From assembly GCA_006503475.1 (NCBI GenBank), contig RSEH01000066.1, positions 1-64,000 of the forward strand: DNA of 64,000 nt. The letters are read 5' to 3'. Position 1 is the stretch's first letter. Each line of letters opens with the position of its first letter. This document shows, piece by piece, positions 1 to 64,000 of the stretch. The DNA is from Stentor roeselii (taxonomy: Eukaryota; Ciliophora; Heterotrichea; Heterotrichida; Stentoridae). The position numbers and the translations under genes were made by a program. The notes under the pieces were generated by a model, which saw nothing but the letters and a program-made list of their open reading frames with translations, was not told the DNA's origin and did no database searches.

Positions 1-342
1 AGAGCGATTAAAATTTCGTGTAACATTTTTTTTCATGGATTTTATTCTGGGGAGAAAGGATTAAATTTGATGATTGGTTTTTAAAGAGAAGAGATTTTTA
101 GTTTAGATCACTTTGAATGATGATTTTAGAATTAGAAGTATATTAGTGAATTTAAAGGGATTGCTTGGGATTATTTTTTTTTGTTGAACTTCTTCAAATA
201 TACTATGGGCTTTTTTCAAATAATCTATAAAGTGTATAACTTTTACCTTGTTTATGAATATAGCTTTAATATTAATTAAAATAAAATGTTCAAATAGTTT
301 TAGATTTTTGAAACCTATCTTACCTTATGATTTCTACATTCC
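1..342. other. non-coding left edge
   Basis: No reading frame with coding character is visible on either strand. The stretch is AT-rich and has T-runs. It lies 3' of the minus-strand zinc-finger gene, so it probably holds that gene's short 3' end and the end of whatever gene lies to the left. Confidence 0.5.
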
Positions 343-741
343 TCAATCCTTTTTGACTATTGGTGGCAGTTTTAATTCCTCACTTGTAAAAATAGGGTCA
401 TCTATTTGATTGATCATCATGAAATCTTTATCTTCAAAAAAGAATTTGGTCTGCTTAAATATAAAATCTAAGCGCTCATCATCATCTTCATTAACAATCT
501 TTTCAATTGATTTATGCACTTTCTTATGTGCGGATAACGCACTACTTTGTTTGAACTTCATATTGCATCCTCTATGAAAGCACATGTAAGGAGAAACTCC
601 ATTGTGAACATTTCGATGCTCGTTCAAACTTTTCTTGCTGGCAAGTACTTTATCACAGAGTTCACATACAAAGCTTTTAGCTTTTGCTCTATTATCTTTC
701 TCCTCCAGATGCTGATAGTTTGTTGTCAGATTTTCATCCAT
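343..741 (-). CDS. small C2H2 zinc-finger protein
   Basis: 132 aa with two adjacent C2H2 fingers in the first half. The first has CELC then HRNVH; the second has C-x4-C spacing (CFHRGC) then HKKVH. The C-terminal 50 residues are acidic and carry no recognised domain. Proteins of this type usually bind DNA or RNA in the nucleus; no target can be deduced. The start is the first ATG after a TTATAG element, 5 nt upstream. It is divergent from the arrestin-like gene, with 153 nt between the two ATGs. No intron of the local 15-nt type is needed. The finger call is firm, the function unknown. Confidence 0.85.
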   Translation of the reverse strand: MDENLTTNYQHLEEKDNRAKAKSFVCELCDKVLASKKSLNEHRNVHNGVSPYMCFHRGCNMKFKQSSALSAHKKVHKSIEKIVNEDDDERLDFIFKQTKFFFEDKDFMMINQIDDPIFTSEELKLPPIVKKD

Positions 742-894
742 TTTCTATAAGAGAAACGCTTTTCCAATTAAGTCCAAATTCCAAAAATTTATAATTAAAC
801 CTCTATTCTTTGATTCACAAAACTAGTAACATAAATTTCGATATTAAACTCAATACTATCAAAACCTACAGTATTAAAAATTATCAGCCAATAA

Positions 895-2007
895 ATGTCG
901 ACATCTGAGAGCAAATTAGGGACTTCATCTCATTACTCTCTGTCTCATCAAATGTCTGACCGATCCAGCAATTCTCATTCGACTTCTTTACTTTTCGTCG
1001 TGCTTGATTCTTTGTACTACGTTGCAGGCGAGAAAGTGAATGGTGAAATCCTCGTGAATATCCCTTCGAACTACCCAGAGTCGACTTTGAAGTTGATTTC
1101 CAAAGGAATTGAAAAGGTGAAAATAGGAGGGGAAGTCCAAAACAACATAGTTTATAATCTTGAGTCTTCAGTGAAAACTTGGGATATGTGCACACCCTCT
1201 GGTCAGTACATTTTTCCTTTTACCTTTAAACTTCCTGCGTTTGCTCCTGCGACTTTCAATTATTACGGAAAGGATGAACGAGATGTTGAGATAATTGCAG
1301 AAGTTAGTTATGAGGTGCTGAGTATTCTAGAATTTCCAAATGATGAAGATAGGAATATGACTCATAGTCGGAATATTAATGTTAGGAACTCTTTTAGCAA
1401 GACCCAACCAACAATAAACTACGAATCAACCGAAATTTTAAAATCAGTCTGCTGCGGTACGAAAGGTTCAACCTTTTTCAAAATCTCAATCCTCCGTGAT
1501 AATCACGCACAAACAAATTCAACAATCCTCTACAAGCTAGAAACCGACAACAGCAACTGTTCCAGTTCAATCCAGAAGATAAAATCCCTAATCAAAATGG
1601 AGCTCGACCTAACAATCGAGTCAGTTTCAACGCGAACCTTCGTGATTTTCAACAAATCCTCAAAAGACACATGGATTCCATCATCAAGAAGCAGTTTAGT
1701 ATTAGAAAAAGAGCTTGAATTCGAAAGTGGCATCTTTTTCGACGAAGGTATGAACCCAAGTTCAAACTCGACAGGAAGCATCAGAAGTCGTTATTACCTC
1801 GAGTTCCACGTTGAATACGACACAAAGCTGAAGAACCCAATCGTTTTAAAAGTTCCTCTTCACATCGACCCTAAGCAAAACTACGAAAGAGAAAATCCGA
1901 ACGTTCCTGAGAACTGGTCACCTCGAGAGTCTCCTGTTTACAGCGCTTTAGTCGATGAGAGCATGTCGAAGATGAGTAGTAATGTCATAAACCTGTTTAT
2001 AGAGTAA
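895..2007 (+). CDS. arrestin-like protein
   Basis: 370 aa. After a Ser-rich N terminus, residues 35-130 read like an arrestin N-domain: a beta-sandwich opening with VVLDSLYYVAGEKVNGEI and the typical PFTFKLP segment before a second strand. The rest resembles the arrestin C-domain but is divergent, and no PPxY motif is visible. Family members act as adaptors linking membrane receptors or transporters to endocytosis and ubiquitin ligases. The start ATG follows AATAA directly. The gene is convergent with BiP: its TAA ends 20 nt before the BiP stop. Family confidence is good; the cargo is unknown. Confidence 0.75.
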   Translation: MSTSESKLGTSSHYSLSHQMSDRSSNSHSTSLLFVVLDSLYYVAGEKVNGEILVNIPSNYPESTLKLISKGIEKVKIGGEVQNNIVYNLESSVKTWDMCTPSGQYIFPFTFKLPAFAPATFNYYGKDERDVEIIAEVSYEVLSILEFPNDEDRNMTHSRNINVRNSFSKTQPTINYESTEILKSVCCGTKGSTFFKISILRDNHAQTNSTILYKLETDNSNCSSSIQKIKSLIKMELDLTIESVSTRTFVIFNKSSKDTWIPSSRSSLVLEKELEFESGIFFDEGMNPSSNSTGSIRSRYYLEFHVEYDTKLKNPIVLKVPLHIDPKQNYERENPNVPENWSPRESPVYSALVDESMSKMSSNVINLFIE

Positions 2008-2027
2008 GTAAAATAGTTACTAAATCA

Positions 2028-4010
2028 TTAAAGCTCGTCATGTTCACCGTCTGAGGCATCAGCGTCTCCTGAGCCTTTGTAAACCTTAGAAACAATCGGG
2101 TTGCAAACTTTTTCAACTTCTTTCAACTTGTCTTGATAAGCTTCCTTGCTTGCATCTGAGTTACTGCCAAGCCATGCAAGAGCCTCTTCAATAGCTGTCT
2201 TGATAGTTTCCTTATCATCACTGTCAAGTTTATCAGCGAGTTTTTCGCTATCCTCAATAGAATTCTTCATAGAATAACAGTAACTTTCAAGAGCATTTCT
2301 CGCATCAACGACCGCTTTAGCTTCTTTATCCTGTTCCGCGAATTCTTCAGCTTCTCTGATCATTCTTTCAATTTCTGCCTTGCTGAGTCTTCCAGTATCA
2401 TTAGTGATAGTGATTTGATTTTTATTCCCTGTGCCCTGGTCAACAGCAGTGACGCTTAGAATTCCGTTGCTGTCGATTTCAAAAGTCACTTCGATTTGAG
2501 GGACTCCTCTTGCGGCGGGTGGAATGTCTTTCAAGTCGAATTGTCCGAGTTTGTGGTTGTCTTTGGTCATTGACCTTTCGCCTTCGAAGACTTGAATGCT
2601 GACTTGGGTCTGGTTGTCTTGGTAAGTGGAGAAGACTTGGGACTTCTTGGTCGGGATGACGGTGCCTCTCGGGATCAAAGTCGTCATCACTCCTCCGACT
2701 GTCTCGATGCCGAGACTCAAAGGCGCCACGTCGACCAAGACGATGTCTTGGATTTCTTCTGAGCCTTCGCCGCTGAGGATGCCTGCTTGGACGGCTGCTC
2801 CGTATGCCACTGCCTCGTCAGGGTTTATACCCATGTTCGGCTCTTTACCGTTGAAGAAGTCTTTTATTAGTCTTTGCACCTTGGGAATACGGGTTGATCC
2901 TCCGACTAATACGATCTCGTCGATCTCGGATTTTTGCATGTCAGCGTCGTCTAGGACTTGCTTTACGGGAGCGATCGTCTTCTTGAATAGGTCGTTGTTT
3001 AGGTCTTCGAATTTTGCACGGGTTAGGTTCTCGCTGAAGTCGATTCCGTCGTGGAAGGCTTCGATTTCGATTGTTACTTGATGCACTGAGGATAAGGCTC
3101 TCTTTGCGTTTTCGACTTCTCGACGAAGTTTTTGAATGGCATGCTTGTTATTGCTAACACTTTTTCCAGTCTTCTTCTCAAAAACCTTAATCAAATAATC
3201 CATAGTTCTCTGATCAAAGTCCTCTCCTCCAAGATGTGTATCTCCAGAAGTGGCGACGACTTCAAACACTCCATTATCAATAGTCAGTAGTGAGACATCA
3301 AAAGTTCCTCCTCCAAGATCAAATACAAGAATATTCTTTTCTCCTTGTCCCTTTTTATCCAATCCATAAGCAATAGCAGCGGCAGTAGGTTCATTAATAA
3401 TTCTAAGAACATTAAGTCCTGAAATCGCACCAGCGTCTTTAGTAGCCTGTCTCTGACTATCATTGAAATAAGCTGGCACAGTAATAACAGCATGATTGAC
3501 TTCTTTTCCCAAGAAAGCCTCAGCAATATCCTTCATTTTAACAAGAACCATTGAACTAATCTCTTCAGGTGCAAAGTCTTTTCTTTCCTTTCCAGTACTA
3601 AGCCGAATATAAGGCTTTCCGTCCTTGTTGCTGATCTCATAAGGCAGAAGCTTCTTATCATGTTGAACTGTGTCGTCGTTGTACTTACGGCCGATGAGTC
3701 TCTTCACTGAAAAAGCTGTGTTCGTCGGGTTCACTGTTGCCTGGTTCTTCGCCGCTTCGCCCACAAGTCTTTCTCCGTCTTCCGTGTAAGCCACGTAGGA
3801 AGGAGTGATTCGGTTGCCTTGGTCGTTTGGAATGATTTCCACTCGGCCATTTCGGTAAATGCCTACGCAAGAGTAGGTCGTTCCTAAGTCGATACCCACT
3901 GCGGGGCCGTCTAACTTTCCTTCTTTTGAGGCTCCTGAGGCCAAAATAATCATGCAAATCGCGATTGTCCCGAAGTATATCAGTCCTGAACTACTACACT
4001 TATGCGACAT
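2028..4010 (-). CDS. HSPA5: ER Hsp70 chaperone BiP/GRP78
   Basis: 660 aa Hsp70. A hydrophobic signal peptide precedes the nucleotide-binding domain, which opens with [12 protein letters not shown] and contains the [14 protein letters not shown] helix and the FDLGGGTFD phosphate loop. The substrate-binding domain and helical lid follow. The chain ends in HDEL, the ER retrieval signal, which separates BiP from cytosolic Hsp70. It folds secretory proteins in the ER lumen. The chosen start is the ATG giving MSHKCSSSG, preceded by TTATAATAATA. An in-frame GTG 15 nt upstream would add five residues but is not a normal eukaryotic start. No intron is seen. Confidence 0.97.
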
Positions 4011-4616
4011 TATTATTATAAACACGTGTCGATTAAATATGGAAAAGCTCTGGAAAAATGGAAATTTTTGGAACTGGGTTTTATGGGGAAAGAATTGGAT
4101 TTTAGAAGGAGTTTGGCCAGGATGATGGGGAGTGTGTTTGGGCGGAGATTGGAAGGATCATGGGATTTTTTTTTTTTGGGATGGGGATTTAGTTGGGTTT
4201 TTTGGATTTGGTTGAAAGGTGGAGGAAAGGAAGAGGCTTTAGATGTTTAAGGATTGGAATTTTGGAATTAATTTTTTAGGTAGGACTGATTTTTTGGTTT
4301 AGGACTGAAATTTTTAGGAGTTAATAAGATTTTTCGTTATGTTGATTTAAGTTGATAGGAAGGGTTTTAGCACCTGATACATCTATCTGAAACATCTTGA
4401 GTGTAAAAAATCTAAACAAAGACCTATCTTCAATATAATCCTCGTATCTTAAAAAGATCTGGAACTCCGTATCCAAAACTCAATATCTCAAAAAACTATA
4501 AATCCAATCATTTCCTTTACCTCCAAAAGATCCCCACTGCAACATTTCATTTCTCTTCCCTGTGCTTCCATGATTTCAACAAAAATCTAGACATTAATCC
4601 AAAAACATAATACTTA
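4011..4616. other. divergent intergenic region with composition switch
   Basis: 606 nt between the BiP and beta-helix ATGs. The left half (about 4040-4340) is G/T-rich on the plus strand; the right half (about 4380-4610) is A/C-rich. Each promoter side is therefore A/C-rich on its own sense strand. An open frame at 4002-4250 has biased residues (many G, W, F) caused by this skew and is not taken as a gene. No RNA gene or repeat seen. Confidence 0.6.
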
Positions 4617-6191
4617 ATGGACCCTCCCATGGAAGCGATTTACGTAACACCTGGCTACGGTCAAGTGAAGAACATTCAAGAAGCAATAAACCTCGCAACA
4701 CCCGGAACCAAAATAATGATCTCTCCAGGTCTTTACTCACGTCAAATCAGCATAACAAAGCCAGGCCTAGTCTTAGAAGCGATGGAAATAAACGGAGAAG
4801 TTCAGCTTTCAATCAACTCAGGTCCTTTAGTCCTGATCGACCTTCAAGCTGAAGAGACCTGCACGATTCGAGGGTTTAAATTCATCCATCGCGGGGAAAA
4901 ACAAGATCAAGATGAGGAAAACTGGTCGAAAAACATTCAAGTCACTTCTGCGATGAACTGCGCGTTGTTGATTTTAGGAGGAACTGTCACTGCTGAAGAC
5001 TGCCACATCACGCTTGGATCTATTAAGTGCCCCATGGTCGCTTTCGCTGCTCAGGAGTGTCAGCTTAACCTCAGTCATTGTGAAATCAAGGGAAATGAGG
5101 ATGTTGGAAGTATTGGACTACTTTGTAAGAACTCGGTTATTAATATGCATAATTGCAAAGTATTTAGACATCGAAACGGAGGAATTATTATTGATAATAA
5201 ACCGAATCATTCGGTTTTAATTGCGGAATGTGCTATTATTAATAATTGTGAGTTTGGAGTGCTTTGTAAGAATCAGGATACTGCGTCTGTTATTCAGCAT
5301 AATAAAATCATGCAAAATGAAGGACCTGGAATCATGATCATTGACGGCAACACATCGAAAATCAAGGAAAATGAAATCAAATATAATGAAGTTGGAATTG
5401 AAATAATGGATTCCAGTCCTTTCATAATAAAAAACAAAATTCGATGCAACTTTGGAAATGGAATTATTGCCAGGACAGTAAATTTCAATAGTAATGTAAA
5501 GATAAGTGGAAACCAGATATACGAAAATGAAAACGGTATCTGTCTAAACGGAGACAAAATGAAAGCCTCAATAGAAGACAACCCATTCATAGGAAACAAC
5601 CGAAAAGCAGGGATTCGACTCGATGAGTCCTCAGAAGCCGACATAATCGGAAACGACATCTACGAAAACATCTGCCAAGGTGTTCTTCTAGTAACCAACA
5701 CCTCAGCCCAGATAGAAAAAAACCGTATTTACGGTAATCTCCGAGCAAACATCGCCCTAGGAATGGGAAAAACTAAAATAGAAGAAAATCGAATCTACAA
5801 AGGACGATGTGAAGGCATTTTCTTATTCGAAGCAACTCAAACTCTAATAAACTCAAACGAAATCTACGAAAACAACGACGGGATCTTAGCAGTTGACGGA
5901 AGTATTGAAATTTCCCACAACTCAATTCACGATAATAAAAGAACAGGCATCACTCTTGCTGGTAGTGGAGAATGCATCTTAAATGATAATGAAGTCTTTC
6001 GAAATAATGCCTGCGGGTTCAATATTCGTGATCAGGTCTTCGCAAGTCTTCAAGGAAATAAAGGATTTGAGAACCCGATACAAATTTGCATTTTGTCTGA
6101 AAAAGAATTCAATATTCCTGCTGTTAAAAAGGAAAATGAATGGAGAGGAGAAATTCAGATTCCTTTACCGAATTATTGTCAACTATTGTAA
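4617..6191 (+). CDS. parallel beta-helix (PbH1-repeat) protein, FBXO11-like
   Basis: 524 aa made almost entirely of right-handed parallel beta-helix repeats. Units of about 22 residues recur with the pattern I-x-x-N-x-I-x-x-N-x-x-G-I, for example NEIYENNDGILAVDG and NSIHDNKRTGITLAGSG. Residues 8-60 match the opening cap of the NosD/CASH and FBXO11 families (the PGYGQVKNIQEAINLA segment). Neither an F-box nor a UBR-type zinc finger is visible, so it is not full FBXO11. Related folds bind or cleave carbohydrate, or present substrates to ubiquitin ligases. No signal peptide, so probably cytosolic. It is followed after 9 nt by a small gene on the same strand. Confidence 0.8.
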   Translation: MDPPMEAIYVTPGYGQVKNIQEAINLATPGTKIMISPGLYSRQISITKPGLVLEAMEINGEVQLSINSGPLVLIDLQAEETCTIRGFKFIHRGEKQDQDEENWSKNIQVTSAMNCALLILGGTVTAEDCHITLGSIKCPMVAFAAQECQLNLSHCEIKGNEDVGSIGLLCKNSVINMHNCKVFRHRNGGIIIDNKPNHSVLIAECAIINNCEFGVLCKNQDTASVIQHNKIMQNEGPGIMIIDGNTSKIKENEIKYNEVGIEIMDSSPFIIKNKIRCNFGNGIIARTVNFNSNVKISGNQIYENENGICLNGDKMKASIEDNPFIGNNRKAGIRLDESSEADIIGNDIYENICQGVLLVTNTSAQIEKNRIYGNLRANIALGMGKTKIEENRIYKGRCEGIFLFEATQTLINSNEIYENNDGILAVDGSIEISHNSIHDNKRTGITLAGSGECILNDNEVFRNNACGFNIRDQVFASLQGNKGFENPIQICILSEKEFNIPAVKKENEWRGEIQIPLPNYCQLL

Positions 6192-6200
6192 TTAGTATAA

Positions 6201-6458
6201 ATGGATAAAATCCAGGAAATCACTGATTCTGCCTTGGCGAAGATCTCGAATCTTGAGCATCGAAAAAAGAAAAAGTTGACTGAAAAGATTTTAGAGTTAA
6301 AAAGTGAAGTTGATTCTTATTTGTTGATAATAAGGTTGAGGAATTCTGAAGATCGACTTGATCTTTCTTGTTTGATTAATGAACTCGAAAAATCTCTTTC
6401 GATGTGTCTTGAAGATCGACTGGACCGTTATAAGAATGAGATTTTTTATAAGTTTTAA
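6201..6458 (+). CDS. small coiled-coil protein, unknown
   Basis: 85 aa, highly charged, predicted largely as alpha-helical coiled coil (KIQEITDSALAKISNLEHRK... heptad-like spacing of I/L). No family recognised. The ATG follows TATAA directly and lies only 9 nt after the beta-helix stop codon. No 15-nt intron with A at position 10 could join it to that gene, so it is treated as separate. The gene is convergent with the ULK4-like gene. Moderately confident that it is real, because codon content resembles neighbouring genes. Confidence 0.6.
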   Translation: MDKIQEITDSALAKISNLEHRKKKKLTEKILELKSEVDSYLLIIRLRNSEDRLDLSCLINELEKSLSMCLEDRLDRYKNEIFYKF

Positions 6459-6572
6459 AGATAATTGATGTAGAGTTGTAACCTATTCTAAATCCTAAAA
6501 TCAAAATCTTACCAAAACATTCTCAATTCACCCGCACTTTGATTCCTCCTTAAATTCTCCCTCATAAATTAC

Positions 6573-9500
6573 CTAACTTTTAATAAAGCTCCTAGCCGAT
6601 CCAGGATCTCCAGTTTTATCACAGATAGAAACATTTCTAATTCTTTCCTTGAGTCCAGGAACATCAAGATTTTTCGAGACTTCCTTTAAAGTCTTCAAAC
6701 AAGCCTTCTGCAGACTGCTTTTATTATAAGCTAAAACTTCAAGCAAAGCCTTAGCCTGTTCTAAAGTGCAAGAATTGTGAAAGTTATTTCCAAAAAGCTG
6801 CAAAAGAAGCATGATACATTCAGCGCTTTTTTCAGCAATCAAAGAGTCACTTGAATTAAGAAGTTGTGTGCAAAGAGTTAAGTTCTCCATGAGTCCATAA
6901 ACAGCAGAGTAATTTTTATCCTTTATCTTAGTAGGTATCCCGATTAAGAACTTGCTAAAAAGGTCTAAAACGACTTCAACATGATGATTCAAAGGCAGAA
7001 CATACCGAATAACGACATTAATTTTCCCCACAAATGAATTTTCAACAAGACTTTCTATCGGAATCTCTTCAGAATCGACAAACTTCTGAATGATAACCAA
7101 CAAGTTCATACTTAAATTCTTGACATCTGGTGTAAAAAGCTGCAAAATATCCCTAACCAGTCCATGCATCTTGATAAAGCTAAGATACTGAGGACATCTC
7201 TCTAAAATACAATAAAGTAAATTTATACTCAAACCTTGAATCAGCTCAGAATTTTCAAGTAATTTAGAAAAAATCGGAAAGAAGTTATTAACAAGGATCC
7301 TGTTAATGTTCTTCGTCGATAATTTCGTGTTGCTTGGGAAGTTGTAAATATCTTCGTCAAACAAGAAGGGAATCATTATATCACTGAAAATCTTCAAAAA
7401 TCTGTACTGCGTGTCAACTGTCGTCGAGTCACTTGACTGACCCAGGGTGTTAATAATGCTTGGAAGCAGTTCAGAAATCGCACAATCAGAAAAAGTTTTC
7501 AGTTGTTTTCGACGACTTGTTGTTGATTCCAGAATTTTTAATATCGTTTCGTTTAGCTCTGGCTGGTTCTGGTTTAGGAGAGCTGAGATTGATTTTAGGA
7601 AGTGTTGAAAAGGAATTTTTATTCGAGGTGCGACGGATTGAAAGAGTTTAGGAAGTTCGTAAAAAAATGAAAGGTTGTTGGAAAGTGCGAGTTTTAAGAT
7701 ATTCATGATGATCTCTGAAAGCACTTCAAGCAGATGATGCAAACAATCTTGAACATACTTATAATTATCTTTCAACAGCCTGTCAATAATACTGAAAAAT
7801 CTAGAGTTCACCAGTTGAAACAAGTAATTCATGTTATTTTTCAGCAAGAACATAAAACACAAAAGACTTTTCCCTCTAATAACAATTCCAGGGCTTTCCA
7901 ACAGTTCAGTGAGCACCTGGAAGTTAGCCTCATAGTTTTTATTATGATAAAAGCAGTAACAAAGAATTGAAATCAACGCCTGTTGCGACTTCTCATCTGA
8001 CTCTTTCAAATAATTAAAAAAAAAATTGCTTCCAAGCCACCCAGAAAAAGTTTGAAACAAGTTTGGGTTAAGTCGAATCATGTGGCTTAAAGCAGCAACA
8101 GCTGAAAGTTTCAGTTCTTCATTCGAGCTGCTCAGAAAGACTTTACAAAGCGCTGAGGTCATATCCTACCTACTTCTTACCTTTGTAGCAAAGATAATTC
8201 CTCCATTTTTACTTTGAGCTGTGATGTTTTCCACTGTCCGAACCGCGAGAAACACGCAGTCCAAGTCATTCCCTTCAACTATTTCTTTTGAAAGGATCTC
8301 AACTACCTGTCCCTGAATATTCCAGGCTTCGTCGTATTCTTCTTCGTCCATTTGAGTCGCTGCGAAAAAAAGGTACTCGCCTAAAGCAGCAAAGGCTTTT
8401 TTTCTTAATGAATTTAAAGACTTTTTATTGTCTTCTTTCTCGATTATTCCTGTAAAAGCTTCGCATAACTCACTGTTCGGAAGGTCGGAGTCGATGATCG
8501 TCGCGTGTCTCAACATCTGCCCGAATAATGAACAGATTCGACCTTGCATCTCGGGAGACTTGCTGGTGAATAGTTTCAAGAAAAGAGATACAAATGCACT
8601 GTTTATCAACTTGTTGGCTAATGGAAAGTCCTCGATTAGGTACTCGATGTAAGCAAGGTATGTCATTTTTGTCTCTTGCTTCTCGTTTGAGGTTAATAGC
8701 GAATAGACCTCGCTGAAGTGACTTTCGAGTTCTGAGTCGTTCACGTCGTTTGATATGTTTTCGGGAGTCCAGATGGAAAACGAGAAATTTGTGTGAATGT
8801 TTAAATGCTCGTGGCTACCGATTATTGGCTTCACGTGCAAATCACTAGAATGAATAACTAGCTGATCAAGTGGCTGAGGTTTAAAAGCTGTTTTCACATT
8901 GGGAGTCTGTAAAACCGCACTATTCGACCTCTGATGCAAAATTTTGACTTCACTTTCACGTTGGTCAATATCCCAGTTTTCGCCCAAGTTAAAGACCTGG
9001 TCACGACTTTTAATAACAAAATTTTCTTTTCCATTCAAACTTGCCCTCAAAGACTCGCGAGCATCGAACTTATAACTTTCCCTTTTATGTCCTCTAGTCC
9101 TTTGCACCAGTCCTCTAGACTTGAGGTAGTCTTCATAGCAAGAGTGCAGAGGAAGACTTACTTCAATCATGCGACTTCCTTCCCAGAACTCATGCCAAAG
9201 CAGTTCTTCCCATCCAGTTCTTTTTGATGGGTCTTTTTGAAGCAGCCCTGCAACTAAGTCGTTAAAAGTCGCTGAAAAACCTGGAATTGTTGGAGTCTCT
9301 GCTGATAATATCTGCTCTTTTAGGTCTTTAAATGTGCTTGAAACGAAAGGAGGTGTCCCTACTGCAAGCTCGTAAAGGACGCACCCGAAACTCCAGAGGT
9401 CGGAGTAGTAACTGTAGACTCCTCCTTCTTCGAATAACTCTGGAGCCATGTAGTATGGAGTTCCTTTTTTGTTGTCTTCACTTTGCTCGTCGGTCACTAG

Positions 9501-9929
9501 CCGGGCTAACCCAAAATCACAAAGTTTAAGTACTCCGTATTCATTGAATAAAATATTTGAAGGTTTAAGATCAGCATAAATAACACCCTGGGAATGCAAA
9601 TAGTAAAGTCCATCCATGATATTAATCCCAAAATCTTGAATGACTTTTTCAGGGAGACTTTTATCCTGGTCAATAAGAGTTAAAATATCGCCTCCAGGGC
9701 AATACTCAACTACCAACCAAAAATGATTGCGAGTCTTATGCCAGGCGTGATATTTTATAATGTTTTCATGAGCCAAGTTTTGAAGTATTCTGACTTCATT
9801 CATAACTTTGAGTTTGTGTTCTTTCTCAGAAGATTTAATAGCAAGATACTCAATAGTTTTCTTAAGCCGGCCTTTGTAAACAACAGAGTCTTTAGATCTC
9901 CCAATTTCAGTGATATGATAGTTATTCAT
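6573..9929 (-). CDS. ULK4: ULK4/RUNKEL-like kinase with HEAT/ARM C terminus
   Basis: Two exons, 9929-8181 and 8165-6573, joined across a 15-nt intron to give 1113 aa. The N-terminal 255 residues form a ULK4/Fused-type kinase domain with IGRSKDSVVYKG, an AIK lysine, DFG and GTPYYMAPEL. The HRD motif is changed to YAD, keeping the catalytic Asp. About 100 linker residues follow, then helical ARM/HEAT-type repeats to the end, as in ULK4 and plant RUNKEL. Without splicing the frame stops just after the intron, making two false ORFs. ULK4 homologues control motile cilia and microtubules. Human ULK4 is a pseudokinase; this copy keeps VAIK Lys and DFG, so activity is open. Confidence 0.88.
8166..8180 (-). 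other. 15-nt intron in ULK4-like gene
   Basis: Sense sequence GTAAGAAGTAGGTAG, with A at position 10. It is phase 0, between Lys and Asp codons. Retention gives an in-frame stop just after the intron; removal joins kinase and repeat regions in frame. Confidence 0.9.
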
Positions 9930-10134
9930 ATTTTATTTGAAACAACAAGCCAGCCACTCATCTCTCTAAAAAAAACCCTTCAAAACCCTTCAAAACTCCT
10001 AAAATCTCAACTTTTTCATTCAAATTAATCATTTTAGAAATATATTAATTTTCCAATAAACCCTACCTTTAATATCCTAACATGAGAACTTTTTCTATTA
10101 TCAATAAGTCCTCGATAATAAATTACTTTACTTC
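9930..10134. promoter_or_regulatory. divergent promoter region, ULK4-like / CDPK
   Basis: 205 nt between opposed ATGs. It is strongly A/C-rich on the plus strand over most of its length, with repeated AAAACCCTTC-like words near 9970-9990, in keeping with the local upstream skew of plus-strand genes. The promoter role is inferred from position only. Confidence 0.45.
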
Positions 10135-11625
10135 ATGGGATGTACTCCTTGCACACGTTTCGAAAAAAACAACAAAATGAGTAACGCCCCAGCTTCAACC
10201 TCAATCCAAGGGGCGAGGCCACATGAAGACTTCAAAGTCGAATCAGGTCGTTTTGCAGGTTTAAAGCCAGGGCGAATCCAGGATCACTACAAAATCGGTC
10301 GAAAACTAGGAGCAGGGGCCTACGGGTTCGTACGAGAAGCAGTTCATAAAAAGTCAGGTCATCGACGAGCGATAAAAACAGTTCAAAAAGACAGTATTTC
10401 AAGAGACCTGACAGAAAAATTTAAGTTTTTCTCTGAAGTCGATGTTTTGGCAGGACTGGACCATCCGAATATAGTCAAATTATATGAATTTTATGAAGAT
10501 GATAAATATTTTCACCTTGTTACTGAGTACATCGGCGGAGGGGAACTTTTTGACTATATAATTAAATCGAAACTTCTGTCGGAGCCTATTGCAGCGCATT
10601 TTATGAAACAGATCCTCAGTGGTGTCGCTTTTTGTCATTCAAACAACATCGTTCACCGTGATATCAAACCTGAAAACCTTCTTCTTGATAAAGAATCTGC
10701 CGAAGCCAGTTTGAAAATAATTGATTTCGGGACTTCCGCTAATATTTCAGAAAGACTTACCCAGAAATACGGCACTGCTTACTACATTGCCCCAGAAGTG
10801 CTAAAAGAAGACTACGATGAAAAATGCGATGTTTGGAGTTGTGGGGTGATTCTTTACATCTTACTTTCAGGAAAACCGCCATTTTACGGCAGAGGTGACA
10901 AGGAGATCATTTCTCGTGTGGAAAAAGGAGAATACTCTTTAAGAGGCCCTGGATGGGAAATGCTTTCAATGGCCAGTCGGAATTTCATCAAAAGACTTCT
11001 CGAGTTCAACCCGAAAAAACGCCTTTCCGCGCAACAAGCTTTAGAAGACGAGTGGATCGGGCGGTTCACTTCTTCTTCCATCATCCAATCCCCACCCATT
11101 TCCCTTGAAAACCTTGTCGCTTTCCGTTCAGGTCAAAAGCTTCAAAAGGCCATCATGACCTTCATCGCCAGTCAATTTTTAACTAAAGAAGAAACCTCAA
11201 CCTTAGCTGTCACTTTCAGAAAACTCGATAAAAACAACGACGGAAAACTCAGCAAAGAAGAACTTCTTGAAGCCTTCATCGTCATTCATGGAGCTGAATC
11301 TGCTGAAGAAGAAGTTTTAAAAGTCTTTGAAGAAGCTGATGTTAACCAGTCTGGGTTTATTGATTATTCTGAGTTTTTACTTGCGATGACGCAGAAGGAA
11401 ATTTTGCTTAGTTCTGAAAATCTTGAAAAGAGTTTTTCGGTTTTTGATCAGGATAATAGTGGAAAAATATCTGTCGCTGAACTTAAGGAAATTCTTGGAG
11501 CTGCTGTCAATTCTGGAAATAGCAACTGGGAAGAATTGATTAGGGAAGTTGATAGTAATGGAGATGGAGAACTTGATTTGGTTGAGTTTAAGGAGATGAT
11601 GAGCAGGGTTTCTAAGTTTTCTTGA
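10135..11625 (+). CDS. calcium-dependent protein kinase (CDPK), myristoylated
   Basis: 496 aa in the canonical CDPK order. The N terminus MGCTPCTRF has Gly2 for myristoylation and Cys3/Cys6 for palmitoylation, so membrane attachment is likely. The kinase domain (about 45-310) has LGAGAYGFV, AIK, HRDIKPENLLLD, DFG and APEVL intact. A junction segment leads to four EF-hands with complete loops: DKNNDGKLSKEE, DVNQSGFIDYSE, DQDNSGKISVAE and DSNGDGELDLVE. It should be a Ca2+-activated Ser/Thr kinase. The stop TGA lies 8 nt before the ATG of a Ca2+-activated-type K+ channel on the same strand. No intron seen. Confidence 0.95.
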   Translation: MGCTPCTRFEKNNKMSNAPASTSIQGARPHEDFKVESGRFAGLKPGRIQDHYKIGRKLGAGAYGFVREAVHKKSGHRRAIKTVQKDSISRDLTEKFKFFSEVDVLAGLDHPNIVKLYEFYEDDKYFHLVTEYIGGGELFDYIIKSKLLSEPIAAHFMKQILSGVAFCHSNNIVHRDIKPENLLLDKESAEASLKIIDFGTSANISERLTQKYGTAYYIAPEVLKEDYDEKCDVWSCGVILYILLSGKPPFYGRGDKEIISRVEKGEYSLRGPGWEMLSMASRNFIKRLLEFNPKKRLSAQQALEDEWIGRFTSSSIIQSPPISLENLVAFRSGQKLQKAIMTFIASQFLTKEETSTLAVTFRKLDKNNDGKLSKEELLEAFIVIHGAESAEEEVLKVFEEADVNQSGFIDYSEFLLAMTQKEILLSSENLEKSFSVFDQDNSGKISVAELKEILGAAVNSGNSNWEELIREVDSNGDGELDLVEFKEMMSRVSKFS

Positions 11626-11633
11626 AATTAATA

Positions 11634-12809
11634 ATGAAAACAAATGTTTTTGGGTTTTATGAAGGGAAAAAATATAGACAGTGGAGGGCTGCTGAGGGAC
11701 TTTCAAGCCTTTTTTGTGTTTTTGGGATTATTGTTGCTGGGATTGATTATGAAAGTGGGTATTCTTCGGAAAGGACTCATGATAATTGTGAGGAGAACTC
11801 GAATCCTATGTATAGGATTTTGATTTTAGTGTTTTCTATCATATCTGTTTTTCTTCTTTTTCTTAGACATTATTTGAAAGCTGAATGGTACTCAATGCAG
11901 ACCACTAAAGGTCCACCAAAGCGAAAATCATTGCTTTCATTTAAACTTCTCTTAGAACTACTAGTGATTTTGATATTCCCTTACCCAGGTCTCACAGGAT
12001 CCTTCACATACAAACAGTCTCTTTTATCAGAGTCCAGCGAAGCACGAGATAACCGAATTTCAATGTGTTATACTTATTCAGAACTTCTCTATTTTTTCAT
12101 CCATTTCCGTATTTTCTTCATAATTCGCACTTTTTTAAACTACACGCCTTACCAAGACAAACACGCTCGAGTTCACTGCGAGATGAACAATACTAAAGCA
12201 AATCTAAGGTTTTCAGTAAAGTCTATGATGCAGTCTCATCCATTACTGATGATAGTTCTGAGTGTTTTTCCGAGTTTTTTTTTATTTGGATCGTTTTTGA
12301 GAATCTTCGAGAGACCTTTCACAGATATTTCAGGAAAAAATTATAACTCGATTGAAAATGCTGTTTGGAATGGCTTTATTACTATGTCGACGATTGGATA
12401 TGGAGAACTGTATCCATCTACATTTCCTGGAAGAGTAGTGGCTGTACTCTGCAGTATGTGGGGAGCCTACGCCTTTTCCATCATGGTCTTTACAATGCAA
12501 AAAGCTTTAGAACTCAACGCAAACCAAGTCCGTGCATTAACCACCATAAAATTAACAAGAGCAGCAGGAAAAGTAATCTGCGGTTTTTTATCCTATATAT
12601 TATCCCGTAAAAAAGGACTGAGCGGTTCAGAAGAATGGCGAATATTGAGCAAGTTTCTTAAAAGATTCCGATTAAACCTAAGAAAAATCAAATCTCTAAA
12701 AAGAAAAATCGGTTTCAAAGAAATGATAAGCAAGCACAAAATCCATGAACTTTCAAAAAGACTAAAAAAAATAAACGAAAAATTAATTTTTTTGACAACG
12801 GTTAAATAA
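11634..12809 (+). CDS. SK-type potassium channel
   Basis: 391 aa with about six hydrophobic segments. The pore reads TMSTIGYGELYP near residue 250, with the GYG selectivity filter. After S6 comes a basic helix (NANQVRALTTIKLTRAAGK) in the position of the calmodulin-binding domain of small-conductance Ca2+-activated channels, so an SK/IK-like channel in the plasma or ciliary membrane is likely. The frame is open upstream to a TTG, but the first ATG after TTAATA is chosen. It lies 8 nt after the CDPK stop and its own TAA lies 1 nt from the stop of the convergent ABC gene. Calcium gating is inferred, not shown. Confidence 0.85.
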   Translation: MKTNVFGFYEGKKYRQWRAAEGLSSLFCVFGIIVAGIDYESGYSSERTHDNCEENSNPMYRILILVFSIISVFLLFLRHYLKAEWYSMQTTKGPPKRKSLLSFKLLLELLVILIFPYPGLTGSFTYKQSLLSESSEARDNRISMCYTYSELLYFFIHFRIFFIIRTFLNYTPYQDKHARVHCEMNNTKANLRFSVKSMMQSHPLLMIVLSVFPSFFLFGSFLRIFERPFTDISGKNYNSIENAVWNGFITMSTIGYGELYPSTFPGRVVAVLCSMWGAYAFSIMVFTMQKALELNANQVRALTTIKLTRAAGKVICGFLSYILSRKKGLSGSEEWRILSKFLKRFRLNLRKIKSLKRKIGFKEMISKHKIHELSKRLKKINEKLIFLTTVK

Positions 12810-12810
12810 A

Positions 12811-15800
12811 TTAATTAAAACCTTTTGCCAAGGTTGGATCACGAGTTAACAACAAGTTCGGAGGAAGAATTTCAGAAACGTATCCATTTTCAATAAGCAT
12901 CACAAGGTCATAATTCACCAGAAGTTTCAGCTTATGAGCTATGCAGATCACTGTCTTGTCTCTTGAATGTTTTCTGATCAGCTCCTCTATTTTTCTTTCA
13001 GTCACTGAGTCCATGTTTGAAGTCGCCTCGTCCATCAGGAAAATTTTGCAATTTCTCATTAAAACTCGGCATAATGCTAGAAGTTGTCTTTGACCAGCTG
13101 ATAAATCTGATTCGTTTATTGATGAATGTAAACCGTGATGATATACGAAGTCTTCAAGGCCTGCTGTTGAAAGCATTGAAATTATTTTTTCGTCGGAAAA
13201 CTTGTTTTCTGGGTCGATGTTTTGCTTGATGGATCCTGTAAATATGTAAGGATTTTGACTCATGAAAGAGATTTGAAGTCTTAAACTGCGGATTGTGCAT
13301 TTGTTGATGTCCTGATCATCAATAAAAATGTTTCCATTATAAAGCCTTGTAAATCTAAAAAGTGCATTCAAAATAGAACTTTTTCCACTTCCAGACCTTC
13401 CAACAATCCCAAACTTCATCCTCGGTTTAACCTTAAAAGTAACATCAGACAAAGCCATTTCTTCAAACCCCTTATAAACAAGTGTAACTCGCTTAAACTC
13501 AACTTTCCCTTGACTAATCTGAAGATCAGGGCATTTTGGCAGATCTTCTTCAGTTCTCAACGAGCAAATCGACTCAACTCTCCTAACCGAAGGAAGCAAA
13601 ACAACGATTTCAATGATAAGTCTAAAAAACCACGGCAGCATATTCATGATTCCAATATTGAAACTCATGCTAACAGCCATTAAAGCTGAATTATCCGCAT
13701 CAATATAAATCAAAATAAAGAAAAAGTTAAGAGAAAACAAAAAAGACGCTCCAAAAGAAACCAAAACTGAATAACATCTAAGACAGTAAAAAAAATTCAA
13801 AAACCTTGAAACCAGTTTCTTGTTTTTTTGGTGAAAACGCTTGAAAAAGTAAGAAGAAAGTGAAAGACTGTGAATCGTTGAGATGCCTTTCATGGTTTCT
13901 TTACAGATACTGATTATTGGACTTGTTGATTGGATATAGTTACCTCGCAGGATTATCACTGGACGGGTGAAGTAAAAGATGAGGATAAATGAGTAAATCA
14001 AAAATAAGCTGATATTTCCTAGATTTATTGGAATCACGTAGATGATGTACCCGATATATGATAAAATAATCACTCCGAACATTATTACAAAAGTTATCGC
14101 TTGGGTCAGGTTCTCATCTATTTGAAAGGTGTCACTTGATAGAGAGTCCATGAAGTCCTTTGGAGATTGATTGTAAAATGAGTCGATGTGGGCTGAAAGT
14201 ATTGAACGCACTGCACGGTTGTGAAGGTTTTTAGATGATACGAAAATCAAGAAGTATAAAATTGTGTTTCTTATTAGTGTTCCTGTTATGATTATCATGG
14301 TTATCACTAAAAGACTCATCACATAATAACCTGATGATTTACTTGGATTCGATTCTACACTCCACATGCTTATTAGGTATTGGTGAAAGACGTAAAATAT
14401 CTGAAGACCTGCTGATAATATCACGAAAAGAATGAAAAACCAATAACTTTTGAAACCGTGTTTGAGAAATGATAGCAATAAACTGAATTTAAAACTGAAA
14501 TAGTTGATTCCTATTATTGTTTCGTTTATTTGAGAAGGCTTTAGGATTGAACCTTTTTTTTTTATTTTATCGTTGATTAGAAATCGTCTTTTAAGTCTCT
14601 GTTTTCTTCCTTTGAATCTGGCATGGTTTTGAAGCAGGTTCATCGAATTACTATCAAAAATCAAAGAATTATAATGCCCATTAAACTCAATATATCCATT
14701 AGAAACCAAAATCACTTTATCAAACTGATTCAAAAGGTCAATATCATTAATAACAACAATTCTAATTCCTTTCAAAAACTCCTTAACAACCTTATTCAAA
14801 ATCTCTTCAGCCACATTTAAATCAAGAGAGCTAAACGGATCATCAAGTAAATAAACATCCTTTTCACAATAAATACATCTGGCAAGTGCAAGTCTAGCCT
14901 TCTGCCCCTGACTCAAGAGTTTTCCTTCTTCGCCAACCAAGGTGAAGTCACCATGAATCATTTCCTTGACATCCAATTCAAGTTGACACAATTTAATAAC
15001 ATTCCAATATTTTTCTTCATTCATTTCTTCCCCCATTAAAATATTGTCGCGGATCGTTCCTTGAATGATCCAAGGCTCTTGGCTTAAATAAGAAACTTTA
15101 GAAGGACAGTTGACTTCGCCTTCATGAATAAAAGATTCGCCAAGGATCGTTTTTAATAAAGTTGACTTACCTGCTCCTACTGGTCCTACCACTGCACATA
15201 ATTGCGATGGTCCTATGAATAGGTTTATATCTTTCAAGCAAAAATTTCCTGAATCACTCATGAATAAAGCATCTGTACTTCTATCGTTTATAGGGGATTT
15301 GCTCCAGTTAGCGAAAACTCCTCGTATTTGTAATGAGGATTTTTCAGTTTCATCATTTTTTGAGTATTCAGGAATCAGTAAGATTTCAGATATTCTGTCA
15401 CAAGTTAACCTAATCTGTTTAAAGGTCACTAGTCCTTCTGAAACATAAGCAGTGATATAAAAATGTGAAGACATCAATATACAAACCCCAGAAAAAACTT
15501 GATCAAGCTCAAGATTCCCACTAAGCTGAACCTTAAGCCAATAAGCAAACAGCAAAAAAGCTCCTTGAAAACTAGTAACAATAGTAAAGCTAACAACTTT
15601 AAAACTCGACTTCTTCAAGTACCACAAAATTTCTTTATTTCTCGCATTCACAATTTTATCCTCAAAAATTTTTTCCCAGGAAAAAATCTTTAAAATTTTA
15701 ATACCTTCAATAATTTCATTTAAAACTCTAAGCCTTTGCTTACTAAAGACCCAGATCTTTTCTTTATACAAATTGAATTTCTGCAGAAAAGCAACTAAAA

Positions 15801-16500
15801 GTGGTATAGTCAAAAGCATTAATAAATGCGTCATCACTCCAGCAGGTCCAATTCTCCAATAAAGCAGAATTGATGCGAAAATAAAGTAAACAGGAATCAA
15901 AACAACGTAAGTTGTCATGCAAAGTTGCATGATGTAAACCATATCAGTGTTCAACAAAGCCACCACCGACGAAAGTCTTCCTTCTTCCAAGTCAGCAGTG
16001 CGGGTACCAAGTAATTTATCGAAAATCATCTGATTACAATTGGCTCTAATGCGAATTGAAAGCTCTCCAGCAAACAAGTACATCTTTTCATTTGCAAGAT
16101 TTCCTATTATTGAGCTCAAAGTGATTCCCAGTGAAATAAATATGCTGGTTGTCAAGTCTTTCTCAATAAAAACATATGAAATAAATTCCCCTATCAACAC
16201 CGATTGACTCAAAACACCAGTCATCGATAAGGCAAGTTGAAAAAGAACTTGAAGATAATCTTTTCCATATGTTTTAATTAAACACTTCAAAAAATTCTGT
16301 TTTTCACTTGTTTTCTGACTTTTCCATTCAGTTTGTAATACTTGGAATGAATGAGAAACTTTGCAATCTTTTGGCTTGTCGTAAAACTTTTGGCTTGTGT
16401 CTATATTGCTGAATGTTTTTCTAAAATAAGTGAAGAGCCAATAAAGGCAAAAACGGCTGAAGAAAGTGGCGCTGTCTTTTGGATTCATTTTAGAGTCCAT
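12811..16500 (-). CDS. ABCC-family (MRP-like) ABC transporter
   Basis: 1229 aa full transporter of order TMD1-NBD1-TMD2-NBD2, without an extra N-terminal TMD0. NBD1 (Walker A GPVGAGKST near residue 438) has signature LSQGQ and Walker B LLDDPFSSLD, with Asp in place of the catalytic Glu. NBD2 (Walker A GRSGSGKSS near 1035) has LSAGQ, FLMDEATSNMD and an H-loop His. The degenerate site at NBD1 is typical of ABCC proteins, which export conjugated organic anions or drugs. The start MDSKMNPKD lies 19 nt after the stop of the upstream minus-strand gene. No intron seen in this long gene. Confidence 0.95.
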   Translation of the reverse strand: MDSKMNPKDSATFFSRFCLYWLFTYFRKTFSNIDTSQKFYDKPKDCKVSHSFQVLQTEWKSQKTSEKQNFLKCLIKTYGKDYLQVLFQLALSMTGVLSQSVLIGEFISYVFIEKDLTTSIFISLGITLSSIIGNLANEKMYLFAGELSIRIRANCNQMIFDKLLGTRTADLEEGRLSSVVALLNTDMVYIMQLCMTTYVVLIPVYFIFASILLYWRIGPAGVMTHLLMLLTIPLLVAFLQKFNLYKEKIWVFSKQRLRVLNEIIEGIKILKIFSWEKIFEDKIVNARNKEILWYLKKSSFKVVSFTIVTSFQGAFLLFAYWLKVQLSGNLELDQVFSGVCILMSSHFYITAYVSEGLVTFKQIRLTCDRISEILLIPEYSKNDETEKSSLQIRGVFANWSKSPINDRSTDALFMSDSGNFCLKDINLFIGPSQLCAVVGPVGAGKSTLLKTILGESFIHEGEVNCPSKVSYLSQEPWIIQGTIRDNILMGEEMNEEKYWNVIKLCQLELDVKEMIHGDFTLVGEEGKLLSQGQKARLALARCIYCEKDVYLLDDPFSSLDLNVAEEILNKVVKEFLKGIRIVVINDIDLLNQFDKVILVSNGYIEFNGHYNSLIFDSNSMNLLQNHARFKGRKQRLKRRFLINDKIKKKGSILKPSQINETIIGINYFSFKFSLLLSFLKHGFKSYWFFILFVILSAGLQIFYVFHQYLISMWSVESNPSKSSGYYVMSLLVITMIIITGTLIRNTILYFLIFVSSKNLHNRAVRSILSAHIDSFYNQSPKDFMDSLSSDTFQIDENLTQAITFVIMFGVIILSYIGYIIYVIPINLGNISLFLIYSFILIFYFTRPVIILRGNYIQSTSPIISICKETMKGISTIHSLSLSSYFFKRFHQKNKKLVSRFLNFFYCLRCYSVLVSFGASFLFSLNFFFILIYIDADNSALMAVSMSFNIGIMNMLPWFFRLIIEIVVLLPSVRRVESICSLRTEEDLPKCPDLQISQGKVEFKRVTLVYKGFEEMALSDVTFKVKPRMKFGIVGRSGSGKSSILNALFRFTRLYNGNIFIDDQDINKCTIRSLRLQISFMSQNPYIFTGSIKQNIDPENKFSDEKIISMLSTAGLEDFVYHHGLHSSINESDLSAGQRQLLALCRVLMRNCKIFLMDEATSNMDSVTERKIEELIRKHSRDKTVICIAHKLKLLVNYDLVMLIENGYVSEILPPNLLLTRDPTLAKGFN

Positions 16501-16519
16501 GATTATTAAAGGCTAGTCA

Positions 16520-18721
16520 TTAATTAAAACTTTCGTCACTTACGGTATTTCGGACAATGTCTCGTTTAGGAGACTTTGAAGGCATTGAAGCTCTTTTGCT
16601 GGGAGATTTTGTAATGGCAACACACTGCGTAAACCTCTGACTCCCAATAACTTCTCTAAAAATCCTAACAGCTTTTTCAGGTGAAATTTCATTTTTCCCT
16701 CTAGTTTTTTCATTAACGACATGTCTTCCAAGATTTCCAAGTAGTGCATTTCTCTGCAAGTTTCCTTCTTCCCTTTTTCTGTTTTCAAATCGATCCAATT
16801 CAAGCGGTGTATAAACCTGAATAAAGTCTTCAATTTTCATGAAACCTCCTCCGACCCTAACTAAATATCAAATACGGACGATTTTTCCATTTTCAAGTTT
16901 AACAAAGACTCTTTTCGAGCCAAACACATAAATTCCATGATCTTCTCTCGTAAAAGGCACTTCAGTGCCTCGAGTATTAACGAAATCCGCGATAGCAGAG
17001 TCAATAACATCATCTTTTGCAGGGAAATAAACAGCTCGTCTTCTTTGCAAGTCGCTGACCATGTCTCTTAAGACTTGAATTTCGTTTTCTTTGTCAACTG
17101 AAGACTGTGCAAGTCGATTAATCGCGCGACTATTATTCAAGATTTTTTCAGACTGGACCAACAAATAGTCCGCCATGGTTTCCATCTCTTTAATCGCAGC
17201 AGAAGCCATTTTTTCAGCAGCGGTCGATACAAGTTGCAGTTCTTTCGATAAAGACTCAGCATCATGGGTTAAAATTACCATCTGCTGCGTTGAGTTCAGG
17301 TCACTCTCAAGTGAAAGTTTCTCAATTTTCAATAAATTCTGATCACTGGAGAACTTCAAGTTACTTGACTGAAGACTCATGTTTTGGTCTTGAATTTCTC
17401 GACTACAAGTCCAGATCTTTTCTTTTTCTTCTGATAAACTTTGCCTTAGTTCTGAGAAGTTAGAAAGAGAATCTTTGAATGAATTTTGAAGAGATGAAAA
17501 GTTTGATAAGAGTTTTGAGTGAGACTCACGAAGACCTTCTAGAGTCTCTTCCAGGTCTGAATACGCCAGAAGTCTTTTGTGGTAGTTTTCGATTTGTAGG
17601 TTTAATGAAAGGATTTCAGAATTTTGGTTGTCGATTGTATCGGTTTGATTTGATAACTTTTGGGATAATGACTCGATTTCTATGAATCGCTTGTCGAGCT
17701 GGTCTTGGAGGTTCTGGTTTTCTGAGAAGAAGGAATCACTTAGTTCTGAATTGGACTTTAAGGAATTTTCGAGCTGCGAACGCAGCTCGCTTCTTGAAAT
17801 CTGCAAGTCTGAGATTTGGCTTTGAAGAGAGTCTACTAGAAGACTTAGCTGGTCATTTGCTGAGGCTTTTACCTGGTTCTTTTCAGCTTCACTTGTGAGA
17901 AAAATTATCTGGCCTTTGAGGGTGTCGAGTTCTAAAGATAAGCTGTTTACTTTTTCTTTTAAGGAAAGGTTTTCATTTTGATTGTCTTGAAGAGATTTTA
18001 AGTTTAGTGAGTTTTCAGTGGAATGGTTTTGGATGATTACTTCGAATTTTTCTTTTTGGGTTGAAAGTTGAATTAAACTTGATTCATACATTTGAAGGTT
18101 TTTTTCACTGAGGGTTGTTTTTTCTTCTAATTGTTTTCTTAGCAGCTGGATGAGTTTGACCTTTTCATTCATTCCCAAAGCCAGCATTTTCAAATGGTCA
18201 AAGTCAGTTTCTCTTAAATATTGCTCGTCGTTGATCACTGCAAGGCCAAGACTTTCCAGGTCAGTCTGAAGAGGAGCCTGGATTTTCCAAAAGTCCTGAA
18301 AAATCTCCTGAATTCCTGAATAAGCTTCTTTAAGGCTCACCAGCTGATCATCAAAACAACTTTCATCTTCCTGTTGAAGAGAAATGAAAACTTTGAACTT
18401 TCCAATATTCATCATTTTTTGAATAGAATTTTTTTCTTGATTTTTGATGAATTTCGAGATAAAAGAACTTTTTTCCAGCTTTTGAAGAGTTTTAAGTCCA
18501 TCAAGTGCGACTTGGCCATGTCCAAGTTCTTGAACCCCAGAAGCAAAAATGAGGAATAAAGAGTCATCTGAAGAAAGACGTTGAGTTTTAATGTTCATGT
18601 TTTCGAAAGGACTGTAAAACTTCTGCGCTTTTTGGTTAAGTTGAAGAGTAAGATTTAAACTTTGAGGGTCAAACCCGTCGATTACGAGTTCTGATAAAGA
18701 GACCGTTAGAGTAGTTACCAT
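16520..18721 (-). CDS. coiled-coil protein with C-terminal GAR-like (GAS2-related) domain
   Basis: Two exons, 18721-16876 and 16860-16520, give 728 aa. Residues 1-110 may form a C2-like beta domain (weak call). About 190-570 is a long coiled coil. Near 580-635 a conserved module reads VPFTREDHGIYVFG, then RVFVKLENGKIVLRVGGGF. This closely follows the GAS2/GAR microtubule-binding domain, which ends in VRVGGGW. The intron cuts that very motif, so the unspliced frame stops at GKIVRI and a false 106-aa ORF begins downstream. A basic Ser/Pro tail (SPSKRASMPSKSPKR) follows. A microtubule or cortical role is inferred from the domain. It starts 27 nt after the SWI/SNF stop. Confidence 0.75.
16861..16875 (-). 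other. 15-nt intron in GAR-domain gene
   Basis: Sense sequence GTATTTGATATTTAG, A at position 10, phase 1. Splicing turns the terminal ...GKIVRI-stop into GKIVLRVGGGFMKIEDF and restores the conserved GGG of the GAR-like domain. Confidence 0.92.
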
Positions 18722-18748
18722 TGTCGATATAATAAGCTATTATCTATA

Positions 18749-21700
18749 CTAATCATTTGTAGGGTCGTATATCGCATCGTCTTCCATCTCGCTTAGAAGC
18801 TCTCCACTTTCGACTTCACTCTCGGAGTCTTTCACGATCGCTTTTCTTTCACTGCCGTCTTCGCTGCTCTCGCCGATTTTTGAGTACTTTTTTAATTTGC
18901 CTTCGTCTTTTTGGACTCTTTTGAAACTTCCGTCTATGTTCCACTCTGGCTCTGCATCGATGTAACTGATTTTGTTTCTTCTTCGGAAACCTCGGCCGAA
19001 ATAGTCGATTTCTTCTTCTTTTATTTCGGTTTCTTTTACCATTAGCCAACTTGGAATTTCATTTTCCATTAACCGGGTGGTGAAATTTTCATGAACTTTT
19101 CTTTCCTTGTCCATTAGCTCGAACTGGATGAGTTCTTTTTCGTCTCTTGCGATTATTTCGTTGAGTTGTTGGTCTGTTAGAAACTCGTTTTCGTTGTTAT
19201 CTTCATCATCCTCATCATTTTTAAACAAATCTCTCAACTTTTCTCTTCTTTCAATATCAGTACTTTTATTATTAAAAAGTCCTGCCTGAATAACTTTCGC
19301 ATCAACTTCCTTTTTATGAGCAGCTTTAGTAAGAATGGCTTCTTCAAGTACCGTATTAGTCATGAGTCTATAAACCCTGACTTCTTTTTTTTGTCCAATT
19401 CTATGAGCTCTGTCCTGCGCCTGCAAGTCCATCATCGGATTCCAGTCTGAGTCATATATAATGACAGTGTCAGCTGTTTGAAGGTTGAGTCCCAGTCCCC
19501 CGGCCCTTGTGGAAAGCAAAAAAATGTAATATTCCGAGTTTTCTGCGTTAAACATTTGCATTTGCTTGTCTCGATCTTCTACTTTTGTAGTTCCGTCAAG
19601 TCTTAAAAACTTGAAACCGCGGTACTCGAAATAAAGAGTCATGATGTCCATCAGCTGGGTCATCTGACTGAAGATTAACACTTTGTGGCCTAATGAGATG
19701 AATTTAGGTAAAATTCGGTCTAGTAGCTCGAATTTTCCTGAACATCTCCAGATTTCGTCAGAGATTTCACTTATGTTTTCATAGTGCAAGAACAGATAAG
19801 GATGATTACAAACTTTTCTAAGTTGCATGACCGAATTATTCAAACTTTTCGATTTCCAAGTTATAATATCCTTGCTACTAAAGCTTTTTTCCTGAATTTC
19901 CTTATACAACTTTTTCTGCCAAGAGCTAAGTTCAACTTTCAAGACATACTCAACCTTATCCGGTAATTCCGATTCCACCTCTTTCTTAACCCTCCTCAAC
20001 AAGAAAGGTCTCAAAACCTGATGCAATCGATTAATAACCAGTAAAGTTTCCTCTTCATTCAAAGCGATTTGTTTTTCTCCAACCATCTTACTAAAAGGTT
20101 GATTAAACCATTTTTCAAAGTCATCAACCGAGTGAAAGATTCTTGGAAGTAAAAAATTGAGAAGTGCCCAAAGTTCCGCCAAGTTATTCTGAAGAGGAGT
20201 CCCTGTAAGCAGAAGTCGATGGTCAGAAGTGTATTGAAGACCTAAAATCTGCGAAAATTTCGACTTCGCGTTTTTCATTCGATGACCTTCATCGACGACG
20301 ATGTAGCTCCAGTGGATTTTGCTTAGCTGCTGCTTGTCTTTCATGATGTACTCGTAAGTTGTAAGCAGAACGTTGAACTTTCGAGATGTTAATGCCTGGA
20401 CTATTATTTTTTTGCGGTTTCCTGGAGGACCTTTGTATACAAGCACTTTTATTCTTGGACCCCATTTTTTTAACTCAAGCATCCAGTTTGATAAGGTTGA
20501 AAGAGGAACGACTACGAGGAAAGGACCGTAGTTGTTCTTGTGGTCGATTAGGTATTGGAATAAGGCAATTGTTTGGATTGTCTTGCCTAGACCCATCTCG
20601 TCGGCTAGGATTCCGTGAAGGTTGTTGTTGTAGAGTGAAACCAGCCACTGAAGCCCAATCAACTGATACGAGGTCAAAGTTCCACCTTCCAAACTTTTAG
20701 GCTGAATTTTAATATCTTCCTGAATAGTGTGTGTAATCTGATAGTACATTTTAGAAGAGCTCTTGAGACTTTCAGCAACATTATAAGGTCCCTGATTTTC
20801 ATTAATATTGACTTCCTGTCCTTCACTGGTTTCTCCTTTTTGAATGAGTACTTTCGCTCCGAGTTGTCTAAGAAAAGTATCAGTTTGTTCTAAAATCTTC
20901 AAAAGTCTGTCATTTTTAGTATTATTGAGCAGGTCGAAGTAGATCTCGATGTTGTTTTCTTTGAGCGCTCTGAGCCTTTCTTTATCATTTTTTTCTCTTT
21001 TAAACTGTTCTTGTCGGTCAACCATTTCCAAGTAGCTCTTGCCACCAAGGACGTTTCTCTTAATGGTAGCCTAAATGAAACTCACGTGTTTTTTCCTGTG
21101 AAACTCGAAAAACTCTCGATGATGGTTCAACAAGTCAGCTAAAAACTGGTTTTCCCTGTTTTTTTTCTTTTGTTCATGACCATTTCTCATTGCTTGCTCA
21201 CATTTTGCTGATATTTTGCATTCTTGCTTTGTTTTCAGGTCTTGAACTGCAGGTTTTCTTGAATAAAATTCTCTGTCAAGTAAAGCGACCTCGAGGCATG
21301 AGTGACTTTTATCACGGTTAACCTCTTCTTTCATGATCCATTCGCTGTTAAAGTCATTTCTTACCTTTTGCTGAAGCTTGTTTAGACGAAGCATCATCAT
21401 TTCTGTTTGAACTTTCTCAGAAGTTTTAGGGTTCTTGGCAAGTTCCTCCAAATACTTAAGTCTCATCTGACAAAAGTAGTCCAAAGGCTTATCCAGTAGA
21501 TCCCCAGGGACCAGATCATACTGAAAGTTAGAAGAATGTATCCTTTGTATACTTTTGACCTCATTCAACAACGACTTCGAAGTACAACCAAAAGATTCCA
21601 AGTCTTTCATGGACAGCTTCTGAATGTGTTTGATGTGAGAAGAAGAAAAGGGATGTCCTCGAGTAAGCAGCTTCAAGCATTGAATCTGAGAATGAAGCTG

Positions 21701-21796
21701 ATGAAGTTGGCCTTCAGAGAACTTCTGGCTTGGCGGGAGGATCCGCAGATTGCATGTGGCTTGAGTCTGAATGCTGAGGCCTTGATTGTGAGGATC
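18749..21796 (-). CDS. SWI/SNF (BRM/STH1-type) chromatin-remodelling ATPase, 5' end unresolved
   Basis: At least 1010 aa from exons 21796-21086 and 21070-18749. In order: a QLQ motif (FSEGQLHQLHSQIQ), an HSA helix (the FHRKKHATIKRN region, spanning the intron), a post-HSA region, then the Snf2 ATPase with GLGKTIQ, DEGH and LTGTPLQNN, and the helicase C lobe with STRAGGLGLNL and QAQDRAHRIGQ. This order is that of the catalytic subunit of SWI/SNF or RSC. The acidic C terminus has no bromodomain, which most BRM/STH1 proteins carry. The N terminus is incomplete: the exon with QLQ lacks an in-frame ATG, and the upstream exon could not be joined cleanly. Confidence 0.93.
21071..21085 (-). other. 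15-nt intron in SWI/SNF ATPase gene
   Basis: Sense sequence GTGAGTTTCATTTAG, A at position 10, phase 0, between His and Ala codons inside the HSA helix. Retention gives an immediate stop. Confidence 0.92.
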
Positions 21797-21812
21797 CTAA
21801 AATAGTTAGAAC
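21797..21812 (-). other. probable 16-nt intron in SWI/SNF ATPase gene
   Basis: Sense sequence GTTCTAACTATTTTAG, 16 nt, A at position 10. The acceptor is needed because the QLQ frame meets a stop (TAG) exactly at the intron end. The exon on the donor side is only open for about 14 codons in the required frame and has no ATG, so the donor is less sure than the acceptor. Confidence 0.6.
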
Positions 21813-21821
21813 TGTTTTAAT

Positions 21822-21845
21822 GTTAGAGTATTTAAGTACTCTAAC
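21822..21845. repeat. perfect 9-bp inverted repeat
   Basis: Arms GTTAGAGTA and TACTCTAAC with a 6-nt spacer TTTAAG. It sits just upstream of the QLQ exon of the SWI/SNF gene, where the first exon or promoter should be. It could be a dimer-binding site or an RNA hairpin; the sequence does not decide. Confidence 0.7.
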
Positions 21846-22901
21846 TATGGTGTTTTACATTTCTAATTTTAACTTGATTTTCTGCCGGAATGGACGCTGA
21901 CATGGCTTGACTTGTTTTATGTAATATTAGCCAATAAATATGGAAGACTGATACAGCTTTACTAGGGTTTTTCTTCAGCACTATCGACGTCTTTTAAAGA
22001 CTCTTTAGGATTTAGTCTAGCTCAGCCTTTATCAAGGAATTTGAACGAGTTGAAGAATGCTTTTATATTGGGAAGGAGGGTAGGGCTTTAAATATAAAGG
22101 AATGGATTTTTGATTGGATTTTAGAGTGGAAAAGTTGGGGTTGTTGGGAGTTTGAAGGATTAGACGTCAAGAGGTTGGTTTCGCATGGATTGACTGAGAA
22201 GTTTGAGGAAAAGTGAGATTCTCAGGGGTGGGTGAGATTTGATTGTAAGACACTTGGATTAGGCTTTTTGAAAGGGAAGCTGAAAGATATTCGAATAAAT
22301 TTGAAAGGATTCAAAAAATATTATAAGATAATCATTAGATGATTTTTTACTTGAGGAATATTTGAAAAGTTTTTCATGTTAAAACTTCTGAGAATCATAG
22401 AAAAGTCAGTATATGGATGAGTAATAGAGCAAGGGTCTTGATTATAGTGATTCGGTTCCAAGATTGACGTTGCTTCAAAATTCCAGATTCACTGTCTTTT
22501 CCTCATCTTGACAGGTAAAATTATTAAACTAAGCTAATCTCAATAATTACAATTCCATCACATAAGCCATATTCCTTCAATCCAAAAGCAGTAATCATTG
22601 AAGAATCTCATTCAGACAAGAAAAAAAAATTCTTTAAACAATCCAAAAAAACCTTAAACAATATATTCAGCCAACCCTTCTTAGCAGCTTAAAAATCCCT
22701 GCAACACATTATTTCGATTGTCTTGCTCTCCAGTCCAATTCCCTAAAACTTCCCATCTTCCATGTTTTCCTACAAGGAAAAGGTAGGATTAAAGTGTCCA
22801 TAATCCCCAGATGTCTCCCTCTCGGCCATATTTAATTCCCGAAAAAAATCAAGGGGATAAAACCCTCAATATAAAAGCCCAATAACATAAAAGTCTTAAA
22901 A
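21846..22901. other. long divergent intergenic region
   Basis: About 1.05 kb between the SWI/SNF 5' region and ARF1. An ATG on the minus strand at 21903 opens a 20-codon frame (MSASIPAENQ...) that may be the missing SWI/SNF first exon, but its frame does not match the next exon. From about 22060 to 22300 the plus strand is G/T-rich, from about 22530 to 22890 A/C-rich, so composition switches midway. No RNA gene recognised. Confidence 0.5.
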
Positions 22902-23450
22902 ATGGGATTAGCTTTTTCAAAGATCTGGCAAAGACTTTTCGGTCACAAAGAGATGAGAATCCTGATGGTCGGACTCGACGCAGCAGGAAAAACAACGATT
23001 TTATACAAGCTCAAGCTAGGAGAGGTCGTCACAACAATTCCAACAATCGGATTCAACGTTGAGCGGGTTGAATACAGAAACATTTCATTCACTGTCTGGG
23101 ACGTCGGCGGGCAGGACAAGATTCGCCCTCTCTGGAGATACTACTACGAAAACATCCAGGGACTCATCTTTGTCGTTGACTCAAATGACAGGGACAGAGT
23201 CGACGACGCAAGAGAAGAACTTCAAAGAATGCTCAATGAAGACCAACTCAGAGAAGTTGTTGTTCTTGTCTTCGCTAATAAGCAAGACCTGCCTAATGCG
23301 ATGACTGCTGCTGAAGTCACTGATAAACTTGGACTTCATGCTATTAGAGGAAGAAATTGGTTTATTCAAAGCACTTGCGCTACAAGTGGAGATGGACTTT
23401 ATGAAGGACTTGACTGGCTTTCGAGAACACTTTCAGGGAAGAAGAATTAA
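22902..23450 (+). CDS. ARF1: ARF1-class small GTPase
   Basis: 182 aa, full-length and highly conserved. MGLAFSKIW supplies the myristoylated Gly2 and amphipathic helix. P-loop GLDAAGKTT, switch I PTIGFNVE, switch [18 protein letters not shown]-like, guanine specificity NKQD and the SA-type CATSGDG loop are all present. It recruits COPI, clathrin adaptors and lipid enzymes at the Golgi. It is the first of three ARF-family genes in tandem on this strand; the next ATG comes 46 nt after its stop. No intron. Confidence 0.97.
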
Positions 23451-23496
23451 TTATATAACTACAAATTATAGTCAGTTTTTTGATTGGGTTTTTATA

Positions 23497-24045
23497 ATGG
23501 AAAGAGGAAGGTTTTTAATGATTGGGATTGACCAGGCTGGAAAAACTTCTGTTCTTTATTGGATGAAATTTAGAAAAAGAATTAAGACTGTTCCTACTTT
23601 TGGGTTTAATGTGGAAACTATTTGTGGAACTGATTTCAGCTTTGGTGATGAGGAGATTTCTTCTTTTGATATTTGGGATGTGGGGGGGGCAAATCGTACT
23701 AGGGCTTTTTGGACGTATTACTATCGAGGAATGTGTGGGATTATTTTTGTTGTTGATGCAAGTCAGAAGGAAAGGATTCTTGAATCTGCTGAAGCTTTGA
23801 AAAGTGTCATTTCTGATGAAAAGACAAAAAATGTTAGTCTCTTAGTACTTGTGAATAAAATTGATCTGCATGGATGTATGAGTAAACAAGAAATAGCTGG
23901 AAAACTTAAGATAAAAGATATTCAAAATAGAAAAGTCAAGGTTCTAGAAATCAGCACTGTGAATGGTAAGGGAATGGATGAAGTTGTAAAGTGGCTTTCA
24001 TCCACTTTTTCTGAATCAGATTATGTGAAAGGAAATATTCAGTGA
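23497..24045 (+). CDS. divergent ARF-like GTPase (second of three)
   Basis: 182 aa. The GTPase core is intact: GIDQAGKTS P-loop, TFGFNVE switch I with its Thr, WDVGGANRTRAFW switch II (Gln of GGQ replaced by Ala) and NKID. The protein begins MERGRFLMIG, directly at the first beta strand, so the ARF N-terminal helix and myristoylated Gly2 are absent. The frame is open further upstream into ARF1, but the ATG at 23497, after TTTATA, is the only sensible start. The Gln-to-Ala change usually slows GTP hydrolysis, and loss of the helix changes membrane binding. Clearly a local duplicate of an ARF gene. Confidence 0.85.
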   Translation: MERGRFLMIGIDQAGKTSVLYWMKFRKRIKTVPTFGFNVETICGTDFSFGDEEISSFDIWDVGGANRTRAFWTYYYRGMCGIIFVVDASQKERILESAEALKSVISDEKTKNVSLLVLVNKIDLHGCMSKQEIAGKLKIKDIQNRKVKVLEISTVNGKGMDEVVKWLSSTFSESDYVKGNIQ

Positions 24046-24181
24046 AATATACTAAAGTAAATAATTTTACTACTTTGGTTACTCTTTATAGTCTATAATT
24101 ACCTGATCTCCAAAAATAATTTATAATTGTTTTAATAATATCTGTTTCAATCTGACTAGACTTTATTGAAAATAATCTATA

Positions 24182-24727
24182 ATGGGCCAAATCTTTTCCA
24201 ATTTCTGGAGAAATCGAATCTCAGGAAGAAAAAAGACGATCTTACTACTCGGAATTGATTGCGCTGGCAAGACAACTATTCTCTTTGCATTAAACTCTGG
24301 AAAACCAACATCTCTCTATGCTGTAAACTTTTCATATGAAACTTTATCATATAAAAATTTTGATATTATTTCTTGGGATACTATTAAAAAAAATTTTTGG
24401 CCTTTCAATGATGACCTTTTTTGGAATGGAGACTATTTTTTTATACCAGGTATCATTTTTGTCATTGATTCTAATGACAGAGAGAGGTTTGATGAAGCGA
24501 AATGTAGATTGCATGAAGTCTTGAGGCAAAAAAAGGTAAAAGGTTCTGCATTACTTGTAATGGCTAATAAAAGTGACTTTCAGGGATCTTCAAGTAATCA
24601 AGAAATAGCTGAGGCTTTAGAACTTCATTCGATTAGTGATCGAAAATGGACAATTAAGAAAATGTGTGTTCATGAGATTAAGGGATTTTCTGAAGGGATT
24701 GAGTGGTTGGAAAGAAATATGATTTAA
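24182..24727 (+). CDS. degenerate ARF paralogue lacking switch motifs (third of three)
   Basis: 181 aa. The N terminus MGQIFSNFWRN keeps Gly2 and the amphipathic helix, and the P-loop GIDCAGKTT and NKSD base-recognition motif remain. But switch I has no conserved Thr (YAVNFSYE instead of PTIGFN), and the WDVGGQ of switch II is replaced by WDTIKK. It therefore cannot sense the gamma phosphate in the usual way. The open frame and ARF-like length show it is not simply a pseudogene. It may bind nucleotide constitutively or act as a membrane-bound decoy; that is inference. TATAA overlaps the start ATG. Confidence 0.8.
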   Translation: MGQIFSNFWRNRISGRKKTILLLGIDCAGKTTILFALNSGKPTSLYAVNFSYETLSYKNFDIISWDTIKKNFWPFNDDLFWNGDYFFIPGIIFVIDSNDRERFDEAKCRLHEVLRQKKVKGSALLVMANKSDFQGSSSNQEIAEALELHSISDRKWTIKKMCVHEIKGFSEGIEWLERNMI

Positions 24728-24972
24728 ATTATTAGGAAAATTGATTTTTTATAATCTTTAATTTTATCATTTTTCATGTTTTGAATGTTTCTATACTTGA
24801 ATATCCACTCCATCCTTATTTATCCATATTAATGATAATCATAAAATCGATAAAAAAGTCTATAATAAAAACTTCTCTCTAAAATCCTCCTTCATCATCT
24901 ACCCTAATCCCTCAAATAATACCCATAAACTCAAATCCCAAAAAAAAATCTTAAAATCCAACATCCTAGCTA

Positions 24973-27825
24973 TTAATTAACTGAAATTCCATATAAACCT
25001 GCAAGTTTCTGTAAAACAATAAAAGTATTCTGATCACCCTTATCTGCAAAGTAGTTAGTAAATCCATGTTGATACTGTTTTCCCGTAGCTTCAGCGACAA
25101 AGACCTTCTTCTCATCAGGATATGCCGCATATTTGTCAACAGGCAAGAACTCCGCACTATAAATCTTCTGAAAAGAATCCCTGGTGACCTGAATAGTATT
25201 TTCTTCAGGAAGATCAACAAGTCCATTACTATAAAGAGTGCCACTAAAGATATTTGTAGTGATATCAATAATCCTACAAACCGCCTGCATAATCAAATAA
25301 CAAACCTCATCACTCGAGGCAACATTTCTCAAAATAGCAGTCAAAGCAAGGACAGCAGCTCTTCTCTCAAAGACAGTCTCTAAAGCTCTAAGATTTTGCA
25401 GAACTTCTCCTTTAAGCAACATGAAAAAGATTCCATTTTGCACGACATTCATGGATTGAGCAAGACTTTCCCATCCAAACTTGAGTATCCAGGTTGAAAC
25501 ATAAGAAATAATTCCTCGATGGAACCTTGGACTGAGTTTTATATTTTGAGACTTGGAATTATGAAGTTTTGTGAAGATGATCAAGTAATTCGAATGCAGA
25601 ATATTTGCAAAATCTTGAACTTCAAAAGTCTCAACTAAAGTCCCCAGTAAAGAAAAGGCTTGGCCGTCAAGTCCCAATGTGAAAAGTCGATGAGTTATTG
25701 TTCCTAGAGCCTCAATGTGGCCTTTTAGCATCTGAGAGTTTGTGATAAGAACATTTTCCAGAAAAATGACAAGGGTTGGAAGGTAGTACCTGCTTCCTGC
25801 TTCCCAGTTCTGAACGGGAAGGACTGAAAGGATCAGACTTTGGTTTGTTTGAGATAGTTGTGAAGTCAATTTTATGAAAAAAGACTGGATTTGGAATGCG
25901 TAAGGAAGCAGGTCTGGATGAGACTTTTGAATTATCAATGCCATGTAAGGCTCTAGCTTTTCTTGCATTTGTATCACTGAAGGCCCTGCCCATTTCATTG
26001 ATAGAGCGATACATTCAAATAACAGCCAGTTGAAATGAGGCTCTGAATCCTGAGGGTCGGTTATTACTTGCTTTATGTAGTTTATGAATATATCGCAGGC
26101 TGGAATCGCGAATGAGGCAAAAAGATCTTGTGAGATCCACATTACTCTGAAAAAGACATTCATTATATATGTGTTTCTTCCGTGCTTTTGAAGAGCTTCA
26201 GCGATGTTTTGAAGGAGTTGTTTTAATACGCCGGCGATGAAGTCTTTTGTGAAAAGGAGCTCTCGGTCGTTTTTTATCATCAACATGCGTTCTAAAGTCG
26301 CAGCAGCATAACTCGCTAGCAATAAACTATCACTTCCAAGAAAAACAATAACCTTCCCCATAATTTCCAATAGCATCTCCTTAGGAAACTGATTCCTATA
26401 AACATAAATGAATTTCAAACAACTAGACTTAAGTACCGGGAATCTCTGATCAGCAAGTTGAGGAGAGATCAAATTATGATAAAGTTCGACAATATGTTCC
26501 TGGGTGGTCGCCACTGACGTGGCTCCATTTCTCGAAGTATAAAGAGTAGGAAATACTCCAGAGAGTAACAAAACAAGAGCGTCCATTTGTTTCCAGTTCG
26601 TCTTCGGACTCGAGTTGAAGTTGCTCAGGACAGTCCTCTGCTGTTCAAGCACCAGTCGATTGACATCAGCAGGGAATTGTTTAATTAAAACTTTCATCAA
26701 CTGCCCACAGGCGCATCTTCGAGTGTCTTCATTAGCGTCTTCTAAAAACATCTTCACGAACTCCATCGGCGAAGCCTCAGCAGTCTCTTCTTCAGCCTCA
26801 CTGATTATCATGTTTGGTAAAATAAGACTTGAAAACATAACACCTAGATTCGCATGAATCAATTCTGCAATCTGAGGCTTGAATGTTACTACCCTGAAAA
26901 ACTCTAGACATGCACTCACGAATCGGTCGTACTGGGAAAAGCCAGATGCTCTTGAAAGAAGCTCCCAGACTGAGGTGCAGAAGTTTTTGACGTATGGTTC
27001 GAAGTCTTCGTCGTATTTTTGAGCGAAAAGTGTCAAACATTTCAGGACTTTACTCTTAAGTATAAACAAAGATGTGTCATCTGTCAGGTTGCTTGGCAAG
27101 AAGTTCAATAAAAAGTTAAGAAGTGTCATCCATTCTTTCAATGAATCATCAAAACACTGCGGAATATCCTGAGAATTCAAAGAATATAAAACTTTCAAAA
27201 GTGGTATAAAACTTTGAATATGTGCTCGAATTTCAACATCCGATGTCGACGACTGCAAAGCACTAAAGAGCTGAGTGGCTATCGTAAAATAAGGCTGAAA
27301 CAAAGCTTCTACCACCTGATTGATTTCTCTCCACAGGTTATCAGATCTAAATGAAAACCTGTACTTTTTAAAGAGCTTATGGCAAGTCATCAAAGTGCAT
27401 ACCACCGAATGGGGATTAGAAGTGTATCCAACAATCAACCCATCATACAAATTCTTCAACAAACCTCCCCAGTCCTGTGGAAAGTCGGTCAAAGCTATGA
27501 TTTCAATGCACTCTCGAAGCTGTGAAGCCACTTGTTCTATTGAGTTCATCATTGCTCCAAAGACTATTTCTTTTATTCGGTTCTTATCTTCCTGGCTTAT
27601 TGTTGGACCTTCTTCTGGATTCCATCTTCTTTTGATGAAGTTTTTTAATGTCACTGCTGCGAATTGCGCGTAGCCTTTTTCTAGAGATGGGTTCGAGAAA
27701 TAAGAGAAAAGAGATGAGGTGAACCCCGGATGGTCTTCCAGGTTTCTTAGATCTGCTTCGCCGGAACTTCGCAGGTTCTTGTCTGGTGAGGAACACTTGC
27801 TGAATATGCTTGTGAAGTCAGCCAT
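24973..27825 (-). CDS. CSE1L: exportin-2 (CAS/CSE1), importin-alpha re-export receptor
   Basis: 950 aa, the usual length. The N-terminal importin-beta domain is recognisable (LEKGYAQFAAVTLKNFIKRRW), followed by the CSE1-specific HEAT repeats, with the segment CHKLFKKYRFSFRSDNLW matching exportin-2. It carries importin-alpha back to the cytoplasm with RanGTP. Ends ...KLAGLYGISVN. Start MADFTSIF; the ATG is only 31 nt from the ATG of the divergent SPB1 gene, so the two share a minimal promoter. No intron detected. Convergent with the third ARF gene. Confidence 0.92.
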   Translation of the reverse strand: MADFTSIFSKCSSPDKNLRSSGEADLRNLEDHPGFTSSLFSYFSNPSLEKGYAQFAAVTLKNFIKRRWNPEEGPTISQEDKNRIKEIVFGAMMNSIEQVASQLRECIEIIALTDFPQDWGGLLKNLYDGLIVGYTSNPHSVVCTLMTCHKLFKKYRFSFRSDNLWREINQVVEALFQPYFTIATQLFSALQSSTSDVEIRAHIQSFIPLLKVLYSLNSQDIPQCFDDSLKEWMTLLNFLLNFLPSNLTDDTSLFILKSKVLKCLTLFAQKYDEDFEPYVKNFCTSVWELLSRASGFSQYDRFVSACLEFFRVVTFKPQIAELIHANLGVMFSSLILPNMIISEAEEETAEASPMEFVKMFLEDANEDTRRCACGQLMKVLIKQFPADVNRLVLEQQRTVLSNFNSSPKTNWKQMDALVLLLSGVFPTLYTSRNGATSVATTQEHIVELYHNLISPQLADQRFPVLKSSCLKFIYVYRNQFPKEMLLEIMGKVIVFLGSDSLLLASYAAATLERMLMIKNDRELLFTKDFIAGVLKQLLQNIAEALQKHGRNTYIMNVFFRVMWISQDLFASFAIPACDIFINYIKQVITDPQDSEPHFNWLLFECIALSMKWAGPSVIQMQEKLEPYMALIIQKSHPDLLPYAFQIQSFFIKLTSQLSQTNQSLILSVLPVQNWEAGSRYYLPTLVIFLENVLITNSQMLKGHIEALGTITHRLFTLGLDGQAFSLLGTLVETFEVQDFANILHSNYLIIFTKLHNSKSQNIKLSPRFHRGIISYVSTWILKFGWESLAQSMNVVQNGIFFMLLKGEVLQNLRALETVFERRAAVLALTAILRNVASSDEVCYLIMQAVCRIIDITTNIFSGTLYSNGLVDLPEENTIQVTRDSFQKIYSAEFLPVDKYAAYPDEKKVFVAEATGKQYQHGFTNYFADKGDQNTFIVLQKLAGLYGISVN

Positions 27826-27856
27826 TACCGCCTAATTATAAGTATCTTAGCCATAA
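27826..27856. promoter_or_regulatory. 31-nt bidirectional promoter, CSE1 / SPB1
   Basis: The whole space between two opposed ATGs is 31 nt. It contains a palindromic TTATAA at 27836-27841, 10 nt from one ATG and 15 nt from the other, which could serve both directions. Both 5' leaders must be very short, or transcripts start inside the neighbouring gene. Confidence 0.65.
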
Positions 27857-30004
27857 ATGGTAAAAAAGACCAAAGCCAAAAATCGCCTTGACAAGTTTTA
27901 CCATATGGCTAAGGATCAGGGCTACCGATCCCGAGCAGCATTCAAGTTGATCCAGCTGAACAAAAAGTTCGACTTTTTATCAACAGCTCAAGTTCTGATC
28001 GACCTATGCGCTGCTCCAGGTGGTTGGCTTCAAGTAGCAGCAGGGAACATGCCAGTAGGAGGGATAATCCTCGGTGTAGACCTTGCTCCAATAAAGCCGA
28101 TCCAAGGAGTGACGACCTTTGTCTCAGACATAACAAGCAAGCAATGCGTATCGCGAATAAAAAGCGAGTTAAAGCACTTGAAAGCCGATGTAGTCCTCCA
28201 CGACGGAGCTCCAAACGTGGGAGTGAGTTGGGAGCAAGACGCTTACACCCAGAACGAGCTGGTCCTCAGCGCACTGAAGATGGCGACCACCTTTCTAAGA
28301 AAAGACGGCGTCTTCGTCACAAAGGTCTTCAGAAGTGTTGACTACAACTCACTCCTCTGGGTCTTCAACAAGCTCTTCGACTCAGTGACTGCCACGAAAC
28401 CTGTCGCAAGTCGAACTGCTTCTGCTGAGATTTTCGTTGTTTGCTCCAAGTTCACTGCTCCGAAAAGTATTGACCCGAAACTGCTGGACCCTAGATTTGT
28501 TTTCATGGAAAGCGAAGATGTACTCGCACGGCATAATGTCAACTCGATTAAACAGATCATTGAGGGAAAAAGAGTGAAAATTGACTATAGTAAAGGACTT
28601 GCACAGTTCAGGAAAGCGAGTTTGAATGACTTTTTGAATTGTTCTAATCCTTTTCAGTTCTTAGCTGATACGAACTTTATTGATGTGAATGATGAGGAAA
28701 GTCAAAAGATTGTTGAAATTATTGACCCTGGTGATAATATTCGGGATTATTTCAAAGATATCAAACTTTTAGGACTACCGGAACTTAAAGCTTTGGTTAA
28801 ATATCGCAATCGTGCCTTAGCGCGAATTGAGAAAAAGGATAAAAAAGAACAGGTTGCTGTTGAGGAAAACTCTGATGAAGAACTTCAGGATATGATTGAC
28901 CAGGCACAACGGAAGGAAAAAAGAAAAACAAAAAAACAAGCAAAACTTGAAAAAAAACTAGAAAAAGGCAACACGAAGCTTAATGATGTATATGAAGGCC
29001 AACAACTGTTCACCTTGCAAGACCCTGAAATCGGCAAGGCTGACTTAGAAGAACTCGAATATACTGACCCTGAAGACCAGGAAGACGAAATTTTTTACTC
29101 TGATGAAGGCTCTGAACTAGAAATGGACGAAGAGGGTCGCATTCAAAACATGGAAGCTTCTCTTCAGGTCTTCGAAGATGAAAAAATCAAGAAAAGACGA
29201 AAAATTTCAGATGACGACGAAGTCGTCGTGGAACAAATGATTGAGGAAAGCATGAAAAAAGAAGCAGCAGCGAGATGGTACCAAAGAGATGAATTCGCAA
29301 ATATTGATAAGTTTCAAGAACGCATTCAAGAAGCGAGTCGTGAAGATCATCTTCCTGAAGAAGACTTCCCTGAAGAAAAGTCAAAAAAAGATAAAAAAAA
29401 GAAAAAAAGAAAAGAAAAAGCTGAAAAAAATGAAAAAGAAGATTTTATGATCGTTCCTCAAGAGTACCCAGAAGCGAATGACCCAGAAGCACTTGCAGAA
29501 ACAATCGCTCTAGGAACTGCTATGCTTAGGAAAAAGCGCCGTCGTGAAATCATTGATAAGAGCTATAATAAGTACAACTTTGACGACGAAAAACTACCGG
29601 ATTGGTTTGAAAAAGACCAGAAAAAGTTCTATACTCCGCCTCTGCCTGTTTCAAGGGCTGAACTCGCTGAAGCGAGAAAGCAAGTTCAACAGTTTACGAA
29701 AAGATCTACGAAAAAAGTGATGGAAGCCATTGCGAGGAAAAAGAGAAGACTTTCGAAAAAGCTGGATAGTCTCAAACCGAAAGCTGAGGCAATAGCGAAC
29801 CAGACGGACATCTCCGAGTCAATAAAAGTGAAACAGCTCCAAAAGTTATACAAAAAAGAGATAAACAACCACAAACCTCAGAAAAAATACATCGTAAGTC
29901 GAAACTTCCACAAAGACCGTAAATCCCTGCGAAAAGGTGGTAGAAACATCAGATTCGTCGACAAGCGTTTAAAAAAAGACAAGCGAGCACTGAAGAAAAG
30001 ATAA
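27857..30004 (+). CDS. SPB1: SPB1/FTSJ3 pre-rRNA 2'-O-methyltransferase
   Basis: 715 aa. The N-terminal FtsJ domain (about 1-215) has the SAM-binding DLCAAPGGWLQVA and the K-D-K-E catalytic tetrad: Lys near KLIQL, Asp in VVLHDGAP, Lys in FVTKVFRS and Glu in SAEIFVVC. A long acidic/basic middle region follows, then the SPB1 C-terminal domain (about 510-700), ending in the strongly basic RFVDKRLKKDKRALKKR, a probable nucleolar signal. It methylates 27S pre-rRNA and is needed for 60S assembly. Convergent with the MORN gene; stops 24 nt apart. No intron seen. Confidence 0.95.
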   Translation: MVKKTKAKNRLDKFYHMAKDQGYRSRAAFKLIQLNKKFDFLSTAQVLIDLCAAPGGWLQVAAGNMPVGGIILGVDLAPIKPIQGVTTFVSDITSKQCVSRIKSELKHLKADVVLHDGAPNVGVSWEQDAYTQNELVLSALKMATTFLRKDGVFVTKVFRSVDYNSLLWVFNKLFDSVTATKPVASRTASAEIFVVCSKFTAPKSIDPKLLDPRFVFMESEDVLARHNVNSIKQIIEGKRVKIDYSKGLAQFRKASLNDFLNCSNPFQFLADTNFIDVNDEESQKIVEIIDPGDNIRDYFKDIKLLGLPELKALVKYRNRALARIEKKDKKEQVAVEENSDEELQDMIDQAQRKEKRKTKKQAKLEKKLEKGNTKLNDVYEGQQLFTLQDPEIGKADLEELEYTDPEDQEDEIFYSDEGSELEMDEEGRIQNMEASLQVFEDEKIKKRRKISDDDEVVVEQMIEESMKKEAAARWYQRDEFANIDKFQERIQEASREDHLPEEDFPEEKSKKDKKKKKRKEKAEKNEKEDFMIVPQEYPEANDPEALAETIALGTAMLRKKRRREIIDKSYNKYNFDDEKLPDWFEKDQKKFYTPPLPVSRAELAEARKQVQQFTKRSTKKVMEAIARKKRRLSKKLDSLKPKAEAIANQTDISESIKVKQLQKLYKKEINNHKPQKKYIVSRNFHKDRKSLRKGGRNIRFVDKRLKKDKRALKKR

Positions 30005-30028
30005 ATAATAGTTTCTCTAATTCCAACA

Positions 30029-31159
30029 TTAATTATAAATCGCTTTCACGCGTTTTCCCTCGACCCACTCACATTCCTTGACTCCAGCTGAGCTGTTATA
30101 AGTTCCTCTGCCATGTTGTTTTCCATTTGCCCACTGTCCTTCATATTTTCTTCCATCAGGCCAAATGAATATTCCAAATCCGTGTTTTTTATCTTCGAAG
30201 TAGTCGCCTTCGTAGCTTCTGCCGTCTTTCCAGGTGAATCTTCCCTTTCCGTGCATTTTGTTGTTTTTCCAGTCGCCGACGTATTTTCGTTGGTCGCTCC
30301 AGACGTAGGTGCCTACGCCGTGGATGTTGTTGTCAGCGAACATCCCTTCGTAAATGCTCCCGTCGGCCCATTCGAACTTACCGAAACCGTGCTTTTGACC
30401 GTTTACGTACATTCCTTCGTATTTCGCACCGTCAGGCCAGACTTCAAGTCCTTTGCCGTGCTGCTTGTCTAGCTCCCAGAAACCTTCGTATCTTGCACCG
30501 TCTGAATGGATGTAGATTCCTTTACCGTGGGCTTTGTCGTTCTTCCATTCACCTTCGTATACGTCTCCGTTTGCATGAATTAAACGTCCACGTCCACACG
30601 CCTTATCACTAACCCAATATCCCTCATACATAGACCCATCACTCCAGCACTGTTTTCCACGTCCATGTCTCTGATTATTGCAATTCCACTCTCCAGAATA
30701 AATTGCGCCGTTTTCCATTTCAACAGGTCCCCTTCTAATAAGTTGTTCCTCTCCACTAAGTTCTCCAAACATGAACTGTCCAAGTTTGGTTTCAATGAGT
30801 TTAGTGGCTTGTGTGGAGTAGTCCGGAACGTTAGCTCCGGTCAATTCCTTTAACTCTGACCTGAAGACTTCATTTTCAATGCTGTTGCAAGGACTCTGAG
30901 TTTTTCCAGGCTTTGAGATTGAATGGTTCTGTAAAGGGTGGACTTTTCTACGATAGATGAAACCTCTTAAAAGACTTTGAAGTTTGATGAGATCTGGCTG
31001 AGTGAAAGGTGAAGAAAGTTCTTCTTTGATGTTTTCAGTGAAACTTTTGATACCTTCGCTGCATCTGAGGTTGTTTCGTTCTTTTTCGACTATGTAGTTA
31101 TCGGTGTTTAATTGTTTTTCGTCAGTCGCTGACCCGTGAAAGCAGGAACAATTACCCAT
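30029..31159 (-). CDS. myristoylated IQ + MORN-repeat protein
   Basis: 376 aa. MGNCSCFHG at the N terminus predicts myristoylation at Gly2 and palmitoylation of Cys4 and Cys6. An IQ-like helix (IKLQSLLRGFIYRRKV, about 59-75) suggests calmodulin binding. From about residue 150 to 365 there are nine MORN repeats of 23 residues (YEGEW, YEGFW, YEGMF, YVGDW and so on) plus a decayed tenth. MORN arrays bind membranes or lipids and are common at the ciliate cortex and basal bodies. Tandem with the membrane-protein gene upstream, 33 nt away. The exact role is unknown. Confidence 0.88.
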   Translation of the reverse strand: MGNCSCFHGSATDEKQLNTDNYIVEKERNNLRCSEGIKSFTENIKEELSSPFTQPDLIKLQSLLRGFIYRRKVHPLQNHSISKPGKTQSPCNSIENEVFRSELKELTGANVPDYSTQATKLIETKLGQFMFGELSGEEQLIRRGPVEMENGAIYSGEWNCNNQRHGRGKQCWSDGSMYEGYWVSDKACGRGRLIHANGDVYEGEWKNDKAHGKGIYIHSDGARYEGFWELDKQHGKGLEVWPDGAKYEGMYVNGQKHGFGKFEWADGSIYEGMFADNNIHGVGTYVWSDQRKYVGDWKNNKMHGKGRFTWKDGRSYEGDYFEDKKHGFGIFIWPDGRKYEGQWANGKQHGRGTYNSSAGVKECEWVEGKRVKAIYN

Positions 31160-31192
31160 TTCAGTTATTTCTAGGCGAATTTAAATGAAAAA

Positions 31193-31852
31193 TTAACTTT
31201 TAAGTCCTCTCAAGGCATCTTTCACAAATATCCAAAAGTCAGGTCCACAATTACTACTACACTTTTTATTTTGAGAGCACCCAGTACACCACTGAAACTT
31301 CGACAATTTATCAATAAAAGCCTTATATTTCTCAACAACCAAATTAAGTTTCTGCAACTCTTCAGTGCATTTTTTGCTGCACTCATTAGACCTAAGAGCA
31401 TCAACAACTTCAGGTCCGAGTTCTTTAATAATTTCAGCTCTGATAGTAGAAAGTTTCTGTTTAAACAGCCTCTCACTATGCACAGATTCACTTGACTTAT
31501 AAGACGAGTAAAGTGAAATCAAAAAAGTCATCAAAGAGACAAATGCGCATCCAGAAATTATTTCAAATCGTGGAAGATCATAAAAAGCAAAAGGATAATA
31601 AAGTAAAAATGCCAGAACTAATGTGAAAGTAACGAGAACTATAAAGTAAACTTTCAGTCGGTAGTGAAGATAAGAGTAATAATGCTTGTTTTCATCACTT
31701 TTTAACACCCTAAAGTTCAGCTCGGTTATTGATTTCGTGAAACTGCCCTGGGACTTTGAACGAATTGAAAGTCTTCCAAGGATAAAGATAAAGAGTAAAA
31801 ATCCTGATTTTTTAGAAATTTCTAGATAGTCGTAATCTGGCAAGTTTTCCAT
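31193..31852 (-). CDS. two-span membrane protein with Cys-rich tail, unknown
   Basis: 219 aa, no family recognised. Two adjacent hydrophobic segments (about 70-90 and 97-115) form a hairpin; a further weakly hydrophobic stretch lies near 18-30. The C-terminal half is helical and ends with a Cys cluster (CTGCSQNKKCSSNCG) that could bind metal or form disulfides. In tandem with the MORN gene and divergent from the kinase at 31901, with 48 nt between ATGs. The frame is well supported; the function is not. Confidence 0.65.
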   Translation of the reverse strand: MENLPDYDYLEISKKSGFLLFIFILGRLSIRSKSQGSFTKSITELNFRVLKSDENKHYYSYLHYRLKVYFIVLVTFTLVLAFLLYYPFAFYDLPRFEIISGCAFVSLMTFLISLYSSYKSSESVHSERLFKQKLSTIRAEIIKELGPEVVDALRSNECSKKCTEELQKLNLVVEKYKAFIDKLSKFQWCTGCSQNKKCSSNCGPDFWIFVKDALRGLKS

Positions 31853-31900
31853 TTATCAAGGGTGTAAATAAGAATTAGTAGAAATATGAGTTTATAAATA

Positions 31901-33217
31901 ATGGAAAGGATTACTGAGGATGATGTTGTTGAAGAAGTGCTCATTTATAATTCAGAAAATTATGTGAGAGTTTCTAGAGTTCGGCATAAGCGCAGTGGTG
32001 AGACCCTCTGCATGAAAAAATTGTTTGTGGAAGATATTCAGGAAGCTGCAATGCTACAAAAAGAATATGTTGCAATGGCTTATTTACATCATCCAAATAT
32101 CATCAAACTAAAAGCAGTATCATTCTCAGGCCATGGAAAGAGCATTGCTTCAGTGAATATTTTTATGGAGTACTACTCAGAGGGTGACTTGGATCATTTG
32201 ATTAAATTGGGAATTGAATTTTCTGAAGATCAAATTATTTCTTACATGGAACAGCTTTTCTCAGCTTATAAATACATGGAAAGTCAAAAAATCGCACATC
32301 GGGATATCAAACCTCAAAATATTCTCATTTGTGAAAAGGGTAAAGTTGTTAAAGTTGCTGACCTTGGAAGTGTCACTAAAAGAGTTGACCGGTCTTCGAC
32401 TAGCTTAGCAGGAACTCCTCTTTACCTTAGTCCTTCTCTTCGAAAAGCTTATATTGAATCTAGACAATCTGTTGAACATGATGTGTTTAAATCTGATGTT
32501 TATTCTTTGGGAATTACTTTTTTGTATATGACTTCTTTGAAACTTCCGAAGGATTTAACTGATTTGAATGATTTGCAAAATAAAATTGATGATAGGATTA
32601 GAATATTGCATGAAAAATATAGCAGGGTTAAAACGATTTTAAGTTATATGCTGAAAGTAGACGAAGATAAAAGACCTAATTTTGAAGGTATTTTTGAGAT
32701 TTTTCAGTCAGTTAAAAATTATCAAGACTTACTGAATGTATCTGATGTTAGTATACCCTTGCCTGAGCCAGAAGAAAGGTGTTTAAACTGCCACCAAAGC
32801 AATAAAAGAGATCAAGCCTACAAATTCGAAAAAGGATGGATATGCATAAATTGTATCAACTCACAAATCACCATTTCCGACGAATAGTAAAATCAATTTA
32901 GCCACCTCATCTATAACTCAACCAAATACACCTACCCAGACCATTCAAACCCAACTTTTCAACTCTGCAAATGGTGCAAACTTCTACATCACCCTGGTTT
33001 ATCCTGTCTAGAAATCACTCTTCTCGAAGCAGGAAAACGTCAGATCTGTTACTGGAAATGCAAATCCTGTAACCAAGAAGGTAAAAACGTATATAAAAAA
33101 ACTTCATCTATTTTCGTCTCTTGCGATTCAGGTCACTACTTCTGCGGAGTCTGCGAGCAAGACTACAATAAAAGTCCTCACGAAATCTGCAAAACTCTCT
33201 ATCAAATAATTAGCTAA
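31901..33217 (+). CDS. protein kinase fused to IBR/RING-like Cys-rich domain
   Basis: Two exons, 31901-32886 and 32902-33217, give 433 aa. The kinase domain (about 1-275) has a degenerate glycine loop, a CMKK lysine, intact AHRDIKPQNIL, and DLG in place of DFG. The C terminus carries paired Cys motifs: CLNC, CINC, CKWC, CKSC and finally HYFCGVCEQDYNKSPHEIC, which resembles the in-between-RING fold of RBR ubiquitin ligases. The Cys pairs in the second exon are seen only after splicing. The TAA stop is followed directly by the ATG of the next gene. Kinase activity plausible; ubiquitin role is inference. Confidence 0.82.
32887..32901 (+). other. 15-nt intron in kinase/IBR gene
   Basis: GTAAAATCAATTTAG, A at position 10, phase 2. 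Retention ends the protein at TISDE; removal gives TISDEYHLIYN and opens 105 further codons rich in Cys pairs. Confidence 0.93.
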
Positions 33218-34747
33218 ATGAACACCTTAACCGAAGATTTTCCCTCTTCTTTAAATTTCTTAGACTCAGAAGTAAACCCGAAGTTTCTGTCAAATCTTTG
33301 CAAAGACTACGAACTTCAAATCAAAGAACTTTCATCAAAACTCTTCCAAGCTGATTCTTTAGTAAAAAATCTTCTGGCTTCTCAGGAAAAGTTGAAAAAT
33401 CTTCTGAGTTGCGCAAGAGTCGAGAACTCAAACCTGGTCCTTATGAATCGAAAACTTCGAAGCCAGTTGAATTCCTTGAAAATCGCTTCAGACTCTGAAA
33501 AGCTGGAAGATGGTCTCGTTGAGTCCTTGAAAGATTTGAAGAATTTTCAAAGTCCTTGCCCCAGATGTGCGAATGACTCTGATGTTACTCGAATGACGAC
33601 CACTCAGCTCAGTATAGAAAAAGGAAAAAGTTTTAAAGTGAGAAGTAGAAGAAGGATGAAGATGGACTTTTGCATTGTCGAACATCAGTATGAAATCTGT
33701 GTCTTGGGAAGGAAAAGGAAAAAAGTCAGGTTTGCGAATGAGTGTTTTTTTGAAGTTTCTAGAACTTTTAATACTGGGGTCTGGGTGAAGAAACCAGTGA
33801 GAAAAATCAGGTTTCAAGGAACTCTCTCTGTCAGGCCGAGTCAGGGAAAAAGAATTGACTTGAAATTCCAGAATCTTTCAAATTTTTCGAATGTTTCTAA
33901 ACCGGAGTTTGTGGAACTTGCTTTTAATAGTGGAGAGAGAGTTATGGTTAGACCTGCTCGAAGGTTGAAAAAGTTAGAAATTTGCAATGGTCCGAAAATT
34001 TTCATGAGACCTGCAGGGTCTGTTCGGAAGGTGACTGGAAGAGTGAATCTTTCAGTTTTTCGATTTCCTATTTTTGTTAACCAACTCGGCAGGTCTCAAA
34101 TTGAGAAACTTGATGATGATGATAACAACTTGGATTTAGTGATACCAAGACGCGCCTTTAATTTAAAAATTTCTCGAACTGTTAAAAGTGCTTATGTTCC
34201 GAAAGTTAGAAAGTTTTTTATACAGAAGCAGGAATCGCTTTTGGTTTCTAGTATGAGGAAGAAGGAGGAAAAGGGAAAAGGGAAAAAATTTGATGTTACT
34301 AGAAGTCAGGTGTTTGAACTTCGGCCTTTTAAAGCGAAAATCACTTTTCAGAGATTTACTGTTTTTCAAGGGAAATTAGGGAAAATTGATAAGGCACTGT
34401 TTAATGTTTTTTCATTCAAATCTGAACTTTTAGTGAAAAAAGTCAAAGGATTTGCGATTTTTCCTGAAGAATACGAATTTTCTGAAGGTAGCATCGATTC
34501 CGCTTCTGAAAAAGGAAGAAAATCAAGAAGAACTAACAAAAGGGCTTCAGCAATAGAAGAATACTTCACATTGGTAATAAAAATTCAGACTTTCCAAGCA
34601 GTCAAGTTGAATTTCGTAGAAAAAGACAAGATTTACATGATAAAATCAGCTGATTTATACTCAAAAGTCCAGCAGCTAAAGCTTCCATTTAATTTCTGGC
34701 ACGACTGGATAAAAGAGCAGTTTAATTTTTTATGTACAAATAAATAA
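33218..34747 (+). CDS. coiled-coil protein with repeated basic beta-like motifs, unknown
   Basis: 509 aa, no family recognised. Residues 30-100 form a coiled coil, then a lone CPRC. From about 130 to 290 and again at 340-410 there are degenerate units of about 20 residues with a basic triplet followed by alternating hydrophobics, such as GRKRKKVRFANECFFEV, KKPVRKIRFQGTLSVRP and ARRLKKLEICNGPKIFMRP. The ATG touches the TAA of the kinase gene with no base between; the next in-frame Met is deep in the coiled coil. Stops 17 nt from the convergent neighbour. Very basic, so nucleic-acid, membrane or cytoskeletal binding is possible. Confidence 0.65.
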   Translation: MNTLTEDFPSSLNFLDSEVNPKFLSNLCKDYELQIKELSSKLFQADSLVKNLLASQEKLKNLLSCARVENSNLVLMNRKLRSQLNSLKIASDSEKLEDGLVESLKDLKNFQSPCPRCANDSDVTRMTTTQLSIEKGKSFKVRSRRRMKMDFCIVEHQYEICVLGRKRKKVRFANECFFEVSRTFNTGVWVKKPVRKIRFQGTLSVRPSQGKRIDLKFQNLSNFSNVSKPEFVELAFNSGERVMVRPARRLKKLEICNGPKIFMRPAGSVRKVTGRVNLSVFRFPIFVNQLGRSQIEKLDDDDNNLDLVIPRRAFNLKISRTVKSAYVPKVRKFFIQKQESLLVSSMRKKEEKGKGKKFDVTRSQVFELRPFKAKITFQRFTVFQGKLGKIDKALFNVFSFKSELLVKKVKGFAIFPEEYEFSEGSIDSASEKGRKSRRTNKRASAIEEYFTLVIKIQTFQAVKLNFVEKDKIYMIKSADLYSKVQQLKLPFNFWHDWIKEQFNFLCTNK

Positions 34748-34764
34748 CCCATAATTTAAAGAAA

Positions 34765-35565
34765 CTAAAAGATCTTTATACATAAAATACTAGAGCAAAA
34801 CGAAATATAAGAAAAAAAATTCCTCTGGATCTTCAAGCTTTTTTTCCTCTTCAAGGCAAATTTGTTAACACCCGGGTTGACAGTCCTCGACTGTCCACTA
34901 ACATCAATCGACTGAACAAAGCAATCATTTTCAGTCACCTTCTCATTCACCTCTTCACTCATAATGATTTTTCCAAGGTTATTTTTTTTGTAAGTCTCAA
35001 GAAAAACTATTAAATTTTTCCTGTCTTCAACTCGTTTCTGACTTTTTTCTAGAGCTGTTTGCATGTCTTTCATTTGTAATTCTACTTTTTCTTTTAATTT
35101 ATTCACAAAGTTTATCTGTGAAGGAAGTGATTTGAAGACTTGGGACTTGTTGACTGATTTTTGGACTTTTTTGATTTTTTTTGGAGTTTTTGGTAGTTCT
35201 GAGATGCTGTGTTCGAGAAAACTGGAATATTCAATCATCTCGAGTTTTTCATTGAAGTTTTCGATTGAGTTTTCAAGATGATTGACTTTTTCTTTGATTT
35301 TTTCTTTTATTTCCAGGAGTTCTTGAGCTTCTGTTTCTAGTCTGAATTTTTTTTACTCGTCAAGAATAGCTCTTTGGTTGTTTTTTTCTCTTTTTAAAGA
35401 ATCAGCGATGGCTGAGACCTGCTCGAGATCTCTTTCAAGAGCTTTGATGTTCATGTCGTACTCGATTCGCAGTTGTTCGAGCTTTGCGAGTTTTTTGTCT
35501 GATTAGTTTTTACTTGAAGTCCCTTCGCTTTCGAGGACATATTTTGACTCTGACCTTCTGTTCAT
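34765..35565 (-). CDS. three-exon coiled-coil protein, unknown
   Basis: Exons 35565-35514, 35498-35357 and 35341-34765 give 256 aa after removing two 15-nt introns. The protein starts MNRRSESKYVL, then is an almost continuous coiled coil (EQLRIEYDMN...ALERDLEQ...LETEAQELLEIKEK) to about residue 190. A short Ser/Lys-rich stretch and a hydrophobic C terminus follow. The unspliced sequence shows only the last 157 residues. No family recognised. Convergent with the basic-repeat gene. The gene model is well supported by both introns having the local consensus. Confidence 0.75.
35342..35356 (-). other. 15-nt intron 2 of coiled-coil gene
   Basis: GTAAAAAAAATTCAG, A at position 10, phase 2. Removal joins ...RAILDE to LETEAQ in one heptad register; retention gives a stop. 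Confidence 0.88.
35499..35513 (-). other. 15-nt intron 1 of coiled-coil gene
   Basis: GTAAAAACTAATCAG, A at position 10, phase 1. Joins MNRRSESKYVLESEGTS to NKKLAKLEQ; without removal the frame is stopped. Confidence 0.85.
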
Positions 35566-35900
35566 GAACCAAGTTAAATATGACTAGTTTGATATTAAAG
35601 CAAATTAATAGAAAATCATGAAATTTTATCATCTCGTTAAAATCGCCAGGGACTATTTACTTAAAACAACTGAGAAAAAATATGAAAACTAAAAAAACCC
35701 AAATTCAATCTTAAAAATTCTAAACCCTATCAAAATCTTCATATTCCTAAACTTTCCTAAAATCTTCAAAATCCCAAAAATCTCCTAAAACCCTTCAATC
35801 CACATTCACCTAATCCCCACTAAACCAACCACCCTACTCCAAAAACTCCATTCCCTCAACAACTCTCAAATTTTAAACATCATATTTAATACATTTATCG
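35566..35900. other. divergent intergenic region, A/C-rich
   Basis: 335 nt between two divergent ATGs. The left third is neutral and AT-rich; from about 35690 to 35870 it is a long A/C-rich run on the plus strand with many CCTAAAAT/CCTAAACT words. This fits the A/C bias seen before other plus-strand genes. No coding or RNA gene seen. Confidence 0.5.
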
Positions 35901-37595
35901 ATGAGTAAATTTTCGTTCTTAACTCTAGGCATTCACCCTAGACTAAAAAGCGAGATCTTTTCGCCTTACGACACTCTCGAATCTCTAAACTTCCAAGCAC
36001 AGAAGATTTTTTCCCTAGTCGAAAAATTCAGTTCATCCGAAAGCAGCCCAGAGTCGTTAATCAAAGAAGTCAAGTCAGAAATCCTGAAACTCCTGCAAAT
36101 CTGGGAAGATTCACTTGAATCCAAAAAACTTGACCCAAACATCTCAGAAAAAAACTACTTTCAAGAACTTTCATCGTCCACATCACAAAAACAGCGGGAA
36201 AAAGACGACTTAGACGAAACAAACTACGCTGAAAAGTTGAGAAACATGCAGGAAGAACTAAAGAAAAGTGAAGAAAATCGTCAGAGAGTCCATTCTTATC
36301 ATCAGGATTGTTTGAGACTTTTGAATCAAGAGATTGATGAAATTGTTCACGACTTGAAACAAAAGTTTAGAAAACCTGAGCATGTCGGGAATATTTTAGA
36401 AGAACTTTTCACGAAAGAAGAATTGGAACAGGAAAGACTTGTTGCTCTTGGAAAGGGCAGAGAGTCTCTTGAGATTCATATCACGAAGATTGAGGAGAAT
36501 GAAGGGGAAAAGTGGGACATGGGCTTGGAAAGTGAAGAAAGTTCAGGACCCCCGGCGGAATTAGAAGGTTCTGCAATGTTGATGTATAACCGGCTTCATG
36601 AACTTAAAGAAAAAATCAATAAGTTCAGGAAGGAAGATTTGGAGAATTTAGATCAGAAGCAGAATAGTCTTGATCAAGCTTTTGTTGGAAGTTTACCTAT
36701 TTCTATGAAATCTGTTTCTAGTAGTCAAAGTCTTCAGTTTGATAAGATTTTGTCGAGTTTAGAAGGATCTGTTGAAAAAGTTGAAATTCCTTTTGAGTTC
36801 CAAAATAACCTTTTGACTATCGATGAAAAAGAAAATTTTATCATGACACTTATTGAAAAAGAAGGAACTAATGGTAAAGATGTTTGTTTTGAAGACATGT
36901 TATCAATCGAGCACTCTGAACAAAAAGCTCAAATCGAAGACAGTCTCAGTTTTCTCGACCAATCAATGAAAGTAAATTCTAAAATCGAGTCAAAAGTAAT
37001 TACAAAGCCTCAAGAAAACCTAGAAAACAGCAAACCAGACCTCGACATAAGACTTTCCCCGATATCGACTCCAAAGAACAAGAAGCTAATCGAAAACCTT
37101 TCTCAAGAGTCAAGTATTGTAATGAACGACAACAACACATCTTCATTCATATCAGAAAACAGTTTTTTAAACGATGACCGAAAAAAGCTAAAAGGTTTGA
37201 AAAAGTCAGAAAAAAGTATCCTTCGACGTCCGAAGATTTCTGACATTGAAGACTCGAACTCGTCGATCTTCCCGCCGATTAACACGTCTTCAGATGACCA
37301 AAGCTTCAGACTTCCTGCGGAAAGCAAGATCATCAGAAGACTGCCGCTGGTGCCTTGCAAACCGATTTGTGCCCCTCCGAAAGACAGGTTCCAAGTACGG
37401 GGAAGGTCTTTGCTGCCGATTCAAAGCAGTGTCGGGAACTCTCCAAAGGTAGTGCTTCCTGTTTCTGAACAAATGAACATGTCAGCGTCTCCTAATACGG
37501 TGAATAAACTCAGGATGAGGAGGTATAAAGAAATGACGAGGCCTTTTGTGAAGATTCTTAATAAAAAGTTGGTACCGAGGGAACCGGTGCTTTAA
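35901..37595 (+). CDS. Ser/Glu-rich coiled-coil protein, unknown
   Basis: 564 aa with no recognised domain. Coiled-coil segments lie near 95-165 (KLRNMQEELKKSEENRQRV) and around 230-260. The middle is acidic and Ser-rich, and the last 170 residues are basic with Pro-rich patches and many possible phosphosites, ending KILNKKLVPREPVL. Such a layout is common in ciliate cortical or basal-body proteins, but nothing specific can be claimed. It starts with MSKFSFLTLGIHPRL, which has good codon content right from the first residue. Confidence 0.7.
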   Translation: MSKFSFLTLGIHPRLKSEIFSPYDTLESLNFQAQKIFSLVEKFSSSESSPESLIKEVKSEILKLLQIWEDSLESKKLDPNISEKNYFQELSSSTSQKQREKDDLDETNYAEKLRNMQEELKKSEENRQRVHSYHQDCLRLLNQEIDEIVHDLKQKFRKPEHVGNILEELFTKEELEQERLVALGKGRESLEIHITKIEENEGEKWDMGLESEESSGPPAELEGSAMLMYNRLHELKEKINKFRKEDLENLDQKQNSLDQAFVGSLPISMKSVSSSQSLQFDKILSSLEGSVEKVEIPFEFQNNLLTIDEKENFIMTLIEKEGTNGKDVCFEDMLSIEHSEQKAQIEDSLSFLDQSMKVNSKIESKVITKPQENLENSKPDLDIRLSPISTPKNKKLIENLSQESSIVMNDNNTSSFISENSFLNDDRKKLKGLKKSEKSILRRPKISDIEDSNSSIFPPINTSSDDQSFRLPAESKIIRRLPLVPCKPICAPPKDRFQVRGRSLLPIQSSVGNSPKVVLPVSEQMNMSASPNTVNKLRMRRYKEMTRPFVKILNKKLVPREPVL

Positions 37596-37657
37596 GTTAT
37601 TATATAAGGAATGTATTTGAATTTAACAGTTATTCAAGGAGTAGTCGAGTAAGGTCT

Positions 37658-38233
37658 TTAGTTTAGGCTTTTCCAGCTTTTTTCGTTTTTCAGGTGATTT
37701 CCTGGTCTTTTTAAAAGATGTACTTTTCGGTTTGGTTTTTTAGTTGATGTTGTTTTTAGGTAGTTTGAAAGAGAAATTCTTGGAATTGTTATATGGGAAA
37801 AATTTCGGGGTTTTTTATCGGGGTTTGAATTGTTGGTGGTTTTAAAGGGTGACAGGTGAGTTAGACTTTTTGAGGTTATGCTTTTTAGCTTGTTCATTAA
37901 AGAGATTCGACTTGAGGATAAGTCAAGTTTTTTCTTCATCATTTTGATTGGCTCCTTGAAATCTCTTGAATGGAGAATTGTGTCACTTGAACTATTTACT
38001 AGTTTTAAATTGTAACAAGATGTGGCTTTGGTGTCGCTGATTAGTCGCACAAAGTTGAGTCTTTCGCGATTTGATACTTTTTTTAAGATTTTTTGTTGCT
38101 TGATGTCTTCTTTTTTCTTTTCTTTTAGGTAAGATTTGATGATTTTTATTGGAGAATTCTCTATCATGGGGTCTTGGATGCTGAAAGTGAAGACCTTTGG
38201 TTGATAAGAAATTCGTTTGTCGTAACGAGACAT
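37658..38233 (-). CDS. basic low-complexity protein, unknown
   Basis: 191 aa, strongly basic (many Lys, Arg, Ser, Asn), no membrane span, no recognised domain. A short helix near 35-60 (YLKEKKKEDIKQQKILKK) may be coiled. The N terminus MSRYDKRISYQPKVFTF is followed by Ser/Thr-Pro sites. It is divergent from the plus-strand gene at 38257 with only 23 nt between ATGs. Both partners are small, basic or Lys/Ser-rich proteins, possibly co-expressed. Confidence 0.6.
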   Translation of the reverse strand: MSRYDKRISYQPKVFTFSIQDPMIENSPIKIIKSYLKEKKKEDIKQQKILKKVSNRERLNFVRLISDTKATSCYNLKLVNSSSDTILHSRDFKEPIKMMKKKLDLSSSRISLMNKLKSITSKSLTHLSPFKTTNNSNPDKKPRNFSHITIPRISLSNYLKTTSTKKPNRKVHLLKRPGNHLKNEKSWKSLN

Positions 38234-38256
38234 GATTTCTATTCTTTATAATTAAT
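38234..38256. promoter_or_regulatory. 23-nt bidirectional promoter
   Basis: Only 23 nt separate two opposed ATGs. A palindromic TTATAA lies at 38246-38251, 12 nt from the minus ATG and 5 nt from the plus ATG, the same element as between CSE1 and SPB1. Confidence 0.6.
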
Positions 38257-38721
38257 ATGGAAGAAACTCCTACAAGTGGCCAGTCTTTTGTTTTCCCTTC
38301 AAACCCTGGTAGTCAAGTTAAAAGGTTTCAGAAGTTTCAGCATCTTTCCTTTGGCACTCCTGAACATCAGCCTTCTTTAAGCGTGCCGAAATTTGAAAAC
38401 ATCATGAAAGAGATCTTGCACAAGATCAACTTCTTCAATAAAGACGATATTATTCCTTGTTATAAACCGGAAAAACTCCAGAAAAATGATAAAACGATCA
38501 AGAAAAATAGAAATGATAGCTTCGAACCTCCTGAACGGCTTGAAAAATATGAACCCGGCGAAAGTTTAGAAAAATCAAACAAGAAAAGTTTGAAGAATTT
38601 TCAAGAGCACCCTGGAAAAATAGTAAAATCATCGAAAAGTAGTTCGGACTTGGCAAAGTCACCAATATCTAAACCTCAGTTAAAATCTAATCCAAGACTT
38701 CCAAAATCTAAAAAGTCTTAA
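38257..38721 (+). CDS. Lys/Ser-rich protein, unknown
   Basis: 154 aa, no recognised domain. The first 60 residues include a helical stretch (KFENIMKEILHKINFF); the rest is hydrophilic with repeated Lys-Ser pairs (KKSLKNFQ, KSSKSSSDLAKS) and ends KSKKS. Likely disordered. Divergent partner of the basic 191-aa protein. A long AT-rich gap follows. Confidence 0.6.
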   Translation: MEETPTSGQSFVFPSNPGSQVKRFQKFQHLSFGTPEHQPSLSVPKFENIMKEILHKINFFNKDDIIPCYKPEKLQKNDKTIKKNRNDSFEPPERLEKYEPGESLEKSNKKSLKNFQEHPGKIVKSSKSSSDLAKSPISKPQLKSNPRLPKSKKS

Positions 38722-40329
38722 TCATGTAAAAATTCTTAATAAAAGATTCCTAAGATTTAGATTCATTAAACCATTGATTTCTAGAATATTAAAGCCTTGT
38801 GTTTTAACCGGATTCTTAAAGCTTTCATTCAAAATCTTTTATTTATAATAAGTAATATCTGTAATATTATGATTACATGAGATAATTAATTGAAATCGTT
38901 TCAACAATAGATTGATATATTTTTAAAATCAAATAAATTACCAGGCATGCAAATTTTATATTTTGAAAGAAATTTATATAAAATTTAATATCAAAATTTT
39001 GTTTTTTGATGCTAAATAATTAACTTGATTGTAAATCCAATAATTCTACACTTAAGTACAAAAACTATTTATTTATAGCAATATTCTGAGGAAAAGTTGA
39101 TTCAATAGTATTTTTCTATTGATAATTTTAATATTATTTAAGATCATCATATTATTTGCTGATTATTACTGTTTGAATTTGAAATTAAATGATGTATAGT
39201 TTAAGTTTTTTTATTTTACTTGAACTTAAAACACTTTTTATCATTTTTATGGTTTCAGAATCTCAAATTCATCAATAGAATAATAATCTATGCATATCAG
39301 TTAATGTCAACATTTATCGCTTGATCTTTTGATTATATTATAATCAATTAATATTCAAAAGGACTAAATTGATTAGTGAGATATTTTTTAAATTTAATCG
39401 CACAAATTCCAATTGAATTTAATGATTATAGATTAAATATATTTAGAATAATTTTTTGCAATGATTTAAGTTTATTAATCATTTCGCTTTAGATGATTCA
39501 TATGGGTAATTAATAGTTTCATATTTAATTTTCAAAATAATTTCATGATTTTCTGCGAAAATTTCTCAGGATTAAAAATACTTCTTTCAGTTAAAATCTT
39601 TATATTAATAAAGTTCGCATTTAAAAGACTTTGATAATAATTTCAATATATGGAGTTTCGTTTAATTGATGAAACTGTGGTGAAATTATATGAAATAATA
39701 AATTTTCTCAAGATTTAGGATTTAGAAAATTTTTTTCACACTTTGAAAATCTCCTCTGCTTTTTAAAAATTTTGTTGTAAAAATGATGATTATTATTATT
39801 TAAAGTATATTTTTCTATCGGCATTTTCGTGAATAGGTTAAAAGTGTTTGAATTTCAATCAAGAAGCACATTCAAACAGATCAATATAAACAATTAATCA
39901 ACAATATTTACATAAAAAATATAATTATTTTAATTCAAAGCTTGAAAATCAAGAGTTTTATAAATCATCCAAATAATATTCTTTGATTCTATTCTTATGT
40001 TAAATAAGGTAATGTAGCCTTGCTGTTTTTTTCTAATTACATACAATTTTTAAAGGTATATCAACTAAACATTACTTGCTCGATTAATATTGTTTTCTTC
40101 TTTATTCCAATGATAAATTGTTCTTAAGGTTGAAGAACAATTAGTCTATATGTAAACAAAATCTAGGATGCACTATTTGAATATATATGAGCATCAGGCT
40201 TAATTCTTAATTATTAAAATAAATGATATTTCAATCTTATTCTACTTGTAGTAAGTCCTTGTTTTTTATTACTAATCCAAAAATTTCCTCCAACTCTATC
40301 TTCCTTCATGCTAAAATTCCAACTAATAA
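38722..40329. other. 1.6-kb AT-rich gap without genes
   Basis: The longest gene-free stretch in the window. It is conspicuously poorer in G and C than other intergenic DNA here, lacks the A/C-G/T strand skew, and has many ATTTAAT, TATTATT and AATAATT words. No open frame of note, no tRNA or direct repeat recognised by eye. It lies between two plus-strand genes. It could hold a replication origin, a matrix-attachment-like element or simply decayed sequence. Confidence 0.6.
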
Positions 40330-40881
40330 ATGTCAGAGTTATCCGTGATCCTGGACAGCACAGTAGTCTTGCAAATAATCCAGCATTGCCAAGACTCAAA
40401 TGATTTCACCTGCGGCAAGTTAATAGGCTACGAAAGTGAAGGCAAGCTAATAGTGGTGAACTCATTCGCAATCCCCAGTGACCTGGCAGACTCTGACGAG
40501 TTCACAGCTCAAAGACTGAAGTACTTCCAAGACCTAAAATTCGAAAGTTTCGTCTTAGGATGGTACTTAAAAGTAGCAGAAGGAGAAAACCTAGACCTGA
40601 CAAGCCTCGAGCATCAATACAACCTTCAATGTGAATTCCCGAGGTCAGTCATGTTGGTTTATCACGCAGGCAAAACAATTGCAGCAGAGCTTCCATTCAC
40701 GGCCTACACCTTGACTGAAGCCTTTATGAACTTCTTCAGTGAAGACGACTACTCTAACAGGAAAAACGTCGAGATAGGGCTGACAGTCAGCAGTGTTTTC
40801 CAGAAGATGCAAGTAAAACTTGAGGTTTCTGAATTGGTTGAAGGGTTCCTGGCGCAGTACTCAGAACAGTTTAGTGATTAA
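40330..40881 (+). CDS. EIF3H: eIF3h-like MPN-domain protein
   Basis: 183 aa MPN fold. GKLIGYESEGKLIVVNSFAIPS, the helix with RLKYFQDLKFESFVLGWY and SVMLVYHAGKT follow eIF3 subunit H more closely than other MPN families. The JAMM metal ligands (HxH...D) are absent, as in eIF3h and eIF3f, so it is structural, not a protease. At 183 residues it is about half the usual eIF3h length: the C-terminal helical tail is missing. I found no 15-nt intron after the stop that would extend it. It scaffolds translation initiation complexes. Confidence 0.65.
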   Translation: MSELSVILDSTVVLQIIQHCQDSNDFTCGKLIGYESEGKLIVVNSFAIPSDLADSDEFTAQRLKYFQDLKFESFVLGWYLKVAEGENLDLTSLEHQYNLQCEFPRSVMLVYHAGKTIAAELPFTAYTLTEAFMNFFSEDDYSNRKNVEIGLTVSSVFQKMQVKLEVSELVEGFLAQYSEQFSD

Positions 40882-40915
40882 GAGTTAATGAAAGGTTTCT
40901 TATTTTAAAATAGTT

Positions 40916-41143
40916 ATGGAAGACTGCCGCAGTAAGATACCTTCGAATAGTGAGATTTTGATGAACATCTGCTTTATTCGTGAGGTGAGTTTGCAGTTTT
41001 ACAAGGAAAATAACGTCAATTATGATGATACGCCTTCGGATTTGAAGACTGTTCTCAACTTGCAGCACCCGAAGCAGCTTAAAAGAAGACCTAGTGCTGT
41101 TGAACGATCGGGAGTCAAGAAACCTTTGAACCTTCTCAATTAA
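40916..41143 (+). CDS. small protein, unknown
   Basis: 75 aa, MEDCRSKIPSNSEILM..., no recognised family. Mixed helix then a basic C terminus (KQLKRRPSAVERSGVKKP) with an RRPS phosphosite-like motif. It fits exactly between the eIF3h-like gene (34 nt away) and the next gene (31 nt), same strand. Coding composition resembles neighbours. Real gene status moderately supported. Confidence 0.5.
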   Translation: MEDCRSKIPSNSEILMNICFIREVSLQFYKENNVNYDDTPSDLKTVLNLQHPKQLKRRPSAVERSGVKKPLNLLN

Positions 41144-41174
41144 TTTTCTCTTAAAGTTCAGCTATAATAAAGTT

Positions 41175-42059
41175 ATGTCGGAAAACGACTCGGATAGCAT
41201 CGAGCAGGATGAGATCATCAAGAAAATCATCACACATAAGTTTCCTAAAAGCAATAGGCCTGGCTCGCAACTCTTTCCTAAAACACCTGAACTCAGGGGG
41301 AAACCAATTCTTAAATCTTTGAACCCGTCTAAAAAGTCTAGTCCTCTTACCTCTCCCAAGCCTAGGTCTGGAAAGGCTTCTGCGGTCACTCCGAGCAATA
41401 TTAATCAGATTTCTAAGCAAACCTCACAAGAGATAATCCGATCAATCTACACCCTGGTTTCATCCAAGTTGCCAATCACTTTATACGAAAGTAGCGAGTT
41501 AAGCGTGAAAGACCAAGAAGAAATCCAAGCATTTTTCATCCAACAAAAGGCAAAGTTCAAAAAAACCCTTGAAACATTCGCCAAAAGAGACTTGAGCCAA
41601 AACAAATTTGTTGGACATTCCAAGTCATTAAAAATAATCGAGAGCAAGTACCTTCAAGAGGTGAAAAGACTCAAAGAAAAACAGAAAATCGTGAAAAAAG
41701 AACTGATAAAAAAAACAAGTGAAAGGATTTTCAAGGAAAAAACCACGGCAAAGAAAAATAAAGAACTCGAAGTCAAGAAAAAAAAAACTGAAGAGAAAAA
41801 AATTCAAGGGTATGAAAAAGATTTGATTATGAAGAACATTGAAAACTTTTATAAGGATAAAACCAACCTTGTCAAAGAGTACTTCAAAGCAGAAGTTGAA
41901 AGGAATAAAGTTCAAAGTCTTGAAGAGAAACAACTTGCTTCAGAGTTTGTAAAAGAAATGAAAATGAACAGCAGTAAAAAGTTTTCGGATTTGAAAATAA
42001 AATACGATCTGGAGATCGAGAGACTGAAAGAAAAGTTTAATAATATAAGTTCAAAATAA
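41175..42059 (+). CDS. Lys-rich coiled-coil protein, unknown
   Basis: 294 aa. The first 75 residues are hydrophilic with several Ser/Thr-Pro sites (SPLTSPKPRSGKAS). Residues 110-290 are a nearly continuous charged coiled coil (VKRLKEKQKIVKKEL, EVKKKKTEEKKIQ) with very high Lys content. No family recognised; a cytoskeletal or basal-body role would be typical but is not shown. The TAA stop overlaps the ATG of a small open frame by one base (TAATG). Confidence 0.65.
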   Translation: MSENDSDSIEQDEIIKKIITHKFPKSNRPGSQLFPKTPELRGKPILKSLNPSKKSSPLTSPKPRSGKASAVTPSNINQISKQTSQEIIRSIYTLVSSKLPITLYESSELSVKDQEEIQAFFIQQKAKFKKTLETFAKRDLSQNKFVGHSKSLKIIESKYLQEVKRLKEKQKIVKKELIKKTSERIFKEKTTAKKNKELEVKKKKTEEKKIQGYEKDLIMKNIENFYKDKTNLVKEYFKAEVERNKVQSLEEKQLASEFVKEMKMNSSKKFSDLKIKYDLEIERLKEKFNNISSK

Positions 42060-42214
42060 TGCTTTTCTCATCTATCACTGATCCTCTTAGAACCTCAATA
42101 AAAGTGTTTAACCCAAACAAAATAAACTATTTTCATATCTCTTGTAACTCTTACTTAATTCTATTCAAGTACGAAAGCCAAATCATTTGCAGTGTCCAAT
42201 ATGGTTCAGAATAA
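42059..42214 (+). CDS. possible 51-aa protein overlapping upstream stop
   Basis: ATG at 42059 shares its A with the TAA of the upstream gene and opens 51 codons, beginning MLFSSITDPLRTS and ending SVQYGSE. It fills the space up to 6 nt before the next gene. The composition is plausible for protein (Ile/Leu, Tyr, Cys, Ser) but no family is recognised. It may equally be an ordinary 3' region that happens to be open. Low confidence. Confidence 0.35.
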   Translation: MLFSSITDPLRTSIKVFNPNKINYFHISCNSYLILFKYESQIICSVQYGSE

Positions 42215-42220
42215 ATAATT

Positions 42221-42580
42221 ATGTACAAAGGACTAGACAGCACTGATACCGAAGAAGAAATAGGAGGATATTTCGGTACCCCACAACAAGACGTTTCACT
42301 AAGTTCATTCAAAACTCAAGATTCCATCGAAAACAACTCAATGGTCATCAACATCGACCATGAAGAATACAAAGAAGTCGAGGCTGAGATGAGAAATTTC
42401 GAATTTAAAGAAAGCCGATCTCAGATGACTCCTTTTTTGACTCTAAAAGAAACCCAACAAGAAGTAATGACAGCTTTAGCTGCATCTCGGATACGATTAG
42501 ATATTAAACCTCTCCATGACATTAGTAAAAATTTACATAAAATCAGCGAAGACTTTCAGATGTGGAGAAAGCAAGACTGA
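42221..42580 (+). CDS. small acidic protein, unknown
   Basis: 119 aa, acidic N-terminal half (MYKGLDSTDTEEEIGGYFGTP) and a helical C-terminal half (KETQQEVMTALAASRIRLD..., HDISKNLHKISEDFQMWRK). No recognised domain, membrane span or signal. Last of a run of four or five tightly packed plus-strand genes from 40330, with gaps of about 34, 31 and 6 nt or less. Confidence 0.6.
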   Translation: MYKGLDSTDTEEEIGGYFGTPQQDVSLSSFKTQDSIENNSMVINIDHEEYKEVEAEMRNFEFKESRSQMTPFLTLKETQQEVMTALAASRIRLDIKPLHDISKNLHKISEDFQMWRKQD

Positions 42581-43381
42581 AAATTATTAATATAGATTTT
42601 TAAGGATTCTGAAAAAAATTTATTTGGAGGTTGGGGAGATTGGAGAGGGTTTAAAAATGAATCTTTTGATGGATGATGGGATGAATTTTGGAATTGATGA
42701 TGCGGTTTTTTAATTGTTTTTTAGGTTTTTTTATACTTCGGGTTTGTTTTATTGTGAAGTTATTTTGAGTTTTTCAGGATTCGATAAGGGAATAGGGTTA
42801 GAAAGAAACTGGTGAAGTCTTGTGGTCTTTTTGAGATGATGGATTTATTATTGAGCTTTTTAGGAATTTATCCTGCTTTATATGCTTTTTTATGATTTTT
42901 CATGTGAAATTACTGAATATATCTTTGAGATGAATCAGAAATAAAGTACAATGAAAGATATAAATACTGTGGATAATTTTCCATACTTAAATTTTGTGCA
43001 CAGAATGATAAAAAATTTCATCTAGAAAGTTGAATTCTGAGAAAAACTTTGAAAATAATAAATCTTTTATAATATCATCGACTTGATACTTCAGCCTTCA
43101 ATTAACTGATTAATTCCTTCAATCATCCAAAAGCATTAAAATCCCTAAAACCTAACCAAAAGTCCTCCAACCCCTCCACCCCTCCACCGATCTAAACCCC
43201 TATAAAACCCTAAAAACACCTAAAAAAAATCAAAAATCTTTTTCTCATTTTTGATAAGAAAACAAATCACCCAATTTTTCTTCATATTCTTCTAAAGTCG
43301 ATTCCCAAAACCCAAGAATTAAAGAAAAACAGCTAAGATAAACAATAATATTCCTCAATTAATCTTATTCTAATAAAAAGT
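42581..43381. other. convergent intergenic region with composition switch
   Basis: 801 nt between the ends of two convergent genes. The left part (about 42620-42900) is G/T-rich on the plus strand; the right part (about 43080-43330) is A/C-rich, with CCCCTCCACCCCTCC-like runs. The switch is as expected if sense-strand 3' flanks are G/T-rich. No open frame of coding quality. Confidence 0.55.
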
Positions 43382-43681
43382 TCAAAATAACTTCGGAATT
43401 TTTCTTGTAGGTGGTGCACAGACTACTTTTCTCCAGCGCTTGATAACCCGAGAAGTATCTTCGATTGACCTTGCTTCTATCTTGGAAATTATGATTTCAA
43501 GCCCATACCTAGAGAATTCCTTGGTAAGAGCTATCGCTTTATGAGATTCTTCAATGGTAAGACCCGACCTTCTAGCAGTTAAGTAATCAATGCTATAAGA
43601 AATCTTCATCTCACTCATCTTTTGAAGCAAGAAAGTGTCCACTTCTAGGTTTTCCAAGTATCTAAACAGCCTTGTTTCCAT
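43382..43681 (-). CDS. small helical protein, unknown
   Basis: 99 aa, METRLFRYLENLEV..., mostly predicted alpha-helical with a basic C terminus (RVIKRWRKVVCAPPTRKIPK). No family recognised. Start is the first ATG; 235 nt separates it from the divergent gene at 43917. Sequence content is protein-like, but no further support is available. Confidence 0.5.
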   Translation of the reverse strand: METRLFRYLENLEVDTFLLQKMSEMKISYSIDYLTARRSGLTIEESHKAIALTKEFSRYGLEIIISKIEARSIEDTSRVIKRWRKVVCAPPTRKIPKLF

Positions 43682-43916
43682 ATTTTGGTATTACTGAGAC
43701 TTGAATAATTAGATAATCATTAGAAGTTGTATTATTCTTTAGACCTTGTTTGATGTTTGGAGTTGATTTAGAGTTGTTTTCGCTAGTTTAACTAAGAAGT
43801 TATTTGAGCAGACTGGAGATCTTTATAATGTTAGACTGAAATTAAGGGAATAAAGTAAATGTGATCATCGAGAATTGGAAAAAGTGGCTTAGAAGTTTAT
43901 AATATTTAATATTATC

Positions 43917-44624
43917 ATGTCAGATATACCTGAAACACCCTCGACTAATCCGAAGACATGTACCAATGAAATTTCGATTCAAGTCGAAATCGACCCAACC
44001 TACGACTACTTCTCAAAGCCTGATCTAAGATTTTCAGCGAAATATCCGAATCGAAACTTAGAAATCGACCCTTCCTATTCTCACAAAACAGTCAAGTTAA
44101 AAAAGTCGAACCCTTCTGTGATAATTCAAAGCTTCCGAAGAAATAGTCAGGAGTCCAACGGCAGTCTTCATGAAAATCCTTCAAACAAGAAAATTGGCTT
44201 AGAAATCAGTCTTAACAAAAAAATTGCAAATCATGAATCGTGCTTGCAAAAAAGAAGTCAGAGCAATGACTTGATCACTCAACAACAAATTAAAAATAGG
44301 CTAAAACTACTTGCGGAAAATAACTGTAAATCAAAAGAAAGTCATAAAATAAAGGATTCCAAAGCCGCTATTGTCAAAAGTCCTTCTTCTTATCAAATTC
44401 CTCCTGTTTTCGACCCTTTGATCAACTTTTCTTCGAAGATTTTAACGAAAAATGCGAAATTCGGACAAATTAAACCTAAGGTTTATAAAAAGTACAAATT
44501 CGGCGCTTTTCATCAGATTTCTTCTCATAACCTTTCATCTGCACAGTCACGGTTTGAGAGTTTCAGTCAATTGAAGAAAAAGTACTTTTTCCGAAAGCAC
44601 TCTAATTTATTTAATCAGGCTTAA
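43917..44624 (+). CDS. basic Ser/Asn-rich protein, unknown
   Basis: 235 aa, hydrophilic, rich in Ser, Asn, Lys. Aromatic residues cluster in the C terminus (KPKVYKKYKFGAFHQ, FSQLKKKYFFRKH). No recognised domain. Likely disordered with a short basic module at the end. The start ATG follows TTTATAATATTTAA and is divergent from the 99-aa gene. Convergent with the CFAP97D-like gene. Confidence 0.55.
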   Translation: MSDIPETPSTNPKTCTNEISIQVEIDPTYDYFSKPDLRFSAKYPNRNLEIDPSYSHKTVKLKKSNPSVIIQSFRRNSQESNGSLHENPSNKKIGLEISLNKKIANHESCLQKRSQSNDLITQQQIKNRLKLLAENNCKSKESHKIKDSKAAIVKSPSSYQIPPVFDPLINFSSKILTKNAKFGQIKPKVYKKYKFGAFHQISSHNLSSAQSRFESFSQLKKKYFFRKHSNLFNQA

Positions 44625-44759
44625 GTAATTTTTGTTGAAATTGTTATTTGTATGAAGATATTTTTCAGTAAATAGTGAAAATTATGGATTATAGTTTTTA
44701 CACATTTTTGTGTTAAATAATTAAGATCCTGATTGTAATCTAAAATTCAATTAAATTAA

Positions 44760-45476
44760 TCAATAATCATTATAATGTTCACTATATAATGAAAGTTCAG
44801 TTCCTTCAAAGTGCAACAGCCTGACAAGCATATCCCAATCCTCACGTCCACCCATAAACTGAATCGCATCTTTTTTATCAATTTCAATGCTATAAGTAGT
44901 AAAAGTCTTAGCATCACTAGCAGTAACCTTATAAATTTTCCTCCCTTTAATAATCTCAACAGAGAAAAACCTTCCATCAATCTGCACATTTTTCTGAAAA
45001 ACCATTTCCTTAATATCCACAACAAGAGGTGAAAGTCTTCTAGGACGATCAACAGCAACAGACTGACTTTGATTATAATAAAGCAGTCCATCCTCAAAAC
45101 TCGTACTTTTCCCAGTATTCGGAGTCCTCAAAACATCAGAAAAGTTCAAAACTGAGTCTTTCACCATTAAAGATTTCGGAACTTCAGGTTTTTTTAGAGC
45201 TCTTGGTTGTCTAGGTGTTAAAAATTCTTTATTAGAAGGAATATAAGAATGTTTATTCGACTTCATAATTTTTCTGATCTTCTCAAGTAAAATTCTGTTT
45301 TCTCTTTCAACTTCAGTATAATAGTCTACCTCTTACTTACCCTCCTGCATCTGTTCTTTCTTTCTGTTCATTCTCAGATGTTTGAAATGATCTTGAACTA
45401 CAAGTTTAGGTCGAGAGTCGTAAATGACATCATCGACGCTATACCTGTACAACTTCTTCGCTTTGTGGATCGACAT
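44760..45476 (-). CDS. CFAP97D-like ciliary protein
   Basis: Exons 45476-45341 and 45325-44760 give 233 aa. The spliced N terminus, with RPKLVVQDHFKHLRMNRKK then EVERENRILLEKIRKIM, matches the CFAP97/KIAA1430 (Hemingway) pattern: a His/Leu motif followed by a basic helix with an invariant E-N-x-x-L-L-x-K-I core. That family is needed for sperm and motile-cilium axonemes. Residues 140-233 form an additional beta-rich domain (FFSVEIIKGRKIYKVTASD) not known to me in animal members. The unspliced frame hides the first 65 residues and with them the family signature. Divergent from the AGC kinase, 50 nt apart. Confidence 0.7.
45326..45340 (-). other. 15-nt intron in CFAP97D-like gene
   Basis: GTAAGTAAGAGGTAG, A at position 10, phase 1. 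Joins EQMQE to DYYTEVEREN, completing the family motif; retention gives a stop. Confidence 0.92.
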
Positions 45477-45526
45477 TCCATTATGTAACATGCGTGAATA
45501 TATTCGAGGATCCTAAACTATTAAAA
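45477..45526. promoter_or_regulatory. 50-nt bidirectional promoter, CFAP97D-like / AGC kinase
   Basis: The entire space between two opposed ATGs. It is AT-rich with AATATATT but has no TTATAA. The role is inferred from position. Confidence 0.4.
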
Positions 45527-47194
45527 ATGGGCCAGGACATTTCGCAGCCATCTCTTAACCTGCAAAGATCAGTTTCTTCAAAGCACACCCACAACTTGTC
45601 AGGGTCGAAGGTCAAGTCTGTGCCTGAGGCTAAAACTTTGATCATTCAAAGTGAATCTGAAGAATACCAAATCGATATCGGGGACGACACCATGACCTGT
45701 GGCTGGCTCCTATCCGAGACCATCCGTTTGTTAGCAAACAGTTCAATCATCGCCCTGAAGTCAAACAAAAACCTAGAAGCATTAGACTGCTGGTTAATGA
45801 ACTTCGAACGCAACTTGATTCCTTTCAAGAATAAAGAAGTGCTAAACCCAGTATATTTATCAGACCCTGGACAGGACATGGGTCCGAACAGTTTTCTTCC
45901 AGTCAAATACATTGGAAAGGGAGGTTTTTCGAATGTGATGCAGGTTCGCAAAAGAGACACTGGAGAATTATTTGCTGTCAAGATAATGAACAAACAGTTG
46001 CTAATCAATGAAAGCAAGATTGAGCAGATTTTAACTGAAAGAAATATTTTAAAGGACTCTGACAGTCCTTTTATTGTGAAATTACACTGGGCATATCAGA
46101 CGGTAAGGCTTATGTAGAAAGATGAACTTCATCTGGTTTTAGACTTTTGTCCTGGAGGAGAACTTTTTTACCATTTGCATAATCTTGGAAGGTTCACTGA
46201 AGAACAAGCTCGATTTTATATTTCAGAGATCTTGATCGGACTTGAGTACTTGCATGGAAAAGATATCGCTTATCGTGATTTAAAGCCGGAGAATATCTTG
46301 CTCGACTTAGACGGACATATCAAAATCACTGATTTTGGACTATCAAAGCAGAATATCAAAGCCTTTGACCTTAGTTCTAGCTTTTGTGGATCTCCTGAAT
46401 ATATGAGTCCTGAAATGCTGCAAGGGAAAGGCCACGGCCGGGCAGTTGACTTTTACAGTATCGGCGCCTTGCTTTTCGAAATGCTTGTAGGAGTTCCTCC
46501 TTTCTACAGTCAGAACCGTTCCTCGATGTACTCAAACATTTTAAACAGCAGTCTTTCAATTCCTAGTTTTATCAGCAAAAACTGCAAAGACCTACTCGAA
46601 AAACTTCTGAATAAACAACCTGAAAGTCGCTTAGGATACTCCCTGGGGACTAAAGAAATTAGAATGCATCCTTGGTTTAAAGGGATCAGCTGGAGCAAAG
46701 TGAAAAATCGAAGACTTATTCCACCTTATCGACCTAATTTCAGACATAGCAATTTTGACTCTGAGTATTTGAAAGTGGGTGTTAATTTTGAATTGTTTAA
46801 ACAGGAAAGACTTGTTGATGATCCTTTGTTTCCGGATTTTGAATTTAATGTCAAGTCTAGAAATAATGAACCGGTTGATAGTCTTTTAGGTTCGACTGAA
46901 AGTAGCAGACATGGGATTAGTCAGAATGAGGAATGTGGAGCGACGAAGGTTAAGTTGTTTATGCCGACTGTTGTTCCGAAGCAGGCTGATGATGATGTTG
47001 CTTATGCTAGCAAGCATAGACGGGCCAAAGACATCAGCATCTCATCCATAATCAAAGAAGTAAACCAAAAGACCAAAAACTTGGTCCAAGAGCTCCGTCC
47101 AGTGACATCCCAAAGGCAAACCTTCCGAAAGGGAAACAAGCCAGTAAGCCAAGATTTTATCAACCTTTCAAGCGATCTGTTGCAAAACAGATGA
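45527..47194 (+). CDS. myristoylated AGC-family kinase
   Basis: Exons 45527-46102 and 46118-47194 give 550 aa. The chosen ATG gives MGQDISQPS, with Gly2 for myristoylation; an in-frame GTG 33 nt upstream is not used. Residues 45-115 may be a ubiquitin-like or regulatory domain (weak). The kinase domain (about 127-390) has GKGGFSNV, AVK, YRDLKPENILLD (Arg kept, as YRD in AGC kinases), DFG and SPEM. After it, FPDFEF resembles the AGC hydrophobic motif, with Glu at the phosphosite. The family includes PKA and S6K. A Stentor-specific N-terminal extension is likely. Confidence 0.9.
46103..46117 (+). other. 15-nt intron in AGC kinase gene
   Basis: GTAAGGCTTATGTAG, A at position 10, phase 0. It lies between the N-lobe strand (LHWAYQT) and KDELHLVLDFCPGGEL, the hinge. 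Retention ends the protein in the kinase N-lobe. Confidence 0.95.
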
Positions 47195-47226
47195 AAAAAT
47201 AGGAACTTAATTCAACGTAATTAACT

Positions 47227-49368
47227 TTATCTGAACTTCTTCACCTTATTATCAGCAGGTTCTACCTTTCGAGCAAGCAAAGCAAGAATTTTTTCCAAGT
47301 CTTGCTGATTAGGACTTTCAATCAAAGCATTGTAAGTCTCTTGAATGTTCTCTAAAGGACTGCTGATGACTTTAAGTAATGACTCCGGCTTCTGAAACAT
47401 TCGATTGACAATCATGGTAAAAGTCGAACTTGCCTTGTTTAAATTCAGAAGTTTTGTCTTCAGTTCAAAGCAGTCAAGTTGCATCTGTTGTGCCCCGAAT
47501 TCTCCAATTTTTTTGCATTTGTAAACGTTTCCTACAAATTTACTGCTTATCATCCTTTATAAGGAATACTCTGCTAGTTTGTTGAAAAAGTTGAGAAGGT
47601 AGTCTTCGTTTAAAACACTTTGGATGTTTTTGCAGAATTTTACTAGAATTTCAGAGATTTTCATTATGTAGTCGCTTTTGTCACCTACCGCTTCCAGGTT
47701 CCAGTCGAGCTTTGTCATGTTTGAGAAGTGAGGGTCGATTTTTAGCTCGAATACTTGTAAGAGGGTTTGAACTCCTTTTACTGCTAGTCTAAATAGGGAG
47801 TACTCAGCGAATAGACCTTTTTCTTTGTAGCATTCGATGTCGTAAAGGGTCTCAAGTTTGGCTCGAATCGTTGTCTCCATCTCACAAATAGTACTTCTGC
47901 AATACTCAGCAGTATTAATAACAAAAGCAATCGAAATTTCTTCCCCATCCAAAACTTTGCCAAGTCTCTCATTTTTCGGTAGTCTTAAAGCGATTTTTTC
48001 ATTATAAACCGCCAAAACCACAAGAAACTTCTGAGAAAGGTCAGCCAAGATTTTTCCAGTATTAAAACTCGAGCAAGTATCAAACTTATTCTTAATCTCC
48101 GTGAAGAGAGTGATACTCGAAGGATAAATTTTCGTTTCATCCGCAACATCATCAGCCATTTCCTTTTCCAGACTTTTTTTCAAGTTATCTTCTTCCGAGT
48201 CGACATACTTGATCATATAATTTTCAAACACCTGACTGATAATTCCATTAAAATTAGGAATTGGTGTATTTTTAACAGTATCTTGCATATAAACCACGTC
48301 TTCATATCCCCCAAGCGACTCTCCAAGTTGCAAACTAACAGCTTTACTAGCAAGTATATGATGAGCATTAAACTTTTTACTGATTTCCTGTTCAAGTTGC
48401 AAAGTTTTCTTAAGTGCAGAGACCATCAAAGAGCTTTCAACATGATGTTTTTCCAGCTGGTCATTCACATGTTTTTGAGTCTTGTCACAGAATTCTTTAG
48501 CGATCAAAGCAGGGACTTGCCAAGCATCAGGGAAGATATTTTGGTAGTTTTGGGTGTATTCCCGAAAGCACCTTTTAAGCCAAGCGTAACGCCTGTCCAT
48601 GAACTCAAGTCCTGAATGCATCTGCCCGAACATAAACACCTCATCATACGACTTCAAAAAAGAAGGAGTCAACTCGTTGATGATCTCCATTCTCAACTCC
48701 AGTCCGAGTTCATCAACGACTCTGCAGGCTTCAGCTAAAAGTTCAGGAGGCGCGTTTTTGATATCTCTGAAGTCTTCCATCAGCTGAAGTCTGAGATCTT
48801 TCACGATGTTTTCACGTTTTTTTCTTAAGTCAAAAACCATTTTCGACGTCTTTAAATCTGAAAACTGAAGCAATAAGTCTGTACTCGCGTTTAGAAGAGC
48901 GGCGACTTTTCGGTAGTCTCTTGAAGATGAACTTTCTTGAAGCTGGTCAATCGCATGTGAAAGCATTGCAAGGCGCTTTAAGGAAGTTATTGTTTTTGTT
49001 AGGTTTTTTTTTGCTGTGTCGAGACTTCTGATGTCTTTACAGATTTCTTCGACCATGTATTCAGAGGTCTCTGCTTTTTCTCGCATTAGATTCACTCGTG
49101 ACTGAAGCTCTTGAATCGCTGAGTAGGATGATTTCAGCTGGTTTTGAGTCTTTTCTCCTAGTTTTGCTTGTGACTTCACAATTTCGCTTAGTTCTTTAGA
49201 TACTCGGTCACTGTCTTGCTGGAGTTCTTGCTTTTTTGACTCGATGTGCATCAAGGACTGCTCGGTTGGAAATAAAGAGTTGATGTAGGAAACTGGGTCG
49301 AAGTTTAAAGAGTCGAGAGGGTCGTTGCTTGGGAAGAGTTCTTGTAAGGCTTTTTCAAGATGTGACAT
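47227..49368 (-). CDS. VPS53: VPS53, GARP/EARP tethering-complex subunit
   Basis: Exons 49368-47570 and 47554-47227 give 708 aa. The N terminus FDPVSYINSLFPTEQSL is the Vps53 signature, followed by a long coiled-coil region (about 45-145) and helical rods. The second exon holds the conserved C-terminal GAQQMQLDCFELKT segment, which a plain frame would report as a separate 108-aa ORF. GARP tethers endosome-derived vesicles at the trans-Golgi; with ARF1 in this window it belongs to the same traffic step, though not linked. The length is near that of fungal Vps53. Confidence 0.92.
47555..47569 (-). other. 15-nt intron in VPS53 with AAG acceptor
   Basis: GTATTCCTTATAAAG, A at position 10, phase 2. 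Ends in AAG, not the usual TAG or CAG. Joins LAE to MISSKFVGNVY in frame. Confidence 0.85.
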
Positions 49369-49623
49369 TTTGTATTTAGAATTTTTTTGGATTTTTGGGG
49401 ATTTTAGAGAATTGGTTTTTATGAATTTTTTTAGGAATTTGCGTAGGAATTGTTTTTTTTGGAGAATAGTTGAAATAATTGAGATTTGTGAAAATTTGAT
49501 TTATTAATTTGGGGATTTTTTATAGTTTTGATGATGTTTTATTTTTTTCTTTGATTTTTGGATGTTTTAGAATTTTTAGGATTTGATTAGGAAGAGTTTT
49601 ATTGTAGTCAACAGTTATATAAT

Positions 49624-49884
49624 ATGGCAGAAAAGATCGAGATATGCGAAATGCCAGACGACATGAAAGATGAAGCTATTCGTGAAGCAAGTAATGCTGC
49701 TGAAGCTGCTCATAGTGAAAAAGACATTTCTAAGGCTATTAAGAAGTACTTTGACAATAAATATCAACCCTGCTGGAATTGCGTTGTAGGCAAAAGCTTC
49801 AGCGGTCATGTCTCTTACCAAGCAAAACATTTTATTTTTTTCTATGTAAAGCAAATTGCAGTGCTTCTTTACAAGATGGGATAG
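49624..49884 (+). CDS. DYNLL1: dynein light chain LC8
   Basis: 86 aa, full-length. Core DEAIREASNAAE, KYFDNKYQPCWNCVVGKSF and AKHFIFFYVKQIAVLLYK match LC8, including the His that sits in the dimer interface. It dimerises and binds short linear motifs in dynein intermediate chains, radial spokes and many other proteins. The ATG follows TATATAAT. Divergent from VPS53 over 255 nt that is G/T-rich. No intron. Confidence 0.97.
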   Translation: MAEKIEICEMPDDMKDEAIREASNAAEAAHSEKDISKAIKKYFDNKYQPCWNCVVGKSFSGHVSYQAKHFIFFYVKQIAVLLYKMG

Positions 49885-50819
49885 ATAGTTAAAAGTTTAG
49901 CATTTCCTATTAGTTCATTAAGATTTGTTTGATTTGATCATTTTAGTTTATCTTATATTTTTACTGTAGTTCTTTGGAGCTAGTCTATGCTTGGCAAGTA
50001 CTTCTGGTGATTCTTTTTGGAATTTTGTATTAGTTAAAATGCGCCTTTTTTGCATTTTTGGGAATATCATAATTTTAAGTTTGCATCTTTGGAAATTCTG
50101 ATTCTTTCAGTCAGATTCTCAATGAAAAGAATTCATTTGTTTATACTGATCTTTGTAGAAGGAAGGATTATCGGCTGATTTTTATATTGAAGAAATTTTA
50201 TAGGTATTGAAAGGCACTTGTTGATATTTACATTCAAAAGTAATTTAATTAGTTCAGAAAATGATTTATTTAATTTATAGTAATTTAGTAAAAATTCAAA
50301 AAGTTATCAATATCTAATAGATGAGGAATTTATAATGCATGTATTTTGGCTTGCAGGTATTGTTTAGAATTAACAGTAAAATATTGTTCTTATCATAAAA
50401 TATCCAAGAATGAGATACTTTGATTAACTTATCTATATTTGGAAAAAATAAAGCATATTTATATTATCAAACTGAATGATATAAAATAAACTTGAGATTT
50501 GATCTTAATCAATTTTCACTTTATTTAATTGAATAAAGAATTTTAAGATGATAGTCATTCTTTTGGCATTAATTGAGGTTTGAATGGATTATTTCATTTC
50601 TCGAGGTACGCAAAAAGGGAGTTTCTAACTTAATGAAAAAAATACATGGAATCAATCAAAATAATAGTTTTATCAAACTTGTAATAACACAATAATATGA
50701 AAAAACTGATAATGCCGATTCTCCCACGACTATAATTTAAATATAACCCATGAGTGATCCAACTCCAAAATTCAAATAAACCCTTCCCCGTAATAAAATC
50801 CAAATAATCCAAAATAAAT
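49885..50819. other. AT-rich gap between tandem genes
   Basis: 935 nt. To about 50600 it is AT-rich without strand skew, like the gap at 38722-40329; the last 200 nt become A/C-rich before the next plus-strand gene. No coding frame or RNA gene recognised. Confidence 0.5.
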
Positions 50820-52826
50820 ATGAGAAGATTACAAACTAAGTCTCTATTTAAACCCCCAGAGTTCATAGAAAACGACAACCGTATTTCCAAGAAGTCTGAC
50901 TTTGACTTCATAAAGAAAGTTGGCGACGGATCTTACAGTAATGTATGGAGAGTAAAGCACAAAAAATCAGAAAAAACCTTCGCAATAAAGCAAGTTCAAA
51001 AGTCCAAAGTAAAGCCAATCCTTTCCCAATTTTTCCGTGAAGTTGAACTCTTATACAAAATTTCCCATCCTCATATAATAAAGCTTTATTCTCACTTCGA
51101 AGATGACCGAAACTACTACTTAATCATGGAACTGATGGAAGGAGGTACTTTATTCCACAAGTTATACAGAGAAAGATCATTTTCAGAGAGTGTAGCAGCT
51201 CAGTTCTTAAGAGAACTTGTCTTAGCGATTGAGTACCTTCATTCTTTTTCTCCACCCATAGTGCACCGGGACTTAAAACCAGAAAATATAATGCTTGACC
51301 ATGAGCAGCGAGTGAAACTTATTGACTTTGGAAGTGCGAATTATATTGAACCTGATTCTCTTCGCAAGACTTATTGTGGGACGTCGGAATATATGTCACC
51401 TGAGATGCTGCTTAAAAAAGGACATGATTTGGGAATTGATATCTGGTGTCTTGGAGTACTTCTCTATGAAATGATTGTCGGTCAACCTCCTTTCAAGTCA
51501 CCTGATAAGAACTCTTTATTTAAACTTATTATTGAAGGAAATTTCCAGTTTCCTTTAAAGACTCCAGTTTTGGCGAAGGACTTGATTTGTAGAATGCTGG
51601 AAAAGGACTTGGGACTAAGGTTTAATATCTTGATGGTCAAGTCTTCCAGTTGGCTTCAAAGTGTTCCTCCGATAAGAAAAACTATTCAAAACTTGTCAGT
51701 GAAAGTTCCTTTCGACTGTAAAATAGAGTTTAACACCCAAACCACTAACTCGAGTGACAGCGGAGAAGAGATGGACTCTGATATCTTTAAAAAAACTTCA
51801 GGAGAACTCGGGAAAATCAGGCAAATTTTAATTGATGAAAAAAATATTGGAATGAAGATAAAAAAAAAAATTTCTGAGATTTCCAAGGAATTAAGTGAAA
51901 AATACGAAAAAATCACTCAACTTGAAGAGCTCGTTTTCAACAAAAATCGCGAAATAAAAAAAATTTACTTTAAGGGGAACTTGCTGCATTCTAATATATT
52001 TGATTTGAACTTGGAAATTGAAAGACTTCAAATAAATGATTTTCAAGAAGGGCTTGATAAAAAAAACTATCAAGACAAAAATTTGTTGGAACTAGAAAAA
52101 AAATGTAAAGTTAAGAAAAATTATTTAGAAACTTTAAGGAAAGAAGTGAATAAAGGGTCAATTAATTATGTAAATCTTGAAAAACAGCTGCAGTTTCTTC
52201 AAAATGCATTAAAAAGTCTGCAGATTAATGCTTTGAGTGTTTTTTCTGGGAATAAGTCGAGTGAAGAAGGACTAAAACTGCAAATCAACAACTTGAAGTC
52301 GAAAATCAATGAAAGTCCTCCTGTGCATCTGGAGTTAAACTCGTATCAATTAGGTGTTGCTCAAGAAATAATAGAAATGATCAAAAGTCAAGTGAATTCT
52401 AATGATGGAATCATAAAAAACATTGAAAATTGCATGGACCGGGTTGAAGAAAAGACTCAAGAAACTGAAAAAATGATTGAAGATCTTAATTCTTTGTTTC
52501 ATGTAAAAAAATCAAATTTAATGACAAAATTTTACTTGAATAAATCGAAAATTTTGCATGTTCAGTTATTTGAAAAGTTCAGAAAAATTCAAAATCCTGT
52601 TAAACAAATTGCGGAATTGCAGAAAAAAATTTTGGGTTTTCAAAATCAATTTCAGATTGTTGAACAACAGGATATTTCTCAAGCTGAATTAAGAGTTAAG
52701 GTAGTTTTTAAGTAGATCCTGAGAAATTCAATTGATCGACTTGGAATCATGATTGGAAAAAAAATTGTTTGGAGAAAAAACTCGAAAGAGTGTATTGCGA
52801 GTGATGAAAATGTTAGTTCAATGTAA
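50820..52826 (+). CDS. Aurora-like kinase with long coiled-coil tail
   Basis: Exons 50820-52700 and 52716-52826 give 663 aa. The kinase domain (about 27-280) has VGDGSYSNV, AIKQV, HRDLKPENIML, DFGSA and SPEML, nearest to Aurora/PLK4-type sequences with PPF in the C-lobe; the exact subfamily is unclear. Residues 315-600 are heptad-rich coiled coil. The last 36 residues (ILRNSIDRLGIM...) come from a second exon; the unspliced frame stops 4 codons after the donor. Coiled-coil kinases of this kind often sit at basal bodies or centrosomes, which is inference here. Confidence 0.85.
52701..52715 (+). other. 15-nt intron in Aurora-like kinase gene
   Basis: GTAGTTTTTAAGTAG, A at position 10, phase 0. 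The TAG at its end doubles as the stop of the unspliced frame. Removal adds 36 residues before TAA at 52824-52826. Confidence 0.8.
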
Positions 52827-52910
52827 AATCATTTATAATTTAAGTGAATATCAAACCTTAAACCCTGTAAAATATCAATCAAAAACCTCTCCCTTATTTA
52901 ATAATCCTAA

Positions 52911-53891
52911 TCACCTCAACTTCTGCGGTTTCTCCTTCTGTTGAAAAATGACAGTATGAATTTTGCTACTTTCAATCAAATCCAAAACTTGAAACCTAAT
53001 CCTTGAAGAAAACTTAGCAGCTTGTTCTTGCAATCGATTAATCAAGTTATGAGCTAATTCTTTATACTTACTAGAAAAGGCTCCACTACAGACACTAAGC
53101 AAATAACAGACCCCTTCAGCAGCCTGTTCATTATTTTTTTCAATGAGTAAAGTGCAGCAAGAAATCAAAACCTTAGTGCTAAGAATCCTGGCATTCATAA
53201 GTTCTCCAATAAACCCTACCAGTCCAAGCATTTTCCTTTTACAATTATCAGTCGACTCCCAGTCATTCGACTCAAAAATGTTCTGACAAGCAAGCAAAAG
53301 ATCTTCTCGAAAGTAAGGAAACAAAGAAATAATTGCTTTTGAAAGCAAACAATAGGTTTCACTGTACTTATACTCCATGCAAGCTTTATTCAGTAAAAGA
53401 TTAGAAAAGACTTTTGATGATTCTTTATTGATCAATTCTGAGATTTTTGCACTTATCTGGTCTAGGTTTGTTGGAGTGAGTTTGTTGAGAAGGGATTTGA
53501 GACCTTTTGTGAGAGAGTCTAAGTCGCTTTTGATTGTTTTAGGAGCCAGACGCCAGTCAATCAGTTTGTTAGAGGCAAGGATCTGACGTTTGTGCAGGAC
53601 TCCTGAAGGTTCTTGCTCGGAGAGCTGGTGAGTCTTCAGCTGCATGATCTGGTCGATTGAGTACTTTTCCGCCTTCTGCTTCTTGATGTAGGTTTTTTTC
53701 TGCCCTGATGGCTTTCGGTATGGGTTTTGGTTTACACTCTTTCGGAGGAAGTTGCTGTCTGAACGGGTACGTTTTGGACAGAAATATCCTCCTTGGGAGT
53801 TCTTTTGGTAGTTTGAGTCCATTTTATTATTGGATTTGCTTACTTGGATCTTTGGATTTGATGTAAATCGGACTTGGTCTGGAATAGTCAT
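52911..53891 (-). CDS. MIF4G-domain (eIF4G-like) protein
   Basis: 326 aa. A basic, disordered N terminus (about 1-100) precedes a MIF4G HEAT domain: LNKLTPTNLDQISAKI, then helices with MEYKYSETYCLLSKAI and KRKMLGLVGFIGELMNARIL, as in eIF4G. No eIF4E-binding YxxxxL motif or C-terminal MA3/W2 domain is seen, so it is a short eIF4G-type factor, perhaps a cap-dependent initiation partner of eIF4A. The first ATG is at 53891; Met24 is an alternative start. A 14-nt GT...AG at the very end was not accepted as an intron. Confidence 0.75.
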   Translation of the reverse strand: MTIPDQVRFTSNPKIQVSKSNNKMDSNYQKNSQGGYFCPKRTRSDSNFLRKSVNQNPYRKPSGQKKTYIKKQKAEKYSIDQIMQLKTHQLSEQEPSGVLHKRQILASNKLIDWRLAPKTIKSDLDSLTKGLKSLLNKLTPTNLDQISAKISELINKESSKVFSNLLLNKACMEYKYSETYCLLSKAIISLFPYFREDLLLACQNIFESNDWESTDNCKRKMLGLVGFIGELMNARILSTKVLISCCTLLIEKNNEQAAEGVCYLLSVCSGAFSSKYKELAHNLINRLQEQAAKFSSRIRFQVLDLIESSKIHTVIFQQKEKPQKLR

Positions 53892-54315
53892 GGCGGCTTC
53901 AAGGACGTCGGGAAAATGATATGAAAGATTTTGTTCAAAAGAAGAAGAAACATAACTGGTTCTAAAGACTTTCTTTAGTCTTCACTCAGTGAATCGATGG
54001 TTGTGAAGGAAAGTTCATCGTTAGGTTCACCTTCATCACAGATGTTCTCTAAACCAACTGAAACCTTTACCTCTCCATACCCCATTCCCAGCATTCAACT
54101 TTTATTCTCATCCAATTTGAATATTCCATTCATTCAAATCCACTTAAAAGTTTCAATTATCTTTATAATCCAATGAAAACCCCTAACATCCTGCTAAAAT
54201 CCTCAAACCAACCCATCTAAAATCATCCTCTTAGCCTCTTCACCATTTCACTCAAATTAAACCCATCCTGACATCAAATCGAAATCATATAAATCAAGCA
54301 CCCTCCTATATAAAT
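53892..54315. other. divergent intergenic region, MIF4G / UBR4
   Basis: 424 nt. The first part is mixed; from about 54060 onward it is A/C-rich on the plus strand with CTATATAAAT directly before the UBR4 ATG. No gene seen. Confidence 0.5.
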
Positions 54316-57300
54316 ATGGAATCGTGCAGCAAAGAACTAACTCTGGCGATCAAGCTCACTAAGATTCTCTCAGTAAGTTCCAAACAGGGCAAAGAAAATG
54401 TGAATGCCAACCCAACGCGCGAATTCTTCCAAGAAGTGAAAGAGCATCTGGGCTCTGAAGTCCCAGCGCATATTCTGGTGAAGACGCTTTTTTTCTTGCA
54501 TCGGCTGACACAAAAAAGTTACACCCAGCTGCTGGTTACCGAGCAAGAGTATGCGATTTGGCTGGCCTTGCATGTTTTGCATAGAAATACCTGGTGTAAG
54601 GCACTTATTTTCAAGTCTGCTCAACTTGCTTTGAAAGTTATAACAAACCTGACGCTTTATCTACAACAGCAAGAACTCATCACTGAGGAAGAAAGAATGA
54701 GTTGGCAGAGATGTGAAAAGCTTTTGTCTTTTACTCTTTTGTTTATTCATAAAGGAGAAAGTTTTATTCCGATTGACTGTCCAAGTTTTTTAGAACAGGC
54801 TTTTCCGGCTTATTTCATTTCAGCGGTTCCTGAAGATTTTACTATGGCTTATATTGAGTCTTCTTTACCCAGTAGTCAGTTTAACTTATTTGATGAGTCT
54901 TTTGGAGCTGTTAAGATATTTTTAAACTATATACTGCAAGTACTTGGACAGACACCTTATCCTACTCAATTGGTTTCTACCTTGCTTGGCTTACTTGGGA
55001 CTTGTCCAAGGATTATAGAAACTGAACTCCTCATTTCAGTTGTTGACTCGTTTAAATCTTGGTTTTCTGTGACATCGGATTATGTCCATAGTGCGAAGTT
55101 GCTGATATTGCTAACAAGGCTAAACCCATCCCACTCCGCAATCCAAAAGCAAGTGTTCCAGATGTTAAGCACCCTTCTCGAACAAAACGAACAAAACATA
55201 AAAGAAAAAAACCAGTCATTAATCCCTCTCGATCTTCTAACTGACCTATGCACCGTAATCGTAGAGAGTCTCTCAGATATCTCAGAGTCTCCAAAGCAGC
55301 CTCAAAACGTGAATGTAGCAGGTTTCGGCAAAGAAAAATACGACGAAGAAGACATAACCACAGAAGAGTTCTGCTCCTTCAACCGAACAAGGACGAATTA
55401 CGAGATGCAGCACTGGTACTACTGCTATTCATGCAAACTTGTCGGAAATCGAGGAATGTGCAGCGTCTGTGCCCGGAAATGTCACAAAGGACATGAAGTT
55501 GTCTACTCTCGAAGGGCAAACTTCTTCTGTGATTGTGGAGCGAATCAGGGGAACAGCACATGCAAAAGCATGCCGAAAGGCGCTAGAAGGAAAAATATCT
55601 CTGCTCGCCTGCTTAATCGAGAAGATATTGAGTATGGCATGGGCGCCAGCCTTGAAATTAGGGACTTTCTTGATAAGGAGAATTATTTCAATGAAGGACC
55701 GAGAAGTTTGCTTATACCTTCCCAAGCTTTACCTGGAAGTATGCTGAATTTCGATGATTATTCTCCGGATCTTCATGATATGCCGGAGTTTTCTATTAGC
55801 TCACCTCATTTGGATATGCAAAGTGATGAGGATCCTAGTCGAAGTGAAGATAAGAAAGACTTTGATGAACTTGATGATGATGATGATGAAGAGGATAAAG
55901 AAGAGATTTTAATCGACATGGACATCGAGGAGAGCGAAAGCGAGTTAAAACCCAGTTCCAAAAGCAGCATCGAGGTAAAAAAAAGTAAAACAGAAGCCCA
56001 AGTCCATCCCCGTCAATTCACTCTAGACACCTTTCCAGCGATATTCGAGCTAGTTAAACGAACCCTCCTAGAGCTAGAACTCGAGCAAGAGCTAAAAGAA
56101 ATCCGTGAGCCCTGGACTCACCTGTTATCAAAAAAGCCAATAGAAAGTTCAAGAAACCTATCAAAGCATTTATGTAATTTTAAATCATTTTCCAGTCTCA
56201 AGTCAAGTTACAGCGAGCACAAAGAACTGAAGGACATCGCTTCAAGGTACCCCGGCTGTCGAAGCAGTTTGGCTTATTGTCCAGAGTTGAACTTGATTTT
56301 AATGGCTGAAGGAAACAAATTGATTTCTGTGGATTCGTCACTGTTTCACACGACCAGCACTGAAATTGATAGGTCAAACATTCAGTATCTATGCAAACAT
56401 GTTTTTTCTTTTCATATTTTGAGTGTTACTAAAAATCCTGATAATTCTAGACTGCTTGCTGTTGCTGGAGCCAATTCACTTTCTTGTATCTTGCTTTGTG
56501 GTAAGCAACATCGAGGGTATATTGAAAAAAAGATCACTATTAATGTTACTAATAATGAAAATTCCAGGAAAGTTATTACTAAGGTTAAGTGGGTTCCTAG
56601 GTCACAAACTATGATTGCGGTATGTACTAATGAAGATCTTAAAATCTTCGACCTTAGCAAAGATATACAGATACCGATTCAAGTTTTCAGAAGCTTGGAA
56701 AATGACCTGACTGATATGATAATAGACCATGAGATATTCTTGGTCTCGAGTTCAAAAGGGAGTCTATTCCGTGAATGTCTAAAAACCTACAACGAGACAC
56801 GTTACCTCCAAGAGACAGTTCAACTAAGTTCATACATCGAGAGCGGTTACAAAATATCATCAATGGAATGGTTAGACCTTCACCGCCTTCTCTTCCTAAA
56901 CCTAACCGGAAAAATCCTAATAATAAGACCAGACCATGGTCTCCGTAACATCCTAACCGAGATCTGCATCGACTTAGCATCAGACACGAACCTATCTTCC
57001 CAAATCTGCGGAATCTCAAACATAATCACCCTTCCATCAGACGATTCTTTAGTCTGCGTGGGAATTTCCCGAAAAGTATCAGCCTCTCCAGTTCTTTTAA
57101 AAATCGCAGAAAACAAAGTCGTGATCCATTCCTTAAAAAAGTCAGTTGGCTACGCCGACGGTATCTGTCTTTACACCCAAGGCAGTAAAAACATTCTACT
57201 CGTCCAAAACGACGACGGGTCTCTTGTGACTCACTCAATCTTCAAAGATGAAGACGTGGGTCTAACAAACATCGACTTAGAAGCAGTAAACTCATGGCTT

Positions 57301-60300
57301 CAACTATGTTACCTGCCGAAATCAGTAAAAATGTCAGTCACTTTCTTTGAAAAGTGCATCGCTTTGAACGGTATGCGAGTCTGGGGAGGTCCAGGTGTGA
57401 ATAAATACGAAGTCGTACTTTCAGGTGACCCGGTGCAGATCTTTGGAAGTAGCAAACTTGCAATAGAAAAACTGACTCACGATAGAAATAATGAAAACCC
57501 AGGACTCGTCAGTTCGATGTTGGCCGACCCGAAAACAGTGACCTTGACAGTGGCTCTCGAAGGAAACTCTTTCAACTCGCTGCTTTTGGCAGGGTTCAAG
57601 GTCTTCATGGAGGCTGGCTCCGGGTCTTACATTGAAATCCTCAACCGAAAGGTGAGTTCAGTCCTGGGGCAGAAGAGATGGTACGACATCCCCTTGACTG
57701 ACGTGGAAATCCTTAAAGTCTATTTGCAAAAACAAGTGACTATCAAAATCCACGCGCCAAACCCTGCAAGGTACCCGATTCGCTTGTTCAGCTTTGAAAT
57801 CTTTGCAATTAACCAGAGCGGGTATAGCCTTGAACAGAAACTTGGAGAACTTGCAAGGATTCAAAGCGGGTCTGCTAGTGTTCAGACTACTCCAGTGCTT
57901 TACAAGTATCAGAATTGGAAAAGTAGACTTTCTATGCTTGAAAATCAAAGTTGTAAAAGTCTTGTCGTGTTTTTAAATGCTCTTGCTTGCACGAATTTAC
58001 ATCTTTCTGATGAGTTGTTGGAAAATTTAGCAAGGGTCGCTTTGCAGGTTTTTTCTTCGAAGGTTAATGTGGGAATAGCTGCTCTTCGACAGGCTTTGAA
58101 GGCTTTGTTGGTTGCTTTGGAGTCGGGATTTGTTTATCTTGGGGCTAAGGCTTTGGTTATTTGTTGGTCGCTGGTGAATACTTCACTGCCCAGTGAGGAG
58201 TGTTGTAGAATCGCTTTGAAGACACTTTGTAGGTTGTTTGAAAGTGCTTCTAGCATGTTTGTGTATGTTATGCAATGTTACCCGAAAACCCTGCAAATCT
58301 TGAATGAGCACATGATGCCGAGTAACAAATTAAAAATGATTGAACAGTTTCTTACTTTAATTTTCGCAGTGACTGAATTACAAGTATGCAGCTATTCAAC
58401 TGATATTTTCCTTGACCTTCTCTGTAATGAGAATGTTTTCTTCAAAGAACAAGTGATTCAAAAGACGTTTAATATGCTGAAGAAGGTTCAAACATCGATG
58501 GCTTCTTCTCAAGTGAAAGGCTACCAAGCGGCAGACAACATCGTATCACAGCTGATCCAGATCTTTATAATAAAAGAAACCTCAGAAAAAAGCATCTTCT
58601 CTCAAAGCCTATTAAAATCACTTTTACAAGCCTTATGCAAGGACTGGTCAGGCGAGTTAAGCAAAGTAAACGGAATTCTCTCCTTATTGCACAAGTTAAT
58701 GCTCTTCCTCGAAAAGATCTTCTTAAGAGGAGAGTTAGAAGACCTCAGTTTTTTTTCCCTGATAACATCAGCCGTGCATCGCGAGATTCTGAAATCCGAC
58801 ACTTCAAGTCCCAGTCAAGGCCGGTTATTTTTCTTACAGTTCTGCAACCTGTTGATCTCCTACCACCGTCCAAAAGAAGAAAAATACTCAAAAATGCGAA
58901 AAATGCACAAAACAGTAGTTCTTGCCTTTCTCAACTGTTTCGATTCCGACATTTTAAACACTGTTCTGCAGAAACTTCAAATGCTTGTCTGGAAGTTCAA
59001 AAATGGCCAAGGCAGTCAATGGGCTGTTTATCATCATGAGTTCCTCGTTGAAGTCGCGGAAAGCAACTCGCTTTCACGACTGCCGGAACCGGAGGACCCT
59101 TTGTTGGCGAGCGAGTGGGAAGGAGTCATTGACTCTGAAGTCTTCGAGCAGCCGAATGACCAGTTTCTTGTTCAGAACTTGCTTGACTTCGCTTACAACC
59201 TCCTCACTGTTGTTGAAGGCGAAGACATGACAGAAGTCAGCTTCCTTGTCAATGACGAGTGGAAAGCCCTGCTCTTGGAGATCGTCTTGGAACCTTCCTT
59301 GCTCTTCGTCAAAGGCACAAGTGAAAGTCTCTTGGAATTACTCTGTGATGGACCTGGCGACTACCTCAGCACTTTAAATCAGGCAAAGGTCTTTTACCAC
59401 TTTTCAGTCATTCAGAAGGCCAGTGCTCGGAATAACTTCTTTAAAAACTTCAAATACAATGAAAGTCTTTTCCTGTTAAAAGAATTTAAAGCTATTCAAG
59501 ACTGTATCCGAAATTCTGAGAATAGCTGGAAAGGAATCAGCTATCACTTCACGAGAACTCATGAATTTATTCAAACTTTCATTAAAATCGCACTTAACCT
59601 GAATGACCAGGCGAGTGAAGAGTGTCTGAGCATTGTGAATAAAGTGCTTAGTGTTCAGGATCGCTCAGCTGAACTTGAATTTAGTGTCTCTGTGCTTTGG
59701 GAGCAGTTTTTAGAAGCTGTTGTTCCTAACCTCATGAGCAAATTGACTCTCACTGGAAACCCGGAGCTTTCTAAACAGTCTGCTGACCTGTTGAATAACT
59801 TAAGCAGCAAAGCTTCTGAAAAGGTTTGTCGGAAGATTGAAGAAATCATGCTTCATTACTTTGAAGCCCTGCCGAATCTTGGAAGTAATTCTTTTTATTT
59901 CATTATGAACTTCATGACTATTGCTGGAAACTCGGTTTATAATCAGGACTTGAAGGATAAGTTCAGTCGAGGGGTCATCAAAGGACTGGAAAACTCATGC
60001 AAACAACTTTCTAGCAATATTGATAATGAAACTTATGGAGAACTTCAGAAGTTGTTCTCGAAATACGGATTTCATTGGTTTTTACTTGAACGAGAACCTT
60101 GTTTAAAGTGCTTTGATACGAATTACACGAATTTAGAACAGGTCAAAATTAATGACCTGCAAAGTGAAATGAGATTTTCAGAAAACGCATATTTTGTCAG
60201 GTTTAAAAACCCTGTGAAAGTTTCAAGAATTTCTATAAAAATCAGTGAAATTCGAGGACAAAAGGCAGTTATTGGAGTTTCTCTTTACTTTTGTAATACA

Positions 60301-63300
60301 AGTAACAGAGACCTGGCTGATTTAAAACATAACAATGAAGTCTGGGCTCTAATTAAAACTGTCAAAGTTAAACCTGCATCATCGAATACCCTTGACATTG
60401 ATTTAGACATTCCGACCATTATGCTGAACTTAAAAGTCAAGTTTCAAACAGTTGCTGTTATTCGAATGCTTCAAGAAGACTTTCCCCATTTTTACCAACC
60501 TCGATATGTAGCTCCAAGAGGCAGGTACACTCTTCTTAGTGGGAAAAAATTCGATGGAAAAGGAAACGTTGTAGGAATTTCAATTGGAAATGATAAAGAA
60601 CTCATGACCTGCCCGAGATGCAGCAAAACTGTTGAAGATCGATATGGACTTTGCACTTGTGGAGAAAATGCGAATCAATGCTTTAAGTGCAGGAATATTA
60701 ATTATGAAAGTCTTGATGCTTTTCTTTGTAATGAATGTGGAGAAGGAAGATACTCGAAAGTTGATATTTTTGTGAAGTATACTCTTGATGCGATCTGTGA
60801 AAGTGTTGCTTGTGAAGCTGAGGCTCAGGAACTTGCTAGAGAAGTTGATGGACATTTAGGAGTTATTCAGAATTATTATGAGAATTTACCGAAATATAGG
60901 GAAATTCTTAACTCTTTTATTGCCAAGTTTAAAGGGGAAAGCTCGAAGAAGGAGCTTAAAGAGGAAAGTGGAAAGGAATTGTCTCCTGTTCTTTATTCTT
61001 TGATTAATACTGTTCGCGAGTACCAGGATTCTTATTATTCTATGATGATCAGTGTAAAATCAGTGGCATTACTAAGAACAGCAATAATGAACTATTCATG
61101 CTACTCCTCCTCAAACGTCTCCTCTCAAGACGCCCTAACAAGTTGTTACGGTTGCAACTTCAGTTTCGTGAGTAACCTTCTAAAAGGTCTGATCTCTCTA
61201 AACAACCCTTCCCTAATAAAAATCCTAATAAACCAGTACAGCATAATAGAAACAACAGTGCAATACATAATCCACAGCTACAGTCAAAAACTAAAAAAAA
61301 AGGGTAAAAAGTTAATAATCCACCTAGCTCTACAAGAAGAAAAAGCAATCGAAAGACTTTACAACATCGTCAACAGTCATCTCGAGACCGTGATGCGTTT
61401 CCAGTCCTACTTCGAGCCAAGCATATTAGAAGAAATCCATTTAATCCTCGACTTTACCTGCGAGTACTTCAGCCAGAAAATGAACTTCGAAGACCCTCAC
61501 TCCGACCTAATCTGGAATTCAGTCCTCAAAGAGTTCTGGAAGATTTTCTTCATTATCTTAGATAAAAGCTGGGAAGACTCGAAAGTTTCAAACACTTTAG
61601 CTCTTTTCTTAGACATGATACTCGACATGATTTTTAAAACCCTTGTGTTGAAGCCAGGGTCGATTCAAGGTGATTATGACCCGGCGACAGTTGAGTTCTT
61701 TTTAAACAACCCGGCACTTATGAAGAATGTTGAAAGTGAGACGAATTCGAATGATTTGTTCTTGAAGTCAATTCAGTCATCATGTCTTTCAGGGCTATAC
61801 GACGACTGGCAAAGCGGGAAAACGTCTTTTAACGATTGGAAAACACGAGTAGAGGCCAATGTCAATCCTTCAACACACGTCAAGCTTCCTCACAACTGGC
61901 TGCTGGACTGTCTTCTCTACTCTTCATCAGTCAGAGTACAGGACATGTCACGTATGATCATCTGTTGTTTGGCCGGTTCAGGTTTATGGTCAGACTGTCT
62001 TTACCTAATGCTCGAACTTCTTCCAGAAGCCCTTTCAATTTGCCATCAAGGTGCAGACTACTACTTCACAGTTCTCTCAAAACTTCTAGAAGACTTCCAA
62101 GAAAACCACTCATTAATCCTCGAGATACTCTTAACCGAAACCTCTAAAAGTGTTCAAGACATTCTCGCTCAACAAGAAAAAGCAAGAACAAGAGGTGCCT
62201 TCGTTGTAAACATTTCACTAGGACATGGCCTTGCCTGTCTTTTACATCTTTTAACAGACCTAAGCGAGAACTGGGGCCGTCATCTTTTAAACAACCAGAA
62301 ACTAGCGAATTTGATAATCAGTTCTTTTTTAAACGTGCGAAAAATCCAGTTCGTGAAGAACAAAGTGATAAGCGAGAGCCAAGAATACCTAGAAAAACTT
62401 TTCGATCATCTTCATATGGACTGCTCTGAAGACCAGCGACTGAATTTCTTGCAAGAATGCGTTCAAGCGCTTATCGGGATCAACAACGATGTACTCGCTC
62501 AGGTCTTCCTGGTGCAGCAGATCATTCGAGTCGTTGAACCGACGAAGCCTGAACCTGTTTATTACATGAGACTTGAGAAGTCCATGACTCAAGAAGAGTT
62601 TATCAGGGGAAATATTGAGAAAAATCCTTATAGCTCAACAGAAATCGGACCTTTGATGGCTGATGTCAGGAAAAGAATCTGCAAAGACCTGGAGCTCAGT
62701 GACCCTGACTTGTTGGAACTGCTCGTCGCCGGGCAGATCATCAGTCCGAACTTGAAAATCCACCAGGTCTATGAAAATGTTCACTGGCCTAGTGTCAGGC
62801 CTTCTAATCCTAAGTTCGTCAATAAGGCCTTGAATGACTTGAGCCCTGAAGAACTGCCTCAGATGGTCGTCACTTTTCGACTTGCTGGACTTGATGGAGA
62901 AGCTACTGAAGATATTGTTGATACTCTGAGTGGAGATGATTTGAATTGTGTTGACCCTGAGCTTAAGTATAGCATCACTAAAACTTTGACTAGTGGAGCT
63001 TTTGGATTTAGACCTATGCAGTATCTGCTTGAACTGCTGAATGCGGGAAGTCAGGAACTTACAGGGTCTGTGTTGACTTTGTTGTTTTATTCTTGTCAGA
63101 TTTCAGGTAACCGTGCTGCACTTTGTCAGGTAGGAGGGGTACCTGTTTTGCTAAAGATGATGAACACCTCACAGAAAAACACAGAACAACTCCTAAAAAT
63201 TTTAGAAAAATTGATAAGCGATCCAAGTGTACAACCTTACATATCCAGCACATCTGACTCCATATCTCTAATTCTAAGTTTATTAAAAACCCATCAGTCC

Positions 63301-64000
63301 TCGCTGATGGAAATCAGTCCAATCCTACCATTTCTCTGCCAAAACAATTCAGAAGCCTGCAGTATACTAGTAGATTACTTCAAATCCCACATCAACATAA
63401 GCGATCTTCTTCACAGTAACTTGCCCGAAGCAGCAAGTCACATAGAAAACATGCTTGAGTCTCTTCAAGCCTCTCACAGCACCCTTCGAGACTCATTTCT
63501 AGCATCAGGGGTGACAAAGTCCTTATGCGAGGTCTTTGCAATGATTGAGGCTCATTCCCGTCCAGAAGTCACCAAATTTTTACTGAAAATTCTCAAAGGA
63601 CTCGTAAGGTCTCATTATTCCTCCCAACAACTCCTCAGTCCCAAGGTCCTTGAAAAAATATTCAAAATGAAAAACGACCCAAACGGCATCGGGCCTTGCG
63701 CTGAATGCCTCATCGAAGCAGTTCTACAAGACCGAGAAAAGGCGAACCCAGCAGTGGCAGACCTTCTTCAAATCATGACATCAAACGAAGACGAGCAACG
63801 TCGAGACAAGGCCTTAAAGAAAAAAGAAGAGATATTAAAGCAGTTCCAAATAGTGTCTACTTTTGACATGCTTTTAGAGGAAGAAGAAGGTCTGACTTGT
63901 GTGATCTGCAAGGAAGGTTACAAGCTTCGGCCAGATGACTTGCTTGGTTTTTACATTTTCGTGTCAAGTGTGCCTCAAAACACATCTCAAGGCGACCTGT
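54316..64000 (+). CDS. UBR4: UBR4/BIG-type N-recognin E3 ligase, 3' end beyond window
   Basis: One open frame of 9685 nt (3228 codons) to the window edge, without a visible intron. A UBR box lies near residues 356-430: Cys/His ligands in CYSC, CSVCARKCHKGH and FFCDCGA, which bind N-degrons. An acidic tract follows near 515-540. The UBR4-specific zinc module (CPRCSKTVEDRYGLC, CFKCRNINYESLDAFLC) is near 2100. At 3195 the hemiRING begins with LTCVICKEGY. Order and spacing match human UBR4, but only about 355 residues precede the UBR box, against some 1650 in human. Recognises destabilising N termini and ubiquitinates substrates. Confidence 0.95.
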   Translation, partial: MESCSKELTLAIKLTKILSVSSKQGKENVNANPTREFFQEVKEHLGSEVPAHILVKTLFFLHRLTQKSYTQLLVTEQEYAIWLALHVLHRNTWCKALIFKSAQLALKVITNLTLYLQQQELITEEERMSWQRCEKLLSFTLLFIHKGESFIPIDCPSFLEQAFPAYFISAVPEDFTMAYIESSLPSSQFNLFDESFGAVKIFLNYILQVLGQTPYPTQLVSTLLGLLGTCPRIIETELLISVVDSFKSWFSVTSDYVHSAKLLILLTRLNPSHSAIQKQVFQMLSTLLEQNEQNIKEKNQSLIPLDLLTDLCTVIVESLSDISESPKQPQNVNVAGFGKEKYDEEDITTEEFCSFNRTRTNYEMQHWYYCYSCKLVGNRGMCSVCARKCHKGHEVVYSRRANFFCDCGANQGNSTCKSMPKGARRKNISARLLNREDIEYGMGASLEIRDFLDKENYFNEGPRSLLIPSQALPGSMLNFDDYSPDLHDMPEFSISSPHLDMQSDEDPSRSEDKKDFDELDDDDDEEDKEEILIDMDIEESESELKPSSKSSIEVKKSKTEAQVHPRQFTLDTFPAIFELVKRTLLELELEQELKEIREPWTHLLSKKPIESSRNLSKHLCNFKSFSSLKSSYSEHKELKDIASRYPGCRSSLAYCPELNLILMAEGNKLISVDSSLFHTTSTEIDRSNIQYLCKHVFSFHILSVTKNPDNSRLLAVAGANSLSCILLCGKQHRGYIEKKITINVTNNENSRKVITKVKWVPRSQTMIAVCTNEDLKIFDLSKDIQIPIQVFRSLENDLTDMIIDHEIFLVSSSKGSLFRECLKTYNETRYLQETVQLSSYIESGYKISSMEWLDLHRLLFLNLTGKILIIRPDHGLRNILTEICIDLASDTNLSSQICGISNIITLPSDDSLVCVGISRKVSASPVLLKIAENKVVIHSLKKSVGYADGICLYTQGSKNILLVQNDDGSLVTHSIFKDEDVGLTNIDLEAVNSWLQLCYLPKSVKMSVTFFEKCIALNGMRVWGGPGVNKYEVVLSGDPVQIFGSSKLAIEKLTHDRNNENPGLVSSMLADPKTVTLTVALEGNSFNSLLLAGFKVFMEAGSGSYIEILNRKVSSVLGQKRWYDIPLTDVEILKVYLQKQVTIKIHAPNPARYPIRLFSFEIFAINQSGYSLEQKLGELARIQSGSASVQTTPVLYKYQNWKSRLSMLENQSCKSLVVFLNALACTNLHLSDELLENLARVALQVFSSKVNVGIAALRQALKALLVALESGFVYLGAKALVICWSLVNTSLPSEECCRIALKTLCRLFESASSMFVYVMQCYPKTLQILNEHMMPSNKLKMIEQFLTLIFAVTELQVCSYSTDIFLDLLCNENVFFKEQVIQKTFNMLKKVQTSMASSQVKGYQAADNIVSQLIQIFIIKETSEKSIFSQSLLKSLLQALCKDWSGELSKVNGILSLLHKLMLFLEKIFLRGELEDLSFFSLITSAVHREILKSDTSSPSQGRLFFLQFCNLLISYHRPKEEKYSKMRKMHKTVVLAFLNCFDSDILNTVLQKLQMLVWKFKNGQGSQWAVYHHEFLVEVAESNSLSRLPEPEDPLLASEWEGVIDSEVFEQPNDQFLVQNLLDFAYNLLTVVEGEDMTEVSFLVNDEWKALLLEIVLEPSLLFVKGTSESLLELLCDGPGDYLSTLNQAKVFYHFSVIQKASARNNFFKNFKYNESLFLLKEFKAIQDCIRNSENSWKGISYHFTRTHEFIQTFIKIALNLNDQASEECLSIVNKVLSVQDRSAELEFSVSVLWEQFLEAVVPNLMSKLTLTGNPELSKQSADLLNNLSSKASEKVCRKIEEIMLHYFEALPNLGSNSFYFIMNFMTIAGNSVYNQDLKDKFSRGVIKGLENSCKQLSSNIDNETYGELQKLFSKYGFHWFLLEREPCLKCFDTNYTNLEQVKINDLQSEMRFSENAYFVRFKNPVKVSRISIKISEIRGQKAVIGVSLYFCNTSNRDLADLKHNNEVWALIKTVKVKPASSNTLDIDLDIPTIMLNLKVKFQTVAVIRMLQEDFPHFYQPRYVAPRGRYTLLSGKKFDGKGNVVGISIGNDKELMTCPRCSKTVEDRYGLCTCGENANQCFKCRNINYESLDAFLCNECGEGRYSKVDIFVKYTLDAICESVACEAEAQELAREVDGHLGVIQNYYENLPKYREILNSFIAKFKGESSKKELKEESGKELSPVLYSLINTVREYQDSYYSMMISVKSVALLRTAIMNYSCYSSSNVSSQDALTSCYGCNFSFVSNLLKGLISLNNPSLIKILINQYSIIETTVQYIIHSYSQKLKKKGKKLIIHLALQEEKAIERLYNIVNSHLETVMRFQSYFEPSILEEIHLILDFTCEYFSQKMNFEDPHSDLIWNSVLKEFWKIFFIILDKSWEDSKVSNTLALFLDMILDMIFKTLVLKPGSIQGDYDPATVEFFLNNPALMKNVESETNSNDLFLKSIQSSCLSGLYDDWQSGKTSFNDWKTRVEANVNPSTHVKLPHNWLLDCLLYSSSVRVQDMSRMIICCLAGSGLWSDCLYLMLELLPEALSICHQGADYYFTVLSKLLEDFQENHSLILEILLTETSKSVQDILAQQEKARTRGAFVVNISLGHGLACLLHLLTDLSENWGRHLLNNQKLANLIISSFLNVRKIQFVKNKVISESQEYLEKLFDHLHMDCSEDQRLNFLQECVQALIGINNDVLAQVFLVQQIIRVVEPTKPEPVYYMRLEKSMTQEEFIRGNIEKNPYSSTEIGPLMADVRKRICKDLELSDPDLLELLVAGQIISPNLKIHQVYENVHWPSVRPSNPKFVNKALNDLSPEELPQMVVTFRLAGLDGEATEDIVDTLSGDDLNCVDPELKYSITKTLTSGAFGFRPMQYLLELLNAGSQELTGSVLTLLFYSCQISGNRAALCQVGGVPVLLKMMNTSQKNTEQLLKILEKLISDPSVQPYISSTSDSISLILSLLKTHQSSLMEISPILPFLCQNNSEACSILVDYFKSHINISDLLHSNLPEAASHIENMLESLQASHSTLRDSFLASGVTKSLCEVFAMIEAHSRPEVTKFLLKILKGLVRSHYSSQQLLSPKVLEKIFKMKNDPNGIGPCAECLIEAVLQDREKANPAVADLLQIMTSNEDEQRRDKALKKKEEILKQFQIVSTFDMLLEEEEGLTCVICKEGYKLRPDDLLGFYIFVSSVPQNTSQGDL

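Follow-up and report, generated by a model that had tools for sequence, protein, structure and literature searches.

Probable ultra-short 15-nt introns with a putative branch adenosine set 5 nt before the intron end

Eleven introns of 15–16 nt had been described in the 64,000-nt stretch of DNA analysed here (the window). All 11 reported sequences were found at their coordinates, eight on the minus strand and three on the plus strand, and each of them starts with GT, ends with AG, and carries A at position 10 (A10), just as the preliminary description had claimed. Ultra-short spliceosomal introns of the U2 type account well for ten of the 11 sites, which, judged by their sequences, look real. 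We consider it about 93% probable that these ten are 15-nt U2-type GT-AG introns in a gene-dense genome of a heterotrich-like ciliate and that A10 is their branch adenosine, set 5 nt before the intron end. The A10 pattern in 15-nt introns is itself already known, as far as the portions of the literature drawn on here go (PMC9505925, PMC9942806, PMC10946202, PMC10245619, PMC11441545). The sites, all with A10, are the following.

8166..8180, minus strand: predicted 15-nt intron GTAAGAAGTAGGTAG, phase 0; gene 6573-9932 (minus)
16861..16875, minus strand: predicted 15-nt intron GTATTTGATATTTAG, phase 1; gene 16520-18736 (minus), GAS2 domain
21071..21085, minus strand: predicted 15-nt intron GTGAGTTTCATTTAG, phase 0; gene 18749 to about 21796 (minus), HSA-domain protein
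21797..21812, minus strand: reported 16-nt intron GTTCTAACTATTTTAG; not supported
32887..32901, plus strand: predicted 15-nt intron GTAAAATCAATTTAG, phase 2; gene 31898-33217 (plus)
35342..35356, minus strand: predicted 15-nt intron GTAAAAAAAATTCAG, phase 2; second intron of gene 34765-35583 (minus)
35499..35513, minus strand: predicted 15-nt intron GTAAAAACTAATCAG, phase 1; first intron of gene 34765-35583 (minus)
45326..45340, minus strand: predicted 15-nt intron GTAAGTAAGAGGTAG, phase 1; gene 44760-45512 (minus), Hemingway/CFAP97 domain
46103..46117, plus strand: predicted 15-nt intron GTAAGGCTTATGTAG, phase 0; gene 45428-47194 (plus), AGC-type protein kinase
47555..47569, minus strand: predicted 15-nt intron GTATTCCTTATAAAG, phase 2; gene 47227-49500 (minus), syndetin/VPS53-like C-terminus
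52701..52715, plus strand: predicted 15-nt intron GTAGTTTTTAAGTAG, phase 0; gene 50808-52826 (plus)

Removal of the 15-mer joined open frames, and its retention gave a stop codon, in 10/10 cases. The supported introns had GT-AG ends in 10/10, a GTA start in 9/10, and A10 in 10/10. The weakest of the ten is 35499, because only 17 codons, counted from the ATG, make up its upstream exon and because another phase is partly open too. The preliminary description held that each intron has to be removed for known families to read in frame, which was overstated: a Pfam match spans 6 of the 10 junctions, and 3 of these matches are above the cut-off. The latter are Pkinase at 46103 (213 bits), GAS2 at 16861 (27.3 bits vs. 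a cut-off of 21.3), and Hmw_CFAP97 at 45326 (38.7 bits vs. 25.6). The HSA match at 21071 (21.8 bits vs. 23) and the Syndetin_C match at 47555 (30.1 bits vs. 38.4) had E < 0.001 but were below the cut-off, and an ARMC5-like match across 8166 was marginal (E 0.0097, below the cut-off). Pfam matches across the junctions of the gene containing 35342 and 35499 were all below the cut-off and coiled-coil-like; no Pfam match crossed the junctions at 32887 and 52701. The kinase could be aligned without a gap to RSK1 over 90 residues through the 46103 junction (PDB search with a shorter query, E 1e-25), and its segment gave no PDB match at E 1e-70.

An unbiased scan was carried out on 314 kb of the same genome, with lengths from 11 to 25 nt, position 10 ignored, and decoy motifs for comparison. 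Locus L001, which overlaps the window, was removed before all scans. The scan yielded 21 frame-restoring GT-AG 15-mers vs. 2–5 per decoy motif, and across the lengths covered the excess of GT-AG over decoys stood out at 15 nt only. A10 was present in 19 of the 21 15-mers, all except L015:1312 and L017:502; the genome-wide peak at this position, which the preliminary description had made a test of its proposal, is thus seen in the sample. From the window, the scan recovered the introns at 8166, 21071, 35342, 45326, 46103, and 47555. It missed 4/10: 16861 and 32887, because of downstream coding scores of −0.5 and −1.9, respectively, 35499, because of its short exon, and 52701, because just 36 codons follow downstream. 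An earlier and noisier scan gave 37 stop-interrupted sites, of which 17 contained a GT-AG 15-mer (A10 in 15/17, the others being L017:502 and L017:2625) and 20 had no 15-mer and are unexplained. The 15-mers without A10 in these scans could be either false sites or true exceptions. Another early scan gave 21 sites at 15 nt vs. 0–11 for decoys.

The claim of eleven introns of 15–16 nt is supported for the ten 15-mers, which restore the frame, and unsupported for the 16-mer at 21797. Removal of this 16-mer leaves 14 open codons upstream with no ATG, and the 314-kb sample has no 16-nt class; on these grounds, it is not supported as an intron. Candidate introns of 13–18 nt upstream of 21797 were checked by eye, and no combination of them supplied a start codon. 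A 5′ exon of this gene may exist, since the downstream protein seems to begin with what we take to be a QLQ motif. Concerning the 16-nt class as a whole, the 314 kb contained one site vs. 6–11 decoys and no convincing intron, but absence is not proven by this, because at the share found in Stentor coeruleus (633 of 8806 introns; PMC9505925) a sample with 21 15-mers should contain only about 1.5 of them.

Two rival explanations were weighed against these data. According to the first, the 15-mers are short germline DNA, internal eliminated sequences that the assembly still contains, or their stop codons are read through. Ciliates do possess short germline eliminated DNA, and retention of a 15-mer keeps the frame because its length is a multiple of three. 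However, eliminated DNA of ciliates typically has TA repeats, which were found in none of the ten sites, while GT...AG ends were found in 10/10, and the excess in the scan was confined to GT-AG at 15 nt. Readthrough would leave both the A10 excess and the insert-free kinase alignment unexplained. We regard this explanation as very improbable.

The second explanation, which we find the least credible, is a selection effect: a TAA or TAG stop covering position 10, or a choice of A10 sites by the reader who described them, would create the pattern. A stop of this kind is present at 35499, where the sole retention stop is TAA at positions 9–11; the effect thus holds for 1/10 window sites, as it does for 2/19 A10 sites of the scan. 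In 9/10 window introns, the retention stop is independent of position 10, so frame-based discovery does not force A10; these nine have A10 with the stop elsewhere, as do 17 of the 18 scan sites that remain after dropping those whose stop involves position 10. The base rate of A10 is 0.284 in all GTN11AG 15-mers and 0.344 in GTR...YAG 15-mers. At these rates, the chance of A10 in 10/10 introns is 3e-6 to 2e-5, and in the nine stop-independent introns about 1e-5 to 7e-5. In addition, the genome-wide pattern count described below used no frame. We count the selection effect as refuted already by the scan, the stop positions, and the pattern counts.

Genome-wide, the pattern GTAAGTN6TAG occurred at 406 sites, and A10 was present in 64 of the first 100 listed. 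For GTAAGTN7TAG (232 sites), A10 was present in 31 and A11 in 27 of the first 100 listed, which is an excess of neither. Reversed patterns were more frequent than the patterns themselves (857 vs. 406 and 1060 vs. 232, respectively); for this reason, they were not used as background, and the two spacings were compared instead.

The introns may also be real and branch at another base. The fixed A, at −6 relative to the exon junction, would then belong to an extended 3′ splice-site motif recognised by U2AF1 or Prp8. We consider this unlikely, though less so than the two explanations above. The branch A is putative in the published account of Stentor introns (PMC9505925, in the portion available) and inferred here as well, and the bases before it are T-rich, with no strong branch consensus (T at positions 7, 8, and 9 in 46, 34, and 35 of the 64 sites, respectively, among the first 100 listed GTAAGTN6TAG sites). 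On the other hand, A at position 10 is the most enriched of the unfixed positions, both in these first 100 listed sites (64) and in the scan (19/21). Moreover, U2 retains GTAGTA, and some branch site is therefore required.

With A10 as the branch adenosine, splicing might proceed as follows. U1 and then U6 would read intron bases 1–6 and U2 would pair with about bases 7–11, leaving A10 bulged. With the 3′ AG directly behind A10, a lariat loop of 10 nt and a tail of 5 nt would be formed. As the published 16-nt introns suggest, the A would be placed by counting 5 nt back from the end of the intron, which corresponds to position 10 at a length of 15 nt. U1, U2, and U6 keep their usual pairing sites, and room for the loop may be made by alterations at the N-termini of Cwc25 and Isy1, two branching factors, as has been proposed for Stentor. 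The preliminary description saw almost no room for binding in such an intron, which presumes that U1, U2, and U2AF occupy it simultaneously. The standard splicing pathway differs from this, since U6 replaces U1 at the 5′ splice site.

U1, U2, and U6 were each represented by one gene above the Rfam cut-off, with canonical pairing sites (ACTTACC, GTAGTA, and ACAGAG, respectively). The U2AF large subunit is likely present; its best match reached 244.8 bits, below the cut-off of 310.3, and its profile also matched 2/14 control genomes. Slu7 was present (124.2 bits in the profile search; a match to human SLU7 with E 3.9e-37 across the zinc knuckle). Prp18 is probably present, with 35.7 bits, including neighbours, vs. 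a cut-off of 32.5 in the profile search; a PDB sequence search with the candidate gave no match at E 0.001. In yeast, Slu7 and Prp18 are said to be less needed when the distance between the branch and the 3′ splice site is short. We rejected the idea that the 5-nt distance has enabled the loss of these factors, since Slu7 was found and Prp18 is probable.

More tentatively, and with considerable doubt, it can be suggested that the introns of this species share a single rigid layout, in which nine bases lie between the 5′ splice site and the branch A and five follow it, with no 16-nt class. They would be served by a fixed-length spliceosome in which the portions of Cwc25 and Isy1 extending to the active site are reshaped around the 10-nt loop, and in which Slu7 and Prp18, factors of the second step, are retained despite the adjacent 3′ splice site. 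If this is true, heterotrich splicing would offer a natural minimal substrate for testing the roles of Slu7 and Prp18. Irrespective of this proposal, the smallest known introns appear to keep one geometry in what may be another species, and intron geometry can be read from sequence alone.

Introns of Stentor coeruleus have reportedly also been treated by Slabodnick et al. in 2017. The preliminary description was right that ultra-short introns are known in heterotrichs, where introns of 15 and 16 nt are published according to the parts of PMC9505925 and PMC9942806 drawn on. Its presentation of the invariant position 10 as a sharp new observation cannot be maintained: in Stentor coeruleus, a putative branch A is located at position 10 in 8005/8173 15-nt introns and A at position 11 in 442/633 16-nt introns (Nuadthaisong et al. 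2022, PMC9505925, sections on introns). Because published 16-nt introns mostly have A11, it is better to count the register back from the intron end, at a distance of 5 nt, than to give it as position 10 from the 5′ end.

As reported in PMC9505925, Stentor coeruleus resembles the genome studied here in its AU-rich 15-nt GT-AG introns with a putative branch at A10, in the canonical pairing sites of U1, U2, and U6, and in a Cwc25 without the Gly2-Gly3-Gly4 plug and an Isy1 with a divergent N-terminus; both proteins have altered N-termini here, matching that report. The published proposal that a steric clash is avoided (PMC9505925) gains weight from the glycine plug being lost from Cwc25 in both genomes, provided that the DNA studied here comes from a second heterotrich. 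Stentor coeruleus has 16-nt introns, whereas our 314 kb yielded no convincing one; a sample of this size does not establish a difference between the two. The published table for Stentor gives Slu7 and Prp18 as undetected, in contrast to the Slu7 and the probable Prp18 of the present genome. The finding of Slu7 means that the undetected-by-BLAST listing in Stentor deserves a profile search.

Blepharisma stoltei, as far as the consulted part of PMC9942806 describes it, is alike in its introns of mostly 15 and 16 bp; its macronuclear genome, at 41 Mbp, is about as large as the 44.4-Mb assembly examined here and, like it, compact and densely packed with genes. In Blepharisma, UGA encodes tryptophan (PMC9942806), whereas here TGA ends genes, terminating 15 of 105 long frames, and three stop codons are in use. 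The intron type, the use of three stop codons, and the compactness of the genome would be consistent with a source in Stentor or another heterotrich. Neither six contig starts nor the rest of the examined loci contained tandem copies of the telomere repeat CCCTAACA, known from Blepharisma. Loxodes magnus, of the sister group of heterotrichs, also has very short introns, with a mode of 17 bp, a mean of 19.3, and a negligible share below 16 bp, which differs from the present genome (PMC11441545, in the part used). Narrow classes of extremely short introns occur likewise in mikrocytids (16–17 nt; PMC10245619, in the part used) and, according to the portion of the literature drawn on, in the chlorarachniophyte nucleomorph (18–21 bp); these are unrelated reduced genomes, and their introns are at least one base longer than those described here.

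All eleven sequences that the preliminary description had proposed as introns begin with GT, end with AG and carry A at position 10 from the 5' end (A10); eight lie on the minus strand of the window and three on the plus strand. Ten of them are 15 nt long. In each of these ten, excision joined two open frames and retention led to a stop codon. Frames of at least 40 codons were found on both sides in eight of the ten, so support was uneven across the set.

The ten probable 15-nt introns by start position in the window, with Pfam matches at their junctions
8166: junction within a marginal match
16861: GAS2 match spans the junction, above the curated cut-off
21071: HSA match spans the junction, E <0.001, under the cut-off
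32887: no match over the junction
35342: junction within a coiled-coil-like match, below the cut-off
35499: junction within a coiled-coil-like match, below the cut-off; first exon of 17 codons, second phase also partly open
45326: CFAP97 match spans the junction, above the curated cut-off
46103: kinase match spans the junction, above the curated cut-off
47555: Syndetin_C match spans the junction, E <0.001, under the cut-off
52701: no match over the junction; downstream open frame of 36 codons

The kinase at 46103 was the cleanest case, with 90 residues aligned gap-free to RSK1 across the junction. The earlier statement that known families need all the introns was overstated: 3 of 10 junctions have a spanning match above the cut-off, and 32887 and 52701 have no match.

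The eleventh sequence, a 16-mer (21797..21812, minus strand), was rejected as an intron. Its excision left only 14 open codons upstream, without an ATG, and inspection by eye of combinations with other 13–18-nt candidates yielded no start codon. It was thus a wrong member of the set, and since it is not countable, the claim that A10 is kept in 16-nt introns here falls too. The 16-mer adjoins a perfect inverted repeat, GTTAGAGTA-CTTAAA-TACTCTAAC (21797-21860), just upstream of the HSA-domain gene.

We scanned 314 kb, comprising the window and 25 stretches of 10 kb (250 kb) from the same assembly (44,391,514 bases), for GT-AG sites with 40-codon open coding frames on both sides whose retention breaks the frame. 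At 15 nt there were 21 sites, whereas the four decoy motifs gave 2, 2, 5, and 2. Counts at adjacent lengths were at decoy level, and the 16-nt class had 1 site vs. 6–11 decoy sites. Sensitivity was limited, as 6 of the 10 window introns were recovered. The scan was blind to position 10, and A10 was present in 19 of 21 sites (13 of 15 outside the window), so the peak extends beyond the local cases. When the three sites in which position 10 is part of the stop were set aside, the proportion was 17/18. Looser scans agreed. The strongest candidate for a genuine exception is a 15-mer with T10, GTCTTAACTTAATAG (L017:502, minus strand, contig C110), which has strong coding flanks and restores the frame on excision. 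A 17-mer, GTAATTATTATGGAAAG (L023:2073, minus strand, contig C170), connects strongly scoring coding frames of 360 and at least 400 codons and is either an unusual intron or an assembly frameshift.

Genome-wide and without a frame criterion, GTAAGTN6TAG occurred 406 times and the one-base-longer GTAAGTN7TAG 232 times. Backward-pattern controls were more numerous (857 vs. 406; 1060 vs. 232) and gave no usable background; therefore, spacings and base profiles were compared instead. Among the first 100 matches listed for each, the shorter pattern had A10 in 64, and the longer had A10 in 31 and A at position 11 in 27. The three bases preceding A10 were mostly T (46, 34, and 35 of the 64 listed A10 sites).

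In the window and sampled loci, 105 long frames ended with TAA (60), TAG (30), or TGA (15), so all three stops are in use; some TGA ends are introns, not gene ends. On the minus strand of contig C3 (L004:6252), a Kelch-like frame reaches an in-frame TGA after 276 codons; 163 open codons of coding character follow, with no GT-AG 15-mer at the site; readthrough, a pseudogene, or an assembly error would account for it. Telomere repeats were not seen at six contig starts or other sampled loci.

The best-supported reading is that the major spliceosome acts with its ordinary chemistry on a substrate of minimal length. U1, U2, and U6 were each represented by one gene above the Rfam cut-off, with the pairing motifs ACTTACC, GTAGTA, and ACAGAG, respectively, in place. 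U1 and later U6 would use intron bases 1–6, U2 would pair around bases 7–11 with A10 bulged as the probable branch point, and the AG would come immediately after the A10 region. Because U1 has already departed when U6 and U2 reach the catalytic centre, the factors need not all be bound to the 15 nt together; the crowding envisaged earlier presupposes that they are.

Slu7 was present (L029), with a CCHC zinc knuckle motif, and Prp18 is probably present as the Prp18-like sequence L030. In contrast, the Stentor coeruleus table of Nuadthaisong et al. (2022; PMC9505925) gives both as N/A. Cwc25 and Isy1 were detected and may help to accommodate the short loop. The Cwc25 N-terminus, MGLAFLNKKSWH, lacks the Gly-Gly-Gly of human Cwc25 noted in that text, and its match to human CWC25 begins at residue 6. 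Residue 11 of Isy1 aligns to residue 6 of worm and yeast Isy1, indicating five extra residues, and its best human match starts no earlier than residue 33. Both N-termini are consistent with those described there for Stentor.

For S. coeruleus, PMC9505925 counts 8173 15-nt and 633 16-nt introns; 8005 of the former have the putative branch A at position 10, and 442 of the latter have it at position 11. The paper describes a lariat with a 10–11-nt loop and a 5-nt tail and also treats the fit of so short a loop into the active site. Position 10 as a rule is borne out in that A10 recurs in 15-nt introns, but counting back from the 3' end describes the register better. The conserved A was proposed as the branch point earlier by Slabodnick et al. 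(2017), according to PMC10946202, and introns of Blepharisma stoltei (PMC9942806) are likewise mostly 15 or 16 bp long. Given these precedents, the fixed-A pattern was already known; here it was correctly found anew, apart from the one sequence that does not belong in the set.
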